A stretch of DNA of 64,000 bases from positions 62,001 through 126,000 of the forward strand of contig JAPLEH010000035.1 of NCBI GenBank assembly GCA_026391455.1, given 5' to 3'. A program made the translations under genes and the position numbers. Source of the stretch: Bacteroidota bacterium (GTDB taxonomy: Bacteria > Bacteroidota > Bacteroidia > Chitinophagales > Chitinophagaceae). Under the pieces are notes generated by a model, which was not told the DNA's origin, did not search any database, and was given only the letters and a program-made list of their open reading frames with translations. Of this stretch, positions 1-64,000 are shown one piece after another (within the stretch, counting starts at the first letter, position 1; every line of letters begins with the position of its first letter).

Positions 1-172
1 AATAAAATAAAACGAATGAGGATACGTTTTAATATAATTCAGTTAGCCATGAAAAGCAGGGCCATTTCCTGTCTTGAGTAATTTTAGAAGTATCACACTG
101 CCTGTTTGTATTTGTTCAAACAGGCAGTTTTTATTTACCAGGCTATTATTATTACGGGATTGTCAAGGGGAA

Positions 173-574
173 TTATTTCCTTTCCTGACAAAGTTCCACG
201 AGCAGACCATTGGTAGATTTGGGATGCAGAAAACAGATCCATTTATTATCGGCACCCGCCTTCGGTTTTTCCTGTAAAAAAACAAATCCTTCTGCCTTCA
301 GCCGCTCCATTTCTGCCTCGATATCCTCCACTTCAAAGGCGATATGATGCATCCCTTCCCCCTTTTTTTCAATAAACCGGGCAATCACCCCATCCGGGTC
401 GCTGCTTTCGAGTAATTCGATCTTGGCATCGCCCTGGCGGAAAAAAGCGGTATTTACTTTCTCTGACTCCACGGTTTCCGTTTTATAACAATTGGTATTC
501 AGCAACTTTTCAAACAGGGGCACGGAGTTTAAGAGGCTTTTTACAGCAATGCCTATATGCTCTACTTTTTGCAT
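173..574 (-). CDS. mce: methylmalonyl-CoA epimerase
   Basis: Interconverts (2R)- and (2S)-methylmalonyl-CoA in the cytoplasmic propionyl-CoA/succinyl-CoA pathway. The 133-residue product has the glyoxalase/VOC fold. Metal-ligand positions are visible as the N-terminal HIGIAV, the central HHIAFEV and the C-terminal LLVEL. The reading frame stays open upstream to 643, but the ATG at 574 starts directly at MQKVEHIGIAV, the usual family N-terminus, so it is preferred. It diverges from iscS. A free B12-binding mutase-type domain is encoded at 29383-29790, which fits the same pathway; the mutase large subunit is not in the window. Confidence 0.93.
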   Translation of the reverse strand: MQKVEHIGIAVKSLLNSVPLFEKLLNTNCYKTETVESEKVNTAFFRQGDAKIELLESSDPDGVIARFIEKKGEGMHHIAFEVEDIEAEMERLKAEGFVFLQEKPKAGADNKWICFLHPKSTNGLLVELCQERK

Positions 575-714
575 AAGAAACAGTTTTTTTGGGGCTTTCG
601 ATTTCGGTAAAATCGGTCCGTAACCCGAAATTAGCCCTTTCATTTAGAACCTTTTGGGCTAATTTCGTGTTGTTTTCTCATACAGTGCATTTCAAACAAA
701 GACCACAATTTTTT

Positions 715-1932
715 ATGCTGAATTTTCCCATATACCTGGACCATAATGCCACCACTCCCTGCGACCCGCGGGTGGTGGACGCCATGATCCCCTATTTTAC
801 CAATAGTTTCGGAAATGCGGCCAGCCGCAATCACCCGTTTGGATGGCAGGCCGAAGAAGCCGTAGACTATGCCCGTGAACAAGTAGCCAAACTGATTGGC
901 GCCGACCCCAAAGAGATCATCTTTACCTCCGGTGCCACAGAAGGCGATAACCTGGCTATCAAAGGGGTGTTTGAAATGTATGCCAGCAAAGGCAATCATA
1001 TCATTACCTGCAATATTGAACATAAAGCCGTACTCGACACCTGTAAGCACATTGAAAAAGAAGGTGGCGAAGTTACCTACCTGAAAGTGTTGCCCAATGG
1101 TTTGATTGATCTGGCCGAACTCGAAGCCGCTATTAAACCCACCACTATACTCATCGCCCTCATGTATGCCAATAATGAAATTGGTACGATTATGCCGGTG
1201 CAGGAGATAAGTGCCATCGCCAAAAAGCATGGCGTACTCTTCTTTTCTGATGCGGTACAGGCAGTGGGTAAAATACCGGTGGATGTAAACAAAGACGGCA
1301 TCGACATTATGGCCTTTACGGCCCATAAAATGTATGGCCCCAAAGGAGTGGGTGCTCTCTATGTACGCCGCAAAAACCCAAGGGTAAAAGTAACAGCGCA
1401 GATTGATGGCGGCGGACATGAAAGAGGAATGCGCAGCGGAACGCTTAACGTACCGGGTATTGTTGGTTTTGGTAAGGCCTGTGAAATATGCCGCACCGAA
1501 ATGGCTGAAGAAACAGCTCGTATCAGCAAACTGCGTGATAAATTGCAAAACGCCTTATTACAGGTAGAAGAAAGCTACCTCAATGGAGATAAAGAACATA
1601 AACTGCCCCATGTAACCAATATCTCTTTCAAGTATGTGGAAGGAGAAGGCCTCATGATGGGATTTAATAAAAATATTGCTGTATCATCCGGTTCGGCCTG
1701 TACGTCTGCTTCCCTGGAGCCTTCGTATGTATTGAAAGCACTGGGCCTGGGAGATGACCTGGCACACAGTTCACTCCGTTTCGGCCTGGGACGCTATACC
1801 ACCGAAGAACAAATCGATTATACCATTGAGCAGGTAACCAATACCGTAAATAAATTGAGGGATATGAGCCCCCTTTGGGAAATGTACAAAGAGGGAGTGG
1901 ATATGAACAGCATTGAATGGGCACACCATTAA
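715..1932 (+). CDS. iscS: cysteine desulfurase (IscS/NifS type)
   Basis: PLP enzyme that takes sulfur from L-cysteine as an enzyme persulfide for Fe-S cluster assembly. The 405-residue product begins [19 protein letters not shown]. The PLP lysine is in the [13 protein letters not shown] motif (about residues 202-214), and the mobile-loop catalytic cysteine is in [13 protein letters not shown] near residue 330. The frame is open upstream to 589, but that extension is unlike the family, so the ATG at 715 was chosen. It is followed by iscU and an A-type carrier on the same strand. No iscR is seen nearby. Confidence 0.95.
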
Positions 1933-1944
1933 TTTCATGTAACA

Positions 1945-1979
1945 TGTGTGAAGTACGATGTACGAAGTTGCTTCACACA
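1945..1979. repeat. inverted repeat in the iscS-iscU gap
   Basis: TGTGTGAAG (1945-1953) and CTTCACACA (1971-1979) are perfect 9-base inverted arms around a 17-base loop rich in GTACGATG. The loop word is the same as that of the heptamer arrays at 35.5 and 44.6 kb. No T-run follows, so it may be a repeat fragment or an RNA-processing hairpin between iscS and iscU rather than a terminator. Confidence 0.5.
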
Positions 1980-2029
1980 CCGGGATTCTCAATGACTTCG
2001 TACATCATATATCTTAAATCTAACATAGT

Positions 2030-2449
2030 ATGGCATACTCAGAAAAAGTAATCGACCACTACCAGAACCCCAAAAACGTGGGAACACTGGATAAAGGCAA
2101 AGTGAATGTGGGTACCGGATTGGTAGGTGCTCCTGAATGCGGCGACGTAATGCGGTTGCAGATCGAAGTGGATGAAACCACTGGTGTTATCAAAGATGCC
2201 AAGTTTAAAACCTTTGGTTGCGGATCGGCTATCGCTTCTTCTTCTCTGGCCACCGAATGGCTCAAAGGAAAATCAATCGATGAAGCGATGACCATCGATA
2301 ACATGACCATTGTAGAGGAGCTGAACCTGCCTCCCGTTAAAATTCACTGTTCAGTACTGGCCGAAGATGCCATCAAAGCCGCAGTAAACGACTATCGTAA
2401 AAAGAACGGTCTCGAAGAGATCAAGTTCGATGAAAGTGTGATCCATTGA
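2030..2449 (+). CDS. iscU: Fe-S cluster scaffold protein IscU
   Basis: Scaffold on which the cysteine desulfurase assembles [2Fe-2S] clusters. The 139-residue product has the three scaffold cysteines: APECGD (about residue 38), TFGCGSA (about 64) and IHCSVLAEDAI (about 107). The IscU-type aspartate follows the first cysteine, and PPVKIHC carries the HscA-recognition-like proline pair. It lies 97 bases after iscS and 129 bases before the A-type carrier, so co-transcription is likely. Confidence 0.95.
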   Translation: MAYSEKVIDHYQNPKNVGTLDKGKVNVGTGLVGAPECGDVMRLQIEVDETTGVIKDAKFKTFGCGSAIASSSLATEWLKGKSIDEAMTIDNMTIVEELNLPPVKIHCSVLAEDAIKAAVNDYRKKNGLEEIKFDESVIH

Positions 2450-2518
2450 TTTGGTGATTTGGAAATGGATTTGAGTAGAAACGGAAATCTTGCATTAAGT
2501 ATATTCCATTTTTAAATC

Positions 2519-2574
2519 AGCACATTAGCTAATTAGCATATTAGCTAATTATCTCATTAGCAGATTAGCAAATT
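2519..2574. repeat. octamer tandem array, AGCNNATT-like, 7 units
   Basis: Seven consecutive 8-base units run in register from 2519 to 2574: AGCACATT, AGCTAATT, AGCATATT, AGCTAATT, ATCTCATT, AGCAGATT, AGCAAATT. It fills the iscU-iscA gap up to the start codon. The same octamer family recurs at 27.5-27.9 kb. Confidence 0.8.
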
Positions 2575-2578
2575 AATT

Positions 2579-2932
2579 ATGAGTGTAGCATTAGACAACG
2601 CCATTTATGTAAGCGACAAAGCAAAGACAAAAGTGCAGCAACTGCTCACTGATGCCGGGGTTGTTGATGATCCTTCCTATTTCCTCCGTGTAAGTGTAGT
2701 GGGGGGAGGTTGCTCCGGACTTAGTTATAAGTTAGACTTCGACAACGAGCAAAAACCCATGGATCAATCATTTGAAGACAACGGCGTGAAAGTGGTGACC
2801 GACCTGAAAAGCTTTTTATACCTGGTGAATACCACCCTCGATTTTTCTGACGGTCTCAATGGAAAAGGGTTTTATTTCAGCAATCCCAATGCCAGCCGAA
2901 CCTGCGGATGCGGTGAAAGCTTCGCCGTATAA
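2579..2932 (+). CDS. iscA: A-type Fe-S carrier, IscA/HesB family
   Basis: Carries Fe-S clusters from scaffold to apoproteins. The 117-residue product has the family cysteine pattern: GGGCSGLSY (about residue 43) and the C-terminal CGCGESF pair (about 111-113). It is the third gene of the iscS-iscU-iscA group. A strong hairpin follows at 2960-2987. IscA, SufA and ErpA cannot be separated by motif alone. Confidence 0.9.
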   Translation: MSVALDNAIYVSDKAKTKVQQLLTDAGVVDDPSYFLRVSVVGGGCSGLSYKLDFDNEQKPMDQSFEDNGVKVVTDLKSFLYLVNTTLDFSDGLNGKGFYFSNPNASRTCGCGESFAV

Positions 2933-2958
2933 GCAGCGTCAGCAATATATTATTTACC

Positions 2959-2990
2959 GAAGGGGGCACAAAAAGTTGCCCCCTTTTGTA
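2959..2990 (+). terminator. rho-independent terminator after iscA
   Basis: AAGGGGGCA and TTGCCCCCTTTT form a GC-rich stem of about 9 pairs around an A-rich loop and end in a short T-run, 27 bases after the iscA stop. Confidence 0.75.
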
Positions 2991-3102
2991 TGGTACAAGG
3001 GAGGAATCCCGCTTTGTTACGGATTTCAGAAAACATATACTTATTTTATGAATCTGAAACCCAAAACAGGAAATCTAAAACCAAAAATTGTATTTTGCAC
3101 CA

Positions 3103-3822
3103 ATGTGGTCCGTTTGCAAAAAAGAACTCCGTCAGTTTTTCAGCAGCCTCACCGGCTATATCGCAATCATTGTTTTTTTATTGGTGAACGGGCTCGTCCT
3201 TTTTGTTTTTAATGATAATATCTTCGACTTTGGCTATGCCACGCTCGATAAATTCTTTCAGCTCGCTCCCTGGGTGCTGCTCCTGCTGATACCCGCGATT
3301 ACCATGCGCAGCTTTTCCGAAGAATTCAAGACCGGTACATACGAAATCCTCCAGACAAGACCGCTTAGCCGCTGGCAGATCATTGGAGGGAAATACCTGG
3401 GCAGTCTGATTGTGGTCTTCATCGCACTCCTTCCCACATTGGTGTATATCATTTCCATTCAGCGCCTGTCTTCCGGCGAAGGGATCGATATGGGAGCCAC
3501 CATCGGGTCTTATGCCGGCCTTTTCTTTCTTGCTGCTGTATTCACTGCCATTTGTATCTGCTGTAGCAGTTTTACCACGAATGCAGTGGTGGCGTTTATT
3601 GCGGGGCTGATCGGATCTGCCCTCTTATACTACGGATTCAGTGCTATCAGTCAATTACCGGCATTGAAGAACGGTGCCGATTACTATGTGGAAATGGCGG
3701 GCATCGACTTTCATTACCGCAGTATCAGCAGGGGACTGATTGACACAAGGGATATCGTTTATTTTCTTTCGGCCATATTTTTGTTTTTAACCATTACCAA
3801 CCGCAATCTGCTGAAACGGTAA
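3103..3822 (+). CDS. gldF: gliding motility ABC transporter permease GldF
   Basis: Membrane permease of the Gld ABC transporter, which in Flavobacterium works with GldG and the ATPase GldA. The 239-residue product has about six hydrophobic helices, and its start MWSVCKKELRQFFSSLTGYI is typical of ABC-2 family permeases. Upstream ATG/TTG options lie in the 5' region; the ATG at 3103 was chosen because a TATTTTGC element sits just upstream. gldG follows after 31 bases. No ATPase gene (gldA) is in the window. Confidence 0.88.
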   Translation: MWSVCKKELRQFFSSLTGYIAIIVFLLVNGLVLFVFNDNIFDFGYATLDKFFQLAPWVLLLLIPAITMRSFSEEFKTGTYEILQTRPLSRWQIIGGKYLGSLIVVFIALLPTLVYIISIQRLSSGEGIDMGATIGSYAGLFFLAAVFTAICICCSSFTTNAVVAFIAGLIGSALLYYGFSAISQLPALKNGADYYVEMAGIDFHYRSISRGLIDTRDIVYFLSAIFLFLTITNRNLLKR

Positions 3823-3853
3823 AACAGCACGCTCTTCGGAGCAAACAGATAAC

Positions 3854-5584
3854 ATGCAAGTGATCAAAAAAATATTTGCTTCAAAATACTGGTGGCTGCT
3901 GCTGCTGGTGGCCCTGTTTGGTATCAATTACCTGGCTTCGGTGATACATGCCCGTTTTGATCTTACTAAAGAAAAAAGATATACCCTCAGCAAAGCTACC
4001 CGCGAGCTGGTGGCCAAACTGGACGACAACGTGGAAATCGATGTGTTTTTGAAAGGCGAATTCCCTGCCGGGTTCCGCAAACTGGCCAACAGCACCGATG
4101 AATTTTTGGGATTGATCAAAGACCTGAACAGCAAACAAATCCGTTACCGTTTTATTTCTCCCCAGGATGAAATACCGGGTACCAGCATGCCCTATGGTGA
4201 TTCGCTGGTATCGCTGGGGGCTATTCCCATAAACCTTACTGCCAGGAAAAAAGAAGGTGAGACCAGTAATATCATCTTTCCGGTGGCCCTGTTGAAGTAT
4301 AAGGACAAACAGGCCCTGGTGAATATATATCCCGGTGCCAATGGTACCATTTCTCAGGATGAGATCAACAGTGCCGAGGCATTGATGGAATACCAGTTTG
4401 CCAAAACACTGGATGGCCTCATCACTACCGAAAAGCCGCATGTGGCTTATGCAGTTGGTAATGGTGAACCCATCGACGGGCATACCTATGGCATACAGGA
4501 AGCCCTGAGCAAGGATTATAAAGTGGGCATGTTCGATCTTCAATCCATCAATACCATATCCACCGACCCGGCCGACCCCCGGCATATTGATGTATTACTG
4601 ATGGTAAAACCAACCATCAGCTTTTCCGAAGCCGAAAAAATGAAACTGGACCAGTTTGTAATGCGAGGAGGAAAACTCCTGTTATACATTGATAATCTCA
4701 TTGCCGAACAGGACAGCCTTCGTTTTACCAAAGAGACCATTGCGTACGACCGTAATCTGAATCTCACCGACCAGCTATTCCGGTATGGTACGCGTATCAA
4801 TACCGACCTGGTGATGGACCTTGATTGTGATTTTATGCCCTTTGTAGTAGGGGGTACAAAGGAGAGCCCTCAGTTCGAATTCCTCAAATGGAATTATTAT
4901 CCGCTGTTCAGCTCCAAAGGCAATCATGCCATCAATCGCAATACCGGATTGGTAGCAGGACGCTTTGTGAATTCAATGGATACCATCAACACGCCCGGTA
5001 TTAAGAAAACGATTTTGCTTTCATCCTCACCCAATTCACGGATCATTACCACTCCGGCACTGATCAGCCTCAATGAAAATAAGAATGTACCGGAGGACAG
5101 TAAGTTCAAACAAAAAGATATTCCTGTAGCCGTATTACTCGAAGGGAAATTCAACTCTTTGTTTAAAAACAGGGTGGGTAAGGCACAGGCCGATAGCCTG
5201 GCAGCCGGTGGATTTCCCTTTGTGGACCGGTGTGCCAACGACAATAAAATGATCGTGGTGGCAGATGGGGATATGGCGCTCAATGATATGTCGCCCAAAC
5301 AGGGCCCGCTGCCCATGGGGGTCAATTTTTATACAGTGGGTTCCCAATATGAATACCAGTTTGCCAATCACGATTTCTTTCTCAATTGCCTGGAATACCT
5401 GGTCAATAAACCCGGAATCATAGAAACCCGAAACAAGGACATCGTACTCCGGTTGCTGGATGCCAAAAAGATCGAATCACAAAAAAGTACCTGGCAGTTT
5501 ATCAATATCGGCCTCCCGGTACTGCTGATCATCGCATTCGGATGGGTGTACCAGCAGGTGCGCCGCCGCCGGTATGCCGCTTAA
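3854..5584 (+). CDS. gldG: gliding motility ABC transporter substrate-binding-like protein GldG
   Basis: Partner of GldF. The 576-residue product has one N-terminal membrane helix (about 12-32), a long periplasmic ABC_transp_aux/GldG domain beginning near LTKEKRYTLSKATREL, and a C-terminal helix (about 545-565) followed by a basic tail RRRRYAA. This arrangement is characteristic of GldG. It is co-directional with gldF and very probably in one transcript. Whether the organism glides cannot be told; non-gliding relatives also carry it. Confidence 0.9.
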   Translation: MQVIKKIFASKYWWLLLLVALFGINYLASVIHARFDLTKEKRYTLSKATRELVAKLDDNVEIDVFLKGEFPAGFRKLANSTDEFLGLIKDLNSKQIRYRFISPQDEIPGTSMPYGDSLVSLGAIPINLTARKKEGETSNIIFPVALLKYKDKQALVNIYPGANGTISQDEINSAEALMEYQFAKTLDGLITTEKPHVAYAVGNGEPIDGHTYGIQEALSKDYKVGMFDLQSINTISTDPADPRHIDVLLMVKPTISFSEAEKMKLDQFVMRGGKLLLYIDNLIAEQDSLRFTKETIAYDRNLNLTDQLFRYGTRINTDLVMDLDCDFMPFVVGGTKESPQFEFLKWNYYPLFSSKGNHAINRNTGLVAGRFVNSMDTINTPGIKKTILLSSSPNSRIITTPALISLNENKNVPEDSKFKQKDIPVAVLLEGKFNSLFKNRVGKAQADSLAAGGFPFVDRCANDNKMIVVADGDMALNDMSPKQGPLPMGVNFYTVGSQYEYQFANHDFFLNCLEYLVNKPGIIETRNKDIVLRLLDAKKIESQKSTWQFINIGLPVLLIIAFGWVYQQVRRRRYAA

Positions 5585-5661
5585 ATTCCATTTTTAGGGC
5601 GGCAAAATTTGCCTGCGGCTATTGTAATTTTCAAAAATAGCGGGTTTGCATAAACCCCGGC

Positions 5662-5681
5662 AAAGCCACAAAATGGCTTTT
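5662..5681 (+). terminator. possible weak terminator after gldG
   Basis: AAAGCCA and TGGCTTT flank a short A-rich loop; the T-run is only four bases. It lies 78 bases after gldG. Confidence 0.35.
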
Positions 5682-5768
5682 GGGGAAAGCTGTATGCATG
5701 TACAGGTCAGCGTTAAAATGCAGGCTAAATATTCATTCTATGTTTTCTTCCCGGCGGCCTGCAGCCCG

Positions 5769-5776
5769 TATCTTTG
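5769..5776 (+). promoter_or_regulatory. -7 promoter element of terC
   Basis: TATCTTTG is an exact match to the Bacteroidota TAnnTTTG element, 18 bases upstream of the chosen ATG at 5795. A start at 5774 would lie inside this element, which supports 5795. Confidence 0.7.
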
Positions 5777-5794
5777 TACTTTATTTCTTCAATC

Positions 5795-6760
5795 ATGACG
5801 ACCGACCAGATCACATATCTCGTATTTGGCATTGTACTCGTATTGGCGTTGATTTTTGACCTGGGCCTGCTCAGTAAAAAGAATCAGAAGGTCACAATCA
5901 GGCAGGCGCTTTACCAAACCTTTTTCTGGGTAGGGCTTGCCCTTGCTTTTTTTGTGTTTATGTGGATTGAAAAAGGCGAACGGCTGGCACTGGAATACCT
6001 CAGCGGCTACTTAATGGAATGGAGCCTGAGTATTGATAATATTTTTGTGTTCATTCTTATATTCTCTGCCTTTTCAGTAAAGGAAAAATATTACGGACGG
6101 GTGCTGCTTATCGGTATCCTCATGGCCATTGTATTTCGTATCATCTTTATCACCGTGGGTGTGGCGCTGGTGGAGAAATTTCATTGGATACTCTACATCT
6201 TTGGTGTATTCCTTGTTTATACAGGGTATAAAATGTTTACGGCCAATGACGATGAGGAATTCGATCCGCATGAAAGCAAAGTGTACCGTTTTTTAAAGAA
6301 AATCATGCCGCTGGTATCACATGATGGCAATGGTCGCTTCCGATATCTGGAAAATGGGAAACCGGTTTATACCACTTTATTCGTAGTGGTGATCATGCTG
6401 TCTGCCATTGACCTGGTATTTGCACTCGATTCCATACCGGCGGTTATGGGCATATCCAGAGATAAGCTGGTCATTTATACCTCCAATATTTTCGCCGTAT
6501 TAGGCCTTCGTTCCCTGTTTTTCCTGCTCCGCGGGGCGGTGAGTAAATTCGATTACCTGCAGCAGGGTATTGCCATTGTACTGGTATTCATCGGCGTCAA
6601 AATGCTCGCCGAACACTGGATCAATGAATGGATCGCCAAAGAAATACAGGTATTTATTTCATTAGGTATGATCATGGTATGTATTGCCGGCTCTATCTTT
6701 TACTCCATTTTTATGCAGAAGAAAGGATTGCCCAAAGACCTGAACGACGGAAGCGTATAA
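5795..6760 (+). CDS. TerC family integral membrane protein
   Basis: The 321-residue product has about eight or nine membrane helices and the TerC hallmarks: SIDNIFVFILIF (about 75-86) and AIDLVFALDSIPAVMGIS (about 205-222), whose acidic residues lie in the membrane. TerC proteins are linked to tellurite resistance and, in characterised members (Alx, MeeY/MeeF), to Mn2+ efflux and metalation of secreted proteins. A role in manganese handling is therefore inferred rather than shown. It is monocistronic by position, with its own -7 element. Confidence 0.85.
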   Translation: MTTDQITYLVFGIVLVLALIFDLGLLSKKNQKVTIRQALYQTFFWVGLALAFFVFMWIEKGERLALEYLSGYLMEWSLSIDNIFVFILIFSAFSVKEKYYGRVLLIGILMAIVFRIIFITVGVALVEKFHWILYIFGVFLVYTGYKMFTANDDEEFDPHESKVYRFLKKIMPLVSHDGNGRFRYLENGKPVYTTLFVVVIMLSAIDLVFALDSIPAVMGISRDKLVIYTSNIFAVLGLRSLFFLLRGAVSKFDYLQQGIAIVLVFIGVKMLAEHWINEWIAKEIQVFISLGMIMVCIAGSIFYSIFMQKKGLPKDLNDGSV

Positions 6761-6780
6761 GATACCCTTTGCTTTAACCG

Positions 6781-9177
6781 TTGAAATACACCATACAACA
6801 TATTGCCCGTATTATTAGCGCCACTGCCACAGTGCGGCAGGATACGATCATCGAACAACTGCTTACCGACAGCCGCAGGCTCTATGCACCCGCCACATCT
6901 TTATTCTTTGCGCTGAAAGGCCCACGGCAGGATGGCCATCAGTTCATCCGGGAACTCTATGCCAAAGGGGTGATAAATTTTGTGGTAAGCCAGCCGGTAA
7001 ATATGGATGAATACCCGGAAGCCAATTTTTTGCAGGTGACCAATACGTTGGATGCCCTCCAGCAACTGGCTGCTGCACACCGGCAGCATTTCCACATACC
7101 TGTGATTGGGATTACCGGCAGCAATGGCAAAACCATCGTTAAGGAATGGCTTTACCAGCTCTTGCATGAAGACTTTAATATTGTCCGCAGCCCCAAAAGT
7201 TACAATTCTCAGATTGGCGTACCGCTCAGCGTATGGGGGATGCAGGAAAAAAATACACTCGCGATCTTTGAAGCCGGTATCTCCCGGCCCGGGGAAATGA
7301 ATAAACTGGAGCGCATCATTCGCCCCACCATTGGGGTGCTGACCAATATCGGCGAAGCCCACAGTGAAGGGTTTGACAGTAATGAACAAAAAGCCGCCGA
7401 GAAAAAAATCCTCTTCCGGAATGCACAGATGCCGTCACCCCTGCATATAGTCCGCATAGAAAAGCGGTTATACGAGACCGTTATAACGGCAGGAAGTGTT
7501 GATGATACATCCGTACATTCAGTAACCATTCCTTTTACCGATGATGCATCAGTGGAAAACGCGATCACCTGCTGGCAGGTACTGCTTGCTCTGGGTATTT
7601 CCCGGGAAAAGATCGGGGAACGAATGCAGCAATTGCAGCCGGTGAGCATGCGGCTGGAATTGAAAAAGGGTATCAATCATTGCGCCATTATCAACGACAG
7701 TTACAGTGCCGACCTCAGCTCCCTGCAAATCGCCCTTAATTTTTTAGACCAGCAAAGCGCCGGCACACAGAAGACCGTTATCCTCTCCGATTTTTTACAG
7801 AGTGCGGTACCTGATGCCCAGTTGTATTCCCAGGTGATTGCCAGCCTGGAAAAACATGGTGTACAGCGGGTGATAGGAATCGGTGATCGGATCAGTGCCC
7901 ATTTGAAACAGCATCTGCAGGCAACCACATCCGTTTTACGCATCGAATATTATCCCGGCACACAGGCATTCATTCAGCAGTTCCGTTCTTCTGCTTTCCG
8001 GGATGAGACGATTCTCATAAAAGGTGCCCGCTTGTTTGGGTTTGAACAGATCGTTCAATTACTGGAGCAAAAAGCGCATCAGACTATACTGGAAATAAAC
8101 CTGAATGCGGTAGCACATAACCTGAAGCAATACCAGCAGCAACTGAACCCCTACACTAAAGTAATGGCCATGGTGAAAGCATTCGCATACGGAAGTGGCG
8201 GTGCAGAAGTGGCCGGCATTTTGCAATTTCATAAAGTAGACTATCTCGGTGTGGCCTATGCAGATGAAGGTGTGGAGTTGCGAAAAGCAGGTATTACCAC
8301 ACCGATCATGGTGATGAATCCCGAAGTAAGTGCCTTTGAAGCCATTACAGAAAATAACCTCGAGCCGGAGATCTATTCATTTGGTTTATTACATGCCTTT
8401 GATCAGTATTTGAAAAAAGAAGGGTTGCAGTATTATCCTGTACACGTGGAAATGGAGACCGGTATGAACCGTTTGGGGTTCACTGCCGGTGAGATACCAT
8501 CATTGGCCAATGAACTGGCATCCGGCAGTTCATTCAAAGTGCAGAGTTTTTTTTCGCATCTGGCTGCCAGTGAAGAAGTGGCACAGGATGAATTTACACA
8601 ACAACAATTTGCACAGTTTGAACGTGCTGCGGGTATCCTGGAAGAGCGACTGGGCTATCCGGTATTAAAACATATTGCGAATTCTGCGGCAGTAACCCGT
8701 CATCCCCACTTGCAATTGGATATGGTACGATTGGGAATCGGTTTGTATGGTGTGGATAGCAGCGGTGGTAATACGCTCCATTTGCAAACGGTGGCCACGT
8801 TGAGATCCACCGTGGCACAGTTGAAAAAACTGCATCCCGGCGATTCGGTGAGTTATAACCGCAAGGGAATGGTGCAGCAGGAATCAGTTATTGCCACGAT
8901 ACGAATGGGCTATGCCGATGGTTATCCCCGAAGATTGGGCAATGGGGCAGGCAAAGTGTGGATAGGGGGGAAACTGGCCCCTGTGATCGGCACCGTATGT
9001 ATGGATATGTTTATGGTGGATGTAACGGCCATACCCGGGGTAAAGGAAGGCGATGAAGTGATCATATTTGGCAGGGAACTCCCGGTACAGCAGGTGGCGG
9101 CCTGGGCCGGAACTATTCCCTATGAGATCATGACCGGTATTTCCCAACGGGTGAAACGGGTATATTATGAAGAATAA
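6781..9177 (+). CDS. bifunctional MurF-like ligase / alanine racemase fusion
   Basis: The 798-residue product fuses an N-terminal Mur ligase domain (about 1-435) with a full fold-type III alanine racemase (about 440-798). The racemase has the PLP lysine motif VMAMVKAFAYGSG (about 460-472) and the catalytic-tyrosine region GYADGYPRRLGNG. The ligase half keeps the P-loop GITGSNGKTIVKEW but departs from MurF elsewhere: EAGISRPGEM where the canonical MurF of this window (59616-60893) has EMGANHQKEI, and NDSYSADLSS in place of DAYNANPSSM. Such fusions are common in Bacteroidota. The start is TTG: an in-frame TAA lies six bases upstream and no early ATG exists. Racemase activity is likely; ligase activity is uncertain. 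Confidence 0.9.
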   Translation: MKYTIQHIARIISATATVRQDTIIEQLLTDSRRLYAPATSLFFALKGPRQDGHQFIRELYAKGVINFVVSQPVNMDEYPEANFLQVTNTLDALQQLAAAHRQHFHIPVIGITGSNGKTIVKEWLYQLLHEDFNIVRSPKSYNSQIGVPLSVWGMQEKNTLAIFEAGISRPGEMNKLERIIRPTIGVLTNIGEAHSEGFDSNEQKAAEKKILFRNAQMPSPLHIVRIEKRLYETVITAGSVDDTSVHSVTIPFTDDASVENAITCWQVLLALGISREKIGERMQQLQPVSMRLELKKGINHCAIINDSYSADLSSLQIALNFLDQQSAGTQKTVILSDFLQSAVPDAQLYSQVIASLEKHGVQRVIGIGDRISAHLKQHLQATTSVLRIEYYPGTQAFIQQFRSSAFRDETILIKGARLFGFEQIVQLLEQKAHQTILEINLNAVAHNLKQYQQQLNPYTKVMAMVKAFAYGSGGAEVAGILQFHKVDYLGVAYADEGVELRKAGITTPIMVMNPEVSAFEAITENNLEPEIYSFGLLHAFDQYLKKEGLQYYPVHVEMETGMNRLGFTAGEIPSLANELASGSSFKVQSFFSHLAASEEVAQDEFTQQQFAQFERAAGILEERLGYPVLKHIANSAAVTRHPHLQLDMVRLGIGLYGVDSSGGNTLHLQTVATLRSTVAQLKKLHPGDSVSYNRKGMVQQESVIATIRMGYADGYPRRLGNGAGKVWIGGKLAPVIGTVCMDMFMVDVTAIPGVKEGDEVIIFGRELPVQQVAAWAGTIPYEIMTGISQRVKRVYYEE

Positions 9178-9336
9178 GGATAAGGCCGGAGCTGGTGTTG
9201 CCTTTGTGAAGAGTAATATTGTTAATATCCGTTTAAAAAAGAGTCCTGTCACGGGAGTTAACATGCCCCGGGCTAATTTTATAAAAAACCAACAAAGCAG
9301 CCGGCATACCCCTAAATGGCCTTTCTGCTTTCTCCT

Positions 9337-9344
9337 TATATTTG
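9337..9344 (+). promoter_or_regulatory. -7 promoter element of lspA
   Basis: TATATTTG is an exact TAnnTTTG match, 10 bases upstream of the ATG at 9355, so the leader would be very short. Confidence 0.7.
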
Positions 9345-9354
9345 CCCATTATTT

Positions 9355-10074
9355 ATGAAGACATTGAAACTTAAACACGTTGTGCTGGTCATCGCTGCAA
9401 TCATTGTGGTGGATCAGGCATTGAAAATATGGATCAAAACCTCGCATCCTACCGGCGAAGTGTTGCGCGTATTTGGTTTCGATTGGTTCCGGCTTCATTT
9501 TATTGAAAACCCCGGTATGGCCTGGGGTTGGAAATTTGGCAACGAAACCGGCAAGGTTATTCTTACATTATTCAGGCTGGCGGCAGTGATTTTTGGTACA
9601 TGGTACCTGGGCCGGCTGGTGAAACAGCAATATTCCCGTGGATTTATCATTTGTGCTTCCCTTATCTATGCAGGGGCGCTTGGAAATCTGATCGATAGTA
9701 TGTTCTATGGTATGGTATTCGATAAAGGATTGCATTTTGATCCGGCCATCGGCTTACAAGGCGATTATGTTTCGTATTCAGGCGTAGCCCAGCTATCTTC
9801 CCATGGGTATTCTTCTTTTCTGCACGGAAGTGTGGTGGATATGTTGTACTTCCCCATGTTCAAAGGACATTTTCCTTCGTGGATGCCCGGAGTGGGTGGA
9901 AGTGAATTTGAATTTTTCAGCCCGATATTCAATGTGGCCGATGCTTCTATTTCAGTGGGAGTGATCACCCTGTTATTATTTCAAAAACGATTCTTTAAAA
10001 AGAAACCCACGGCCGATAATTCCCCTGTCGTTGTTACCAGCACAGAAGTTACCGATAAAATGCAGGTACTCTGA
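9355..10074 (+). CDS. lspA: lipoprotein signal peptidase (signal peptidase II)
   Basis: Inner-membrane aspartyl protease that cleaves lipoprotein signal peptides before the lipidated cysteine. The 239-residue product has four helices and the two catalytic aspartate motifs: GALGNLIDSMFYG (about 107-119) and FNVADASISVGV (about 191-202). It is longer than the roughly 160-residue proteobacterial enzyme because of a periplasmic insertion between the motifs. The start at 9355 follows a -7 element by 10 bases; an upstream in-frame ATG at 9316 precedes that element and is rejected. Many lipoproteins in the window depend on it. Confidence 0.93.
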   Translation: MKTLKLKHVVLVIAAIIVVDQALKIWIKTSHPTGEVLRVFGFDWFRLHFIENPGMAWGWKFGNETGKVILTLFRLAAVIFGTWYLGRLVKQQYSRGFIICASLIYAGALGNLIDSMFYGMVFDKGLHFDPAIGLQGDYVSYSGVAQLSSHGYSSFLHGSVVDMLYFPMFKGHFPSWMPGVGGSEFEFFSPIFNVADASISVGVITLLLFQKRFFKKKPTADNSPVVVTSTEVTDKMQVL

Positions 10075-10123
10075 TGACTTACAAACATCCCTGTCTGATA
10101 GGAACAACCGTCAGATGGTCTGA

Positions 10124-12835
10124 TCAATTGACTTGTTTCAATACCCTTCGCTGAATGACTTTCCCATTGAAATGCACGCGTAAGAAATAAACTCCGCTAC
10201 TGAGTGAGGTGGTTTCCGGCATACTAATACTGTTGGTACCGGCTATCAGATCGAATGATGTGCGTTTTACTGTTTTACCGGTAAAGTCAATCAGTTCAGC
10301 GAATGCCACACCCTGCTGATCAGCCGAAATATCAAATCGAAGTGAATGGCTGAAGGGATTGATCACCGTTATAAAATCAAAAACACCCGCCTGACCGCTC
10401 AAGGATATGATGGTGGAATACACGATCCGGCCGGCCGCATTTTTCATTTGTATACGGTAATAGGTGATGCCGCTGAGTAATTCAGGGTCGGTGAAAAAGT
10501 AGGTGTTATTTTCCGCAGCATAATTGCGGTAACTGTTCAGCGTATGTATGGTGGTGAAATGCATGCCGTCGCTGCTTTTCATCACTTCAAATGTAAGTGG
10601 TTCATCTTCCCGCGATGTTACCCATTTTAGTGCGGCCCTGCCATTGACCTTGCCGGCACTGAATGAAAGCAGGTCTGCATGTAATACATTTCCGCAATCG
10701 ATCACATTAATGGTGATGCGGCCCGGATCGGTAAACCGGCAGGAAGTGGACGAAAGGTTGGCAACAGTCGTGGCTACCACCAGGCGGTACTGGTCACCAT
10801 TGTTGATCAATTGCGTAGCGGATACGGGAATGGTATAGCTGCTGGTATATTGCCAGGCCGATCCATTCCAGAATGGAGAAGCGGGACCGAGTGCTCCGGT
10901 AACATCGTTCCAGGTAACACCTCCATCTGTACTGCGCTGCCATTTATAGTAAACATAGTTATTGAAAAAGGAACGGACTGTATCTCTCACGGTGAGTGTA
11001 TTACTGTCGCACACAGTCGGGTTGATCGGTATGGAATAACTCATATTGGGAGAGCACGTCGCCACGGTAATATCATCGAGCGCCCAATCGTTGCCACCTC
11101 CCCCCGGAGAATTATTATAATACCGCATCGTAAAACTGGTTTGCGTGGGCCCGGTAAGAAAAGTAAATCCTTTTTTTACCCATTGACCTGAATAGGGAAG
11201 ATCGGCAGTGGTGTAATAATCCACCCCATCTAATGCGATGGCGATATTGGGTTTAACACCCGATGAATCACCCAGGCCTGATGGGATATAACCTCCGCCC
11301 GAAGCGCCGGTGCCATTGCTGTCGCATCCGCACTTGGAACAGATATTTCGCATCCAGCAGGATATTTCATAATAGGTATTGGCACAAAGCCCGGTAATGG
11401 TATGTTGAAAAGCAGAGTCGATACGGTAAGCCGCATTGATCACCAGCATGTAACCGCCCGTGCGGCCCCCGGTAGTATCTGCTGCCGGATTCCCTGCAGT
11501 GGGGGAGGCAGCACCGGTATGGTCGCCGATAATATCCCACAGGGTAAATACACGGTGGGTGGTGGGAGTGGCCGAGCAGTTACCATCTGGTTTGGGCCAG
11601 GCATTGGATGTAGTGTATACCCCGCCACCGGTATTATTAGAAATGCCATAAAAATAATCCTGCGGTCCGCCACAACTGAAATTGGCATAGGTATAACCAA
11701 CAGGCACGTTTGCTGAAGTGCCCCTGTTCTTCGGGTTGCCGCTGCCGAATGTGCCATTGAATTCGGTACCCAATGAGTTTACACCAATGGAATTACTGCA
11801 GATGCCATAGTTGTTATATACCGCCACCATTCGTGAAGGAAAGGTAAAGGTATTCATGGCAGGCGGTGTTACGGTATAAGTAACGGCGCCACCACCCAGG
11901 TTGATAAAACCACCAATGGCAGTGGTAACCTGTACATGATAGGAAGCCACCATGATACAGGTACCCAGATAAAAAGAAGGCCGGTGATTGTTGTTGTTGC
12001 GGATCCGTCCTCTCCGGTACACGGTAGCGGGCTGATCCACACTCCGGTAACCTAAATTCATGGTGATATTCGAACCGCTGATCCAGCCGGCATCATTGGC
12101 CGCATCAAAACGGGCATCCGTAAATGATTTATATATTTTTCCTTCATTAGTGAGTATGCGTAAAGTGCCCGGCACATAGATGGTGCCGGCGGGAATGGCG
12201 TCGGTGAATTGACAACTGTCGAAGGAGCCGGCTCTTACTACAATAGAAGCTCTTATCTCCAGTTCATCACCCGGCTCCACGGTACCGCCTGTTGCTTTGC
12301 TGGTATTGATATAGCTTTTTCCAAAATCGATCTGCGGTACCACGGCAGCAGGATGTGTAACGCAAATACTGAATCCAGCATTACTGGTAAGCACAGTACC
12401 ACCATTGGAATAGACACGGATATAATAAGTGGTATTGCGGGCAAGTGTGGTAACCGCAATACTGGTAGTGCCACACGCAATGGACGTAAATCCGGCACAG
12501 GTGCCCGCAAACAATTGCATACGAGCGCCGGAAGTATTCAGATTAGCACCAATGCCGGTGAGGGTAATGGTATGATCGGTGGAGGTGGTAACAAACCTGT
12601 ACCAAACATCATCATCCGCAATGCCTGTACATGGCGCAACAGTTATACCGGAGTTTGTAGCATTTTGTACCGTACCAACAGTGTTACTGCAGGATGTATT
12701 GGATGTAAGTAAAACAGCATTGGCGCAATTATCATTTACCGGCTGTGCTGTTGAAATAAAAGTGAGCAGCAGAAGCAGTGTAGTGAAAAAACATAAGCGG
12801 GAAAGCTTACTCTTTTTTGGAAGTTGTTTTTTCAT
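10124..12835 (-). CDS. large secreted protein with T9SS type A sorting domain
   Basis: A 903-residue extracellular protein of unknown role. It has a basic N-terminus and hydrophobic core ending STAQ, so a Sec signal peptide of about 30 residues. An N-terminal domain (about 32-160) opens NDNCANAVLLTSNTSC, resembling the NDNCANA-type beta domains of Bacteroidota surface proteins. Cysteine-rich and glycine-rich beta regions follow, including a stretch near CSKCGCDSNGTG. The last 80 or so residues form a T9SS sorting domain ending SSGVYFLRVHFNGKVIQRRV. It diverges from the dehydrogenase gene at 13014. Adhesin or matrix protein is a guess only. Confidence 0.85.
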   Translation of the reverse strand: MKKQLPKKSKLSRLCFFTTLLLLLTFISTAQPVNDNCANAVLLTSNTSCSNTVGTVQNATNSGITVAPCTGIADDDVWYRFVTTSTDHTITLTGIGANLNTSGARMQLFAGTCAGFTSIACGTTSIAVTTLARNTTYYIRVYSNGGTVLTSNAGFSICVTHPAAVVPQIDFGKSYINTSKATGGTVEPGDELEIRASIVVRAGSFDSCQFTDAIPAGTIYVPGTLRILTNEGKIYKSFTDARFDAANDAGWISGSNITMNLGYRSVDQPATVYRRGRIRNNNNHRPSFYLGTCIMVASYHVQVTTAIGGFINLGGGAVTYTVTPPAMNTFTFPSRMVAVYNNYGICSNSIGVNSLGTEFNGTFGSGNPKNRGTSANVPVGYTYANFSCGGPQDYFYGISNNTGGGVYTTSNAWPKPDGNCSATPTTHRVFTLWDIIGDHTGAASPTAGNPAADTTGGRTGGYMLVINAAYRIDSAFQHTITGLCANTYYEISCWMRNICSKCGCDSNGTGASGGGYIPSGLGDSSGVKPNIAIALDGVDYYTTADLPYSGQWVKKGFTFLTGPTQTSFTMRYYNNSPGGGGNDWALDDITVATCSPNMSYSIPINPTVCDSNTLTVRDTVRSFFNNYVYYKWQRSTDGGVTWNDVTGALGPASPFWNGSAWQYTSSYTIPVSATQLINNGDQYRLVVATTVANLSSTSCRFTDPGRITINVIDCGNVLHADLLSFSAGKVNGRAALKWVTSREDEPLTFEVMKSSDGMHFTTIHTLNSYRNYAAENNTYFFTDPELLSGITYYRIQMKNAAGRIVYSTIISLSGQAGVFDFITVINPFSHSLRFDISADQQGVAFAELIDFTGKTVKRTSFDLIAGTNSISMPETTSLSSGVYFLRVHFNGKVIQRRVLKQVN

Positions 12836-12866
12836 AGTTAAGGTTTTTCGGATTGGATTCTCCTTC

Positions 12867-12874
12867 CAAAACTA
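12867..12874 (-). promoter_or_regulatory. -7 promoter element of the T9SS protein gene
   Basis: On the minus strand this reads TAGTTTTG, an exact TAnnTTTG match 32 bases upstream of the start codon at 12835. Confidence 0.6.
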
Positions 12875-12987
12875 AAAATAGATTTTTCTTTTACCAAAAG
12901 CAATAGTAAAAAACACTTAACATTTACTAGCTCTTCCTGTAATAAATACTAGTGAAAGTCTCTATTGATTTTAGAAATAATAAGCGT

Positions 12988-12995
12988 TAGTTTTA
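12988..12995 (+). promoter_or_regulatory. possible -7 element of the sugar dehydrogenase gene
   Basis: TAGTTTTA matches TAnnTTTG except for the last base, 18 bases upstream of the ATG at 13014. Confidence 0.4.
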
Positions 12996-13013
12996 AAAAA
13001 CATATATCCTACT

Positions 13014-14741
13014 ATGAAAAATCGACGTTCATTGTTTTGTGCTTTTGTTACTTTTTTGTGCCTTACCCTCTCAAAAAAAAGTTATCCACAGGGGGAGCCA
13101 TTCAGCACCATTCAGCTTGTTCCGAGCCTTACTTTTAGTTTTCCCTACGAAATCACCTATGGTCCCAATGATTCTTTATGGGTTACAGAACGCGTGGGAA
13201 AGCGGGTGGTAGTGGTAAGCCCGGTTAACGGCGGAAGAAGAACCGTGCTGAATCTGGCTGCCACAGTCTATCAAACAGGTGGACAAGATGGATTGATGGG
13301 GCTGGCTATACATCCCAATTTTGGAAAAGGTACCAGTGAAGATTTTGTCTATCTCGCTTATACTTATGATGCTGATCCATCAGCGGGCGTATTACGGCGT
13401 ACCAAAATCACCCGTTATACATATACACTGGGTACTACTTGTGTGTTGAATCCGGCATCCGCAACCGATCTCATTGCCGGGCTGCAGGGAAGTGTGGATC
13501 ATAATTCGGGCAGATTGAAGATAGGGCCGGATAATAAGTTGTATTATACCATCGGCGATCAGGGCAATAATCAATTCGGCAATATGTGTAACCTGATCCG
13601 TGCGCTCGATCTGCCTACCACTGCCGAGGTGGGTGCTGCGGATTACACCAAATATCAGGGTAAGATATTACGCATGAATCTGGACGGTACTATTCCCTCA
13701 GACAATCCATTGATCGATCCCGATGGAGCAGGACCACAATCGGCTGCACGGAGCCATATCTACTCATATGGGCATCGTAATCCGCAGGGTATTGTATTTG
13801 CTCCTGATGGGAAACTCTATGCAGATGAGCACGGCCCCAAGACAGATGATGAGATCAACCTAGTACAGGCAGGAAAGAATTATGGATGGCCCCGCATTGC
13901 CGGATACCAGGATGATATGGCCTATATCTACGGCGAATGGGCTTCCTCCTCCGTATCCTGCGGAACACTCACCTACAGCGATTATGTAATCCCTGCCTCA
14001 GTTCCACAGTATTCAGAAAGTGCATATACCCATCCGGATTTTACACCACCGCTGAAGACCATCTATACGGTACCCAACGGATATAATTTTCAGGACCCTG
14101 CCTGTACGGGCAATTATTTCATTTGTTGGCCCACCACGGGTCCGTCGAGTCTGGATATCTACACAAAAGGTGCCGGCGGTATTCCGGGCTGGGCCAATTC
14201 CTTGCTGGTTACCAGCCTGAAACGCGGTTCGGTGTTGCGCTATAAACTTAGTGCCGATGGATTTACTATCCCCGGCAGTGAAATTGAATATTGGAATACC
14301 AATAACCGTTTCCGGGATATAGCGATCTCGCCAGCCGGCAATGAATTTTATGTGATCACAGATAATTCAGGTGCCACTTCAGGGCCGAGCTCCGGTTTTA
14401 CTACGGTACTCGACAATCCGGGAACAATTCTGAAATTCACTTACCAGGGTATCTTATTGTCGTTGCAGGATAATTCCATCTGGCCACAACGTGTAACTGA
14501 TATCGTACGCATAGGGCCTAATCCCACTGATGGACTACTCACCATTCATACCAAAAGGGAATATCGCAAACCCATTACCGCACAATTGTATAACCTGGCC
14601 GGTGTATTGCTCCGGGAACAAAAAAGTACGCGTGATGATTTCAGTATGGATATCTCCGCCTATGCAGCCGGCGTATATATCCTCAAGATTCTAACCGCGT
14701 ATGATCAGGAAGTGCAGGTGGAAAAGATCATCCGGCGATAA
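13014..14741 (+). CDS. PQQ-dependent sugar dehydrogenase-like protein with T9SS sorting domain
   Basis: The 575-residue product has a signal peptide (about 1-25), then a six-bladed propeller of the glucose/sorbosone dehydrogenase family (about 35-470). Visible family motifs are GQDGLMGLAIHPNF, DHNSGRLKIGPDNKLYYTIGD and GHRNPQGIVFAPDGKLYADEHGP, carrying the catalytic His and cofactor/calcium residues. A type A T9SS sorting domain (about 495-575) begins near VRIGPNPTDGLL. It should oxidise sugars or aldose-like substrates at the cell surface using PQQ; substrate unknown. No PQQ biosynthesis genes are in the window, so the cofactor may be scavenged. Confidence 0.87.
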   Translation: MKNRRSLFCAFVTFLCLTLSKKSYPQGEPFSTIQLVPSLTFSFPYEITYGPNDSLWVTERVGKRVVVVSPVNGGRRTVLNLAATVYQTGGQDGLMGLAIHPNFGKGTSEDFVYLAYTYDADPSAGVLRRTKITRYTYTLGTTCVLNPASATDLIAGLQGSVDHNSGRLKIGPDNKLYYTIGDQGNNQFGNMCNLIRALDLPTTAEVGAADYTKYQGKILRMNLDGTIPSDNPLIDPDGAGPQSAARSHIYSYGHRNPQGIVFAPDGKLYADEHGPKTDDEINLVQAGKNYGWPRIAGYQDDMAYIYGEWASSSVSCGTLTYSDYVIPASVPQYSESAYTHPDFTPPLKTIYTVPNGYNFQDPACTGNYFICWPTTGPSSLDIYTKGAGGIPGWANSLLVTSLKRGSVLRYKLSADGFTIPGSEIEYWNTNNRFRDIAISPAGNEFYVITDNSGATSGPSSGFTTVLDNPGTILKFTYQGILLSLQDNSIWPQRVTDIVRIGPNPTDGLLTIHTKREYRKPITAQLYNLAGVLLREQKSTRDDFSMDISAYAAGVYILKILTAYDQEVQVEKIIRR

Positions 14742-14751
14742 TTACAGCGCA

Positions 14752-14775
14752 TAAAAAAAGCCCCGTACGGGGCTG
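14752..14775 (-). terminator. terminator of the small gene at 14824-15042
   Basis: AGCCCCGTACGGGGCT (14760-14775) is a perfect palindrome. Read on the minus strand it is followed by seven Ts, so it best serves the minus-strand gene. It may also stop transcription from the dehydrogenase. Confidence 0.8.
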
Positions 14776-14823
14776 GATGTGTATGATGTATTCCGGTTTA
14801 CAGGGAATGCGGTATATGCTCAT

Positions 14824-15042
14824 CTACTTTTTCAGTGTGGCACTCTCCCTGATATACCGGGTGGCAGCGTCGAGATCATGGTTTTTAGCTGATTGTTTGG
14901 TTTTCGCAACAAGATGAGCCGCGCCGGAAAGGATCGCTTTCAGGTAAGGGGTTAGCAGGGGTTCTCCCTGTGTTACTTTCAATGTCTGCTTGTTGGCAAT
15001 ACCGGTGGAAAGGGTCAATGGAAAAGTGGCATGTTGTTTCAT
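14824..15042 (-). CDS. small hypothetical protein, 72 aa
   Basis: Soluble 72-residue product, MKQHATFPLTL... to ...RESATLKK, with no membrane segment and basic overall. It has an ATG start, coding-like composition and a strong terminator placed correctly for it. I do not recognise the family. It is flanked by the dehydrogenase (convergent) and fumC (same strand, 197 bases upstream). Confidence 0.5.
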   Translation of the reverse strand: MKQHATFPLTLSTGIANKQTLKVTQGEPLLTPYLKAILSGAAHLVAKTKQSAKNHDLDAATRYIRESATLKK

Positions 15043-15238
15043 AGTTTGGCGTTTTTAGTTTTCAGGATTTGGATCAGGCTGTTAAAATATAAAACAGCCT
15101 TGCAAAGCTGCAACAAATTATGGTAGAAAAATAAAAAATCCGGGTTTTCACGAACAATACGATAGGAACTTTACGTATCTATCATTTTTATCTTCTTTGA
15201 AAACCCGGACGTTATCGGTTTGCCAGTGTATACTTTAG

Positions 15239-16636
15239 TTAAATTTTACCCACCATCTTTTCGGGTTTCACCCACTCATCAAATTGTTCAGGTGTTACAT
15301 AACCGAGTTTCACCGCCATTTCTTTTAATGTGGTTCCTTCTTTATGTGCTTTTTGTGCAATCTCTGCTGCTTTGTAATAACCGATCTTTGTATTCAATGA
15401 TGTTACCAGCATGAGACTGTTATCCACGTGTTTTTTTATATTGGCCTCAATCGGTTTGATGCCCACCGCACACTTATCATTGAATGACACACAACCATCC
15501 CCGATCAGCCTGGCGCTGTGCAGGAAATTATAGATCATCACGGGTTTAAAAACGTTGAGTTCGAAATGGCCGTTCGAGCCGCCGATGCTGATGGTCACAT
15601 CATTGCCCATTACCTGTGCTGCGATCATGGTGAGAGCTTCACATTGTGTGGGATTCACTTTTCCGGGCATGATCGATGATCCGGGTTCATTATCAGGAAT
15701 GAAGATCTCCCCGATGCCGCTTCTGGGCCCGGAAGAAAGCATGCGTATATCATTCGCGATCTTCATCAGGCTTACCGCTACTGTCTTCAATGCACCATGC
15801 GCTTCCACAATCGCATCATGCGCAGCCAGCGCTTCAAACTTATTGGCAGCAGTTACAAACGGATGCCCGGTGAGTTTGGCAATATGTTTGGCCACATTTT
15901 CTGCATAGCCTTCGGGCGTATTGATACCCGTACCCACGGCAGTACCTCCGAGCGCCAGTTCACTCAGGTGAGCCAGTGTATTTTTGATTGCTTTCAATCC
16001 ATGATCGAGTTGTGATACATAACCGCTGAACTCCTGTCCTACTGTGAGTGGAGTGGCATCCATAAAATGCGTACGCCCTATCTTCACCACTTTCATGTAT
16101 TGTTTACTTTTCTTCTCGAGGGTATCACGCAGTTTTTTGATACCGGGAATGGTGGTTTCCACCAGTATCTTATAGGCCGCGATATGCATGGCAGTGGGAA
16201 ACGTATCGTTCGAAGATTGTGATTTATTCACATCATCATTCGGGTGCAGAAATTTTTCTTTATCGGTCAGATTACCACCTTTGAGTACATGGCCGCGATA
16301 GGCGATCACTTCGTTCACATTCATATTGCTTTGTGTACCGCTGCCGGTTTGCCATACTACAAGCGGAAAATAATCATCCAGTTTTCCTTTCAGAATCTCA
16401 TCACATACTTTACCGATCATGGCAGCTTTATTCTTCGGCAATACACCTGCTTCCTGGTTGGTAATGGCAGCCGCTTTTTTCAGATAAGCAAATGCGCGGA
16501 TGATCTCTTTGGGCATGCGGTTGATATCCTGCGCTATTTTAAAATTATCAATACTGCGCTGGGTCTGTGCGCCGTAATAGGCATTGGCGGGAACTTTCAC
16601 TTCGCCCATGGTGTCTTTTTCGATCCGGTATTCCAT
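15239..16636 (-). CDS. fumC: class II fumarate hydratase
   Basis: Reversible hydration of fumarate to L-malate in the TCA cycle. The 465-residue product is full length for the oxygen-stable, iron-free class II enzyme. It carries the superfamily signature [11 protein letters not shown] (about 318-328), the substrate-site region [13 protein letters not shown] (about 97-109) and [20 protein letters not shown] (about 187-206). It has its own -7 element about 65 bases upstream of the start. Confidence 0.96.
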
Positions 16637-16700
16637 AACTTATTTTTTATCAAAAATGAGAGGGTAAAATTTTGTCAGCACAAAGCTGATTTTGGCGATG

Positions 16701-16708
16701 CAAAGGTA
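16701..16708 (-). promoter_or_regulatory. -7 promoter element of fumC
   Basis: Minus-strand TACCTTTG, an exact TAnnTTTG match 64 bases upstream of the fumC start. The rest of 16709-17001 holds no convincing gene: a 64-codon frame at 16791-16985 is proline-rich and looks non-coding. Confidence 0.6.
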
Positions 16709-17001
16709 GGTCAAACGGTAAATGGGCCTGTGTAATTACGGGTAAATTCTTTTACTTTTTATCTTGGCCTCCGGGCTGTAAATTGCTGCTATGAACGCTG
16801 TATTGCCGCCATACCTGCTTGACAATAACCCTGCTGGGCCGGGCTCGTGCCTGCCCCCAACACCCTCCTTACTACCACCATTGTCTTCCGTCGACTGGTA
16901 TTATTCCGGGGTATGCTTACCGCTTGCCCGCCTGATGGGAATATGTACAATACACCCCCCCCGTTACCAGCATGAATTCATGTGATTTTTAAAATGCGAA
17001 A

Positions 17002-18414
17002 ATGAAAAAAATCCTAACCATTACCTTCCTCCTTTCCGTTGTACAGATTCAGGCCCAAAACATGCGCGTGGTACCCACCAAAGCACAACTGGCATGGCAT
17101 GAAACAGAGTACTATTTATTTGTCCATTTCGGACCCAACACCTTCACCGATAAAGAATGGGGACATGGGGATGAACCGGAATCGGTTTTTGCACCCAGCG
17201 AACTGGATTGCCGCCAATGGTGCCGGATCGCCAAACAGGCCGGTGCAAAAGGTATCATCATTACAGCCAAGCATCATGATGGATTTTGTTTATGGCCCAG
17301 CAATTATTCAAAGCACACCGTTCGCGAAAGCAAATGGAAAGAAGGAAAGGGAGATGTGCTGCGCGAACTGTCGGATGCCTGCCGGGAAAGCGGGTTGAAA
17401 TTTGGTGTATATATTTCACCATGGGACCGTAATCATCCGGATTATGGTACCCCCAAATACAATGATGTGTTTGTAAATATGATGAAGGAAATATTGCTGA
17501 ACTATGGCCCGGTATGGGAACTATGGTGGGATGGTGCCAACGGCGAAGGCCCCAATGGCAAAAAACAGGAATATGACTGGCGCCGTTTTGAAAATACCGT
17601 ACGGCAATATGCTCCGCGCACCGTTATCTTCAGTGATATTGGCCCGGATATTCGTTGGGTGGGCAATGAACAGGGATTTGCCGGCGATCCGAATTGGAAT
17701 TTTTTAGATACAGCCGGATATAAGAGAGGAGAGGGGGCGCCCTCAACGGATACATTGAATCATGGAAATTACAATGGCAGGCAATGGATACCGGCAGAAT
17801 GCGATGTAAGTATACGGCCGGGATGGTTTTATCATCAGCAGGAAGATGAGAAAGTAAAAACACCGCAACAATTATTCGACCTCTACCTGAAATCAGTAGG
17901 CAGGGGGGCAAACCTGTTATTGAATGTGCCTCCCGACCGACAGGGCAGGATCAACAGGGCAGACTCCATAGCATTGATTGGATTCAGAGAGCTGCGGGAT
18001 AAAAGTTTTACCAATAACCTGTTGAAAGATGCAGAATCCTATTATGAATTCAGCCAGCGCGATCTGAAGAACCGGCCCTTACTAATACGTGGTTTTGATA
18101 CCACATCATCCTATTACGGTATCAACCTGCAGAATTTCATTGTGCAGTTGAAAAGCCCGCAATCCATTAATTGTGTAGTGCTGCGCGAAGCCATACATCT
18201 CGGACAAACAGTGCGCCGTTTCAGTATTGTTTTTTACGATGGAACCAAAGCCATCGGGGAGGTGCAGGGCACCAGTGTGGGAAGAAAACGCATTCTGACA
18301 TTTCCTGCAGTCAAAGCCACTTCATTCCGGGTATACCTGGAAGATGCAAAGGGCAATGACAATATCAGCGGTATGGCTGCTTTTTATATTCCAGAAACGC
18401 TGGTGGAGAAATAG
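17002..18414 (+). CDS. alpha-L-fucosidase, GH29 family
   Basis: Secreted or periplasmic glycosidase removing terminal L-fucose. The 470-residue product has a signal peptide (about 1-19, ending IQAQ), then a GH29 (beta/alpha)8 domain. Its motifs are FVHFGPNTFTDKEWG, ITAKHHDGFCLWPS and VWELWWDGANGEG; the Asp of WWDG (near residue 177) is the expected nucleophile. A C-terminal beta domain (about 350-470) resembles a discoidin-like carbohydrate-binding module. It stands alone between fumC and enoyl-CoA hydratase with no SusCD pair nearby. Confidence 0.9.
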   Translation: MKKILTITFLLSVVQIQAQNMRVVPTKAQLAWHETEYYLFVHFGPNTFTDKEWGHGDEPESVFAPSELDCRQWCRIAKQAGAKGIIITAKHHDGFCLWPSNYSKHTVRESKWKEGKGDVLRELSDACRESGLKFGVYISPWDRNHPDYGTPKYNDVFVNMMKEILLNYGPVWELWWDGANGEGPNGKKQEYDWRRFENTVRQYAPRTVIFSDIGPDIRWVGNEQGFAGDPNWNFLDTAGYKRGEGAPSTDTLNHGNYNGRQWIPAECDVSIRPGWFYHQQEDEKVKTPQQLFDLYLKSVGRGANLLLNVPPDRQGRINRADSIALIGFRELRDKSFTNNLLKDAESYYEFSQRDLKNRPLLIRGFDTTSSYYGINLQNFIVQLKSPQSINCVVLREAIHLGQTVRRFSIVFYDGTKAIGEVQGTSVGRKRILTFPAVKATSFRVYLEDAKGNDNISGMAAFYIPETLVEK

Positions 18415-18429
18415 CACGGCAGGAACGGA

Positions 18430-19206
18430 TCATTTACCGGTGAAACTGGCCTTTCTTTTTTCGAGAAAGGCAGATACGCCTTCTTTCATATCATCTGTAT
18501 CGAAGGCGTTGCCAAATTCGGCGATCTCCAGCGCATAGCCATCCTGACTTTCGTCATACACGGCATTCGCCGCTTTAATGCAACCGGCAACCGCCATGGG
18601 TGCTTTGCTGTTGATCACTTCAAGAATTTTACGTGTATGATCCAGCAGTGTGTCAGCAGTGGTAACATAATTCACCAGTCCCAGTTGTTTGGCCTCTGTG
18701 GCATCAATCAAATGCGCACTCATCAGTAATTCCATGGCTTTGCCTTTTCCAATGAGTTGTACCAGCCGCTGAGTGCCGCCGTATCCGGGTATGAGTCCGA
18801 GATTTACTTCCGGTTGCCCGAATTTTGCCTGCTCACTGGCCACCCGGAAATGACAACTCATAGCGAGTTCACATCCGCCACCCAACGCAAAACCATTTAC
18901 TGCTGCCACAATGGGTTTGGAACTGTTTTCAATACGCGCAAACGTATCCTGTCCTCTTTTGGCTAATGCCATAGCTGATTGTTTATCCAATCCGCTGAAT
19001 TCCGAGATATCGGCCCCTGCTACAAATGCTTTCGGCCCCGCCCCGGTAATAATCACCGAACGGATATCCGGGTTAGCCGCGATCTCATCAAGTGCTGTGT
19101 TCAGATCAGTAAAGACATCTTTATTCAGCGCATTCAGTTTTTCGGGCCTGTTGATAGTGATCGTCAGGATACCGTTTTCCAATGAAGTGAGCAGGGTGGT
19201 ATACAT
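18430..19206 (-). CDS. enoyl-CoA hydratase/isomerase (crotonase)
   Basis: Hydrates trans-2-enoyl-CoA in fatty-acid or amino-acid degradation. The 258-residue product has the oxyanion-hole AFVAGADISEF (about 60-70) and NGFALGGGCELAMSC (about 103-117). Both catalytic glutamates are present, in GGGCELAM and GQPEVNLGLIPG. The exact acyl substrate cannot be told. It is convergent with the fucosidase, with only 15 bases between the genes. Confidence 0.92.
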   Translation of the reverse strand: MYTTLLTSLENGILTITINRPEKLNALNKDVFTDLNTALDEIAANPDIRSVIITGAGPKAFVAGADISEFSGLDKQSAMALAKRGQDTFARIENSSKPIVAAVNGFALGGGCELAMSCHFRVASEQAKFGQPEVNLGLIPGYGGTQRLVQLIGKGKAMELLMSAHLIDATEAKQLGLVNYVTTADTLLDHTRKILEVINSKAPMAVAGCIKAANAVYDESQDGYALEIAEFGNAFDTDDMKEGVSAFLEKRKASFTGK

Positions 19207-19222
19207 ATTGGTAATGTTTGCT

Positions 19223-19230
19223 CAAAAGTA
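19223..19230 (-). promoter_or_regulatory. -7 promoter element of the enoyl-CoA hydratase gene
   Basis: Minus-strand TACTTTTG, an exact TAnnTTTG match 16 bases upstream of the start codon. Confidence 0.6.
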
Positions 19231-19329
19231 AGCAAACCCCGCAATTAATAGTTGCGGTCTGCCATTTCATACTCCGGTAACTACAGTTCATGAAATCGCC
19301 GGTTGACTCCGCTGTTTCAAGGAAGTATT

Positions 19330-19560
19330 TTTATACAGTTGATCGGTTGATCAGATGAGATAAGGAACGAGGAAATACCGGTTATGATCACACAAAATTG
19401 TAAATATGCTGACCCTCTTATTATTGGTCTGGCTCCGTGAAGCAATAAAACGAAAAAGTGTTGGAAAGGCACATTGGAAGGTCCGGTAACGTTGCTGCTG
19501 ATTTTTCCTACCATAGTAACGCACTCTTGGCGTAGGCCCCGCTTTGTTGGGGCTTTTTTT
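19330..19560 (+). ncRNA. candidate small RNA ending in a strong terminator
   Basis: No convincing reading frame crosses this stretch, yet it ends in a textbook terminator at 19536-19560 with nothing coding on the plus strand upstream. A TATTTTTA element near 19326 could start a transcript of about 220 bases. I compared it by eye with tmRNA, RNase P RNA and SRP RNA signatures and saw none of them. The 5' boundary is a guess. Confidence 0.3.
19536..19560 (+). terminator. rho-independent terminator in a gene-poor region
   Basis: GCCCC-GCTTTGTT-GGGGC stem-loop followed by seven Ts. The nearest upstream gene on this strand ends 1.1 kb away, so it most likely ends an unannotated RNA. Confidence 0.75.
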
Positions 19561-19639
19561 GTTTCAGCGTAGTGCCTATTGCCAAACAAGTAATCTTATA
19601 TTGAAAAAACTGTAGTAATGAAAGATCTGTGAAATGATG

Positions 19640-19744
19640 TTATAGGATCACCGCCAGCAATGCGATCGCAGATGCCAATACAAGAAACATGAGGAGGTCT
19701 ATCCACATATCTTTCCTGTCTTTTATTTTGGGACGCAATTTCAT
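19640..19744 (-). CDS. possible 34-residue single-pass membrane protein
   Basis: The ATG at 19744 opens a 34-codon frame: a basic N-terminus (MKLRPKIKDRKDMW) then one helix rich in Leu, Ala and Val to the C-terminus, an N-in/C-out topology. A TTACTTTG element, one base off TAnnTTTG, lies four to eleven bases upstream on the minus strand, which would give an almost leaderless mRNA. The frame can extend upstream to 19918, but that part looks non-coding. The rest of 19745-20533 holds no gene I can support; it is AT-rich sequence ahead of the sensor kinase. Confidence 0.35.
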   Translation of the reverse strand: MKLRPKIKDRKDMWIDLLMFLVLASAIALLAVIL

Positions 19745-20533
19745 ACTGCAAAGTAAAGAGACTGTGCTTCGCAGCCGCTGCTTATTTATTAAAAGGCTGC
19801 CCTCGCTTAGTAAGCGGGACTTACATGCAAATATGAATAACGAAAAGTTTATGCAAAATAAGAGTAAATTCTTATTGACGCTACGCAATAGGGTACAACA
19901 TAAAAATGTACGTAGCATTACCGGCCAATACCTTTTACATAACCTTGAATAAGGTATGTTGATATATCATTATTGAGTATGATGCTTCGTCGGTATAGTC
20001 GTTAAAACCTATAAATAAAAATGATCATCTTTCTGTTATTCTTCTTTTTTCTGTACCAGGCAGCATGTTAAGGGTATGGTCGTTAATAGCAGATGCCGTG
20101 AATGGAACAACTCCCTGTTTCTCATTCCTGCTGTTATATAAGGGAATACCGGCTGGCAATCAGCCGCATTTTGCTCAGTGCAACAGTACCGAGGAATTGA
20201 AAGTAGTTCTTCAACAACCTATAATATACCGACATTGTGTAGCTCGCCCATCGAATTACAGCAGGCATTAACTCCGGATAATTGCACCCTATGCATAGTT
20301 TATACACCAGGGGATGTATACTTGAAAATAAGATCCGGGATCCCTGTGATTTTAACTTTGGCAGCAGTACTGTAATACCGTTTGCAGCGGAACCAGAATA
20401 AAGTCAGGTAGTGTAAGACCGTTCAATCGGCAGGAGCAACCGGAGAATAATAAGAAAAAGATGAGTTGTTGTTTTTCAATATATTAGGCTTTTATTCCGC
20501 TGGTATCCTGCCGGTGAGTTTTAAATAAAAGGC

Positions 20534-23500
20534 TTGAGAAAAGTAGTTACGATATGGGTATGCATCTGCGTTTGGGCCTCCGCAACGGGCCAGCGGAATA
20601 TCGTATTCCAGCACCTGAGCACGGCCAATGGACTTTCCTACCTCGGTGTAAATGATATCTGCACGGATCAGAAAGGTAATCTCTGGATAGGTACGGGCAA
20701 TGGTCTCAATGTATTCAATGGCAAAACCAATGATAAATATTTTGCCAATGAATACCCTGCCCTGCAAAGCAGTAACGTATCGCAAGTGGTGTGCGACAGC
20801 AGCAACAGGGTTTGGGTACTTACACAAGGAGGCTACCTCACCTTGTTTGATCAGCAGCGTAAACTGCACCGCCTGGCAATCTATGAAAACAAAAAACATG
20901 TAAAAGTACTTCGGATCGTACGTACACCGGCGGGCCGTGTGTATTTGTATACCCCGGGAGGGAATTATTCATTAGCTGCTTCCGGCAATGCAGAACAGGC
21001 AGATTCGCTCACCAATTCGTATTTTCTTTTTCAGCCTCTGCTGGATTATGCTAAGTTCAATATGAAAGGGAAAGGTCCTAACTGGCCGTATTGTTTCAAT
21101 GAAGATTATTACTTGCTTACATACAGGGATGAAATGCTGAAAGTAAATCTTCGCACCAACCGGGTGGAGGAAAGAATTTTGTTGCCGGGTGTAAAAGTAC
21201 TTTGCCCATGGGGAAAGCGGGAAATGCTGTATTATGATATGGTGCATAAAGAGGTGAAAGCAATAGACCTGAACACTATGCAGGCCCGCCTCCCGTTCAA
21301 CGGAATAAAGGACCAGTATGAAAAAGTGTTAAGCGCTGCTGTCAGTAGTGCAGCCATGATCAACGACCGGCAGGTATTGCTTACAACAGAGAATGAGGGT
21401 TTTTTTATTTATGATACAATCAGCAGGCAACTCACCAATTATCGTCACTCCATCGAAGATCCCTCCTCGCTGGGCAATAACACCCTCTCAGGTGTTACCG
21501 TCGGACTAAAAGGATGGGTATTCCTGATTTGTAATCCTTCGGGCATCAGTTATTTCAATACCCGTGATTTTATCGGAAATAAACAGGTCTTTTCAGATGG
21601 AAAGGGAAGTGCATTTGATGGATATGTATCGGGTATTGCCACCGCCGACAACAACACATACTTCATCGGTACCAGCCAGGGTATGCTGGAATGGAAACGG
21701 AATACCAACCGTACCCGGTTCATTGATTTTAAAGACAATAATGGCCAATCGCTGTTTGATGACGGCGAAGTGTTTTCCATTGTGATTGATAAAAAAAACA
21801 GGATATGGGCAACTACGTTGAATAAAGGCCTGGTCGTAATGGACGGCACACACCGGCTGATCCGTCATTTTACCAGTAGTGGACAGGGTCCTCATTCGCT
21901 AAATTTCAGAAGGGTTACCCAACTGGTGCTTGCACCCGATGGACAAGTATGGGCATGTGGCAGAAACGGAATCGCACGAATCAATCCCGATAACTGGGAA
22001 GTGGATAACCTGGCCAACACAGCTCTACAAAGAATAGATTCCCTGTTTTGTTCCCCGTTTTTATTTTCAGACAACGATAATCTGTGGATTGCCACCTCTG
22101 CCCCCGGCCTTTTTCATTATACCATTTCCACCAATAAGCTGGAAGAGATCAGCGCCTTGAGCGGTCCAAATTATCCGGGTATCTTCTCCCTCAATGCAGA
22201 TGCACAAAAGAATATATATGCAGGTACCCGAAAAGGGTTGTATATCCTATTTCGCGATGGACGTATTAAAACCATTACTCAAAAGGACGGCTTATTGATC
22301 GACCGGGCAGAAGGTCTGTTGCAGGATGAGCACGGTCGTATGTGGATCGGCAATGATATTGGGCTGGCCTGTTACAACCCGGCCGATTCCAGTCTCCGCA
22401 CATTCGATGAACGTTATGGATTAAGCATATATGGATTCAGGGTGGGTTCTTATTTTCAAACCCCGAATGGCGAATTCATTTTCGGTACGCCAAGAGGTTT
22501 ACAGTATTTTCATCCGGACTCCCTGTTTAATAAACGGATCAGCATCAATGTATCGGTGACCAAAATGGAGACCCGCAAACTATCCACATCTATTACTGGC
22601 TCAGGTATCTATCAGCTTTCGGCCACTGATGATCAGGTCACTTTTTATTTCGGCACCGTAGATTACAGCCCACACCTTCGCACCTATTATGAGTATAAAC
22701 TGGAAGGACTTGATCCTGATTGGATACAGGTGGCCGATCAGAATTTAGTGCGTTATAATTCCCTTGCCCACGGAAAATATACATTCAGGGTGCGCGTCAG
22801 CAATGACCGAATGAACTGGCAGGAAGGAGACAATGCCGTTACCATCGTAATAGCGACTCCCTTGGTGAAGACATTATGGTTCCGTTTATTGGGTATTTTG
22901 TTCTGCATACTTCTCATCGGCATCGTAATAAACTATTATCGCAGGCGACAAGACGAAAAACGAAGCCGGCTGGAAGCCGAACTCGTCATCACTTATTTTG
23001 CATCACAGATCAATAGTCATAATAATACAGATGATATGCTGTGGGATGTGGCCCGCAACTGCATCAGCAAACTCCATTTCCAGGATTGTGTGATCTACCT
23101 GATCAATGCACAGGGGGATAAGCTGGTACAAAAAGCGGCGCATGGCCCCAAGAATGCAGTCGATTTTACGATCAGCCGCCCGATCGAGATACCCATCGGC
23201 ACCGGTATTACGGGTACCGTGGCAAAGACAGGCAAACCTGAAATGGTGAATGATACGAGAAACGACAGCCGCTATATCGTGGATGATGAACGCAGGAGTT
23301 CAGAAATAGCCGTACCGATTTTTATCAACAACAAAGTAGTGGGCGTAATAGACAGCGAACACCGGCAAAAGAATTTTTTTACACAAAGTCATCTTACCAT
23401 TTTACAGACCATTGCTGCACTTTGTGCTAATCAGATACAAAAGACGCGGGCCGAAGAGGAAAGGCAGAAAGCTACCATTGAACTACTGGAGAATAAACAA

Positions 23501-24145
23501 AAAGCTATTGAAAGCAGGTTGCAGAGCTTGCGGTTGCAAATGAACCCGCATTTCCTGTTCAATGCACTCAACTCTATACAACAAATGATACTGGCCAATG
23601 AAGAGATGGTGGCTACCAAATATTTATCCCGGTTTTCCAAATTGCTCCGGGCGGTACTCATTCACAGCGATAAAGAATCCATTTCCCTGAAAGATGAGAT
23701 CGAAATATTAAAAATGTATGTGGAACTGGAATCAGTTCGTTTCAGGAATGCATTCAGTTATACCATTACCTGCGATGAAAACCTGGAAACGGAAGAAATA
23801 AAGATCCCCACCCTCTTGGTGCAGCCTTTTGTGGAGAATGCCATCTGGCATGGACTGATGCACAAAGAAGGTAACCGGATACTCACCATCAGCTTTAGTG
23901 AAAAAGGAAACCTGCTCCAATGTATCATAGAAGATAATGGTGTGGGACGCAAAAAAGCTAAAGAAGCTGGACAGGCATCCGGACAAGATAAGAAACATAC
24001 CAGCCGGGGCATTGCAGTTTCAGAAGAAAGACTAAAGACATTGAAAACACCCTCGTGTCAGCCCGGTACGTTACAGATCAACGACCTGGAAGGACCCGAC
24101 GGAGAAGCATTGGGTACACAGGTAATCATTAATTTCCCCATATAA
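20534..24145 (+). CDS. two-component propeller sensor histidine kinase (LytS/HisKA-less type) with GAF domain
   Basis: Membrane sensor of 1203 residues. Order: signal peptide ending ATGQ (about 1-20); two seven-bladed Reg_prop propellers (about 25-690) with repeats such as GLSYLGVNDICTDQKGNLWIG; a Y_Y_Y domain (about 700-775); one membrane helix (about 782-802); coiled linker; GAF domain (about 820-965); then a His_kinase domain with RLQMNPHFLFNALNSIQQ (phospho-acceptor His near 1002) and the ENAIWHGL N-box. A separate receiver follows 11 bases downstream. The start is TTG at 20534: a stop lies four codons upstream and no nearby ATG is in frame. The ligand is unknown. Confidence 0.9.
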   Translation: MRKVVTIWVCICVWASATGQRNIVFQHLSTANGLSYLGVNDICTDQKGNLWIGTGNGLNVFNGKTNDKYFANEYPALQSSNVSQVVCDSSNRVWVLTQGGYLTLFDQQRKLHRLAIYENKKHVKVLRIVRTPAGRVYLYTPGGNYSLAASGNAEQADSLTNSYFLFQPLLDYAKFNMKGKGPNWPYCFNEDYYLLTYRDEMLKVNLRTNRVEERILLPGVKVLCPWGKREMLYYDMVHKEVKAIDLNTMQARLPFNGIKDQYEKVLSAAVSSAAMINDRQVLLTTENEGFFIYDTISRQLTNYRHSIEDPSSLGNNTLSGVTVGLKGWVFLICNPSGISYFNTRDFIGNKQVFSDGKGSAFDGYVSGIATADNNTYFIGTSQGMLEWKRNTNRTRFIDFKDNNGQSLFDDGEVFSIVIDKKNRIWATTLNKGLVVMDGTHRLIRHFTSSGQGPHSLNFRRVTQLVLAPDGQVWACGRNGIARINPDNWEVDNLANTALQRIDSLFCSPFLFSDNDNLWIATSAPGLFHYTISTNKLEEISALSGPNYPGIFSLNADAQKNIYAGTRKGLYILFRDGRIKTITQKDGLLIDRAEGLLQDEHGRMWIGNDIGLACYNPADSSLRTFDERYGLSIYGFRVGSYFQTPNGEFIFGTPRGLQYFHPDSLFNKRISINVSVTKMETRKLSTSITGSGIYQLSATDDQVTFYFGTVDYSPHLRTYYEYKLEGLDPDWIQVADQNLVRYNSLAHGKYTFRVRVSNDRMNWQEGDNAVTIVIATPLVKTLWFRLLGILFCILLIGIVINYYRRRQDEKRSRLEAELVITYFASQINSHNNTDDMLWDVARNCISKLHFQDCVIYLINAQGDKLVQKAAHGPKNAVDFTISRPIEIPIGTGITGTVAKTGKPEMVNDTRNDSRYIVDDERRSSEIAVPIFINNKVVGVIDSEHRQKNFFTQSHLTILQTIAALCANQIQKTRAEEERQKATIELLENKQKAIESRLQSLRLQMNPHFLFNALNSIQQMILANEEMVATKYLSRFSKLLRAVLIHSDKESISLKDEIEILKMYVELESVRFRNAFSYTITCDENLETEEIKIPTLLVQPFVENAIWHGLMHKEGNRILTISFSEKGNLLQCIIEDNGVGRKKAKEAGQASGQDKKHTSRGIAVSEERLKTLKTPSCQPGTLQINDLEGPDGEALGTQVIINFPI

Positions 24146-24156
24146 ATCATACCGAT

Positions 24157-24897
24157 ATGCTGAAAGCACTACTCATAGACGATGAAGAAAGGGCCACTGA
24201 TTCCCTTCGGCTGATGATCGAAAAAATGGTTCCTGCCATACAGCAGGTGATGGTATGCAATGATCCGCGCAATGCAGCGGCGCTGATCAGTGAATTCAAA
24301 CCCGGACTGGTATTTCTCGATATACAAATGCCGCACCTGAATGGCTTTCAATTACTGGACCAGATCCCTAATAAAGATTTCAAACTCATTTTTACCACGG
24401 CGTATAATGAATATGCCATACAGGCTATTCGATTCAGTGCATTTGATTACCTGCTGAAGCCGGTGGATGTGGAAGAACTACAGACAGCAGTAGAACGTTT
24501 TCTGGAAACACAGCAGGATTACAAAGAACAGTTTGACCTGTTGAAAAACATAATGCATAATATGGAAGCTCCTTCTTCCGACGAATTCCGACTGGCCCTG
24601 CCTACCAAAGAGGGGGTGCATTTTTTGTTTCCCCAGGACATCATCCGGTGTGAAGCAATCGGTAATTACACCCGGTTTCATTTAAAAGATAAGCCCGTCT
24701 GTATCATATCCAAAACCCTTGGCGAGTATGATGCCCTGCTGTCGCCCCACCATTTTATACGCACACACAAAAGCCATCTGGTGAACCGGAAATATATATC
24801 CTTTGTTGATCATGATGGTTTTGCTGTATTGAAAGACGGTTCGAAAGTGGAGGTGAGCCGCCGCCGGAAAGAAGAAGTGATGGCTGCACTGAAGTAA
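24157..24897 (+). CDS. LytTR family response regulator
   Basis: DNA-binding partner of the upstream kinase. The 246-residue product has an N-terminal receiver (about 2-120) with the acidic pair IDDEE, phospho-acceptor Asp in LVFLDIQMPH (about residue 55), FTTAYNEYAIQA and the LLKPVD lysine. A C-terminal LytTR domain (about 145-246) contains CEAIGNYTRFHL and FIRTHKSHLVN. The 11-base gap to the kinase gene indicates one transcript. Confidence 0.95.
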   Translation: MLKALLIDDEERATDSLRLMIEKMVPAIQQVMVCNDPRNAAALISEFKPGLVFLDIQMPHLNGFQLLDQIPNKDFKLIFTTAYNEYAIQAIRFSAFDYLLKPVDVEELQTAVERFLETQQDYKEQFDLLKNIMHNMEAPSSDEFRLALPTKEGVHFLFPQDIIRCEAIGNYTRFHLKDKPVCIISKTLGEYDALLSPHHFIRTHKSHLVNRKYISFVDHDGFAVLKDGSKVEVSRRRKEEVMAALK

Positions 24898-24998
24898 ACG
24901 CCCATCTTGGTCACCGTTCAGTAATTATCCAATACCGCTGACTCAGTTTTGAAAGATCGCATCATTTTTCCATCGTTTATTTGTGTAAACATTAATCA

Positions 24999-25493
24999 AT
25001 GGCAAATTATTATCCACTGGCTGCCGGCAATGAATGGACCTATAAACAAAAGGACGGCAGCACCTATGTGAATAAAGTAACCGGAGTAGCGGGGGATAAT
25101 TATACTATGCATAACAGTGCAGCCAATACCAGCAGCGTGGTAAAAGTGGATGGTACGAAGATCAGTACTGATGCACTCGAAGCAGGTAGCTTTAGCTTAT
25201 GGCTGGCCAATGACCTGAACAAAGGCGATACCTGGGAAATTAATTTCAAAGCGAACGGGCTGGATTGTATTCTCATCATGACGGTAAAAGATACCGGTAT
25301 CAGCAAGGAAGTGGAAGGAAAGAATTACAGCAATGTGCTATTTATAGAAGCAGAAAACAAGATATCGATGAATGGAAGCATATTGCCACTCAATTTTTTT
25401 ACCCAATACTATTATGCAGACGGAACGGGATTAATTCTAACTACTTCATCAGCCGGCGATATACATGCGCTGGTTAATTGTGTACTTCATTAA
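24999..25493 (+). CDS. hypothetical protein, 164 aa
   Basis: Soluble 164-residue product starting MANYYPLAAGNEWTYKQKDG with no signal peptide. It has beta-rich, Thr/Asn-rich composition, with a regular alternation that suggests a beta-barrel or sandwich. The opening YYPLAAGNEWTY resembles the first strand of secreted Bacteroidota proteins described only as domains of unknown function. It may be a target of the two-component system 101 bases upstream, but nothing proves this. A terminator follows. Confidence 0.65.
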   Translation: MANYYPLAAGNEWTYKQKDGSTYVNKVTGVAGDNYTMHNSAANTSSVVKVDGTKISTDALEAGSFSLWLANDLNKGDTWEINFKANGLDCILIMTVKDTGISKEVEGKNYSNVLFIEAENKISMNGSILPLNFFTQYYYADGTGLILTTSSAGDIHALVNCVLH

Positions 25494-25518
25494 CCATTAA
25501 CCATAAACACCTGTCCAC

Positions 25519-25549
25519 AACTGCCCGGTTCTTCCGGGCAGTTTTTTTT
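25519..25549 (+). terminator. rho-independent terminator
   Basis: AACTGCCCGG-TTCT-TCCGGGCAGTT, a stem of about ten pairs, is followed by a T-run. It closes the gene at 24999-25493 and faces the convergent transglutaminase gene. Confidence 0.85.
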
Positions 25550-25565
25550 GTTTCTTTCTGCTGGC

Positions 25566-26525
25566 TCACTGCTGTTGCTGCATCTCCATAAAACGGCGAT
25601 AGGAATTGTTTTCAGCCGTTGCTGCTGTATGTACCTGGTAAGAAAATACAGGTGTTTCAGCAGCAGTATCGCCGCCCTGATCACCATTGCCGATTATTAC
25701 CGATACTTCCAGTCTATGCTCAGACGATCCTTTGTAGGTGCCTTTTACCGGGGTGCAATCGGTGAAACTCCGGCCCACAGCCAACCGCACATGCCGGTCA
25801 CTCGCAATACAATTATTGGTGGGGTCAAGCCCCAGCCAGCCATAGAAAGGAATATAGGCTTCCACCCAGGCATGCGTGGCTCCTTCTCCCCGGAGTTCAT
25901 GATTTTTGGGACAGATATAACCGCTTACATAACGGGCAGGTATACCCGAAAATCGCAGCATCACCAGCAGCACGTGGGCAAAATCCTGGCAAACACCGGC
26001 TTTCAGTTTCCAGATTTCATCCGCCTTAGTTTCTACATTGGTCACACCTTTTTTGTATTCGAAATGCTGGTACACGTATGCCGACATGGCTGCTGCTGTT
26101 TCAAAGGGGGTGGCCGTTTTCTGTATAAAGGAATCCACCAGCGCATGTATCTCCTCCATACATTCTCCCTGTTCCTGAAACATGAAATCCATGTAGGGGA
26201 ATTCTTCCCGCGCGAGTGCCAGGTTTTCCCATTGCACGTTCACCGGTTCGGTGGGTGCAGGCAATGGCGTTTCCTGTACCACCACGTCGATCTGTGATTC
26301 AATCGTAAGTTCGGTATGTGGTTTTATGAGGGAGAAAATACCCACCCGGTTTCCAAAATAATCAGTAAAGACCTCCACGGATGGATGTTGCGTAATCAGC
26401 AGTTCATGCTTTTTCACTTCCTGCCTTTCATCATCTACGGGGAAAAGCATCACCTGGTTGGCACTGTCAATCACCGGGGAAGGGTAGGTGTAGCGGGTAA
26501 TATGTTTAATATGATATTCAGCCAT
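25566..26525 (-). CDS. transglutaminase-like protein
   Basis: The 319-residue product has an N-terminal bacterial transglutaminase-like domain (MAEYHIKHITRYTYPSPV start) and a transglutaminase core with the catalytic Cys in KAGVCQDFAHVLLVMLR (about 165), His in GEGATHAWVEAYIP and Asp in GLDPTNN. The frame extends upstream to 26558, which would overlap the next gene; the ATG at 26525 matches the family start. It is the last of a three-gene set with the alpha-E and ATP-grasp genes, a conserved association proposed (Iyer, Aravind and colleagues) to make or process peptide modifications. The true substrate is unknown. Confidence 0.88.
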   Translation of the reverse strand: MAEYHIKHITRYTYPSPVIDSANQVMLFPVDDERQEVKKHELLITQHPSVEVFTDYFGNRVGIFSLIKPHTELTIESQIDVVVQETPLPAPTEPVNVQWENLALAREEFPYMDFMFQEQGECMEEIHALVDSFIQKTATPFETAAAMSAYVYQHFEYKKGVTNVETKADEIWKLKAGVCQDFAHVLLVMLRFSGIPARYVSGYICPKNHELRGEGATHAWVEAYIPFYGWLGLDPTNNCIASDRHVRLAVGRSFTDCTPVKGTYKGSSEHRLEVSVIIGNGDQGGDTAAETPVFSYQVHTAATAENNSYRRFMEMQQQQ

Positions 26526-26544
26526 AGGTAAACGATCAGAAAAT

Positions 26545-27480
26545 TCAGGAGTTGCCAAAATAATATTGATTTAATGCACCAGCAATACCAATCAGTTCCT
26601 GCCGGGTGTTGAGTAAAAAGTTTCGGAGGCCCTCACTGTCGGAGAGTCGGAGCTGGCTGTATTTTACATTATTGGAAGCCCGGCCAATCAGGAATTCCAG
26701 TTGTTTATAGCTCTCGGGCAAACTTTGTAATTCCAGCCGCTCGAAATAGCGGAACAACTGCCGCAGGCAATAATAAATGGAATGCGGAAAACTATCGCTG
26801 TGAATCACCTGCTCCAGTACATGATCTGCACGGAAATTGCCGCGATGTGTTTTCAGATACAGTTCATATCCCGACAGCGAATACAACAGATAGCGCAATG
26901 CCGGCACATCCACCGGTTGTTCGAGCTGGTAATCGAGTTCAGTAAGTTTGATATGCAGCATGTCGGCAGACAGGATGGCCCTTTCCAGAAATTTTCCGAG
27001 GTTCAGGTAGTTGAATCCTTCACCCCGGGCCATTGTAATATCTACGGTGCCATGATAAAGTAACCCATGGTGAATAAGTGTATCGAGCGCCGTTACCGGA
27101 TCACCATATTCAATATTGTACTGCACCTGCTTGTCGCGTATCAGGTGGTGATAATCATTAAGGCACTGCCATACTTCTTTGGTAATATGGTCCTGCACCG
27201 CACGTGCATTCTCTCTGGCCCGGGTGATATTGTTGATGACGGAAGCTCCGTTGTTTTTTTCCAGCAACACATGATGCAATACTTTCACGGATTGGTTACC
27301 AATGGCCGCCACTTCTTCCGGCGGGGCATCGCTGTAATTGCGGAGCAGGGCCTGCCAGGTAAAGTCCTTTACTTCATCCTGCGAAGAAATATAATTCGTA
27401 CGCAATATCCGCAACATACCATTGGTGCGCTCCATATAGCGTGCAAGCCAGAAAACAGAATCAGCAACGCGGCTCAGCAT
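26545..27480 (-). CDS. alpha-E domain-containing protein
   Basis: The 311-residue, mainly helical product opens MLSRVADSVFWLARYMERTN, the signature of the alpha-E domain. This domain occurs almost only beside circularly permuted ATP-grasp and transglutaminase genes and has no proven reaction. The gene lies 19 bases upstream of the transglutaminase start, so the two are surely co-transcribed. The partner ATP-grasp gene is separated from it by a 384-base repeat region. Confidence 0.9.
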   Translation of the reverse strand: MLSRVADSVFWLARYMERTNGMLRILRTNYISSQDEVKDFTWQALLRNYSDAPPEEVAAIGNQSVKVLHHVLLEKNNGASVINNITRARENARAVQDHITKEVWQCLNDYHHLIRDKQVQYNIEYGDPVTALDTLIHHGLLYHGTVDITMARGEGFNYLNLGKFLERAILSADMLHIKLTELDYQLEQPVDVPALRYLLYSLSGYELYLKTHRGNFRADHVLEQVIHSDSFPHSIYYCLRQLFRYFERLELQSLPESYKQLEFLIGRASNNVKYSQLRLSDSEGLRNFLLNTRQELIGIAGALNQYYFGNS

Positions 27481-27524
27481 ATATATTATTTATAGACATC
27501 AATAAATTTTATTCCCTAAAAACA

Positions 27525-27864
27525 CCCTGTATTTAATTTCCACATTTCCACATCAGCACATTATCTAATTATCAGGTCTCCCACAAAGCACACAAAGAAC
27601 ACCAAGAAATGCCCTGTATTTCATTCCCACATCATCACATTATCTAATTATCAGTTCTCCCACAAAGCACAAAAAGAACACAAAGGAATGCCCTGTATTT
27701 AATTTCCACATTTCCACATCACCACATTATCTAATTATCTGTATTCCATTAGCACATTAGCAAATTAGCATATCAGCTCATTCTCTGTATTTCATTTTCA
27801 CATTTCCAAATCATCACATTTCCACATAGTATTCAATTATCAAATTATCACATTATCACATTAT
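27525..27864. repeat. tandem 79-87 base repeats merging into octamer arrays
   Basis: Three copies begin CCCTGTATTT at 27525, 27612 and 27691; the first two are 87 and 79 bases long and each ends near CACAAAG...AATG. Within and after them run octamers of the form ATCNNATT or AGCNNATT, such as AGCACATT, AGCAAATT, ATCACATT and ATCTAATT, up to the stop codon of the ATP-grasp gene. The block separates two genes of one probable operon. No reading frame worth calling is present. Confidence 0.85.
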
Positions 27865-29310
27865 CTAATTAATAACCCATGTATCCTTACTCCCCCCTCC
27901 CTGCGATGAATTCACCACCAGCGAACCTTCTTTCAGTGCCACACGGGTAAGACCACCCGGCACAATGTCGATCCCATCCGGACCGTATAAAGCATAAGGC
28001 CGCAGATCCACCCGCCGTGGTTGCAGCATGCCGTTGATATAACAGGGTGCAGATGATAAGCTTATAATAGGTTGCGCGATAAAACTCCGCGGATCTTCTT
28101 CTATCGCTGCTTTGAATTCATCCATCTGCTGCGGTGTGGCAGCGCTGCCGATCAGCATGCCATACCCGCCGGATTCATTCGTTTTTTTGATTACCATCTG
28201 ATCCATCTTTTCATATACCAGCTTGCGGTTTTCGGGTATACCTAACTGATAGGTGGGCACATTCTTCAGAATCGGCTCTTCATTCAGGTAATATTTGATC
28301 ATGTCCGGTACATAGGAATACACGGCTTTATCATCTGCCACCCCGTTGCCCATGGCATTCACAATGGCCACATGTCCCATCCGGTAGGCCCCGTATATAC
28401 CCGGCACTCCCAGCATACTGTCGGGGCGAAAGACCAGCGGATCAATAAAATCATCATCCACCCGCCGATAGATCACATCTACTTGTTTAAGTCCTGTGGT
28501 GGTCTTCATATATACCCGGTGATTCTCCACCACCAGATCACTTCCCTCCACCAGTTCAATACCCATGAGGCGGGCCAGCGTGGTATGTTCAAAATAAGCA
28601 GAATTATATATACCCGGGGTCAGCAGTACCACAGTGGGGTCGCTCTTTTGACGGTTGGATAAAGCCATCAGGTTTTTGAGCAACAGATCCGGATAATCTT
28701 TTACCGACCGTACATTATTACGGGGCAACAGGTCCGGAAAAATGCGATAGGTAATGCTGCGGTTCTCCAGCATATATGAAACACCCGAAGGGGTGCGGAG
28801 ATTATCTTCCAGTACATAATAAGTGCCATCATGATCGCGTATTAAATCAATACCGGAGATATGGGTATAAATATCAAAGGGTACCTCCACGTTTACCATC
28901 TGCCTTACAAAATTGGGGCAGGAGTAAATCAACCTCGCTGGTACGATACCGTCTTTAATAATGAACTGTTGGTGATAAATATCTTTCAGAAAAATATTGA
29001 GTGCTTTCAACCGCTGTTTGATCCCCGCTTCGATATGTTTCCATTCGGCGGCTTCGAGAATACGGGGAATAATATCGAAGGGAAATATTTTTTCGATTCC
29101 TTCCCCGCTGCTGTATACGGTAAAGGTGATGCCCTGGCTCATGAAGAGTTTGCGGGCCAGTTCATCTTTGTGCGACATTTCTTCGGACGATAAATTCTGT
29201 ATCGCCGCCACAAATTGCTGGTAAACGGGGCGTATGCTGCCATTGGCAAACATTTCATCCCACACACGGGGTTGTTCGTGATAATTGGCCAGTAAAGAAT
29301 GTCCTTCCAT
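27865..29310 (-). CDS. circularly permuted ATP-grasp type 2 protein
   Basis: The 481-residue product belongs to the CP_ATPgrasp_2 family. Recognisable parts are the N-terminal YHEQPRVWDEMF, DIYTHISGIDLIRDHDGTYYVLEDNLRTPSG (about 150-180, in part the ATP/Mg loop) and TNESGGYGMLIG near residue 375. Family members are predicted amide ligases that would add amino acids to a peptide or small molecule, working with the alpha-E and transglutaminase-like proteins encoded downstream. The product is unknown. Confidence 0.9.
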   Translation of the reverse strand: MEGHSLLANYHEQPRVWDEMFANGSIRPVYQQFVAAIQNLSSEEMSHKDELARKLFMSQGITFTVYSSGEGIEKIFPFDIIPRILEAAEWKHIEAGIKQRLKALNIFLKDIYHQQFIIKDGIVPARLIYSCPNFVRQMVNVEVPFDIYTHISGIDLIRDHDGTYYVLEDNLRTPSGVSYMLENRSITYRIFPDLLPRNNVRSVKDYPDLLLKNLMALSNRQKSDPTVVLLTPGIYNSAYFEHTTLARLMGIELVEGSDLVVENHRVYMKTTTGLKQVDVIYRRVDDDFIDPLVFRPDSMLGVPGIYGAYRMGHVAIVNAMGNGVADDKAVYSYVPDMIKYYLNEEPILKNVPTYQLGIPENRKLVYEKMDQMVIKKTNESGGYGMLIGSAATPQQMDEFKAAIEEDPRSFIAQPIISLSSAPCYINGMLQPRRVDLRPYALYGPDGIDIVPGGLTRVALKEGSLVVNSSQGGGSKDTWVIN

Positions 29311-29382
29311 AAAAGAAAAATTAAGGATAGATAGAACCCTGTTTATATTGGCTGGAAGTAATCGTTAAGCAAGAGCGGATTG

Positions 29383-29790
29383 TCAGAAATCCCGGTGCTC
29401 TTTAACCCATGCTGTAATATACGCACTGATTTCGGAAGTGGGCGTACCCGGAGGAAATAATTTCCCGACACCGAGATCATACAATCCCTTCATATCATCT
29501 TCCGGAATAATGCCCCCGCCCGTGAGCAACACATCCTGCATATCTTTTTCTTTCATCAGCGCAATGATCTTCGGGAAAACCGTATTGTGGGCTCCGGATA
29601 AAATACTCACCCCAATGGCATCCACATCTTCCTGCAGGGCAGCACTCACCACCATTTCAGGTGTTTGACGCAGGCCGGTATAGATTACTTCCATACCTGC
29701 ATCGCGTAAGGCCGTGGCAATTACCTTGGCCCCCCGGTCATGTCCGTCGAGGCCCACTTTCGCAACTAATACACGGATAGGTCTGTTCAT
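29383..29790 (-). CDS. cobalamin B12-binding domain protein (methylmalonyl-CoA mutase C-terminal type)
   Basis: Stand-alone 135-residue B12-binding domain. The DxHxxG cobalamin motif is seen as [11 protein letters not shown] (His near residue 17 is the lower axial ligand), with SILSGAH and [10 protein letters not shown] following. It would act with a separate mutase catalytic subunit, as in two-part methylmalonyl-CoA or isobutyryl-CoA mutases. The catalytic subunit is not in the window. The epimerase of the same pathway is at 173-574. It diverges from the Lgt-like gene. Confidence 0.88.
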
Positions 29791-29847
29791 GTCGCCATAT
29801 TGTATTGCGAAAATAGGCGTTTTGCAAAGTAGATTGTAATTTGAATA

Positions 29848-30606
29848 ATGAATTTCCCTGTTTACCTCGAGATCGGTTCCTCCCGCATACTACTGCATGT
29901 AATCCTGGAGCCATTGGCCTTCTTTCTGGGTTTCCGGTATTTTTTATGGCTGAAGAAAAAACAAGGGGATGTTATTCCAACGGATAACCGCACCTGGATT
30001 ATTATCGGAGCCATATTCGGATCACTGATTGGCAGCCGCCTCGTGGGAGGACTGGAGCACCCCGATCAATTTTACAAAGAAGGAAATATCTTCCTTCATT
30101 TTTTTGCCAATAAAACAGTACTCGGTGGCCTGCTGGGCGGGCTATTTGGCGTAGAGCTGGTCAAAACAATAGTAAAGGAAAAAAAAGCAAGTGGGGATCT
30201 GTTTGTATATCCAATTTTGCTGGCTCTGATCATTGGCAGGATCGGATGTTTTAGTATGGGGGTGAAAGAAGATACCTATGGTATTCCATTCAACGGATTT
30301 ACCGGTATGAAACTGGGCGATGGAATACTCCGGCACCCGGTAGCGCTATACGAGATTGGTTTTTTATTATTGCTCTGGATCGTACTCCGGCAATTGTCGC
30401 AGCGCGTATCCCTGCAAAATGGCGCACACTTTAAATTATTTATGATCGCGTATTTTCTCTTCCGTTTCGGACTCGACTTTATTAAGCCGCATTATACCTA
30501 TGTTACCGGTTTGTCGGCTATTCAAATGGCTTGCTGTATCGGCTTATTTTGGTATCTTCCCTATATCATTGCGCCACGTAAATTAACCGCCAAAGTATAT
30601 GCCTGA
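29848..30606 (+). CDS. Lgt-like membrane protein with altered active site
   Basis: The 252-residue product has about seven membrane helices and the overall plan of prolipoprotein diacylglyceryl transferase, including [10 protein letters not shown] (about 163-172). Key Lgt motifs are changed. The HGG of the essential His motif is replaced by VLGGLLGG (about 91-98), and the GRxGNFxNGE signature reads [13 protein letters not shown] (about 131-143). It is thus unlikely to be the housekeeping Lgt and may move a diacylglyceryl or related lipid group to another acceptor. It overlaps the radical SAM gene by eight bases and leads a five-gene operon. Family assignment is sound; function is not known. 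Confidence 0.82.
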
Positions 30607-31990
30607 ACGTCCCTATACCTATTACGATTTCACCCTCAGTATTTGCCCTCATTGTCTGAAAAGGGTGGATGCCAAGATCGTTTTCGAAGACGAAAAAGTA
30701 TTCATGCTGAAAAGCTGTGCGGAGCATGGTTTCTTCAAAGTACTCATCGCTACCGACATTGCGTATTATAAAAACATCCGTAATTATAATAAAGCATCGG
30801 AAACACCGCTCCGGTTCAATAACAAAACGCACTACGGTTGCCCTTATGATTGCGGGCTTTGTCAGGATCATGAGCAGCACAGTTGCCTCACCGTAGTGGA
30901 AATAACCGACCGTTGCAATCTTACCTGCCCCACCTGCTATGCCATGAGCTCTCCGCATTATGGACGGCACCGAACAGTGGAAGAAGTGGAACGGATGCTC
31001 GATACCATCGTGGCCAACGAAGGAGAGCCTGATGTGGTACAGATCAGTGGAGGCGAACCTACCATACATCCTGATTTTTTTGCCATTCTGGACATAGCCA
31101 AAACAAAACCCATCCGGCACCTGATGGTGAATACAAACGGAATCCGTATTGCCAATGATCCCGGCTTTGCCGAACGGCTGGCCACCTATATGCCCGATTT
31201 TGAAATATACCTGCAGTTCGATTCCTTTAAACCAGAAGTACTGCAACACCTGCGGGGCAAAGACCTCACGGATATACGGTTGAAAGCGATTGACGTACTT
31301 AACCGCCTCAATCTTTCCACCACACTCGTAATCACCCTGCAGAAAGGACAAAATGATGATGAGATTGGTAAACTGATTGACTATGCGGTACAGCAACCCT
31401 GTGTGCGCGGAATTACTTTTCAGCCTGTGCAGGTCGCCGGTCGCCTCGGGCAATTCGATCCGTCCAAAGACCGTATCACTATGACCGAAGTGCGACAGGC
31501 CATACTCGACCAGTGTTCCATCTTTCAACCCAATGACCTGGTACCGGTGCCTTGCAATCCGGATGCACTCGTAATGGGCTATGCCCTTAAACTCAAAGGC
31601 GAAGTGATACCGCTCACCCGATACCTGGATCCTGCTTTATTGCTCGACAACAGCCGGAAGAATACGATTATCTACGAGCAGGATGAAGCTCTGCATGGTC
31701 AGTTACTCAAAGTATTCAGTACCGGCATATCGGTGGATAAAGTGGATGCGAATATGCACCAGTTGCTTTGTTGCCTGCCACAGATAGCTGCACCGGGTTT
31801 GAAATACGATAACCTGTTCCGCATCATCATCATGCGCTTTATCGATGCATATGATTTTGATGTGCGGGCCATAAAGAAAAGCTGTGTGCATATCGTACAC
31901 AAAGATGGACGGATCATACCCTTTGAAACAATGAATATGCTGTACCGGGATGAAAAGGAAGAATACCTGAAAAAAATCATAACAGTATGA
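30599..31990 (+). CDS. radical SAM protein related to tetraether-lipid synthase (Tes/MJ0619-like)
   Basis: The 463-residue product has extra N-terminal cysteines (ICPHC near 15; KSCAEHG near 40; GCPYDCGLCQDHEQHSC at about 80-96), then the radical SAM cluster motif CNLTCPTCYA (about 106-115) and SGGEP (about 149-153). The Cys-rich segment before the SAM motif is the layout of archaeal MJ0619-type enzymes, whose Tes members join lipid alkyl chains, and of bacterial homologues linked to membrane-spanning lipids. With an Lgt-like enzyme directly upstream, lipid or lipid-linked modification is the best inference. It overlaps the next gene as ATGA. Confidence 0.85.
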   Translation: MPERPYTYYDFTLSICPHCLKRVDAKIVFEDEKVFMLKSCAEHGFFKVLIATDIAYYKNIRNYNKASETPLRFNNKTHYGCPYDCGLCQDHEQHSCLTVVEITDRCNLTCPTCYAMSSPHYGRHRTVEEVERMLDTIVANEGEPDVVQISGGEPTIHPDFFAILDIAKTKPIRHLMVNTNGIRIANDPGFAERLATYMPDFEIYLQFDSFKPEVLQHLRGKDLTDIRLKAIDVLNRLNLSTTLVITLQKGQNDDEIGKLIDYAVQQPCVRGITFQPVQVAGRLGQFDPSKDRITMTEVRQAILDQCSIFQPNDLVPVPCNPDALVMGYALKLKGEVIPLTRYLDPALLLDNSRKNTIIYEQDEALHGQLLKVFSTGISVDKVDANMHQLLCCLPQIAAPGLKYDNLFRIIIMRFIDAYDFDVRAIKKSCVHIVHKDGRIIPFETMNMLYRDEKEEYLKKIITV

Positions 31991-32250
31991 GGAACCGGAA
32001 AATCATTGCAGCGCTGCTCACCTCAATCGTTGGCATCGGAATCATTTACTATTATCTGCATGTGTTGCACCCCCACGACAATTATAAAGAAATGGGAGCT
32101 GCCATCGTGTTGTCGATAGAAATGCTCTGCATGTGGCTGATCGGTGCAATTTTATCTTCTTCCAGGAATCTCAAAGATATCGGCCAGGGCATAATCACAG
32201 GTTCGTTTATTACCCTGCTGGTGGGTTTTGGTGTTTGTACAACCGCATAA
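31987..32250 (+). CDS. small three-helix membrane protein A
   Basis: The 87-residue product has three predicted helices (about 6-25, 37-56, 66-84). Its start codon overlaps the radical SAM stop (ATGA), so translation is coupled. It shares the motif KDxGQG before the last helix, and cysteine near the C-terminus, with the next gene, which suggests an old duplication. No known family is recognised. Confidence 0.75.
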   Translation: MRNRKIIAALLTSIVGIGIIYYYLHVLHPHDNYKEMGAAIVLSIEMLCMWLIGAILSSSRNLKDIGQGIITGSFITLLVGFGVCTTA

Positions 32251-32257
32251 TTTTTTT

Positions 32258-32539
32258 ATGAACGACAATGTAAAAAAAGCCATGATCCGCAGTTTGGTGT
32301 GGAATTTTGTGATTGCGGTTATCGCTTTCATTCCATTCCTGTTTTTGCCGCAACGGGATACATTGGAATGGGCATTTATTGTGCTCATTATTGCTGCGTT
32401 CTCCCTTTTCATACAATTAGTGGCTGCCATTATTTATCTTACCATGCCGGAGCGGAAAGATGCGGGTCAGGGCATGCTGATCTCCATCGGAATTATTCTG
32501 GTGCTGGGATTATGTACCTGCGGAGCGTTATTGGCGTAA
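32258..32539 (+). CDS. small three-helix membrane protein B
   Basis: The 93-residue product has three helices (about 12-31, 37-60, 70-90) and the segment KDAGQG ahead of a last helix with GLCTCGALLA. It resembles its 87-residue neighbour in size, topology and this motif. The ATG at 32258 lies seven bases after the previous stop; an upstream in-frame start would overlap that gene. Function unknown; tied by position to the Lgt-like and radical SAM enzymes. Confidence 0.72.
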   Translation: MNDNVKKAMIRSLVWNFVIAVIAFIPFLFLPQRDTLEWAFIVLIIAAFSLFIQLVAAIIYLTMPERKDAGQGMLISIGIILVLGLCTCGALLA

Positions 32540-32591
32540 CAGGCGGTACGGAAGAGATCATGTCAGCTTACACTACAAAAATATTATTCAT

Positions 32592-33581
32592 ATGCAATAC
32601 CGTCAATTTGGCAATACATCTCTTACCGTAAGTGAAGTGGGCTTTGGTGCCTGGGCCATCGGCGGAGGGGCCATGATCGGCACGACTGCAATAGGGTGGG
32701 GAGATGCCGACGATACGGTATCTGCCGCTGCCATACATGCGGCACTCGATGAGGGGATTAATTTTTTTGATACGGCAGATATATATGGACTTGGTCATTC
32801 TGAAGCATTGCTGGGTAAACTGATCGGACAACGTAACGATGTTCTGATCGCCACCAAAGTGGGTAATGTTTCGCGCAACGATACTTTTACTGTCGATTAT
32901 ACCTATAATCATATCTTATCTGCCTGTGAAGCATCGCTCCGGCGCCTGCAACGGAATACAATCGACTATTATCAATTGCATACTGCCCGGCTAAACCATC
33001 TGCAGGATGGGGAATGTATCAGGGCCATGCAACACCTGCAACAAAGTGGAAAAATCCGTTATTGGGGTCTATCGTTAAATACATTCGATCCATTGCCAGA
33101 GGCAGATTTTTTACTGCAACAAAATGCAGGCATTGGATTTCAGTTGGTATTAAACCTGATTAACCAACGGGCACTTCCCCTGTTAAAGATAGCAGCAGCA
33201 AAGGGTTACGGCATTATAGCACGCATGCCGCTTCAATTTGGTTTGCTTACCGGAAAATTTGATCAGGGCGCATCATTTTCGCATAATGATCACCGTAAGA
33301 ACCGGCTGGTGCCGGCCATTGTACAGCAAACAGCGGAAACACTGGCGCCAATATGGGCCTTCTGTGAAAAATACCAGTGTACTAAAACACAATTGGCACT
33401 CAGTTTTGTGTTAAGTTATCCGGAAGTATCCACCATCATTCCCGGCATTCGCACAGAGGCGCAGGTGCAGGATAACACCCGGGGGCTTTTTAAACTGGAT
33501 GCAACAGATATCCAACAAATAGAGCAGCTTGGCATAAAGGAAATAGCTGCACTGATGGAAATGATCCGACTGCAAGGTTAA
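32592..33581 (+). CDS. aldo/keto reductase
   Basis: NAD(P)H-dependent oxidoreductase of 329 residues with the (beta/alpha)8 fold. The catalytic tetrad is visible: Asp and Tyr in FDTADIYGLGHSE (about 56-68), Lys in LIATKVG (about 89) and His in YYQLHTARL (about 131). The start MQYRQFGNTSLTVSEVGFG is typical. It lies 52 bases after the small membrane genes and may be part of that operon. Its stop overlaps by four bases the stop of the convergent esterase gene. Substrate unknown. Confidence 0.9.
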   Translation: MQYRQFGNTSLTVSEVGFGAWAIGGGAMIGTTAIGWGDADDTVSAAAIHAALDEGINFFDTADIYGLGHSEALLGKLIGQRNDVLIATKVGNVSRNDTFTVDYTYNHILSACEASLRRLQRNTIDYYQLHTARLNHLQDGECIRAMQHLQQSGKIRYWGLSLNTFDPLPEADFLLQQNAGIGFQLVLNLINQRALPLLKIAAAKGYGIIARMPLQFGLLTGKFDQGASFSHNDHRKNRLVPAIVQQTAETLAPIWAFCEKYQCTKTQLALSFVLSYPEVSTIIPGIRTEAQVQDNTRGLFKLDATDIQQIEQLGIKEIAALMEMIRLQG

Positions 33582-34804
33582 TTACACTGTGTATTCAGAA
33601 ACTTCAGCGATGCCCGGTTATAATCACTGTACATATTATGATCAGCAACCGCGTGGTCGATTTGTTCCACCACCGTCAATTTCTGTAATACCGTGAGGCT
33701 GTTCAGCTCCGGAAAAGAAGTGGGGTTGGCCTGATAGGCCGTTATTAATGCATCGGAAAAGCCGATAAAATAATTCTTCGCATCCAGATAGCCTTTGGCT
33801 TTCAGTTCAGCAAAAAGGGCTGCTGCCTTGGTCAGGGTAATATCGCCCTTGCGCGCAAAGCGTTCCGGATAGAGCGGGGAGTGTTCGTGCATATAGAATT
33901 TACTGCAAATACCTCTCGATGTCATGGTTTGCGAATTCGTAAGTGCATTAGCATTACCAGTAGGGCCTACGTTTTCATTATTGTCAAAACGGGCCATGCA
34001 GAATTGCAAAGGCGTGGTTGAGCTCGACGCAATGGGCGTACCTGAAGGCGCACAATAACTGATGCCGGCTTTGTATTTGAAAAGGAAAGACAGGTAAGAA
34101 GAAAAATTACCGCCATTGCTCATGCCGATGGAAAATCGGAGTTTGCTCCGGTTGGTAACACCCCGGTTATAAAACGTATCGGTCAGTATCTTGATATTCG
34201 CATAGTCCACATTGGTCACACTGTCGAATGGCGTAGTGGCCCAGCGGATCTTTCCATCCCCATTGGCATCTATTCCTGTTGTTGATTCTTCTGCTTCGGT
34301 AATAATCACCCCAAACCCGTCTGCCACGAGGTCTTTGTACAATTGTTTGAACTCATAGCTGGTAGCCACATTTTGTGCAGAACCGCTGGTGCCGTGCAGC
34401 AGGAATACAAATCCTTTATGACCCGCAGGAAAATGATAATACACAGGTTTAAGCCGGTCGCGGCCCCGTATTTGTTCCAGGGTAAGGGTGAAAGGGGTAA
34501 TATTTTTAATACTGCCGGTAAAACTCATATTGCGGGCTGGCATGATGAACCAGGTATGCCATTCGTCTTTTCCATTGAGCAGCGTGGTTTCTGCGCCACT
34601 CCAGGTATCAAAAAGCTGATTATCCGTCCAGGCCGCACTGAAGATATGTACGGTGTCTCCCACCTTATATTTTCCCGAGCCATAGCCGTTATTCACGGTC
34701 ACGGTGGCGCTGTCTACCGGGGTGGGGGAGGGAGGGTTTGTTGAATTTTCTTTTTTGCAGGATAGTACGATCATTAAACAAAGCAGTGGTAATACATATT
34801 TCAT
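33578..34804 (-). CDS. esterase-like lipoprotein (alpha/beta hydrolase)
   Basis: The 408-residue product has a lipoprotein signal peptide with lipobox MIVLSC (Cys about 16), a short Pro/Ser/Thr linker, then a small beta repeat (about 35-105) of the kind found in InlB-like B repeats (GSGKYKVGDTVHIFSAAW). An alpha/beta hydrolase of the polyhydroxybutyrate-depolymerase/LpqC group follows, with oxyanion loop FLLHGTSGSAQN (about 137-148) and nucleophile Ser in SIGMSNGGNFSS (about 232). It should sit on a membrane surface and hydrolyse an ester; substrate unknown. Confidence 0.82.
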   Translation of the reverse strand: MKYVLPLLCLMIVLSCKKENSTNPPSPTPVDSATVTVNNGYGSGKYKVGDTVHIFSAAWTDNQLFDTWSGAETTLLNGKDEWHTWFIMPARNMSFTGSIKNITPFTLTLEQIRGRDRLKPVYYHFPAGHKGFVFLLHGTSGSAQNVATSYEFKQLYKDLVADGFGVIITEAEESTTGIDANGDGKIRWATTPFDSVTNVDYANIKILTDTFYNRGVTNRSKLRFSIGMSNGGNFSSYLSFLFKYKAGISYCAPSGTPIASSSTTPLQFCMARFDNNENVGPTGNANALTNSQTMTSRGICSKFYMHEHSPLYPERFARKGDITLTKAAALFAELKAKGYLDAKNYFIGFSDALITAYQANPTSFPELNSLTVLQKLTVVEQIDHAVADHNMYSDYNRASLKFLNTQCN

Positions 34805-34882
34805 AGGTCATTGAGACTTTGGGGTCATTGAATAGTTTAAAAATAGGAAGAAGAATTTGAAATACCTTTCTTCATATCGAAA

Positions 34883-34896
34883 GTGATGTATGTCAC
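34883..34896 (+). promoter_or_regulatory. Crp/Fnr-type operator upstream of the YeeE pair
   Basis: GTGATGTATGTCAC, a GTGA-N6-TCAC palindrome. Its centre (34889.5) is 29.5 bases before the octamer GACCTTTG at 34919-34926. An exact TATATTTG at 34912-34919 also overlaps and would be an alternative -7 element. The transcript would start near 34931, supporting the ATG at 34945. Confidence 0.65.
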
Positions 34897-34944
34897 CCTG
34901 ACCAATAGTAATATATTTGACCTTTGTATCAAATAAATTCATTC

Positions 34945-35508
34945 ATGTTAGACTGGATCAGGCAGCCCTGGCCCTGGTATGTGGCCGGGCCTTTAATCGG
35001 ATTAACGGTACCCCTTTTGTTATTACTGGGCAATAAATCATTCGGCATTTCCTCTTCATTACGGCATATCTGTGCGGCCTGTGTGCCGGCGGGCATTCCT
35101 TTTTTCCGGTACGACTGGAAAAAGGAGATATGGAACCTGTTTTTTGTTACCGGTATTTTGCTCGGTGGAATACTGGCCGCCCAATGGCTGAGCAACCCAT
35201 CGCCGGTGGTGGTGAACCCCAAACTGGCAGCAGAATTGAGCGGCTATGGTATTACAAATTATGACGGATTGATACCACAACAGTTATTTTCCTGGCCGCA
35301 ACTCATGACACCGAGAGGGATCATCATGATGGTGGGCGGCGGATTTTTAGTGGGCTTCGGCACCCGTTATGCCGGAGGATGCACCAGTGGTCATGCCATT
35401 ATGGGACTCAGCAACCTGCAATGGCCATCTCTGGTAGCTACCTGTTGCTTTATGGCCGGCGGCTTCATTATGGCGAATCTGGTATTGCCCTATATATTGA
35501 AAATGTGA
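34945..35508 (+). CDS. YeeE/YedE family sulfur transporter, N-terminal half type
   Basis: The 187-residue membrane protein has about five helices. The family signature [18 protein letters not shown] (about 133-150) carries the cysteine that in thiosulfate transporter TsuA relays the sulfur substrate. With the next gene it makes a split pair, each half with one GxxxxGxC(T/P)SG-like loop, equivalent to one full-length YeeE. It probably moves thiosulfate or another sulfane-sulfur compound across the inner membrane. The ATG at 34945 was chosen because an earlier in-frame start at 34924 falls inside the promoter. Confidence 0.85.
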
Positions 35509-35512
35509 TGAC

Positions 35513-35636
35513 GATGTGGGATGTACGATGTACGGTGTACGGTGTGGGATGTACGGTGTAAGATGTACGGTGTGCGATGTACTGTGTATGGTGTACGGTA
35601 TGCGATGTACGGTGTGCGATGTACGGTGTGCGATGG
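35513..35636. repeat. heptamer array GATGTAC/GGTGTGC, 17 units
   Basis: Seventeen units of exactly seven bases run from 35513 to 35631, mostly GATGTAC, GGTGTAC, GGTGTGC and close variants, plus a partial unit. The register never slips. It lies directly after the stop codon of the first YeeE gene. Confidence 0.9.
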
Positions 35637-35652
35637 AAAAATGAGCACGCCG

Positions 35653-35708
35653 CTTAAAACTTAAAACTTAAAACCTAAAACTTAAAACTTACAACTTACA
35701 ACTTAAAA
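35653..35708. repeat. heptamer array CTTAAAA, 8 units
   Basis: Eight consecutive seven-base units: CTTAAAA (three), CCTAAAA, CTTAAAA, CTTACAA (two), CTTAAAA. It ends three bases before the next start codon and has the same period as the preceding array but an unrelated sequence. Confidence 0.9.
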
Positions 35709-35711
35709 CCC

Positions 35712-36194
35712 ATGAACACCGAATACGAAGTACGCTCCGAACATGCGATGTGCGTGAACCATTCCGAACTGGACAAACCCCTGGTATCGAAAATAAAATA
35801 TGGTGTGGCCGGTATTTTGTTTGGGATCATACTGGTAAAATCAGAAGTGATATCCTGGTTCCGTATACAGGAAATGTTTCGTCTCCAGAGTTTTCATATG
35901 TATGGTGTAATAGGATCTGCAGTAATAGTGGGCATCATCAGTGTATGGCTGATCAAACGGTTCAATGCAAAAACCATCGATGGCGAATTGATAAAACTGG
36001 AACCCAAAAAATTCAATAAAGGACAGATCTATGGCGGACTCATCTTTGGATTTGGTTGGGCCATCACCGGCGCCTGCCCGGGTCCTTTGTTTGCTCAAAT
36101 AGGTACCGGAGCGTTGGCCGTTTGCGTTACATTGCTGAGTGCTATTGCAGGTACTTGGGTGTATGGCCGGATGAAGGATAAATTGCCACATTAA
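35712..36194 (+). CDS. YeeE/YedE family sulfur transporter, C-terminal half type
   Basis: The 160-residue membrane protein has four helices and the signature GFGWAITGACPGPLFAQIG (about 115-133) with the conserved Cys. Partner of the gene at 34945; the two together match a full-length YeeE. A soluble N-terminal stretch (about 1-25) includes VRSEHAMCVNHSE. The 203 bases between the halves are mostly heptamer arrays; co-transcription is likely because no promoter is seen between them. Confidence 0.87.
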   Translation: MNTEYEVRSEHAMCVNHSELDKPLVSKIKYGVAGILFGIILVKSEVISWFRIQEMFRLQSFHMYGVIGSAVIVGIISVWLIKRFNAKTIDGELIKLEPKKFNKGQIYGGLIFGFGWAITGACPGPLFAQIGTGALAVCVTLLSAIAGTWVYGRMKDKLPH

Positions 36195-36220
36195 GAAGGA
36201 TTCTTTACCGTAAGAAATAA

Positions 36221-36228
36221 TACATTTG
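36221..36228 (+). promoter_or_regulatory. -7 promoter element of the STM3941-like gene
   Basis: TACATTTG, an exact TAnnTTTG match, placed 10 bases before a first ATG (36239) and 40 before the preferred one (36269). Confidence 0.6.
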
Positions 36229-36268
36229 TGCTGCTGCTATGATTGTCCCTCAGGCAGTACACAGGCAC

Positions 36269-36835
36269 ATGGAAAAAAATGTCATCATTGCACACAGCAA
36301 AGGAAAATTGATACGTTTTTGTTTAATCGGACTTATATTTTTTGCTGGCGGTCTATGGATCATACTTACCGATCCACAGGTGGGAAACCCGATCTTTAAT
36401 TCCATTTTTATAAAAGCCTTTTCTGGGTATGGAGGGGTATTGTTTGGCGTACTTGGATTTTGGTTTTACGTAAAAAAATTAATGAACGGCAAACCCGGTC
36501 TTATCATCAATGAGAAAGGGGTGTATAATAATGTGGTGGCATTCGTACCCCGGTTCATTTCCTGGAAACATATTGCATCAGTAGAAGAATATTCCATGAA
36601 GGCAGGATTGGCTTCCCCCCAGTATTTTGTATCCCTGCAGTTGAAGGACCCCAACGCCTTTATTGCTGAAATACCGAATAGCTTTACCCGCACACTGATG
36701 CGGATCAATCGGAGGTTTTCCGGAACTCCGGTCAATTTAACTGCCAATTCTTTGAAAATTACACATAAGGAATTGCTGGCTGCCATTAAGGACGCCTTCG
36801 CCAGGTATAATATGGCAACTACTGCTGAAACGTAG
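36269..36835 (+). CDS. STM3941-like membrane protein
   Basis: The 188-residue product has two helices near the N-terminus (about 16-35 and 50-70) and a C-terminal soluble PH-like domain (GLIINEKGVYNN, FISWKHIASVEEYS). This layout is that of the STM3941 family of unknown function. The ATG at 36239 is also possible and would add ten residues. Downstream, 36836-37116 is AT-rich with a weak hairpin and no gene. Confidence 0.72.
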   Translation: MEKNVIIAHSKGKLIRFCLIGLIFFAGGLWIILTDPQVGNPIFNSIFIKAFSGYGGVLFGVLGFWFYVKKLMNGKPGLIINEKGVYNNVVAFVPRFISWKHIASVEEYSMKAGLASPQYFVSLQLKDPNAFIAEIPNSFTRTLMRINRRFSGTPVNLTANSLKITHKELLAAIKDAFARYNMATTAET

Positions 36836-37116
36836 CCGGCCCGGCTGTCTGTTGTGTACAGAACCGGTTCGAATCATTTTTTTCGCATATACATTGTCGT
36901 TAGTTTTTTTTATATAAAATAAAACTAAAGCTGATTTTCAAATTATAACACAATGTCCGCAACTCATCCACATTTCCCTGCAGGGACTGGCGATGTATTT
37001 GGTAATTTCATTCACCTTTTTGAAGTAAAGGTGGCTAACAGTTGGATGCCATATGGCCCTGTTTGCCGTAAAATGTGTATCTTGAAATACAAGACCACGA
37101 CCTAACCACCCCTCAA

Positions 37117-40100
37117 ATGAAATGCCTGTTATACCTTATCAGCACGCTACTGTTATGTGCTTTAGCGAACGCACAGTCTCCCACATCCGGTACACCGGCC
37201 AGCAGTGAGCATACATTTGCATTGGTAGTGGGTATTGCCAATTATGAAAATGACCGCCTCGATCTGAATTATTCCAACCGTGATGCGGAAGAATTTGCTG
37301 CCTACCTCCGTTCTGCCGCAGGTGGTACTGTTCCCGAAGACAATATCCGGTTGCTGATCGATTCCAGCGCCACCACCGCAGCTATTTATCAATCGCTCAA
37401 ATGGCTGAAGAAAAAAACTGAACTGGCTCAGGCACAGGATGAAAACAGTAAATGTCAGATCTATATTTTTTTTTCAGGCCATGGCGATGTGGAAACAGAA
37501 ACCAAAGCCAATCTGGGTTTTTTACTGGCTTACAATACGCTTCCCAATAATTATATCAACAATGCTGTACGCATAGAAGACCTGAATGATTATGCTCACA
37601 AATTGTCGGTCGATCTTAATGCCAACGTGATCATTATTACCGATGCCTGTCATTCGGGAAAACTGGCCGGCAGCGACAACCGCGGCAGTTATTTAGTTGG
37701 TACTGCTCTGGCCATGGCGAAAGACCGTGAGATCCGTATCGCTTCCTGCAACCCCGATCAACTCAGTATGGAAGACGAACGCTGGGGCAATGGTCGCGGT
37801 GTGTTTTCCTATTACCTGATCAACGGACTGAAAGGGCTTGCCGACCGTAATCAGGATAATATCGTTACATTGAATGAAGCCCGTCAATATGTGGATTCTG
37901 CCATTGCAGCCGATGAAGTATTGAAAGAACTGAGGCATAAGCAAACACCCGTCATCAAAGGCAATCCGCAATTCCGGTTGGCAGATATCAGCCCCGAAAT
38001 TTTTCGGGTAATGATGAGTGCACCTTCTCCAATAACGCGTGAACTCCCTTTGCTGGAAAAATTCTGGAAACTAATCCAGGACAGTATTGCGGATCCTTCA
38101 CAGATTGATTTTGCACGATTGCAAAATGCAAGACGCAGGGATATTCCCGGCCTGTTCTTACAGCAGGTACAGAAGCTGTGGATATTATTCCCGGACCAGC
38201 TCGCCAAAATGCCTGCACAACTGGCATTGCAATTGAGAAACGATACCCTGCAACGAAACCGTTTTAGTGAAAAACTGGTAGAATGGCTGCATAATAAAGG
38301 ACAGGAAGTTATCAATGACTATTTATCAGGTGCTGAAGCCGCCCTGGAGAAAAGACGATACTATAATGTAAAAAGCAGCGGATATGACCGATACCCTTCT
38401 TTGTATGCCACCGCACTGCAACTTACCGATCCATCCGATCCGCTGTACCGTATACTCACTATGAACCGGTATTACTTCACCGGCGTGGCGGGCCGGCTCC
38501 GTATTCCATTGGTAAGAGAAGCGGAACAGAAAGCGATCATTGAAAAGGCCTTACTCGCACAACGAAAAGCCCTTGCATTTGATGATAATGCCGCTTTTGT
38601 ACAAAATGAACTCGGTGTGATTTATCAATATAAAAATGAACTGGTTACTGCGGAAAAATATTTTACAGCCGCAACCGCACTTGCTCCCACCTGGGCTATT
38701 CCCTATTCCAATCTCTGTGTACTGTATCTACAACAAGGTGATACAGCCAAAGCGGCGGCGGCTGGTGCAGAAGCTGTACGTTTGCAACCGGATTTACAAA
38801 ATACACAAATAGCCCTGGGACTGCTCGATGAAAAAAACGGGAACTTCTTATATGCGGAAGAAAGCTACCGCAAAGCGATTGATATCAATTCCCGGCATTA
38901 TCTTCCCTTCGAACTGCTGGGCAATGTGTACCTGCAAACCACACAATATGCACAGGCTGATTCATTTTATCATGAGGCCGCGCTCAGGAAGAAAGGATTT
39001 CATTTCAAAAAAAATTCCTCAGACTACTTTTCCAATGTTGTAGTGGCTCCCTTCTTACCGTTTATTCCCTGCGAACTGGATACATCCGTTTTACAGAACG
39101 ATGATATCATGGCTTTTTTCAATTGGGGTATGGGGCTGTATGACAAAAAGGAATATGTGCAGGCGGAACGTATATTTAAAAAGATTGTGGCACTGGATAA
39201 AAACAATCCGCTGGTATTTCATTATCTGGGTAAAGTTTGTTACGACCAGCAAAAGTGGGAAAAAGCAGAGATCATGTTTAAAATGGCATATCGAAATGCA
39301 CTGCCACGCGACCGCTTTTTAGCTTATTGCGATTCACTGGTAAAGGGGAGGAAATATCCATATGACCATACCTGCTTTGAATCTTTTTTCCGTCGAAATC
39401 ATTATACGCCCGAAGAAGATTCTTATTTCCTGGGTACCATGTATGAAAGCTGGAACCATCCAGATGAAGCGGAAAGATGGTTTCGTAACGTGATCGCGAT
39501 CGATTCAAACCATCCAGCCGGATATTACAAATGCTGGCAATTGTTCGAACGGCAGGGCCGGTATCCGGAAACAGAAGCGATGATCCGTAACTATGGCGGC
39601 ATTGATAAGCAGGTTTCCGATCTTGAACTGAATGCCTTTTACCGCCGGATGACAGATCGCTTTCCCGATCGCGCCGAATGGTTTCACCGGCTGGGTATTC
39701 TTTTATATGGCAAGGCCTCATTACCCAATGAAGTGAAATACCTGGACACGATCATCTGGTTTCCCCGTATTAACCGGGAAGTATTTATTGATAGAGCCAC
39801 TTATGAAAAATTAGGAACTGATCCGTATGTACTTGATCAGAATGAGCCAGGCACTCCGGATAAGTTTCATACAGTGGCATATTCGAGGAGAACGCAGTTT
39901 TTGGAAGTGCCGGGTACCAATGAATCGATCGCACAGGCAGATCTTATTTACACTCCCCGCAAAGACGCGATTTATTACCTGAAGCTGGCCGACAGCCTCA
40001 CTTTGGAAACAAATACCAAAGCTGATATCAATTTTAAGCTCGGCAACGTACATACCTGGTCGGGTTCTCAAAAAATGGCCTATCCGTATTATGCACAATC

Positions 40101-40650
40101 CGTTTCATTGGAGCCGGACAATGCCAATGCAAGAATAAATCTGGTGGATGTGTGTAAAACGCTCTTCAAACACCGGGAAGGACTCAGTCATCTTTCCTAT
40201 CTCTATGAACACACTCAGATCAATTTTGCCAAACGACTGCTTTATGGGGAATGGAGCATACATGCCGGTAATTTTGATAAAGCGTACCAATTATTAACCG
40301 AAGCAAAAACCATTTATCCTTATCCTGTATCCACCATGAACGACCTGATGGGTCGGTTATACCTGATGCGCAAAGAGCCGGAGCAAGCCATCGCCTTTTA
40401 TAAAGCATATAACGAAGACAATAATAATGATGCATGCACACAATACACTATTGCAAAACTGTACCAGCAATCAGGAAATACGACCGAAGCCTGGGAATGG
40501 CTTACTGTTTCCCTGCAAAATGGATTTAATTATGGCTATGTACTGGAAGAAGACAAGAGCTGGGAAAAAATGCGGAATACGGCACAATGGAAAACCTTGC
40601 TGAAAAAATATCCGATGAAGAAATACAAAGAATCCGAAGCTACCCGGTAA
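37117..40650 (+). CDS. secreted caspase-family protease with long TPR region
   Basis: The 1177-residue product has a signal peptide (about 1-19, ending ANAQ) and a caspase/metacaspase-like C14 domain (about 30-290). It starts ALVVGIANYEN; the catalytic His is in IYIFFSGHGDVE (near 130) and the catalytic Cys in IITDACHSGKLAG (near 185). About 850 residues follow with scattered TPR units, for example at 480-560 and 690-740 (FNWGMGLYDKKEYVQAERIF) and near the C-terminus. The frame opens upstream to 37075, but the ATG at 37117 gives the clean signal peptide. Substrates are unknown. It is convergent with a second caspase-fold gene. Confidence 0.85.
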   Translation: MKCLLYLISTLLLCALANAQSPTSGTPASSEHTFALVVGIANYENDRLDLNYSNRDAEEFAAYLRSAAGGTVPEDNIRLLIDSSATTAAIYQSLKWLKKKTELAQAQDENSKCQIYIFFSGHGDVETETKANLGFLLAYNTLPNNYINNAVRIEDLNDYAHKLSVDLNANVIIITDACHSGKLAGSDNRGSYLVGTALAMAKDREIRIASCNPDQLSMEDERWGNGRGVFSYYLINGLKGLADRNQDNIVTLNEARQYVDSAIAADEVLKELRHKQTPVIKGNPQFRLADISPEIFRVMMSAPSPITRELPLLEKFWKLIQDSIADPSQIDFARLQNARRRDIPGLFLQQVQKLWILFPDQLAKMPAQLALQLRNDTLQRNRFSEKLVEWLHNKGQEVINDYLSGAEAALEKRRYYNVKSSGYDRYPSLYATALQLTDPSDPLYRILTMNRYYFTGVAGRLRIPLVREAEQKAIIEKALLAQRKALAFDDNAAFVQNELGVIYQYKNELVTAEKYFTAATALAPTWAIPYSNLCVLYLQQGDTAKAAAAGAEAVRLQPDLQNTQIALGLLDEKNGNFLYAEESYRKAIDINSRHYLPFELLGNVYLQTTQYAQADSFYHEAALRKKGFHFKKNSSDYFSNVVVAPFLPFIPCELDTSVLQNDDIMAFFNWGMGLYDKKEYVQAERIFKKIVALDKNNPLVFHYLGKVCYDQQKWEKAEIMFKMAYRNALPRDRFLAYCDSLVKGRKYPYDHTCFESFFRRNHYTPEEDSYFLGTMYESWNHPDEAERWFRNVIAIDSNHPAGYYKCWQLFERQGRYPETEAMIRNYGGIDKQVSDLELNAFYRRMTDRFPDRAEWFHRLGILLYGKASLPNEVKYLDTIIWFPRINREVFIDRATYEKLGTDPYVLDQNEPGTPDKFHTVAYSRRTQFLEVPGTNESIAQADLIYTPRKDAIYYLKLADSLTLETNTKADINFKLGNVHTWSGSQKMAYPYYAQSVSLEPDNANARINLVDVCKTLFKHREGLSHLSYLYEHTQINFAKRLLYGEWSIHAGNFDKAYQLLTEAKTIYPYPVSTMNDLMGRLYLMRKEPEQAIAFYKAYNEDNNNDACTQYTIAKLYQQSGNTTEAWEWLTVSLQNGFNYGYVLEEDKSWEKMRNTAQWKTLLKKYPMKKYKESEATR

Positions 40651-40696
40651 TGTACTGCATGCTGTATCTTTTTGAAATGAATAACTACAGGAATAA

Positions 40697-42046
40697 CTAT
40701 CTCGGTAAAAATAATTTCGGTGTTTGCTGACATTTATTACCATTGGGGCAGGGCACTTTACCCGCATATAAGTTGGTCTGTTTTTTGGTGTCTTCCAATA
40801 CCTGAAACCAGGTAGGATTTCCCTTTGCAGGCCCCAGATAACTCCGCAATGATTCAATGAAGAAATAAGTGAAATAAGAACTGTAACGGGGTGTAATGAT
40901 GGCCCTTTCATCGCGGCTCGCGGCGGTCATCAGAAAATTCATTTTGGTCCTGGTCAGAAATAAAGCAATCAGATTATTCTTATTGTATTTCATGGGGGCG
41001 CGTGAAGCCGGTGGTGATACCGGACTTGTGGTTTTTTTGGCTTCTACGGTATCATTACAGCAATCACTCAATACCAGGTTGAGTCTTGCACCTTTTTGCA
41101 CAATGCTCTGATAGATATCCTGTATGTTCATTGTTTGCGCCTGTGGCTTTGGCCGGGGGCGGTTATTGGGATCGCGAAGATCTAAAAATGGAAATTCCTT
41201 ATTGGGAATGGTCTGATCGCGGAAACCATGTCCGGAATAATAAAATACGATAATATCATCCGGGCCTGGTTTTAATCTGTTTACGGCTGCTTCTACGGTA
41301 GCTTTATTATAACGGCTTCCGTATACAGAATCCACCAGCACCGGAATGCCTAATTCATTTTCACCGATATCTGTAAACATATCCACCATTCTGCGGGCAT
41401 CAGTCTGACAATTGGGCATGAGGGAGGAGTCGCGCGTACTGGCCACCACCAGCATAAAGAGACGTGGTTTTTTTGTTTCAAACCAGGGAATTACACCTTT
41501 TGTTCCTTTAGGATTCGGATAGAAAATATTTGTAAAGTAAGAACTCGTGGAATCAAAATAGTTGAGGACAAAGGGTTTGTTGCGGGCCAGTAATTCCGGT
41601 TGATACAAAACGGCCCTGGTTATATTGGATGCCACAGGAATTGGTTCGCCAGCTTTTCCCGTAACCGCCCAGGGTTGATATTGGCCGGTACTGTCCAGTT
41701 TGAACCAGTAAGAAAATACAACCGGAATATATTTTGCAGAGCCTGCTATTTTTTTAGGATTAAGTCCTTCATAGATTAAGAGGGTGGTATCCGCGCTACC
41801 ATCGGGTCGGATGGCATATTGTTCCAGTATTTCCATTTCTGCAAGGGAGCCTGCTTTCAGGTCTTTATATCGCACTATTCCGGTGCCATTACTGTTGAGT
41901 GAAAAAAAAGTACTGTAGGGATTCATTTTTCCTGCTACCGGATATTCATATGCCAGCTCATACACGGTTTGCCCCTGTATCGAAGTCCCGAATAAGCAAC
42001 AAAGGAAGAGCAGAAGAAAAAACGGGTTGTGTTTCAATGGCATCAT
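40697..42046 (-). CDS. second secreted caspase-family protein
   Basis: The 449-residue product has a signal peptide (about 1-26), a beta-rich N-terminal domain (about 27-190), then a C14 caspase-like domain (about 195-435). The domain has LFMLVVASTRDSSLMPNC, His in IVFYYSGHGFRD (about 272) and Cys in LNLVLSDCCNDT (about 325). The Asp-Cys-Cys nucleophile context differs from the DACHSG of its neighbour, so the two are diverged relatives, not recent copies. Their stops are only 46 bases apart. Confidence 0.8.
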   Translation of the reverse strand: MMPLKHNPFFLLLFLCCLFGTSIQGQTVYELAYEYPVAGKMNPYSTFFSLNSNGTGIVRYKDLKAGSLAEMEILEQYAIRPDGSADTTLLIYEGLNPKKIAGSAKYIPVVFSYWFKLDSTGQYQPWAVTGKAGEPIPVASNITRAVLYQPELLARNKPFVLNYFDSTSSYFTNIFYPNPKGTKGVIPWFETKKPRLFMLVVASTRDSSLMPNCQTDARRMVDMFTDIGENELGIPVLVDSVYGSRYNKATVEAAVNRLKPGPDDIIVFYYSGHGFRDQTIPNKEFPFLDLRDPNNRPRPKPQAQTMNIQDIYQSIVQKGARLNLVLSDCCNDTVEAKKTTSPVSPPASRAPMKYNKNNLIALFLTRTKMNFLMTAASRDERAIITPRYSSYFTYFFIESLRSYLGPAKGNPTWFQVLEDTKKQTNLYAGKVPCPNGNKCQQTPKLFLPR

Positions 42047-42159
42047 ATCAAATGCAGTTTTTTGCGGCTTAACAAGGGCTGGCCTTCATCGTTTAAAATA
42101 AGTGATTTTCTTGGAATTTCACTGATAAATTCGTATTCTTAGCTTCTAAAAAATATCAT

Positions 42160-42387
42160 ATGCACCTGAAACAACCAAAATCAATTTATCAGATCGGATT
42201 GGCGCTTGTATTTGCTGCCTTCTCCTTTACTGCCTGTACAAACAGCGGTGAAAAGAAAGAAGATGCTAACAAAACAGATACTACCAAAACCACCCCTGCT
42301 CCTGCACCGACTCCCGCACAGGGACCAGACAGTACAGGTGGCGGTGGTGATACGTTAAAACAAAAGCCCACAGCTCCCGGTGATTAA
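42160..42387 (+). CDS. small lipoprotein with low-complexity Thr/Pro tail
   Basis: The 75-residue product has a lipoprotein signal peptide, lipobox SFTAC (Cys about 26). The remainder is almost entirely Lys, Asp, Thr, Pro and Gly, with no fold expected. It probably lies on the inner or outer membrane. It diverges from the second caspase gene across 113 bases and is followed by a terminator. Confidence 0.7.
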   Translation: MHLKQPKSIYQIGLALVFAAFSFTACTNSGEKKEDANKTDTTKTTPAPAPTPAQGPDSTGGGGDTLKQKPTAPGD

Positions 42388-42415
42388 GAATTGACCGGTT
42401 GTACACCAACATTTT

Positions 42416-42456
42416 GCCCGGATAGTATGAACAATACTTTCCGGGCTTTTTTATTT
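42416..42456. terminator. bidirectional terminator
   Basis: GCCCGGA and TCCGGGC form the outer stem, AGTAT and ATACT the inner one, followed by Ts on the plus strand and preceded by As. It serves the small lipoprotein and overlaps the end of the convergent TPR gene. Confidence 0.8.
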
Positions 42457-43872
42457 CTTTTCAGATTCTTTTGTTTCCGCTTCAATTTTTTTTGCCGGAT
42501 GTTTTTGATGCCAATGGCTGAGTTTATGGATCATCCAATGCTCCAGCCGGTGATGCAGCGGAATTACCAATGCTGCAATGGCCACAAAGATCAGTATCTC
42601 CAATACCGGAGTATGGTGGGTGATAGAAGCTACCATCGGATGCATTAGTAATGTCAGGTATTCAAATAAAAACAGCAATGACAAAACCCCCAGTAATCGT
42701 ACAAAACGGGGGTGCATATGTGCCCGGCTCAGAATAAGCGTAAGTAAGAAAAAGAAGGGGATAAAAATAGCAATTAATAAAAGCTGCAATTGTTGCGTCC
42801 GCTTTTTCTTTTCCTGCTTTTGCAGTTCAACCATTTCTGCCTGGCGAAACTGTTCGTTGGTGGTAATAATCTGCGATTCCCGGATACGGGTCTTACTGTT
42901 TACCGAATCATTCAGGTTCTTTAAATATCCGGAGTATACAAAGGCACTGTCGTACCTCCTTAAAGTCTGATAATGCAGACTGAGGAATTCAACTGCCTGC
43001 AGTTCGGAAGAGTTGAACTTACCCCGCTTAGCCACATCAAGGGAAAGCCTGGCATAATAGGCAGCCGAGTCCCACTGCTTTTGCTTTTCATACAGATGAG
43101 CAAGCCCCAGGGCTGCCTCACTGTATATCTCATCGTTATTTGTTTCTGCCAGGTTGGTGAGTGCGGATTTATAATTTTGAGAGGAGAGATCAAAGCTTTC
43201 CAGTTTACGAAAGCTGTGTCCCAGCCCTGTCATGGCAATGCCCATATTCTCCACACTACCTTCTTCACTGGCTATTTGGAGCGACTTGTTGAAATACAGG
43301 TAAGCGGAGTCGGACACATCCAGCCGGTTATAGGTATCGCCAATATTGAGATTGATATTGAACCGGAGATCCTTTACGCTGTCGCGGGAAATGATGGAAT
43401 CGGCTTTGCCATAATATTGCAGGGCAACCCTGTATTGTTCCTGCAGTGCATATACGATGCCAATATTCATAAGTACACTGGCCAGGTTGCGCGGTACTTT
43501 TCGCTTTTCTTCCAATTGCAGTTTTTCCAGATTCAGCTCTAGGGCACGGGGATAATTTCCCACTTTCATAAAGGTATTTGCCAGTATACCCAGGGAGCGG
43601 GATTCGCCTTCCATATCGCTGATATTACGCGCCAGATAAAGCCCTTCCTGTGCCAATACGAGGGCCGAATCAGGATTGTATTTATTCATGTCCCGGGCAA
43701 TGGTCCAGAGCAATTTTACACGGGCGGTATCAGCAGAAGTAGCTTGTAGGATTTTAAGCAGGCTGTCCACCTTCGCTTTTTGTGCATGCGAATAAACCGG
43801 ATGCAACAGCCACGTTGCCAGAAGTAATAGGTATAATAATCGGGCAGATGCCTTAAGGTATTTGCAAAACAT
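42451..43872 (-). CDS. TPR protein with C-terminal membrane helices
   Basis: The 473-residue product has a signal peptide or first helix (about 10-30, ending SHAQ), then six or so TPR units (about 40-320). A coiled segment rich in Gln and Lys follows (about 330-365), then three hydrophobic helices (about 366-385, 395-415, 425-445) and a charged tail. The TPR part resembles the sensory portion of Bacteroidota TPR kinases, but there is no kinase or DNA-binding domain. It may be a scaffold or a signalling protein without an effector domain. Confidence 0.75.
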   Translation of the reverse strand: MFCKYLKASARLLYLLLLATWLLHPVYSHAQKAKVDSLLKILQATSADTARVKLLWTIARDMNKYNPDSALVLAQEGLYLARNISDMEGESRSLGILANTFMKVGNYPRALELNLEKLQLEEKRKVPRNLASVLMNIGIVYALQEQYRVALQYYGKADSIISRDSVKDLRFNINLNIGDTYNRLDVSDSAYLYFNKSLQIASEEGSVENMGIAMTGLGHSFRKLESFDLSSQNYKSALTNLAETNNDEIYSEAALGLAHLYEKQKQWDSAAYYARLSLDVAKRGKFNSSELQAVEFLSLHYQTLRRYDSAFVYSGYLKNLNDSVNSKTRIRESQIITTNEQFRQAEMVELQKQEKKKRTQQLQLLLIAIFIPFFFLLTLILSRAHMHPRFVRLLGVLSLLFLFEYLTLLMHPMVASITHHTPVLEILIFVAIAALVIPLHHRLEHWMIHKLSHWHQKHPAKKIEAETKESEKK

Positions 43873-44041
43873 GGTGGTTGGTCCTGAAGTGTACTGGTAT
43901 AAAGCAGTAAGATACTAACATTTTTTAAATCGAAAATATGTTGGTATTCTCAACTTACTGAAATAACCATAAGGTCTCAGACTTGCAAAAGGCAGACAAA
44001 TATATATACAGTAAGAATAAATTGCCATCTTCATGTACGAC

Positions 44042-44407
44042 TCAACCTGCTTTCGCTACCATCCGCTCTTCAATCACCTGTCTGAATACATGTTTGGGCA
44101 ATGCTCCGGGCTGCATCATCGGCTCTCCATCGGCACCGATGAATAAAAAAGTAGGAATACTTTGTATGCCAAACACACCGGCCAATTCCTGTTCGGCGTC
44201 GGTATTTACTTTGTAGATTATAATTTTACCATTGTAATCATCAGCAAGTTCTTCCAGTACAGGAGCCACCATTTTACAGGGACCGCACCAGTCTGCATAA
44301 AAATCAATGATACAGGGCAACTCACCCTTGTACTTCCAATCTGCTTCCGTTTCGTAATCAAACACTTTATCCTTAAAATCCTGCGTGGTCATTTGTATCG
44401 TTGGCAT
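44042..44407 (-). CDS. thioredoxin
   Basis: The 121-residue thioredoxin has the active site DWCGPCKMVAP (about residues 40-50), cis-Pro in IQSIPTFLFIG, and the family length plus a short N-terminal arm. Dithiol-disulfide exchange in the cytoplasm; no signal peptide. It lies downstream of the persulfide dioxygenase on the same strand, beyond a repeat region, and has its own -7 element. Confidence 0.93.
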   Translation of the reverse strand: MPTIQMTTQDFKDKVFDYETEADWKYKGELPCIIDFYADWCGPCKMVAPVLEELADDYNGKIIIYKVNTDAEQELAGVFGIQSIPTFLFIGADGEPMMQPGALPKHVFRQVIEERMVAKAG

Positions 44408-44423
44408 GCTGAATAGTTTTGAG

Positions 44424-44431
44424 CAAAGTTA
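44424..44431 (-). promoter_or_regulatory. -7 promoter element of thioredoxin
   Basis: Minus-strand TAACTTTG, an exact TAnnTTTG match 16 bases upstream of the start. No GTGA-N6-TCAC operator is found 29.5 bases upstream of it. Confidence 0.65.
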
Positions 44432-44513
44432 GTGAATAGTGAATGGGTAGTATGCAGTTGGCAGTTTGCAGTTAACAGTTTTCAGTTTACAGTTGGCAAA
44501 TTGCAGTTAAAAG
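44429..44513. repeat. heptamer array GTTNNCA-like, about 12 units
   Basis: Seven-base units in one register: TATGCAG, TTGGCAG, TTTGCAG, TTAACAG, TTTTCAG, TTTACAG, TTGGCAA, ATTGCAG, TTAAAAG at 44451-44513, with degenerate units back to about 44429. Confidence 0.8.
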
Positions 44514-44551
44514 CTGTCTAATGCAGCAACGACAAAACCTAAAATCTAAAA

Positions 44552-44565
44552 CCGATAGCTATCGG
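44552..44565. repeat. palindrome CCGATAGCTATCGG
   Basis: Perfect 14-base palindrome lying inside a short AAAATCT-type heptamer run. The same palindrome occurs at 49228-49241. Confidence 0.75.
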
Positions 44566-44590
44566 GTCGAAATTCTAAAAAAACGCAATT

Positions 44591-44674
44591 CGTACACCCT
44601 ACACCGTACATCGTACACCGTACATCTAACATCGTACATCTAACATCGTACACCGTACATCACACATCTTACAT
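44591..44674. repeat. heptamer array CGTACAC/CGTACAT, 12 units
   Basis: Twelve exact-register heptamers (CGTACAC, CCTACAC, CGTACAT, CTAACAT, CACACAT, CTTACAT and so on). It is the reverse complement of the GATGTAC/GGTGTAC family at 35513 and ends six bases before the stop codon of the persulfide dioxygenase gene. Confidence 0.88.
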
Positions 44675-44679
44675 TCAAA

Positions 44680-46104
44680 TCACAGCATCGTCACCGGTTC
44701 TGTATACGTGGTTTTTTGCAGTCCGGTCTGGCTTAATGCCTTATAGCCTCCTTTTATATTGACCAGTTTCGTATATCCTCTCGAAAGCAGAATCGAACAC
44801 ATGATCACAGAACGGAATCCGCCGGCGCAATGGATATAATATTTATCTGTTGGCTTTAATTGCGACATGTTATGATTGATGAAATCCAGCGGAAAGTTTT
44901 GTGCACCCACCAGATGTTCAGAGTCATATTCGCTTTTGCGCCGTGCATCCAGCAGGTTAATATGTACGGGGTCCATCTCATAAAGCGTGGCAAAATCTTC
45001 TGCACTGATCTCTTTCAGTGATTCCGTTTCAAATCCTGCATCCTTCCATGCCGCTATTCCTCCGGTTAAGAATCCAATGGCATTATCGTAGCCCACCCTC
45101 GAGAGACGTATCACTACTTCTTCTTCGCGTTTTGCATCTGCAATAAATAAAATAGGTTGTTTCAGATCGGTGATCAGCGTACCCACCCAGGGGGCGAAAT
45201 TGTCATCTAAGCCAATGAAGATCGATCCGGGTATATGTGCTTCCACAAATGCTTCTTTATTTCGGGTGTCCAGTACCAACGCTTCCGTACTTTCCCAGGC
45301 AGCCTGAAACTCTCTTGCAGAAAGGGGACGCTTCCCTTTAGCAATGATGGCATCAATACTGTCCATACCACCTTTCAGGTTCATCAGTACATTGAGCGGA
45401 AAATACTGCGGTGGTTCTACTAATCCGTCTGTAACGGCTTTGATGAATTCTTCCCGGGTCATATCTGCACGCAATGCATAGTTTACTTTTTTCTGATGAC
45501 CGAGTGTATCCGTTGTTTCGCGGCTCATATTCTTTCCGCAGGCACTGCCCGCACCATGTCCTGGATATACAATGAGGTCATCAGGCAGTGGCATAAGCTT
45601 ATTACGCAGCGAATCAAACAAATGACCAGCCAGGTATTCCGGCGTTACTTCCGCTTTTACTTTTTGCACCAGATCCGGTCGGCCTACATCGCCAATGAAT
45701 AAAGTATCACCAGTGAAGATCGCATGCATTTGTCCTTTCTCATCAATGAGCAGGTACGTGGTGGACTCCATGGTATGTCCGGGCGTATGCAGCACTTTGA
45801 TCTGTACGTTGCCCAATTGCATCACTTCTTCATCCTTCGCCACATAGGCATCATAGCCGGGTGTAGCGGTAGGTCCAAATACGATAGTGGCACCGGTTTT
45901 ACGGGCCAGGTCTATATGACCACTCACGAAGTCTGCATGAAAATGCGTTTCGAAAATATATTTTATCACAGCCCCATTTTGCGCAGCCTTATCCATATAG
46001 GGTTTTGTTTCGCGAAGCGGATCAATGATGGCGGCTTCCCCATTGCTTTCAATATAATAGGCGGCTTCTGCCAGGCATCCGGTATAGATTTGTTCTACTG
46101 TCAT
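44680..46104 (-). CDS. persulfide dioxygenase-rhodanese fusion
   Basis: The 474-residue product starts with an ETHE1-type metallo-beta-lactamase domain (about 1-245), with ligands in ETHFHADFVSGHIDLA, HTPGHTMES and FTGDTLFIGDVGRPDL. Two rhodanese domains follow. The first (about 260-360) has Asp-rich LFIADAKREEEV where the active Cys would be, so it is inactive. The second (about 370-465) keeps the Cys in YYIHCAGGFRSVIM. It should oxidise glutathione- or other low-molecular-weight persulfide to sulfite, with sulfur transfer to or from thiosulfate. It diverges from the SQR-like gene. Confidence 0.9.
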   Translation of the reverse strand: MTVEQIYTGCLAEAAYYIESNGEAAIIDPLRETKPYMDKAAQNGAVIKYIFETHFHADFVSGHIDLARKTGATIVFGPTATPGYDAYVAKDEEVMQLGNVQIKVLHTPGHTMESTTYLLIDEKGQMHAIFTGDTLFIGDVGRPDLVQKVKAEVTPEYLAGHLFDSLRNKLMPLPDDLIVYPGHGAGSACGKNMSRETTDTLGHQKKVNYALRADMTREEFIKAVTDGLVEPPQYFPLNVLMNLKGGMDSIDAIIAKGKRPLSAREFQAAWESTEALVLDTRNKEAFVEAHIPGSIFIGLDDNFAPWVGTLITDLKQPILFIADAKREEEVVIRLSRVGYDNAIGFLTGGIAAWKDAGFETESLKEISAEDFATLYEMDPVHINLLDARRKSEYDSEHLVGAQNFPLDFINHNMSQLKPTDKYYIHCAGGFRSVIMCSILLSRGYTKLVNIKGGYKALSQTGLQKTTYTEPVTML

Positions 46105-46232
46105 TGTATAATAATTTTGATGTTGAATAATTGTTTTTAAGATTTATTGTAACAGGTATGTTGTTTCGCTTATGGGCAATGACTTCTGCAGGCTGATATT
46201 GTTTGCATAGACATAAATGAAATGATGATATA

Positions 46233-46240
46233 CAAATGTC
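46233..46240 (-). promoter_or_regulatory. -7-like element of the persulfide dioxygenase gene
   Basis: Minus-strand GACATTTG, one base off TAnnTTTG, exactly 29.5 bases from the centre of the operator at 46263-46276. The leader would be about 125 bases. Confidence 0.5.
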
Positions 46241-46262
46241 AAAGCACACTGAGCCGGTGGGA

Positions 46263-46276
46263 ATGACAAATGTCAC
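46263..46276 (-). promoter_or_regulatory. Crp/Fnr-type operator for the persulfide dioxygenase gene
   Basis: ATGACAAATGTCAC contains the near-perfect palindrome TGACAAATGTCA. It is placed on the minus-strand side of the divergent promoter region with the same geometry as the other sites. Confidence 0.65.
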
Positions 46277-46343
46277 CAACTCCGTTGACAATAATCAGTA
46301 CTTCTTCTTTCTATACATGATCTTAATGCAAATCACTGCTGCC

Positions 46344-46357
46344 GTGACAATAGTCAC
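46344..46357 (+). promoter_or_regulatory. Crp/Fnr-type operator for the SQR-like gene
   Basis: GTGACAATAGTCAC has perfect five-base arms. Its centre (46350.5) is 29.5 bases before TACTTTAG at 46380-46387, a -7-like element 18 bases upstream of the start codon. Confidence 0.7.
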
Positions 46358-46405
46358 GCTGGTTGGCATTGGATGAATCTACTTTAGTGGTATAAATTAA
46401 CCGTT

Positions 46406-47602
46406 ATGACATACCAACGACAAATTGTAATTGTAGGAGGCGGCAATGCAGGCATTTCTACTGCTTCTCAATTGCTCCGGAAAAATAAAGATCTTGATAT
46501 TGCTATCGTAGAACCTTCCGACAATCATTACTACCAGCCTGCATGGACATTGGTGGGTGCCGGTGTATTCGATATTCGTAAGACCATACGTCGCGAAGCT
46601 GAAGTAATGCCTAAAAATGTAAAATGGATCAAACAGAAAGTAGTGGGCTTTCAGCCCGAATCCAATACCATTACACTGGATAATCAGGAAACGATCGGAT
46701 ACCAATACCTGATCGTGGCACCGGGCATACAACTCAATTGGGATGCGATCAAAGGATTAAAAGATACACTGGGTAAGAACGGGGTTTGCTCCAATTACAG
46801 TTTTGATCAGGCTCCTTATACCTGGGAATGTATTAAAAACTTTAGAGGAGGAAATGCACTGTTCACCAACCCGAATACGCCTGTAAAATGTGGCGGAGCC
46901 CCACATAAGATCATGTGGCTGGCCGCCGATTATTTTAAAAAACACAAAGTCTTTGATAAAACGAAGATCCAGTATTGGAGTGGCGGCACCCGCCTCTTTG
47001 GCGTGGATAAATATGAAATCACGTTAAAGAAAGTAGCAGCACGCGACAATGTCGATATGCATTTCTTTACCCGGCTGGCGGAAATTGACGGGCCCGCACA
47101 TACCGCCAAATTTATCGGTATCGGAGAAACTAATAAAGATCAGGAATATGTTGTGCCGTTTGAAATGATACATGTAACACCGCCGCAAAGCGCACCCGAT
47201 TTCGTGCGCAACAGTCCGCTGGCCAATGCTGCCGGATGGGTGGATGTGGACAAACACACCCTGCAACATGTGAAATATGCCAATGTGTTTTCATTGGGCG
47301 ATGCAGCATCTTTACCTACTTCCCGTACCGGTGCTGCCATTCGTAAACAGGCGCCGGTGTTGGTAAAGAATTTGCTGGCCTTAATGGCAGGCAAACCACT
47401 TACCGGTTCGTACAACGGATATACCAGTTGCCCGGTGGTGACCGGTTATGGCAAATTGGTACTCTGTGAATTTGATTATGACAACAAACCCGTTGAAACC
47501 TTTCCCATCGACCAGAGCAAAGAACGCTGGTCCATGTATCAACTGAAACGCAGAGTATTGCCCTGGCTCTATTGGCATAAAATATTGCCCGGAAAAATGT
47601 AA
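46406..47602 (+). CDS. sulfide:quinone oxidoreductase-like flavoprotein
   Basis: The 398-residue product has the FAD dinucleotide motif VIVGGGNAGISTASQL (about 4-20), NHYYQPAWTLVGAG, the second FAD motif NVFSLGDAASLPTSRTG (about 295-311), and cysteines at VKCGGAPHKIMW (about 160) and near the C-terminus (TSCPVVTGYGKLVLCEF, about 335-350). This is the type II (eukaryote-like) SQR pattern. It should oxidise sulfide to a persulfide and reduce quinone at the membrane. It diverges from the persulfide dioxygenase, its likely pathway partner. Confidence 0.88.
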   Translation: MTYQRQIVIVGGGNAGISTASQLLRKNKDLDIAIVEPSDNHYYQPAWTLVGAGVFDIRKTIRREAEVMPKNVKWIKQKVVGFQPESNTITLDNQETIGYQYLIVAPGIQLNWDAIKGLKDTLGKNGVCSNYSFDQAPYTWECIKNFRGGNALFTNPNTPVKCGGAPHKIMWLAADYFKKHKVFDKTKIQYWSGGTRLFGVDKYEITLKKVAARDNVDMHFFTRLAEIDGPAHTAKFIGIGETNKDQEYVVPFEMIHVTPPQSAPDFVRNSPLANAAGWVDVDKHTLQHVKYANVFSLGDAASLPTSRTGAAIRKQAPVLVKNLLALMAGKPLTGSYNGYTSCPVVTGYGKLVLCEFDYDNKPVETFPIDQSKERWSMYQLKRRVLPWLYWHKILPGKM

Positions 47603-47622
47603 TGTCAATCAAATGAGGTGTA

Positions 47623-47654
47623 AAAGGCTGCTCTTTCAAAAAAGGGGCAGCCTT
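47623..47654 (+). terminator. hairpin after the SQR-like gene
   Basis: AAGGCTGC and GGCAGCCTT form a stem of eight or nine pairs around an A-rich loop; no T-run follows, so it may be a processing hairpin or weak terminator just ahead of the next operator. Confidence 0.45.
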
Positions 47655-47658
47655 ACGT

Positions 47659-47672
47659 GTAACAATTGTCAC
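47659..47672 (+). promoter_or_regulatory. Crp/Fnr-type operator for the four-gene operon
   Basis: GTAACAATTGTCAC. The centre (47665.5) is 29.5 bases before GAATTTTG at 47695-47702. The transcript would begin about eight bases before the ATG at 47715. Confidence 0.62.
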
Positions 47673-47714
47673 CCCCTGAATAAACGGGATTGAGGAATTT
47701 TGTATAGTAAAAAA

Positions 47715-47984
47715 ATGATGATGAAGCTTATATATCAGATCAGTCACGGGTGGTCAACGTTAAAGTTCCTGCAGGTTGGCATAGGAGGCTTAATTTTGTA
47801 CACATCTGCCGGAGAGGGACAGATTCCGGGAATACTCCTGGGATCATTGTTTACGTTCGCAGCCCTGGTGGGAAATGGTCAATGTTGCATGGGGAATGCC
47901 TGCCATACCGGGGCAGCAGATACGAATACAAAAGTTATTACAACAACGGAAACGGAATATGAAGAACTGGATGCTGACAAATAA
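47715..47984 (+). CDS. small membrane protein, YgaP/DUF2892-like
   Basis: The 89-residue product has two helices (about 15-32 and 38-55), then a cysteine cluster GNGQCCMGNACHTG (about 55-68) and an acidic tail. Short two-helix DUF2892-type proteins often accompany rhodaneses and sulfur transfer; here the match is by layout only. An earlier in-frame TTG at 47700 would lie inside the promoter. It overlaps the next gene by 26 bases. Confidence 0.7.
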   Translation: MMMKLIYQISHGWSTLKFLQVGIGGLILYTSAGEGQIPGILLGSLFTFAALVGNGQCCMGNACHTGAADTNTKVITTTETEYEELDADK

Positions 47985-48171
47985 ATTACTGCTCGCCGGA
48001 ATAGCAGTGGGCGCCATTGCCGGTTATATATACTGGCAGCAAGTAGGATGTAGCAGTGGTACCTGTGCCATTACATCCAAATGGCACCGTAGCAGTGCCT
48101 ATGGTGCGCTGATGGGTGGATTACTTTTCAGTATGTTTAAAAAAGAAAAAAATGCAAACAGCAACGGATAA
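47959..48171 (+). CDS. DUF6132-like small membrane protein
   Basis: The 70-residue product has two helices (about 8-26 and 46-62) separated by the loop VGCSSGTCAITSKWH, a Cys pair and GTCxITS motif of a Bacteroidota-specific family I recognise as DUF6132. It starts at the ATG of MKNWMLTNKLLL and overlaps both neighbours (26 and 20 bases), showing tight translational coupling. Confidence 0.75.
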   Translation: MKNWMLTNKLLLAGIAVGAIAGYIYWQQVGCSSGTCAITSKWHRSSAYGALMGGLLFSMFKKEKNANSNG

Positions 48172-48481
48172 CCGCAAAGAAAGTTTCAGCCAGTTGATCG
48201 GTGGTGATACACCGGTATTGGTGGATTTTTTTGCAGAATGGTGTGGGCCTTGTAAGATGATGAAACCGGTATTGGAAGATTTACACCGGAAGATGGGACC
48301 CGCATTGCGCATTATAAAAGTGGGTATTGATAAAAGTCCCTCCGCTGCAAATGCCTGGCAGGTACAAAGTGTGCCTACACTGATCTTATTTCAGCGGGGA
48401 AAGGTATTGTGGAGAGGAGCAGGTGCGTTACCCGCAGCAGAATTGGAACGGATCATATCACCCTATATAACCAGTAAATAA
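48152..48481 (+). CDS. thioredoxin-like protein
   Basis: The 109-residue product has active site AEWCGPCKMMKP (about 29-40) and cis-Pro in VQSVPTLILFQ. No signal peptide, so cytoplasmic. Within a sulfur-gene operon it could reduce persulfides or rhodanese intermediates. The ATG at 48152 overlaps the previous gene by 20 bases; an earlier in-frame start at 48116 gives a non-family N-terminus. Confidence 0.9.
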   Translation: MQTATDNRKESFSQLIGGDTPVLVDFFAEWCGPCKMMKPVLEDLHRKMGPALRIIKVGIDKSPSAANAWQVQSVPTLILFQRGKVLWRGAGALPAAELERIISPYITSK

Positions 48482-48485
48482 TTCA

Positions 48486-48944
48486 ATGGCAGAAACAAAA
48501 ACAAACCGGGGTTACCTGAGCGCCACGATCGGCTGCAGATGTCCCCGGTGCAGGGAAGGCAAATTATTTCAATACCCGGTCAGTGCCAACCTGAAGAAGA
48601 ATATGACCATGCATAAAAATTGTCCCGTATGTGGTCAGCCTACCGAAATAGAAGTCGGTTTTTATTATGGTACCAGCTATGTAAGCTATGCGATAACGGT
48701 AGCCATGAGTGTGGCCAGCTTGGCGGTATGGGCATTTACCATTGGACTCTCCATCGATGATAACCGTTTTTTTTACTGGATGGGCACCAATGCTGTATTA
48801 CTGCTCCTGCTGCAACCCTGGCTTATGCGGCTGAGCCGCAGCTTCTGGATATCCTGGTTTGTAAAATTTGACCGGGATTGGAGGCAGCACCAGCCGGAGG
48901 ATGTATCTGAACGAATGAATGCGGATCAGGCGAACAATTGGTAA
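48486..48944 (+). CDS. DUF983 family membrane protein
   Basis: The 152-residue product has an N-terminal zinc-ribbon-like Cys set (GCRCPRCREGKLF at about 16-28 and KNCPVCGQPTEIE at about 44-56) and two or more membrane helices (about 70-90 and 97-117). This is the DUF983 pattern; function unknown. It starts four bases after the thioredoxin stop, so it belongs to the same operon. Confidence 0.87.
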   Translation: MAETKTNRGYLSATIGCRCPRCREGKLFQYPVSANLKKNMTMHKNCPVCGQPTEIEVGFYYGTSYVSYAITVAMSVASLAVWAFTIGLSIDDNRFFYWMGTNAVLLLLLQPWLMRLSRSFWISWFVKFDRDWRQHQPEDVSERMNADQANNW

Positions 48945-48956
48945 CAAAAGAATCCC

Positions 48957-48964
48957 TATTTTTG
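48957..48964 (+). promoter_or_regulatory. -7 promoter element of tRNA-Ser
   Basis: TATTTTTG, an exact TAnnTTTG match; a TTG at 48938-48940 may be the -33 element. Transcription would start about 15 bases before the tRNA. Confidence 0.7.
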
Positions 48965-48983
48965 CACCCCTTTACAGGATAAA

Positions 48984-49071
48984 GGAGACTTGTCCGAGTG
49001 GTTGAAGGAGCACGCCTGGAAAGTGTGTATACCTCTAAAGGGTATCGAGGGTTCGAATCCCTCAGTCTCCG
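48984..49071 (+). tRNA. tRNA-Ser (anticodon GGA)
   Basis: The acceptor stem GGAGACT (48984-48990) pairs with AGTCTCC (49064-49070), G at 49071 is the discriminator. The anticodon loop CTGGAAA gives GGA. A long variable arm (TGTGTATACCTCTAAAGGGTAT region) and the TPsiC loop GGTTCGAATCC are present, as expected for serine tRNA. CCA is not encoded. Confidence 0.95.
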
Positions 49072-49079
49072 CAGAATGA

Positions 49080-49117
49080 ATGCAAATAACTATAAATCAG
49101 TTATTTGCATTTTTTTT
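49080..49117 (+). terminator. terminator of tRNA-Ser
   Basis: ATGCAAATAACT and AGTTATTTGCAT form a perfect 12-pair stem with a seven-base loop, followed by seven Ts. Confidence 0.9.
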
Positions 49118-49225
49118 GGGGCCTTTGAAAAACAGCCATTTTGCAATATTGTAACTTCTTTTTCTGATATGAAAAGGTGCCCTTTTAGCCTGCGAGTGGT
49201 CGCAAGGCTAAGTCAATTGTGCGAC

Positions 49226-49350
49226 ACCCGATAGCTATCGGGTGGGCGAACTACGGAGATGAAATTATTTGTAGTAAAGATATCTTCGTATTAGCCCTGT
49301 GTCCTTGCTGCCAGCAAGGCTGGGAGAGAAGGCGCCGGGTAGAGTGAAAG
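49226..49350. repeat. structured repeat copy R1, interrupted by a palindrome
   Basis: CTACGGAGAT and ATCTTCGTATTAG form the inner stem seen in copies R2-R4, with GCCCTGTGTC on the right. On the left, the matching arm GACAC...GGGC appears to be split by the palindrome ACCCGATAGCTATCGGGT (49226-49243). It lies upstream of the orphan gene. The rest of 49118-49373 shows no gene. Confidence 0.6.
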
Positions 49351-49373
49351 CATTTATGTTAATAGTATAGCGT

Positions 49374-49739
49374 ATGTTAATAATAACTGATGTTTTAGAA
49401 GCAAATAAATTGTTGAAATCGTTGGAGGGGGCTGATTTTAGCATAGCTCTTTATTCTGAAACGTTGAAAAGAATAGCTATAAGGTTGAAATTAGTAAACA
49501 CCCAAGAGGTAGTTTATATAATTGGAATTGGCTGTCAGAGTATGTATGGAAAATTTTCATTTCGTAATTCAGTCTTGCAAATAGTAACTGAAAAAATGAC
49601 AAGTGATGAAGAAAGTGTAATAAGGATTTTTGATATTCTTTCAGGATTTGAGCTAGTAGTTGATGGTGGTTTTACGATTGCCATTGGAATGGAGGCTGAA
49701 TTTGGAGATTCTTTTGATAATTTCATTATTAGTGCTTGA
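49374..49739 (+). CDS. AT-rich orphan gene, 121 aa
   Basis: The 121-residue product begins MLIITDVLEANKLLKSLEGA; acidic, soluble, with alternating hydrophobic residues and no signal peptide. I do not recognise a family. The gene is clearly richer in A and T than its neighbours and uses codons such as ATA, TTA and AGG that are uncommon in the surrounding genes, suggesting transfer. It sits 300 bases after a tRNA-Ser and is bracketed by copies of a structured repeat. Confidence 0.6.
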   Translation: MLIITDVLEANKLLKSLEGADFSIALYSETLKRIAIRLKLVNTQEVVYIIGIGCQSMYGKFSFRNSVLQIVTEKMTSDEESVIRIFDILSGFELVVDGGFTIAIGMEAEFGDSFDNFIISA

Positions 49740-49749
49740 TAAACTTTTG

Positions 49750-49904
49750 TTTACGCCTGACGTCTGGCCTCCTGGCATCGTTATATGGGCCGACGCCGGG
49801 CGAGCTACGGAGATGAAAATAATTAGCGGAACGGTATCTTCGTATTAGCCCGGCGTCCCTGCTTTACACATGGCTTCGCGAGGAGACGCCAGACAGAAAA
49901 GAAT
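49750..49904. repeat. structured repeat copy R2
   Basis: About 155 bases. Outer arms GTCTGGC/GCCAGAC; middle stem GACGCCGGGC (49792-49801) with GCCCGGCGTC (49848-49857); inner stem TACGGAGAT (49806-49814) with ATCTTCGTA (49836-49844). Confidence 0.85.
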
Positions 49905-49922
49905 AGGATAGAAATGACATTC

Positions 49923-50076
49923 TTTACGCCTGGCGTCTGGCATCCAGGCTGCGTCAAAAGGCCGACGCTGGGCGGGCTACGGAGTTGAAAATTATAAGAC
50001 AAAAGTTAACTTCATATTAGTCCAGCGTCCCTGCTGCGCACATAGCCTCGCGAAGAGACGCCAGACAGAAAAGAAT
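49923..50076. repeat. structured repeat copy R3
   Basis: The middle stem is GACGCTGGGC (49964-49973) with GTCCAGCGTC (50020-50029), and the inner stem TACGGAGTT (49978-49986) with AACTTCATA (50008-50016). Both differ from R2 by paired changes that keep the stems. Confidence 0.85.
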
Positions 50077-50090
50077 TGAAATGCCATTTT

Positions 50091-50241
50091 TTTATGCCTG
50101 GTTTCTGGCATCCAGGCACTTTCAAAAGGCCGACTCCGGACGGGCTACGGAGATGAAAATAATTAGCGGAACGGTATCTTCGTATTAGCCCGGCGTCCCT
50201 GCTTCACACATGGCCACTCTGGGAGACGCCGGGCAGAAAAT
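50091..50241. repeat. structured repeat copy R4
   Basis: The core is nearly identical to R2, including the loop between the inner arms, but the left middle arm (GACTCCGGAC) has two changes that weaken pairing. The remaining 50242-50376 holds a short related tail and no gene. Confidence 0.8.
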
Positions 50242-50376
50242 ATCGTATTTGCCCGGTGACCCTTCTGACTGCACATGGAAGAGAACAAACACTTTCAGAA
50301 AATACAATTGAAACATCAACAAGCTGACTCAACACACCGCATAAAAAAGTTGTATATTAGAAAATAAAGGCTCCCC

Positions 50377-51198
50377 ATGCTATTCCAAAAACATATTCCC
50401 AACGCTCCGCTCAATCAGTACATTGATTGCATAGTATATGTGGAAGGGAATAATAAAGGAGTAGGATTTCCCAAAACTGCCATGAGCCTGGTGTTTAATC
50501 TCAATGATAGTTTCAAACTGTTTGATGATGCCCGTTTTTCCCGCTATACCGATTATAAAAAATACTGGATCGCCGGCTTGCAAACACAACCTTCCTATGT
50601 GGAAAGCTATGGCAGCAGTAAAATGCTCGTTATCCAGTTCAAATCTATCGGAGCCCATGCGTTTCTGCAGCAACCACTCTGGTATTTTACCAATGGATAT
50701 ACGCATCTGGATGCAGTGCTCAACAACCTGGCCGAAGAAGTATGGGAACAATTACAGGAGACAGAAACCATTGAGGAAAAATTTCAACTGGCTGAAAAAA
50801 TGCTCTTCCGCCGGATCAGGACGCATACCATTCCCCATGGTAAAATGCTCGCGTCTATTGAATATATGTTCACTAAATCACAACCAATCACCGTCAATTA
50901 TATTTGCCGGGAACATGCGGTCTCCCGCAAGCATTTGAATTTCCTTTGCCGTGAATATTTGGGCATCTCACCCAAAATGCTATCATCCCTCAATCGGTTT
51001 CAGACAATACTGCATAGTATCAGCAAAGCGCATCCCGGTAAATTATCCGGACTGGCCTATGAACTGGAATTTTTTGATCAGGCCCATTTCAATAACGACT
51101 TCAAACGCTTTACCGGACTTACCCCTACCACCTATATTAAAAATGTGGAGCAAATGCCTTCCCTGAAATTCATGCCGCATTTTCTGCCGGTAGCATAG
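50377..51198 (+). CDS. AraC family transcriptional regulator
   Basis: The 273-residue product has an N-terminal sensing domain of the kind seen in DUF6597-type AraC proteins (about 1-150; VFNLNDSFKLFDD, GLQTQPSYVESYG) and a C-terminal pair of helix-turn-helices (about 165-262). It ends with the AraC signature ELEFFDQAHFNNDFKRFTG then LTPTTYIK. Target and ligand are unknown. Confidence 0.9.
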   Translation: MLFQKHIPNAPLNQYIDCIVYVEGNNKGVGFPKTAMSLVFNLNDSFKLFDDARFSRYTDYKKYWIAGLQTQPSYVESYGSSKMLVIQFKSIGAHAFLQQPLWYFTNGYTHLDAVLNNLAEEVWEQLQETETIEEKFQLAEKMLFRRIRTHTIPHGKMLASIEYMFTKSQPITVNYICREHAVSRKHLNFLCREYLGISPKMLSSLNRFQTILHSISKAHPGKLSGLAYELEFFDQAHFNNDFKRFTGLTPTTYIKNVEQMPSLKFMPHFLPVA

Positions 51199-51311
51199 CA
51201 AGCTTTCAGTAATCAGTACAACCCGATTGGATTAGAAACAGGTTACATTTTTACAAGTTGGTGCCAACCCTTACCCCTATTTTTGAGCTGTTCTTAAACC
51301 ACATCATTATT

Positions 51312-51725
51312 ATGAAATTACAAATACTGGCATTCCTGTTGCTGATCGCAGCAGGTTGTAACCCTTCCAAAAAAATGTCCACCCCTGCGTACACACTCAA
51401 TGGTACCTGGGTTCCCACCAAACAGGAAATGAGCGGTAATGAACTGCCAGCCATGGTGTATCAAACCCAAAAACTCGTCATTGCCTATACCACCTACACC
51501 CTCATCGCAGAAAGCACCGACAAGGGGATACTGCATTACCAGAATGGACAAATGGATATTTATGGTAAAGATGGGGTGAACGCAGGCAAACATTTTACCG
51601 CGATTTACAAACTGGAGAACGATTTGCTGACCATTTGCTATAACCTGATGGGCACCAGCTATCCCACCAGCTATGATTCCAAGGCAGGGCCGGCTTTATT
51701 TCTGAGCGTGTTTAAGCGGCAATAA
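51312..51725 (+). CDS. TIGR03067-like lipoprotein
   Basis: The 137-residue product has a lipoprotein signal peptide (lipobox LIAAGC, Cys about 16), then a lipocalin-like beta domain. Features typical of the TIGR03067 family are LNGTWVPTKQEMSGNELPA, IYKLENDLLTICYNL and LFLSVFKR. No function is known. The ATG at 51312 gives the lipoprotein signal; the frame opens earlier at 51258. Confidence 0.78.
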   Translation: MKLQILAFLLLIAAGCNPSKKMSTPAYTLNGTWVPTKQEMSGNELPAMVYQTQKLVIAYTTYTLIAESTDKGILHYQNGQMDIYGKDGVNAGKHFTAIYKLENDLLTICYNLMGTSYPTSYDSKAGPALFLSVFKRQ

Positions 51726-51887
51726 TAAGGGTGTAGCGGCTTCTTCAACTCGCCCTTTGGCAGTCTTCAGAATGATACTCAGTGGATAATTCAGGCAATG
51801 GCTATCTGTTATAACGTTCCTGATCGGAGTGTTTTACGATTTATTTTACCGCAAAAAAATCTACTTTTACAGGGAAAAGATAGCCGT

Positions 51888-53024
51888 ATGAAAAAGACGA
51901 TATTTTCGCTCTTCCTAATTGCATTCAGTTTTGTTTCGATCGCACAGGATGATATCACCAATACCTTAAAAGCCCTTTCGGATAAGCAGGAGTACAGTAA
52001 GATCATCAAACAATATACCACGAATACGAAAGCGTATTCCGCTAAAGCCTTATACTATATTGGTCTCGCTTACTACATGAAGGAGGATGATAACAATTGT
52101 ATCAAGTTCATTGATCAGTCTATTGCCAAAGATGCCACAGACCCCGGGGCACTTTATATCAAAGCTTCCACGCTCAACTATATGGGAAAGTTTGAGGAGG
52201 CGATTGCCACTTTTCGCCTGGCTATTCAACTGAAAGCAGACGATGCAGTATTCTATAGCGGAATGGGGGATGCGTTTTACAAACTGGCGAAGTCGGACTC
52301 GGCCCTCGCCGCTTATCAGAAAGCAACCGAACAAACTAACTGTCCTTTCCGCCCCTATTCCATGATCGCGGCTATTTATGCAGATCGCAAAGAAAATGAA
52401 AAAGCATTGCAGGCATATTATACTGCTAAATCAAAAACGAAGACAGGTTCCGATGAATACACCCGCACCTTATTCAATATCGGCTTGTTTGAATACCTGA
52501 AAGGAAACGATGACAAGGCTGAACAGGCTTTCCTCGAATTAATAAAAACGGATGCAGATGATTATCATGCCATCGCCAAATTGATACAAGTTTATTATCA
52601 CCGAAAAGCATATGATAGCGCGAAGCCTTACCGCAACAAACTATACGAAGCCCATCGGCAGGGAAAGCTGAAAGATAATTTGCAAAATATGTTCTGCTTC
52701 GATCAGTTTACCTGGCAGGATAAATTAGTACAGGCTTACGAACGATTTGAAGAAGGTAAAAAGAAAGAGATCTACAACAAGCATCTTTTCTATATACTCG
52801 ACAGCGAAAACAAAATTTTGTTTCGCATTCAAACGGAGTACTCACCCATCTCCGTGGAAATGGGCGGCCCCAAATATGTACTCTGCATGAATAAAGAAAA
52901 TATGCACGCCACCTACGGTATTGGTTTCAATGATGACCTTAAATATGAAGACCTGAAACAAGCCGTGATCGATATTCTCGAAGGAAAATTAAAGCCCATG
53001 GCTTCTTCCCGCACAGGCGGATAA
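51888..53024 (+). CDS. secreted TPR protein
   Basis: The 378-residue product has a signal peptide (about 1-19, ending SIAQ) and four or five TPR units (about 55-270), for example AKALYYIGLAYYMKEDDNNC and AVFYSGMGDAFYKLAKSDSA. A C-terminal region without repeats follows (about 290-378). It probably sits in the periplasm as a scaffold. Its stop is four bases from that of the convergent TatD gene. Confidence 0.82.
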   Translation: MKKTIFSLFLIAFSFVSIAQDDITNTLKALSDKQEYSKIIKQYTTNTKAYSAKALYYIGLAYYMKEDDNNCIKFIDQSIAKDATDPGALYIKASTLNYMGKFEEAIATFRLAIQLKADDAVFYSGMGDAFYKLAKSDSALAAYQKATEQTNCPFRPYSMIAAIYADRKENEKALQAYYTAKSKTKTGSDEYTRTLFNIGLFEYLKGNDDKAEQAFLELIKTDADDYHAIAKLIQVYYHRKAYDSAKPYRNKLYEAHRQGKLKDNLQNMFCFDQFTWQDKLVQAYERFEEGKKKEIYNKHLFYILDSENKILFRIQTEYSPISVEMGGPKYVLCMNKENMHATYGIGFNDDLKYEDLKQAVIDILEGKLKPMASSRTGG

Positions 53025-53028
53025 TATG

Positions 53029-53808
53029 TTATACCGATTGCTCCAGCCGGAATAAGCGGTTGGCATTTTCCGTCGTGATGCGTTGTATGTCTGCCGTTGT
53101 ACATCCGTACAGGGCAGCCAGTTTATTCACCACATGTATCAGATAAGCGGGTTCATTGCGTTTGCCCCGGAAGGGTACCGGTGCCAGATAAGGTGCATCG
53201 GTTTCCAATACTATATTCGAAAGAGGAACGTTTTCCAGTACTTTATCCAACCCCGAATTTTTGAAAGTCACCACACCACCAATGCCAAGGTAAAAACCCA
53301 TTGCTATTACACGAGCCGCCTCATCGGCATTGCCGGAAAAACAATGAAACACGCCGCGCAATTTGTTCTCCTGGTATTGCTTCACCACTTCAATACATTC
53401 ATTGGTTGAGTTGCGGGAATGTATCACAATGGGCAGGTCCAGTTCCAGCGCCCAGCCGATCTGTTCATGAAAAGCCGTGTATTGCTGTTCAGTAAAGGTC
53501 TTGTCCCAATAGAAATCTAGCCCCATCTCACCCACCGCCACAAAACGATGTTGGGTAAAGTAATCCCGGGCAATGGCCAGCTCTTCTTTATAATTTTCCT
53601 TCACGGAGCAGGGGTGCAGCCCCATCATGCCGATACACCGGTCGGGGTATTTCTCCTGCAGGCGGATCAGCGCCGGATGGGTTTCACTGTCAATAGCAGG
53701 CAGCAAAATTTTAGCAACGCCTTCTTTTTCAGCACGTTGCAATATGGCTTCCCGGTCATTATCAAATTCCGGAACATAAATATGAGAATGAGTATCAATC
53801 AGTATCAT
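53029..53808 (-). CDS. TatD family hydrolase
   Basis: Metal-dependent 3'-5' DNase/D-aminoacyl-tRNA deacylase family, 259 residues with a TIM barrel. Ligands are visible in LIDTHSHIYVPEF (His 7 and 9), VGEMGLDFYWD (Glu), LPIVIHSRNS (His), FHCFSG (His) and LETDAPYLAPVPFRGKRNEP (Asp). Cytoplasmic; the role in DNA repair or quality control follows from the family. Confidence 0.92.
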   Translation of the reverse strand: MILIDTHSHIYVPEFDNDREAILQRAEKEGVAKILLPAIDSETHPALIRLQEKYPDRCIGMMGLHPCSVKENYKEELAIARDYFTQHRFVAVGEMGLDFYWDKTFTEQQYTAFHEQIGWALELDLPIVIHSRNSTNECIEVVKQYQENKLRGVFHCFSGNADEAARVIAMGFYLGIGGVVTFKNSGLDKVLENVPLSNIVLETDAPYLAPVPFRGKRNEPAYLIHVVNKLAALYGCTTADIQRITTENANRLFRLEQSV

Positions 53809-53881
53809 GGGGCTGCAAAAGTCATTAAAAAAAATTAAGAAAGCGTTAAACTTTTTGGCCCGCCCGCCTTCTTACTGCTGC

Positions 53882-53889
53882 TAATTTTG
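53882..53889 (+). promoter_or_regulatory. -7 promoter element of the lipoprotein gene at 53915
   Basis: TAATTTTG, an exact TAnnTTTG match 25 bases before the ATG; a TTTTTG lies at 53852-53857. Confidence 0.65.
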
Positions 53890-53914
53890 TAATATCATCC
53901 CCTAAAATTATAGT

Positions 53915-54808
53915 ATGAAACTGCGTTTCAACTCCCCGATCCTGGCTACCATACTGGTGGCATTCACCGTTTTATTTATCGTTTCCTGTCAGAAAGAAGA
54001 TAGCCAGAATGGCACGGCCGACGAACAGGAACAGGCCGCATCCCAGGCTTCCGGCGAAGCTGATGCCGAAGCCGATGTGATTTACAACGGCGTATTCGAC
54101 GATGCGATGGGTGTGAATGATGAAGTGGCACTGGGTGGTACCGGCGTATTCGGTCGTCCCAATGCATGCCCCACCGTTACCATCATCCGCCTCGGAGCCC
54201 CCAATCCTTTCCCGGCCAGGGTTATTCTCGATTTTGGTACCGGTTGTACTGGCCCGGATGGCCATTTCCGCAAAGGGAAAGTGATCACCACCTATACCAA
54301 TCGCCTGCTCGTACCTGGTGCGATTGCCACTACCGAATTTGATGGTTTTTTTGTGGATAGTGTAAAAGTAGAAGGCGTTCATAAGATCACCAACGAAGGA
54401 AACAATACCTCCACACCTCCCGTTCGCAAGTATCGGGTAGATGTGATCAATGGCAAACTGACTAAACCCAGTGGCAATTATATCGAATGGAACAGCACCA
54501 AAACTATCACCCAGGTAGAGGGAATTGTAACCCCCACACCATTGGATGATGTGCTGAAGATCGAAGGAAGCTCCAGAGGACGTGTAAAAAGAGGGGCCCT
54601 GCTGGTAGGCTGGGAATCCAATATCCGCGAACCGCTGATGAAGCGTTTCACCTGCCGCTGGATCGTTAAAGGTATTATCCGGACCGTACGGGTAAACCTG
54701 GGCGCAACCAGCCCCTGGGTGGCGGAGCTCAATTTCGGTACCGGCAACTGCGATAACCAGGCAATTTTGACCATAAATGGAATTCCCCGTCAAATTACTT
54801 TGCCGTAA
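53915..54808 (+). CDS. hypothetical lipoprotein, 297 aa
   Basis: The product has a lipoprotein signal peptide (lipobox FIVSC, Cys about 25), an acidic Glu/Ala/Gln linker (about 30-55), then a beta-rich domain with paired motifs LDFGTGCTGPDG (about 107-118) and LNFGTGNCDN (about 272-281). The two FGTG-C motifs suggest an internal repeat. No known family is recognised; likely cell-surface or periplasmic. Promoter and terminator are both clear, so it is a single-gene unit. Confidence 0.75.
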   Translation: MKLRFNSPILATILVAFTVLFIVSCQKEDSQNGTADEQEQAASQASGEADAEADVIYNGVFDDAMGVNDEVALGGTGVFGRPNACPTVTIIRLGAPNPFPARVILDFGTGCTGPDGHFRKGKVITTYTNRLLVPGAIATTEFDGFFVDSVKVEGVHKITNEGNNTSTPPVRKYRVDVINGKLTKPSGNYIEWNSTKTITQVEGIVTPTPLDDVLKIEGSSRGRVKRGALLVGWESNIREPLMKRFTCRWIVKGIIRTVRVNLGATSPWVAELNFGTGNCDNQAILTINGIPRQITLP

Positions 54809-54861
54809 TTAAAAAAATATTATACCTTTAAACCAGTTTTCATAGGGTACGGATTAAAAAC

Positions 54862-54896
54862 GGGCCAGGGTTTCTACCCAGGCCCTAACTTTTTTA
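54862..54896 (+). terminator. rho-independent terminator
   Basis: GGGCC-A-GGGT and ACCC-A-GGCCC form a stem of nine pairs with one A-A mismatch, TTCT loop, then a T-run. Fifty-odd bases after the lipoprotein stop. Confidence 0.85.
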
Positions 54897-55043
54897 GTAA
54901 ATACAATTCCTTCCTGAAGTACCTATCCCATTTTTTATTCCGGTCTAAGGTTTATTCCTACAAATAGTAATGATCGCTCTTACGTATATCTGATACATCC
55001 GGTAGGTATTTAAACGGATACTTCATTTCGTTTTCACTGCATC

Positions 55044-55712
55044 TTATAAATGACGAAATGTATAGCCCTGCATGGAGAAATAAGCCAGTACGGCGGGCAG
55101 TGCATATTCAAGCCGGGGGAAGGCTTTCTCACTATCGTGAAATACAATGATCGAACCCGGCCTTGCATTCCAGATCACGTGATGCGCGCATTTTTCACCT
55201 GAAATGCGGGTGTCAAAATCGCCACTGAGCACATCCCACATGATGATGCGGTAATCTTTCAATGCTTTTGCTTGTTCCTTTTTGATGCGACCATAGGGAG
55301 GCCGAAAAAGGTTGCCGGGTATTACACTGGCTGCCGTTGCAGTATCAGCAAGGTATTCGCTCACAGGTGTTTTCCAACCGTTGAGATGATGTTGTGTATG
55401 ATTTCCTACGCGATGCCCTTCGCTGGTAATACGTTTAAATAGTTCGGGATGAGTCTGTACATTTTTCCCAATACAAAAAAAAGTCGCTTTTGCATGATAG
55501 CGTTGCAAGGCATCCAGCACAAAGGGCGTGGCCACCGGATGAGGGCCATCATCAAACGTGAGGTACAATATTTTTTCGCGGCTAGGCAAACTCCACTCAT
55601 ATGCACCATACCAACGCTTCAGCCACCAGGGCGTTTTTACAAAGTAAAACCCACCCGGCCGTTGATCGGGGACCGATTCATTTATGGTTGTAGTATGTTG
55701 CAGGTCATTCAT
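55044..55712 (-). CDS. polysaccharide deacetylase (NodB/CE4)
   Basis: The 222-residue product has a NodB domain with motif 1 YLTFDDGPHPVATP (about 52-65), motif 2 GNHTQHHLNGW (about 105-115), motif 3 FRPPYGRIKKEQ and motif 5 IIVFHDSEKA. It removes N-acetyl groups from a glycan such as peptidoglycan or chitin-like polymer. No signal peptide is seen. The ATG at 55712 was preferred because an upstream TTG at 55733 lies within the promoter element. Confidence 0.88.
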   Translation of the reverse strand: MNDLQHTTTINESVPDQRPGGFYFVKTPWWLKRWYGAYEWSLPSREKILYLTFDDGPHPVATPFVLDALQRYHAKATFFCIGKNVQTHPELFKRITSEGHRVGNHTQHHLNGWKTPVSEYLADTATAASVIPGNLFRPPYGRIKKEQAKALKDYRIIMWDVLSGDFDTRISGEKCAHHVIWNARPGSIIVFHDSEKAFPRLEYALPAVLAYFSMQGYTFRHL

Positions 55713-55730
55713 CAATAAAACAGTCTGGTT

Positions 55731-55738
55731 CAAAGCTA
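55731..55738 (-). promoter_or_regulatory. -7 promoter element of the polysaccharide deacetylase gene
   Basis: Minus-strand TAGCTTTG, an exact TAnnTTTG match 18 bases before the ATG at 55712. Confidence 0.65.
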
Positions 55739-55792
55739 TTATTTAATGCCGATACAGGTTGAAAATAACTTTACCGGTCAACAAGGGCGGTT

Positions 55793-55800
55793 TATCTTTG
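55793..55800 (+). promoter_or_regulatory. -7 promoter element of gltX
   Basis: TATCTTTG, an exact TAnnTTTG match six bases before the ATG at 55807; the transcript is nearly leaderless. Confidence 0.7.
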
Positions 55801-55806
55801 CACGCT

Positions 55807-57333
55807 ATGAGTAAAAGAGTAAGAGTAAGGTTTGCGCCCAGTCCTACCGGAGGCCTCCACCTCGGCGGTGTACGAACCGTTTTGTTTAATTATTTATTTG
55901 CAAAAAAACACCAGGGCGATTTTATTGTTCGCATCGAAGACACCGACCAGAGCCGCTATGTGCCGGGTGCGGAAGAATATATTTTTGATACCCTTCGCTG
56001 GTGCGGACTCGAACCCGATGAAAGCGTGCAGCATGGGGGCAATTATGGCCCTTACCGGCAGAGCGAACGAAAAGCGGGTTACCGGCAATATGCGGAACAA
56101 CTCGTAAAGCAAGGACATGCATACTATGCTTTCGATACACCTGAGGAACTGGACCAGGTAAGAAAAGCTACTGATAAAAACGGGGAAGGCCATTCATTCC
56201 AGTATGATCATACCGTGCGGATGAAGATGCGTAATTCACTCAATTTGCTGGAAAGCGAAGTACAACAATTGCTCAACGCACAAACGCCACATGTGATCCG
56301 TATCAAAATGCCCGAGAATGAAACGGTCTCTTTTACGGATATGATCCGGGGCGAGGTAAGTTTTGAAACAGCACTCAGCGATGATAAAGTATTGCTGAAA
56401 GCCGACGGTATGCCCACCTATCATCTTGCGGTAGTGGTGGACGATCACCTGATGGAGATCAGTCACGCCTTCCGCGGCGAAGAATGGTTGCCATCAGCGC
56501 CCGTACATATTTTATTGTGGAAATATCTTTTTGGACTTAATAGCATGCCGCAATGGGCGCATTTTCCACTCATTTTGGGGCCGCAAGGAAAGCTGAGCAA
56601 AAGAGACGGTGCCAAATACGGCTTCCCGGTATTTGCTATGAACTGGAAAGACCCTAAAACAGGCGAGTTCACAGAAGGATTTAAAGAAAAAGGATTCATA
56701 CCCGAAGCCTTTATCAACCTGCTGGCCTTGTTGGGATGGAATGATGGAACAGAGAAAGAATTGTATTCCCTAGATGAACTGGCTGAAGAGTTCACGATGG
56801 AACGCGTACATAGCAGCGGTGCGAAGTTTGATTTTGAAAAGGCAAAATGGTTCAACCACGAATGGATCAAAATGGCTTCACCGGACCGGTTGCAAGAGGA
56901 TGTGAAACGGTTTCTCGGCGAAGGGGGAATTTCGGTTACGGATGACAGTTATCTCGCAAAAGTAATCGGGCTGGTAAAAGAAAGATGTACGCTGCTATCC
57001 GATTTTGTACAACAGACCGATTTCTTTTTCCGTGCGCCGGCAGTGATAGACCAGGAGGCGGTGAAACCCAAATGGTCGGAAGCCAAGAAAGAATTCTTCC
57101 AGACATATGCAGCGCAACTGCAAACAACCGGCGAATGGAACGCTGAGCACCTGGAGCAATTGTTCAAAGAAACGGCAGCCGAAAAGGCGATCAAACCGGG
57201 CGAGTTGCAATTGCCTTTCCGCATCATGCTGGTGGGAGGGAAATTCGGTCCCCAGGTATTTCAGATCGCTGAGTTATTGGGAAAGGATGAAACCCTTGCC
57301 CGCATACAACATGCATTGCCATTATTCGAATGA
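55807..57333 (+). CDS. gltX: glutamyl-tRNA synthetase
   Basis: Charges tRNA-Glu. The 508-residue class I synthetase has the HIGH-type motif FAPSPTGGLHLGGVRTVLFN (about 8-27), and KLSKRDG as the KMSKS motif (about 259-265). The length is normal. An upstream in-frame start at 55759 precedes the promoter element and is rejected. A palindromic terminator follows at 57371. Confidence 0.96.
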   Translation: MSKRVRVRFAPSPTGGLHLGGVRTVLFNYLFAKKHQGDFIVRIEDTDQSRYVPGAEEYIFDTLRWCGLEPDESVQHGGNYGPYRQSERKAGYRQYAEQLVKQGHAYYAFDTPEELDQVRKATDKNGEGHSFQYDHTVRMKMRNSLNLLESEVQQLLNAQTPHVIRIKMPENETVSFTDMIRGEVSFETALSDDKVLLKADGMPTYHLAVVVDDHLMEISHAFRGEEWLPSAPVHILLWKYLFGLNSMPQWAHFPLILGPQGKLSKRDGAKYGFPVFAMNWKDPKTGEFTEGFKEKGFIPEAFINLLALLGWNDGTEKELYSLDELAEEFTMERVHSSGAKFDFEKAKWFNHEWIKMASPDRLQEDVKRFLGEGGISVTDDSYLAKVIGLVKERCTLLSDFVQQTDFFFRAPAVIDQEAVKPKWSEAKKEFFQTYAAQLQTTGEWNAEHLEQLFKETAAEKAIKPGELQLPFRIMLVGGKFGPQVFQIAELLGKDETLARIQHALPLFE

Positions 57334-57370
57334 GAAATACAATAGTTGCGGACAGACCTAAATAAAATTA

Positions 57371-57400
57371 AACGGAATGGATAGCTATCCATTCCGTTTT
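57371..57400 (+). terminator. terminator after gltX
   Basis: AACGGAATGGATAG and CTATCCATTCCGTT form a perfect 28-base palindrome with a short T-run. Confidence 0.75.
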
Positions 57401-57457
57401 CCATATACAGGAGCTCATCCCATCATTACTGATAAGGATGAACAAGTTGTGTTGTCA

Positions 57458-57763
57458 TCACGCGATTTTTTTCAGGAGGCTGGTCCAGGGTCCGCCATTA
57501 TACACTTCCACACCGGCAGCTTGTAGTACATTTTTGGCCATACCACTGCGGGCACCGCTCCGGCAAACGGTGATGACCGGCTTACCATTTTTTTTCAACT
57601 CAGTCGCTTTACTACGGATGGAATCAAGCGGATAGTTTTTTGAGCCGGGAATATGACCGTCTTTATATTCCAACGGGCTGCGCACATCCAAAATGATGGC
57701 ACCTGCCTGTACCAATGCTTTGAAATCGGTACTGCTTCCGAAAAGTTTCTGTAGTAGACCCAT
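57458..57763 (-). CDS. rhodanese-like sulfurtransferase
   Basis: Single-domain rhodanese of 101 residues. The active-site loop is VITVCRSGARSGMA (Cys near 70) after the ILDVRSPLEYKDGHIPGS segment. It transfers sulfane sulfur in the cytoplasm. It lies downstream of the TauE/SafE and Crp/Fnr genes on the same strand but has its own putative operator at 57859-57872. Confidence 0.9.
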   Translation of the reverse strand: MGLLQKLFGSSTDFKALVQAGAIILDVRSPLEYKDGHIPGSKNYPLDSIRSKATELKKNGKPVITVCRSGARSGMAKNVLQAAGVEVYNGGPWTSLLKKIA

Positions 57764-57828
57764 TGTAATGATAATTTTTAATGTCAGGAATTCAGTTAGA
57801 ACCAGTTATTTCTTTCATAACCGTGATG

Positions 57829-57836
57829 TAAAATTC
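57829..57836 (-). promoter_or_regulatory. -7-like element of the rhodanese gene
   Basis: Minus-strand GAATTTTA, two bases off TAnnTTTG, similar to the GAATTTTG at 47695. It is 29.5 bases from the centre of the operator upstream. Confidence 0.4.
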
Positions 57837-57858
57837 GGAAAGGGGATCGGGCTGTACA

Positions 57859-57872
57859 GTGACCTGAATCAC
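57859..57872 (-). promoter_or_regulatory. Crp/Fnr-type operator for the rhodanese gene
   Basis: GTGACCTGAATCAC is a GTGA-N6-TCAC palindrome with the same spacing to its -7-like element as four other sites. Confidence 0.55.
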
Positions 57873-57966
57873 ACGGCGCTGATGGCGCGGTAGCAGTGCA
57901 GTACCTGCCAGAACAGCGAGTGAAAAAGGAAAACGGTGCCGGTTTAATTGCGCATAAGGATGATCA

Positions 57967-58770
57967 TTATAAAATAAGTTCGCGTATGATGATATAGATA
58001 CCCATAATCAGGATGAACCAACCAAATCCCGTTTTGAGCCTTGGGCCGGGTATCTTTTCCGCTAACCGGCTGCCGATGAATAACCCCCCGATGGCCAGCA
58101 CGGTAAAGGAAATTAGCAGCAACCAGTTGTAGTCAAATTGTTTGAGGCTGAACAGAAACCCAAATAAGGAATTGATAGCAATGATGAGCAGGGAAGTGCC
58201 TACCGCTATACGCATGGGTAATTTCAGCAGCAACACCAGAGCAGGAATGATAAGAAAACCTCCACCGGCACCCAACAAACCCGTAATCATACCAATAACC
58301 AATCCCAGCAACATCAGGGGAAATACCCGGTGTTCCCCTGCCTGCTTTTCCGGAGTGCCTGCATCACCGGCAGGCTTATTCCTGATCATGGTTACCGAGG
58401 CGGCCAGCATCAGCAGGGCAAACAGTACCATCAGAAACAGATCTTTCGATATGGGTACCTTGCCTAACTGAAATAATGTATCCGGTAAGGCAGGCAACAG
58501 AAAATGCCGTGTGATAAAGATGGAAAAGATGGAAGGGATACCAAATTCAGTAACGGCACGGAAGTCGATCTTTTTCTTCGAATAGGCCCGTATACCCCCG
58601 GCGAGGCTGGTGGCGCCAACTATGAAGAGGGAACTTGTAGTAGCCAATGATGGAGGGACACTCATAAGATAAACCAATACCGGTACAGTAAGAATAGAAC
58701 CACCACTGCCCACCATACCCAGTGAAAGGCCGATCAGTATGGAACAGATATACCCGAGAATTTCCATCAT
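57967..58770 (-). CDS. TauE/SafE family anion exporter
   Basis: The 267-residue membrane protein has about eight helices and the duplicated family motif: SLGMVGSGGSILTVPVLVYL (about 17-36) and GMITGLLGAGGGFLIIPALV (about 159-178). Members export sulfite, sulfoacetate or similar anions. Between a rhodanese and a Crp/Fnr gene, sulfite export from persulfide oxidation is the most likely role. Confidence 0.87.
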   Translation of the reverse strand: MMEILGYICSILIGLSLGMVGSGGSILTVPVLVYLMSVPPSLATTSSLFIVGATSLAGGIRAYSKKKIDFRAVTEFGIPSIFSIFITRHFLLPALPDTLFQLGKVPISKDLFLMVLFALLMLAASVTMIRNKPAGDAGTPEKQAGEHRVFPLMLLGLVIGMITGLLGAGGGFLIIPALVLLLKLPMRIAVGTSLLIIAINSLFGFLFSLKQFDYNWLLLISFTVLAIGGLFIGSRLAEKIPGPRLKTGFGWFILIMGIYIIIRELIL

Positions 58771-58849
58771 AGGGCGTAAAATAAAAAATTTATAAAGGTT
58801 GTACGGAGCAGGTCACTTTCATTTTCGCATATTCATGCCCGTTATCTTT

Positions 58850-59467
58850 TTATACAAACTCGATCATGTTGCGATGTAGTTTCAGCAGGTTGCGTTGTTC
58901 CATTTTTTTTAATAAGCGGGAAATCACTTCACGCGAACTGTTGAGGTCATCTGCGATTTGCTGGTGCGACAATTCGACCGTCTTCTTTCCGCTGTTTTGC
59001 ATATGGCGTTTGAGATAAAATTCCAGTCGTTCATCCATATTACGGAACGCGATGTTATCCACTACGGAGAGTAATTCATCGAAGCGGCTGCGGTATGTTT
59101 GAATAACGAACTGGTACCAGCCTTTATAGGTATTCATCAGGTCGTCCATCAGTTGTACCGGGATCATCAGCACTTCTGTTTTTTCTTCTGCCACGGCCAT
59201 TATTTCGCTGGTGGTGGATTGCAAGGCGCAGATCATTGATACGGCACAGGCCTGACCGGGTCCCAGGTAATACATGAGAAATTCTCCGCCGTCCTGGTTT
59301 TCCCGATAGATCTTGATTCGGCCTTCCAGTACCAGGGCAGTGGATTTGATATATTGCCCTGTACGCATAATGGTATCACCTGCGTTGAATGTGCGTTGTA
59401 CCGCTTCCTTCTCAATGATATCAATAAGGCCCTGTTCGAAATGAGGGAACAATTTTTTCCAGTCCAT
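58850..59467 (-). CDS. Crp/Fnr family transcriptional regulator
   Basis: The 205-residue product has a cyclic-nucleotide-binding-like domain (about 10-115) without the cAMP-contact pattern of true Crp, a long dimer helix (about 115-140) and a winged helix (about 150-205). The recognition helix reads NSSREVISRLLKKME with R179, E180, S183 and R184: the Arg-Glu-xxx-Arg of Crp, which reads GTGA. There is no FNR-type four-Cys cluster. Two cysteines (C74 and C80) lie in GQACAVSMICALQ. It is the best local candidate for the regulator of the sulfur promoters. Confidence 0.88.
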   Translation of the reverse strand: MDWKKLFPHFEQGLIDIIEKEAVQRTFNAGDTIMRTGQYIKSTALVLEGRIKIYRENQDGGEFLMYYLGPGQACAVSMICALQSTTSEIMAVAEEKTEVLMIPVQLMDDLMNTYKGWYQFVIQTYRSRFDELLSVVDNIAFRNMDERLEFYLKRHMQNSGKKTVELSHQQIADDLNSSREVISRLLKKMEQRNLLKLHRNMIEFV

Positions 59468-59615
59468 ACCATAAAGGTAAGCATACCCCGGAAAGAAATG
59501 AAGGTGCGCTGTTGATACAAAAACTATCGCTGCGTAACGGATGGTTTTGTTTTACCGTTAATGTGTTATTGTGCAAATTAATTCAGTAGACATGTTTCAT
59601 GCACAGCACTGTATA

Positions 59616-60893
59616 TTATTGAAGTGCTTTTTCCATCTGCATACTCCGGCTTCCCTTTACCAGCAGGTGTGTATTTTCCAGCGATTGTTGCCGTAGCCAT
59701 TCGCCGGCGGCAGTGGAATCTGCAAAAGCATGATAGGGGTGATCGATCTTCAGGAAATCTCCGCCCACCAGTACTACCTCTTTCCAGGGATGTTGTTGTA
59801 TCAATGCAATGATCCGTTGGTGTTCCGGCAGGCTTTCGTCACCCAATTCTGCCATGGCGCCCAGCATCAGTACTTTATTGCTTGCTTCGAGTCTGGCGAA
59901 ATTCTCAATGGCCAGCAACATGCTGCTGGGATTGGCATTATAAGCATCCAGTATGATCGTATTGGTTCCTTTTTTCACCAGTTGAGAGCGGCTGTTGGAT
60001 GGTGTATAAGCAGCAATGGCAGCGTGGATCAGATCAGCCGGAACCTTGAAGAAAACGCCGGCAGTTACAGCTACCAGTACATTGGGGAAATTATAATCGC
60101 CCACCAGTTGGGTGGAGATGGTACCGGTTGCCGGGCCATTTGTTATTTCTACCGATAAAAAAGGGTCGCTTTCCCGTACATGCCCGCTAATATCCGCATC
60201 CTTGCTTCCATACGTGATGATATGGGGTATTCCGGCGCTCATAGTTTGGAGGTAATCATAGTCCTTCATCACGAAAGCGGTGCCGTTATGCGCCTTTAAA
60301 TAGTCGTATAACTCACCTTTGCCTTTTCGTACCCCTTCCACACCACCAAAGCCTTCCAAATGAGCTTTACCACAATTAGTGATGATGCCATGGGTGGGTT
60401 GAGCATATTTACAATAGCCTTCAATTTCTTTCTGGTGATTGGCTCCCATTTCGATCACAGCCATTTCTGCATCGCTCCTGATCTTTAAAAGAGTGAGCGG
60501 GATACCTATATGATTATTGAGATTACCTTCTGTTGTATAGGTTTTATAGCGGGCGGATAGGACCGCATGCACCAGTTCTTTGGTGGTGGTTTTACCATTG
60601 CTTCCGGTAATGGCGATAAAGGGGATATTGAATTGCGAGCGGTGGTGTCCCGCCAGTTCCTGCAGCGTGGTAAGCACATCTGCAGTGAGCAGTGTTTTCC
60701 CGGGAATGGTATATGCGGGATCATCGATCACTGCATAAGCAGCGCCAGCATCGAGTGCAGCAGCGGCGAATTGATTGCCGTTGAATTGGTCTCCTTTAAG
60801 GGCAAAAAAAAGATCGCCTGGTTTTAGTTTTCGCGTATCAGTCTGCACTTGGGGATGCTGCAGGTAGATGGAATACAGTTCTTCGATCGTCAT
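59616..60893 (-). CDS. murF: UDP-MurNAc-tripeptide:D-alanyl-D-alanine ligase
   Basis: Adds D-Ala-D-Ala to the peptidoglycan precursor in the cytoplasm. The 425-residue product has canonical Mur ligase motifs: DTRKLKPGDLFFALKG (about 21-36), the P-loop AITGSNGKTTTKEL (about 93-106), EMGANHQKEI (about 146-155) and DAYNANPSSM (about 312-321). Unlike the MurF half of the fusion at 6781, all are intact, so this is the working MurF. The ATG at 60893 is used; the frame also has a TTG two codons earlier. Confidence 0.95.
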   Translation of the reverse strand: MTIEELYSIYLQHPQVQTDTRKLKPGDLFFALKGDQFNGNQFAAAALDAGAAYAVIDDPAYTIPGKTLLTADVLTTLQELAGHHRSQFNIPFIAITGSNGKTTTKELVHAVLSARYKTYTTEGNLNNHIGIPLTLLKIRSDAEMAVIEMGANHQKEIEGYCKYAQPTHGIITNCGKAHLEGFGGVEGVRKGKGELYDYLKAHNGTAFVMKDYDYLQTMSAGIPHIITYGSKDADISGHVRESDPFLSVEITNGPATGTISTQLVGDYNFPNVLVAVTAGVFFKVPADLIHAAIAAYTPSNSRSQLVKKGTNTIILDAYNANPSSMLLAIENFARLEASNKVLMLGAMAELGDESLPEHQRIIALIQQHPWKEVVLVGGDFLKIDHPYHAFADSTAAGEWLRQQSLENTHLLVKGSRSMQMEKALQ

Positions 60894-60965
60894 AAGCAAA
60901 TTTAAACCAGACTTTGCAGTGGATATGTAAAATCTGGGTCTAATTCTTCGGGATAACCGAAAATA

Positions 60966-60996
60966 AAAACGCCCCGAAATGAACGGGGCGTTTTTG
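60966..60996. terminator. bidirectional terminator between murF and gldJ
   Basis: AAAAACGCCCCG and CGGGGCGTTTTT form a perfect stem with A and T tracts on both sides. Downstream of gldJ on the minus strand, ahead of murF. Confidence 0.85.
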
Positions 60997-61015
60997 AAAA
61001 AGATATGGTAAGTTA

Positions 61016-62557
61016 TCAGCGTTTTTGTCTGCGGGTCTTGTAATACTGGCCGGTTTTGCGACCATTACCTTCGGGTGAACCCATTCTGTTCATAGCGCAA
61101 CGGAAACCAAGTGTGCTCAGTGACTGATCTTCTTCGAGGAAACGGCGTGCACCGGGTGTGAGCCAGTAAGCGCGATCGTTCCAGCTTCCACCTTTGTACA
61201 CTTTTGATTTCTCTGTATGGATCATGGTAGTGATACCGTATCCGTAAGTAGATCCGGAAAGGGAGTCACCGTCGTTGAAGTCGATCACGTTACCGCGCTG
61301 ATAGTTGCGGCGGTTTTTGCTTTCAGCATCGGTAACCCATGCTTGTTTTACACGGCCGGTGCTGTCTTTTTCGTAACGGGTGGAGGGATCCATAGTAGAT
61401 GAATCGGCCACATATAATTTCTGGTATTTGTTACCGCGGAAAGGTGCGGGCTGATCGTCATAATCAAGTGTGGAGAGGGGACGATAAGTATCTTCCACCC
61501 ACTCACTTACATTACCTGCCATGTTATAGATACCAAATCCATTGGGGAAGAATGAATTCACCGGTGCAGTATAGAAAGCACGGTCATTCAAACCTCCGGC
61601 AACACCCGCGTTATCACCACTACCTCTTTTGAAGTTGGCGAGGAATTGTCCCTGCCAGCTACCATGTCTGGTATCGCGGAGACCATTTACGTTCTGAGCC
61701 CAGGGATACATTTGTTTGTTGGATGCAAGTTCCTCACCACGTTTTCCTTCTTTGGCACTGGGGCGGGGGTTTTGGTTGATAAGACCGTATGCCGCATATT
61801 CCCACTCTGCTTCGAAAGGCAGACGATAGTCAGGTAATAAGGCACCTGATTCGAGGGTTGCTACGGTTTGTTTCGGTTCTCCTTTCGGTGTTTTCATTTT
61901 ACCGGGAGGAGCCGTATATAAACCGAGCAGGTAAGATTTGCTAGTAAAGTTATTATCGCCCTGCTGCGCACCGGGTTTCAGGTTTGCTTTATTGATATAA
62001 CCTTTTTTAACGAGGTTACCTTCATTCACCCGGTCACTTCTCCAGAGACAAAAATCTCTGGCTTGTTTCCAGGAAACGCCAACCACGGGGTATTCATTGA
62101 ACCCGGGGTGACGGAAATAAAATTCCACCATGGGTTCATTATAACTCAGCTCACTGCGCCATACAAGTGTATCGGGCAATGCGCCTTCCAGAATTTTGGC
62201 ATTGGCAGGATCAGAAGGGTCGAATACCCTGGTGAGCCAGTGCAGGTACTCACGGTAATGGACGTTGGCTACCTCTGTACGGTCAATATAGAAGGAAGGA
62301 ACAGATACACGGCGGGGAATATTGTTCCATTCGCTCATTACGTCTTCTTCCGTTTGTCCCATGGTAAAGGTACCACCCTGAACAAATACGAGGCCGGGGC
62401 CGAGACCCTGTTCTTTAGCTTTGGATACCTTAAAGCCACCCATGTTCTTGTCATTATAATTCCAGCCTGTAACATCAGACTTGGACTTCGACTTGCTGGA
62501 GGATTTACATGATCCGAAAAGGACCACTAAGGATACCAGGATTGTTAAGTTTCTCAT
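61016..62557 (-). CDS. gldJ: gliding motility lipoprotein GldJ
   Basis: Outer-membrane lipoprotein required for T9SS and gliding in Flavobacterium. The 513-residue product has a lipoprotein signal (lipobox LFGSC, Cys about 17), then VTGWNYNDKNMGGFKV and GPGLVFVQGGTFTMGQTEEDVM, which match GldJ closely. An FGE-sulfatase (SUMF1-like) domain follows to about residue 500, ending LSTLGFRCAMNR. ATGs at 62569 and 62611 are alternative starts. In Flavobacterium johnsoniae gldJ neighbours porU and porV; here porV diverges from it. Confidence 0.9.
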   Translation of the reverse strand: MRNLTILVSLVVLFGSCKSSSKSKSKSDVTGWNYNDKNMGGFKVSKAKEQGLGPGLVFVQGGTFTMGQTEEDVMSEWNNIPRRVSVPSFYIDRTEVANVHYREYLHWLTRVFDPSDPANAKILEGALPDTLVWRSELSYNEPMVEFYFRHPGFNEYPVVGVSWKQARDFCLWRSDRVNEGNLVKKGYINKANLKPGAQQGDNNFTSKSYLLGLYTAPPGKMKTPKGEPKQTVATLESGALLPDYRLPFEAEWEYAAYGLINQNPRPSAKEGKRGEELASNKQMYPWAQNVNGLRDTRHGSWQGQFLANFKRGSGDNAGVAGGLNDRAFYTAPVNSFFPNGFGIYNMAGNVSEWVEDTYRPLSTLDYDDQPAPFRGNKYQKLYVADSSTMDPSTRYEKDSTGRVKQAWVTDAESKNRRNYQRGNVIDFNDGDSLSGSTYGYGITTMIHTEKSKVYKGGSWNDRAYWLTPGARRFLEEDQSLSTLGFRCAMNRMGSPEGNGRKTGQYYKTRRQKR

Positions 62558-63173
62558 TGTTTTTAGCATAAACCTATGAATTGGAATAAAATTAACGCCG
62601 GGTGAGGTCATTATATTGCATGGAGCAAATTATTTCCTCCCGGGATTGCGAATATATATACTTTCAGTAAAAAGGACTTCGCAGAAATACTTTTTTTAGG
62701 CGGTAAAAGTCCGTAAAATCAGCAATTTAAGTAGTGATAAACCCGAGCGGTCGGTATTTATTGGCCGGCACCGAAAAACTGTGAAGTTTATTGCCCAGCC
62801 CTGCTGAAAGTGGTCTGGCAGCAATATTATATACAAAAAAAACTACATACCATGCTCTAAGTAAGTATACTTATATTATAGATATAAAAAATATGCTGTA
62901 TGTGAAGGAATGCGGTATGGAAAAAGATATACCACTTTTGGGGGATGCTGGCACGATAAACTGCTGATTTTTCAGAAAATAAAAAATATTTCAGCAATAA
63001 AATTTGCCAGAAAGCGTTTTTCACGAAATTTGCAATCCCGAACTGACATTTTTCATGTGATTTCGGAAAGACTAAAGAGGGAATAACATTTTTTTGTTTA
63101 CGATAAATTTCTCTATTTTAGTTTTGTATTTAATCAAAAGCTCTATATTTACACCATTATTAAAAACTTTCTA
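62558..63173. other. gldJ-porV divergent intergenic region
   Basis: About 600 AT-rich bases with no reading frame of note. It holds the porV promoter (63122-63151). On the gldJ side a TAATTTG-like sequence near 62628 may be its -7 element. No repeat arrays of the types seen elsewhere occur here. Confidence 0.5.
63122..63151 (+). promoter_or_regulatory. porV promoter
   Basis: TTTTG at 63122-63126 and TATATTTA at 63144-63151 (one base off TAnnTTTG) are separated by 17 bases, a spacing fitting Bacteroidota -33/-7 promoters. The start codon is 22 bases downstream. Confidence 0.6.
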
Positions 63174-64000
63174 ATGAGACCAACTGCTTTAAAACTAACT
63201 GCCGGACTCCTGCTCTTTTGTGGTTTGTCATCCACTGTAAAAGCTCAGGTAGAACCTATCAACGTTGTTACCACTGCTGTCCCTTTTTTACGTATTTCAC
63301 CTGATGCCCGCTCTGGCGGTATGGGTGAGCTCGGTGTTGCCACTTCTCCTGACCAATATTCAGGTCTGTGGAACATGGGTAAAGTTGCCTTCAACCAATC
63401 CAGCGGTGTAGGTGTTACTTATACTCCCTGGCTGAAAGACCTCGTAAACGATGTTTACCTGCTCACTCTTTCTGGTCAATATAAATTTGATGACAACCAG
63501 GCTATCAGCGCTTCAGTTCGCTATTTCAGCCTCGGTAACATCACTTTTACTGATAACCTCGGAAATGACTTCGGTAGCTTCCGTCCCCGCGAATTTGGTA
63601 TCGATGTAGGATACTCCCGTAAGCTGAATGCTAAAAACGGTGTTGGTATCGCCCTGAAATATATCAACTCAAACCTGGCTGGTGGTACTACCGTTGGTAG
63701 CACTACTTATAAAGCTGGTAGCTCTGTGGCTGCTGACCTCGGTTGGTATCACACTGGTACAAAAGGCTGGAGCTGGGGTGTTGTATTACAAAACCTCGGT
63801 GCTAAAATCTCTTACACTGACAATGCAGATGCAAAAGATTTCATCCCCGCTAACTTAGGTTTTGGTGGTAACTACACTAAAAAATTCAACAACGTAAACC
63901 AAATCTCTTTTGGTGTTGAAGTAAACAAACTTCTGGTTCCCACTCCTCCTGCTGAAGGAGATCCTGTAGCACTGGATGAGTACAGAAACAAAGGTGTACT
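63174..64000 (+). CDS. porV: T9SS outer-membrane shuttle protein PorV (partial, runs off the window)
   Basis: The first 275 codons are present. It has a signal peptide (about 1-25, ending VKAQ), then FLRISPDARSGGMGELGVAT, the hallmark N-terminus of PorV (LptO), and a beta-barrel pattern of alternating strands. PorV binds T9SS cargo and passes it to the PorU sortase. Codon use is strongly biased (GGT, GCT, ACT, CTC), unlike most neighbours, as expected for a very highly expressed protein. Confidence 0.92.
   Translation, partial: MRPTALKLTAGLLLFCGLSSTVKAQVEPINVVTTAVPFLRISPDARSGGMGELGVATSPDQYSGLWNMGKVAFNQSSGVGVTYTPWLKDLVNDVYLLTLSGQYKFDDNQAISASVRYFSLGNITFTDNLGNDFGSFRPREFGIDVGYSRKLNAKNGVGIALKYINSNLAGGTTVGSTTYKAGSSVAADLGWYHTGTKGWSWGVVLQNLGAKISYTDNADAKDFIPANLGFGGNYTKKFNNVNQISFGVEVNKLLVPTPPAEGDPVALDEYRNKGV

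Follow-up and report, generated by a model that had tools for sequence, protein, structure and literature searches.

At the class II promoters of Escherichia coli, CRP occupies a site centred at -41.5, 29.5 bases from where the -10/-7 element begins, with its recognition helix making contacts of the form R-E-xxx-R; activation from -41.5 is also typical of FNR-type regulators. HcpR-type members of the Crp/Fnr family, which control hcp (hybrid cluster protein), recognize similar sites (GTAAC-N4-GTTAC). Control of sulfide and persulfide genes via conserved cysteines, the function assigned here to a Crp/Fnr protein, is described for SqrR/BigR (ArsR family), CstR (CsoR family) and FisR (PMC9774590, in excerpt), the protein families of which all differ from that of the regulator considered below. 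The latter lies within a 64,000-nt stretch of Bacteroidota DNA (the window), alongside five operators that precede genes for sulfur metabolism (Table 1).

Both the regulon and its promoter geometry are well supported. The five palindromes lie where the earlier note had placed them, although its description of all five as GTGA-N6-TCAC is exact only for those starting at 34883, 46344 and 57859, with those at 46263 (GTGACATTTGTCAT) and 47659 (GTAACAATTGTCAC) each bearing one mismatch. Its claim of a constant distance to a promoter octamer holds at every site (5/5), the octamer starting 36 bases past the first base of the palindrome, and hence 29.5 bases from its centre. The window contains four perfect palindromes against 0.69 expected, and 25 with no more than one mismatch against 18.4, a figure reached in 9 of 100 shuffles; the palindrome by itself is only modestly enriched, and it is the fixed offset that makes the case. 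When palindrome and octamer are sought together, allowing one mismatch, five matches occur at a 22-base spacer and zero or one at any of the other spacers between 12 and 32, whilst 300 dinucleotide shuffles of the window yield a mean of 0.077 and a maximum of two such pairs. This tight pattern, which the 34883 site fits with 0 mismatches, was shaped on the five window sites themselves, and the independent tests are therefore those performed outside the window.

Table 1. Operators, their promoter octamers and associated genes within the window
Feature	Position	Strand	Details
Operator GTGATGTATGTCAC	34883..34896	+	Upstream of YeeE-like pair; octamer GACCTTTG at 34919-34926
YeeE/YedE-like pair, Sulf_transp domains	34945..36194	+	PF04143; ORF ends 35508 and 36194
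Persulfide dioxygenase-like protein (PDO)	44680..46104	-	PF00753 and PF00581 (two stretches)
Operator GTGACATTTGTCAT	46263..46276	-	Upstream of PDO gene; octamer GACATTTG at 46233-46240
Operator GTGACAATAGTCAC	46344..46357	+	Upstream of SQR; octamer TACTTTAG at 46380-46387
Sulfide:quinone reductase-like flavoprotein (SQR)	46406..47602	+	Best NCBIfam match NF049943
Operator GTAACAATTGTCAC	47659..47672	+	Upstream of DUF/DUF6132/thioredoxin/DUF983 operon; octamer GAATTTTG at 47695-47702
Operon	47712..48944	+	Small protein without family 47712-47984; DUF6132 47959-48171; thioredoxin 48116-48481; DUF983 48486-48944
Single-domain rhodanese	57458..57763	-	PF00581
Operator GTGATTCAGGTCAC	57859..57872	-	Upstream of rhodanese gene; octamer GAATTTTA at 57829-57836
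TauE/SafE-family membrane protein	57967..58770	-	PF01925, E 6.7e-45
Half-site GTGACCTGCTCCGT	58803..58816	-	Regulator-TauE gap; no octamer at offset (TTTACGCC)
Crp/Fnr-family regulator, 205 aa	58850..59467	-	Pfam cNMP_binding and HTH_Crp_2

With regard to the genes themselves, the putative persulfide dioxygenase is so named from its domain architecture, a metallo-beta-lactamase domain with two rhodanese stretches. The SQR reaches 233 bits on NF049943, a model for the selenoprotein subtype of type III SQR with a cut-off of 525 bits; the YeeE/YedE-like pair gives weak matches, far under the cut-off, to the TsuA thiosulfate transporter model, and the DUF983 assignment (22.4 bits) falls slightly under its cut-off of 22.6. 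Three further candidate sites in the window were rejected. A perfect palindrome at 31604 is taken as a chance occurrence because it lies within a radical-SAM gene and is without an octamer at the offset. A working operator before the window TauE gene was likewise discounted, since a half-site alone is present there, whilst relatives carry a full site in the same regulator-TauE gap. Finally, the 293 bases inspected upstream of the thioredoxin gene at 44042-44407 contain no site, though its orthologues have one in five fetched stretches; 7-base tandem repeats occupy much of this upstream region.

Elsewhere in the window genome, copies of the operator precede further genes for persulfide dioxygenase and TauE, the second of each. 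The tight pattern, at one mismatch or fewer, matches eight times in this genome, with five being the window sites and the other three lying before the second persulfide dioxygenase, a gene for a YgaP-like transmembrane protein (adjoining a Crp/Fnr paralogue), and a short-chain dehydrogenase; at two mismatches or fewer there are 21 matches against 17 for the control. Across 28 of 34 same-genus genomes the pattern occurs 111 times, compared with 21 for a reversed control; this count leaves out G002, G006, G012, G013, G017 and G031 (72-87 % complete and without a regulator match), and retains G004 and G005 (83 and 87 % complete). Of these matches, 105 fall in 19 genomes with a regulator orthologue (68-90 % identity), and one in the five genomes at least 94 % complete that have no regulator match. 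In stretches chosen for fetching, 60 of 85 matches precede sulfur or thiol-redox genes; the remaining 25 comprise 10 where no gene was called over 350 bases or in the fragment, and 15 before other genes (Ig-domain lipoprotein, three; methyltransferase, Rrf2, outer-membrane efflux protein and FadL-like, two each; unassigned, four). The reading put forward in the earlier note, which depended on the motif at this offset being commoner before sulfur genes than elsewhere, survived this partial genome-wide run. In relatives, SoxB-like genes also follow the operator.

Conservation extends well beyond the genus, with a wider operator consensus of GTRAY-N4-RTYAC fitting the relatives. Upstream of sulfur-gene orthologues, at loci fetched by protein alone, 107 of the 122 unique palindromes have the octamer at offset 36, with 0-9 having it at any other offset; upstream regions shorter than 200 bases were dropped here, as were repeats, judged by the last 200 bases and then by identical 44-mers. 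Five of the 15 palindromes without an octamer are, on inspection, sites on the SQR side, read from the divergently transcribed PDO gene. Around the regulator itself, at 38 of 39 order- and phylum-sample loci (one duplicate, L238, being dropped), 26 of 65 palindromes have the octamer at offset 36, with 0-7 at other offsets. Before PDO genes of the phylum sample, the octamer stands at the offset for 13 of 14 perfect palindromes, whilst several of the 29 PDO loci with a regulator had no perfect palindrome, and the start at L280 was misplaced. When one mismatch is allowed, palindromes occur upstream of a large share of the orthologues for TauE (35/39), PDO (42/48) and SQR (8/12), and of a small share for YeeE1 (13/40), rhodanese (11/50) and thioredoxin (3/17), many orthologues of these last three perhaps being paralogues or operon-internal. 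For SQR, orthologues of at least 71 % identity all have a perfect palindrome (8/8), compared with 0/4 at 44-56 % identity. Perfect palindromes occur in 8 of 25 YeeE1 upstream regions, 25 of 30 loci being counted because short and repeated regions were dropped, and six genomes in which the regulator is a close one (G034, G011, G030, G028, G027 and G015) have no site before YeeE1. PDO is present in 73 of 75 regulator-positive genomes versus 48 of 123 regulator-negative ones, P values having been computed without regard to kinship; two genomes with no regulator match, G136 and G193, show a weak palindrome and a good octamer before PDO. At 40 regulator loci, window included, the neighbours include PDO (13), rhodanese (12) and TauE (11).

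The protein encoded at 58850-59467 belongs to the Crp/Fnr superfamily (PF00027, 49.9 bits, cut-off 27.5; PF13545, 37.1 bits, cut-off 27), and the best 50 Foldseek matches listed for its model (mean pLDDT 86) are all Crp/Fnr-type proteins by name. It shares domains, R-E-xxx-R helix and GTGA half-sites with E. coli CRP but is not CRP proper, scoring 44.1 bits on the CRP equivalog model NF008732 (cut-off 266), and differs from CRP in its sulfur targets, in the Bacteroidota -7 octamer and in two cysteines, C74 and C80, which we take, from alignment, to lie in the region of the nucleotide pocket, where CRP holds its cyclic nucleotide. Nor, within the same superfamily, is it FNR proper, with 29.5 bits on the Fnr model NF008365 (cut-off 228) and without the N-terminal [4Fe-4S] cluster cysteines. 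The recognition helix foreseen in the earlier note is present as SREVISR, with S178, R179, E180, S183 and R184 invariant in 35 homologues. C74 and C80 are the only cysteines (CX5C), lie in a part of the model with a pLDDT of 70-73 (two ten-residue blocks), and are invariant in 35/35 aligned homologues, thereby supplying the conserved pair looked for in dithiol persulfide sensors of the CstR and SqrR mechanism; CX5C also occurs at all 40 regulator loci, window included (38 by pattern, two by eye). Amongst solved structures the best sequence match is 3dv8 (E 1.4e-31), the Crp/Fnr protein EUBREC_1222 of Eubacterium rectale, a member of another phylum, which has an aligned CX5C (MCLLSASCIM) and a record that states no function.

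The window genome has six HTH_Crp_2 matches, and within that Pfam family four were rejected as the regulator for having no R-E-V-x-x-R helix; only the window protein and the C13 paralogue have it. A known type of sulfide sensor was also considered and rejected: the window genome has no CsoR-family match, and the ArsR protein inspected, one of three ArsR-family matches, is without a cysteine pair. This protein adjoins a third PDO copy on C31, with no palindrome of one mismatch or fewer nearby on the coding strand. The window protein is the best candidate regulator, in that it adjoins the targets, co-occurs with the sites and is one of two R-E-V-x-x-R proteins amongst the six.

Taken as a whole, the interpretation of the earlier note is supported, and we consider it probable that a regulon for oxidation and detoxification of reduced sulfur, embracing sulfide, persulfide, thiosulfate and sulfite export, is driven by this Crp/Fnr protein as a class II activator with a cysteine switch. 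We infer that it binds the operators, activates rather than represses, and responds to persulfide. Its dimer would bind GTRAY-N4-RTYAC centred at -41.5 and, acting there as a class II activator, aid RNA polymerase at promoters that have the Bacteroidota -7 octamer and lack a conserved -33 element; as persulfide builds up, C74 and C80 would probably become joined by a di- or polysulfide link, switching the protein to its DNA-binding form.

An unlikely, yet by no means negligible, alternative is that the same protein controls these genes whilst sensing redox state, nitric oxide or oxygen, its two cysteines serving as a dithiol/disulfide or holding a cluster or haem, in which case the sulfur genes would belong to a broader redox response. 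Inputs of this kind are known from Crp/Fnr proteins, and the thioredoxin and thioredoxin-reductase genes found amongst the relatives' targets are in keeping with a response to thiol redox state; however, the recognized targets are mostly sulfide, persulfide and thiosulfate genes, and C74 and C80 are present without the N-terminal cysteines of the FNR type. Improbable, too, is that the C13 paralogue, alone or jointly with the window protein, is the main regulator, which would leave regulon and operator unchanged. It has the same helix type and adjoins a site, that upstream of the YgaP-like gene; that it does so with the first cysteine only (CIMSFSS) counts against the preferred reading. The window protein is the one CX5C bearer amongst the six. 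Against the paralogue, ten genomes of the genus in which the query finds just one match at E 1e-20 (G009, G011, G014, G020, G021, G027, G030, G032, G033 and G034) still hold 43 pattern matches, and at the loci inspected, which were those of the window protein, it is the orthologue of this protein that sulfur genes adjoin. The second paralogue, the CX5C pair and the spread through the phylum are additions to the earlier note.

A repressor released by sulfide, rather than an activator, is a distinctly improbable reading of the protein, for all that the sulfide sensors CstR and SqrR are repressors (PMC9774590, in excerpt). The placing of the octamer at -12 to -5, assumed in the earlier note, agrees with the sigma-A box position of Flavobacterium psychrophilum (PMC9723704, in excerpt) and sets the palindrome centre at -41.5, so that, for predicted starts, the offset of 36 combined with this octamer position gives a class II arrangement. 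That exact placement is kept in distant relatives, which counts against repression, for which it would be unnecessary. T is the first octamer base in only 42 % and a TTG at -33 is not conserved, as would be expected of activator-dependent promoters. That the five sites are chance palindromes close to promoters, a view that draws on the unclear excess of one-mismatch palindromes in the window, can effectively be dismissed given the offset tests in window shuffles and relatives' loci, and given that orthologous promoters keep both site and offset.

A PDO relative (E 1e-50) is found in 121 of 198 phylum-sample genomes, yet amongst the literature matches listed, from which the spelling 'Crp/Fnr' was probably missed in part, there is no sulfide-responsive regulator of the Crp/Fnr family. 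With a defined operator, a two-cysteine candidate regulator and a target list, sulfide sensing in this phylum can be tested directly, and the operator can also guide the search for new sulfur genes; amongst the genes that follow it in relatives are methyltransferase, Rrf2 regulator and outer-membrane genes that have no recognized sulfur link. On balance, we lean towards a Bacteroidota-wide Crp/Fnr subfamily acting as a dithiol (CX5C) persulfide/polysulfide sensor that turns on the oxidation of sulfide and thiosulfate by way of an operator fixed at -41.5, whilst noting that the CX5C pair could instead sense nitric oxide, a metal or plain disulfide formation. If true, this subfamily would represent a new class of reactive-sulfur sensor, in which a cysteine pair replaces the cyclic-nucleotide site.

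All five GTGA-N6-TCAC palindromes that the earlier note had proposed as operators are present in the window (see Table), although only three are exact and the other two carry one mismatch. The identical geometry claimed for them holds throughout, with the TAnnTTTG-like promoter octamer beginning 36 bases past the first base of the palindrome in 5/5 sites. When the palindrome followed by N-A-N-N-TTTG is sought with no more than one mismatch, the window yields five occurrences at a spacer of 22 bases and none or one at every other spacer from 12 to 32, and 300 dinucleotide-preserving shuffles of the window give a mean of 0.077 and a maximum of 2. As the search pattern was shaped on the window sites themselves, weight is placed on tests outside the window. 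One further perfect palindrome, located inside a radical-SAM gene and lacking an octamer at the offset, was considered as an operator and is taken as a chance occurrence. Upstream of the trx2-type thioredoxin gene, the window contains a stretch with 7-base tandem repeats; in relatives the corresponding region harbours an operator, which in the window genome may have been lost through repeat expansion.

Coordinates of operators, genes and other features in the window and elsewhere in the window genome (G000; C8, C13, C31 and C49 are its contigs, and L-numbers are fetched loci)
Feature	Location	Remark
Operator	window 34883	before YeeE pair
Operator	window 46263 (-)	before persulfide dioxygenase-like gene (PDO)
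Operator	window 46344	before sulfide:quinone reductase-like gene (SQR)
Operator	window 47659	before DUF operon
Operator	window 57859 (-)	before rhodanese gene
Rejected palindrome	window 31604-31617	
Tandem repeats	window 44430-44674	e.g. 44590-44674, 12 copies
Caspase-domain (Peptidase_C14) gene	window 37075-40650	long run of TPR repeats
Second caspase-domain (Peptidase_C14) gene	window 40697-42046	neighbour of 37075-40650 gene
Regulator	window 58850-59467 (-)	
Tight-pattern match, ≤1 mismatch	C49	before second persulfide dioxygenase
Tight-pattern match, ≤1 mismatch	C13	just past Crp/Fnr paralogue, before YgaP-like transmembrane gene (PF11127; DUF2892)
Tight-pattern match, ≤1 mismatch	C8	before short-chain dehydrogenase
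Crp/Fnr paralogue	C13:101814-102467	L018, L256
Third PDO copy	C31:17357-19031	L291

Counted from the centre of the palindrome, the octamer begins at a distance of 29.5 bases. In class II promoters of Escherichia coli, the same 29.5 bases separate the operator centre from the position at which the −10 hexamer begins. Mapped transcription starts in Flavobacterium psychrophilum place the TAnnTTTG box at −12 to −5 (PMC9723704), and an octamer so placed would therefore put the palindrome centre at −41.5, in agreement with the class II position suggested by the earlier note.

To avoid circularity, loci for an independent test of the geometry were chosen by protein alone, using the regulator, SQR and YeeE1 of the YeeE pair. 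The 223 regions upstream of sulfur-gene homologues contain 122 unique palindromes that depart from GTGAY-N4-RTCAC at one position or none, and 107 of these have an octamer (≤1 mismatch) at offset 36, as against 0–9 at each of the other offsets from 14 to 51. Palindromes are found upstream of TauE/SafE-family membrane protein genes (TauE; 35/39), PDO (42/48), SQR (8/12), YgaP-like (5/8) and SoxB-like (3/3) genes, the first gene of the DUF operon (3/3) and trx2 (2/2), and also of YeeE1 (13/40), rhodanese (11/50) and trx (3/17) genes; none lies upstream of the single methyltransferase gene (0/1). Only 42% of the 107 sites have T as the first octamer base, the remaining octamer positions being partly fixed by the selection criterion, and no conserved TTG near −33 is seen among them.

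Across 28 of 34 same-genus genomes, a tight pattern (GTGAY-N4-GTCAC-N23-A-nn-TTTG) has 111 matches, compared with 21 for the reversed control. These follow the regulator: 105 fall in 19 genomes with a full-length orthologue (68–90% identity), five in the four genomes with a 43–44% relative or a fragment, and one in the five genomes (≥94% completeness) with no regulator match at an E-value of 1e-20, although regulator-less genomes tend to be small and co-loss with the targets is therefore part of this association. In 40 stretches around matches, picked by choice rather than at random, sulfur or thiol-redox genes lie downstream of 60 of the 85 matches, namely TauE (15), PDO (13), the DUF operon (8, via its first protein or DUF6132), YeeE1 (7), SoxB-like (5; SoxB model scores of 239–241 bits, under the cut-off of 550), trx2-type thioredoxin (5), SQR (3), thioredoxin reductase (2), an SQR-like flavoprotein (1) and another thioredoxin (1). 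The operator also recurs before genes with no obvious sulfur role, encoding an Ig-domain lipoprotein (L103, L110, L123), a FadL-like porin (L104, L124), an outer-membrane efflux protein (L109, L132) and an Rrf2 regulator (L106, L111).

With regard to wider distribution, the nearest named relatives of the window are Chitinophagaceae and other Bacteroidota assemblies, and a profile built from 35 regulators detects relatives in 75 of 198 phylum-sample genomes at E 1e-30. Within approximately 1.5 kb of the regulator, PDO occurs at 13, rhodanese at 12 and TauE at 11 of 40 loci (order and phylum samples, including the window, one genome twice and three same-genus loci). With the window set aside, 38 of these loci hold 65 palindromes, of which 26 have an octamer at offset 36 and no more than 7 at any other offset; upstream of PDO at 29 phylum-sample loci (28 properly examined), this is true of 13/14 perfect palindromes. 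In two loci from named Flavobacterium (L213, L216), the sites before PDO and TauE are built of GTAAC half-sites. A PDO relative is present in 73/75 regulator-positive versus 48/123 regulator-negative genomes (Fisher P 7.5e-19, with no correction for kinship). In G136 and G193, both regulator-negative, PDO is preceded by a weak palindrome whose octamer is nevertheless good; these genomes possibly possess a regulator too diverged to pass the cut-off.

Within the 5.5 Mb of the window genome, the tight pattern has eight matches at ≤1 mismatch, five being the window sites; that before the short-chain dehydrogenase may be due to chance. Thirteen two-mismatch matches include one before a second TauE (C49) and one before a thioredoxin-reductase-like gene (contig C50), a type with sites in two relatives also; with 21 matches in total at ≤2 mismatches against 17 for the reversed control, this weak class is indistinguishable from chance. 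The third PDO copy adjoins an ArsR-family gene lacking a cysteine pair, and no operator was found near it; PDO is possibly under a second, separate control within one genome.

The regulator combines a cNMP-type domain with a Crp helix–turn–helix, and falls far under the cut-offs of both the CRP and FNR models. The R-E-xxx-R recognition helix noted earlier is indeed present, as R-E-V-x-x-R; among six HTH_Crp_2 matches in the window genome (five over the cut-off), this form is shared by the C13 paralogue alone, and CX5C occurs in the regulator only. Its sole cysteines, C74 and C80, are invariant in 35 aligned sequences that share 43–90% identity with it; S178, R179, E180, S183 and R184 are likewise invariant, and CX5C is kept in 3dv8, its best solved relative by sequence. 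In the predicted structure the pair (pLDDT 70–73) lies around a short helix (76–82) of the sensor domain, a region that would correspond to the phosphate-binding cassette of CRP. The C13 paralogue, a second protein of the regulator's subfamily, retains the first cysteine only and directly precedes an operator and the YgaP-like gene; cross-talk or division of labour between the two is possible.

A review of sulfide and persulfide sensing (PMC9774590) names CstR, SqrR, BigR, PigS, FisR, OxyR, LasR and OhrR, and the word fnr is absent from it. Among the matches listed for the open-licence literature, where the slash spelling was probably missed in part, no member of the Crp/Fnr family appears as a regulator of genes for sulfide or persulfide; a description elsewhere is possible. 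Target functions, together with known sensors that work through cysteines, CstR and SqrR among them (PMC9774590), point to a persulfide feedback loop through the regulator as the most likely reading. SQR would oxidise sulfide to persulfides, which would modify C74 and C80; the modified dimer would bind the operator and activate the genes for PDO, rhodanese, thioredoxin and transport, and in relatives also those of the Sox type; the products of all these would remove persulfide and close the loop. Judged from sequence, the system appears to be a regulon of the Crp/Fnr kind that has a role in sulfur metabolism and whose regulator carries an unusual sensor site.
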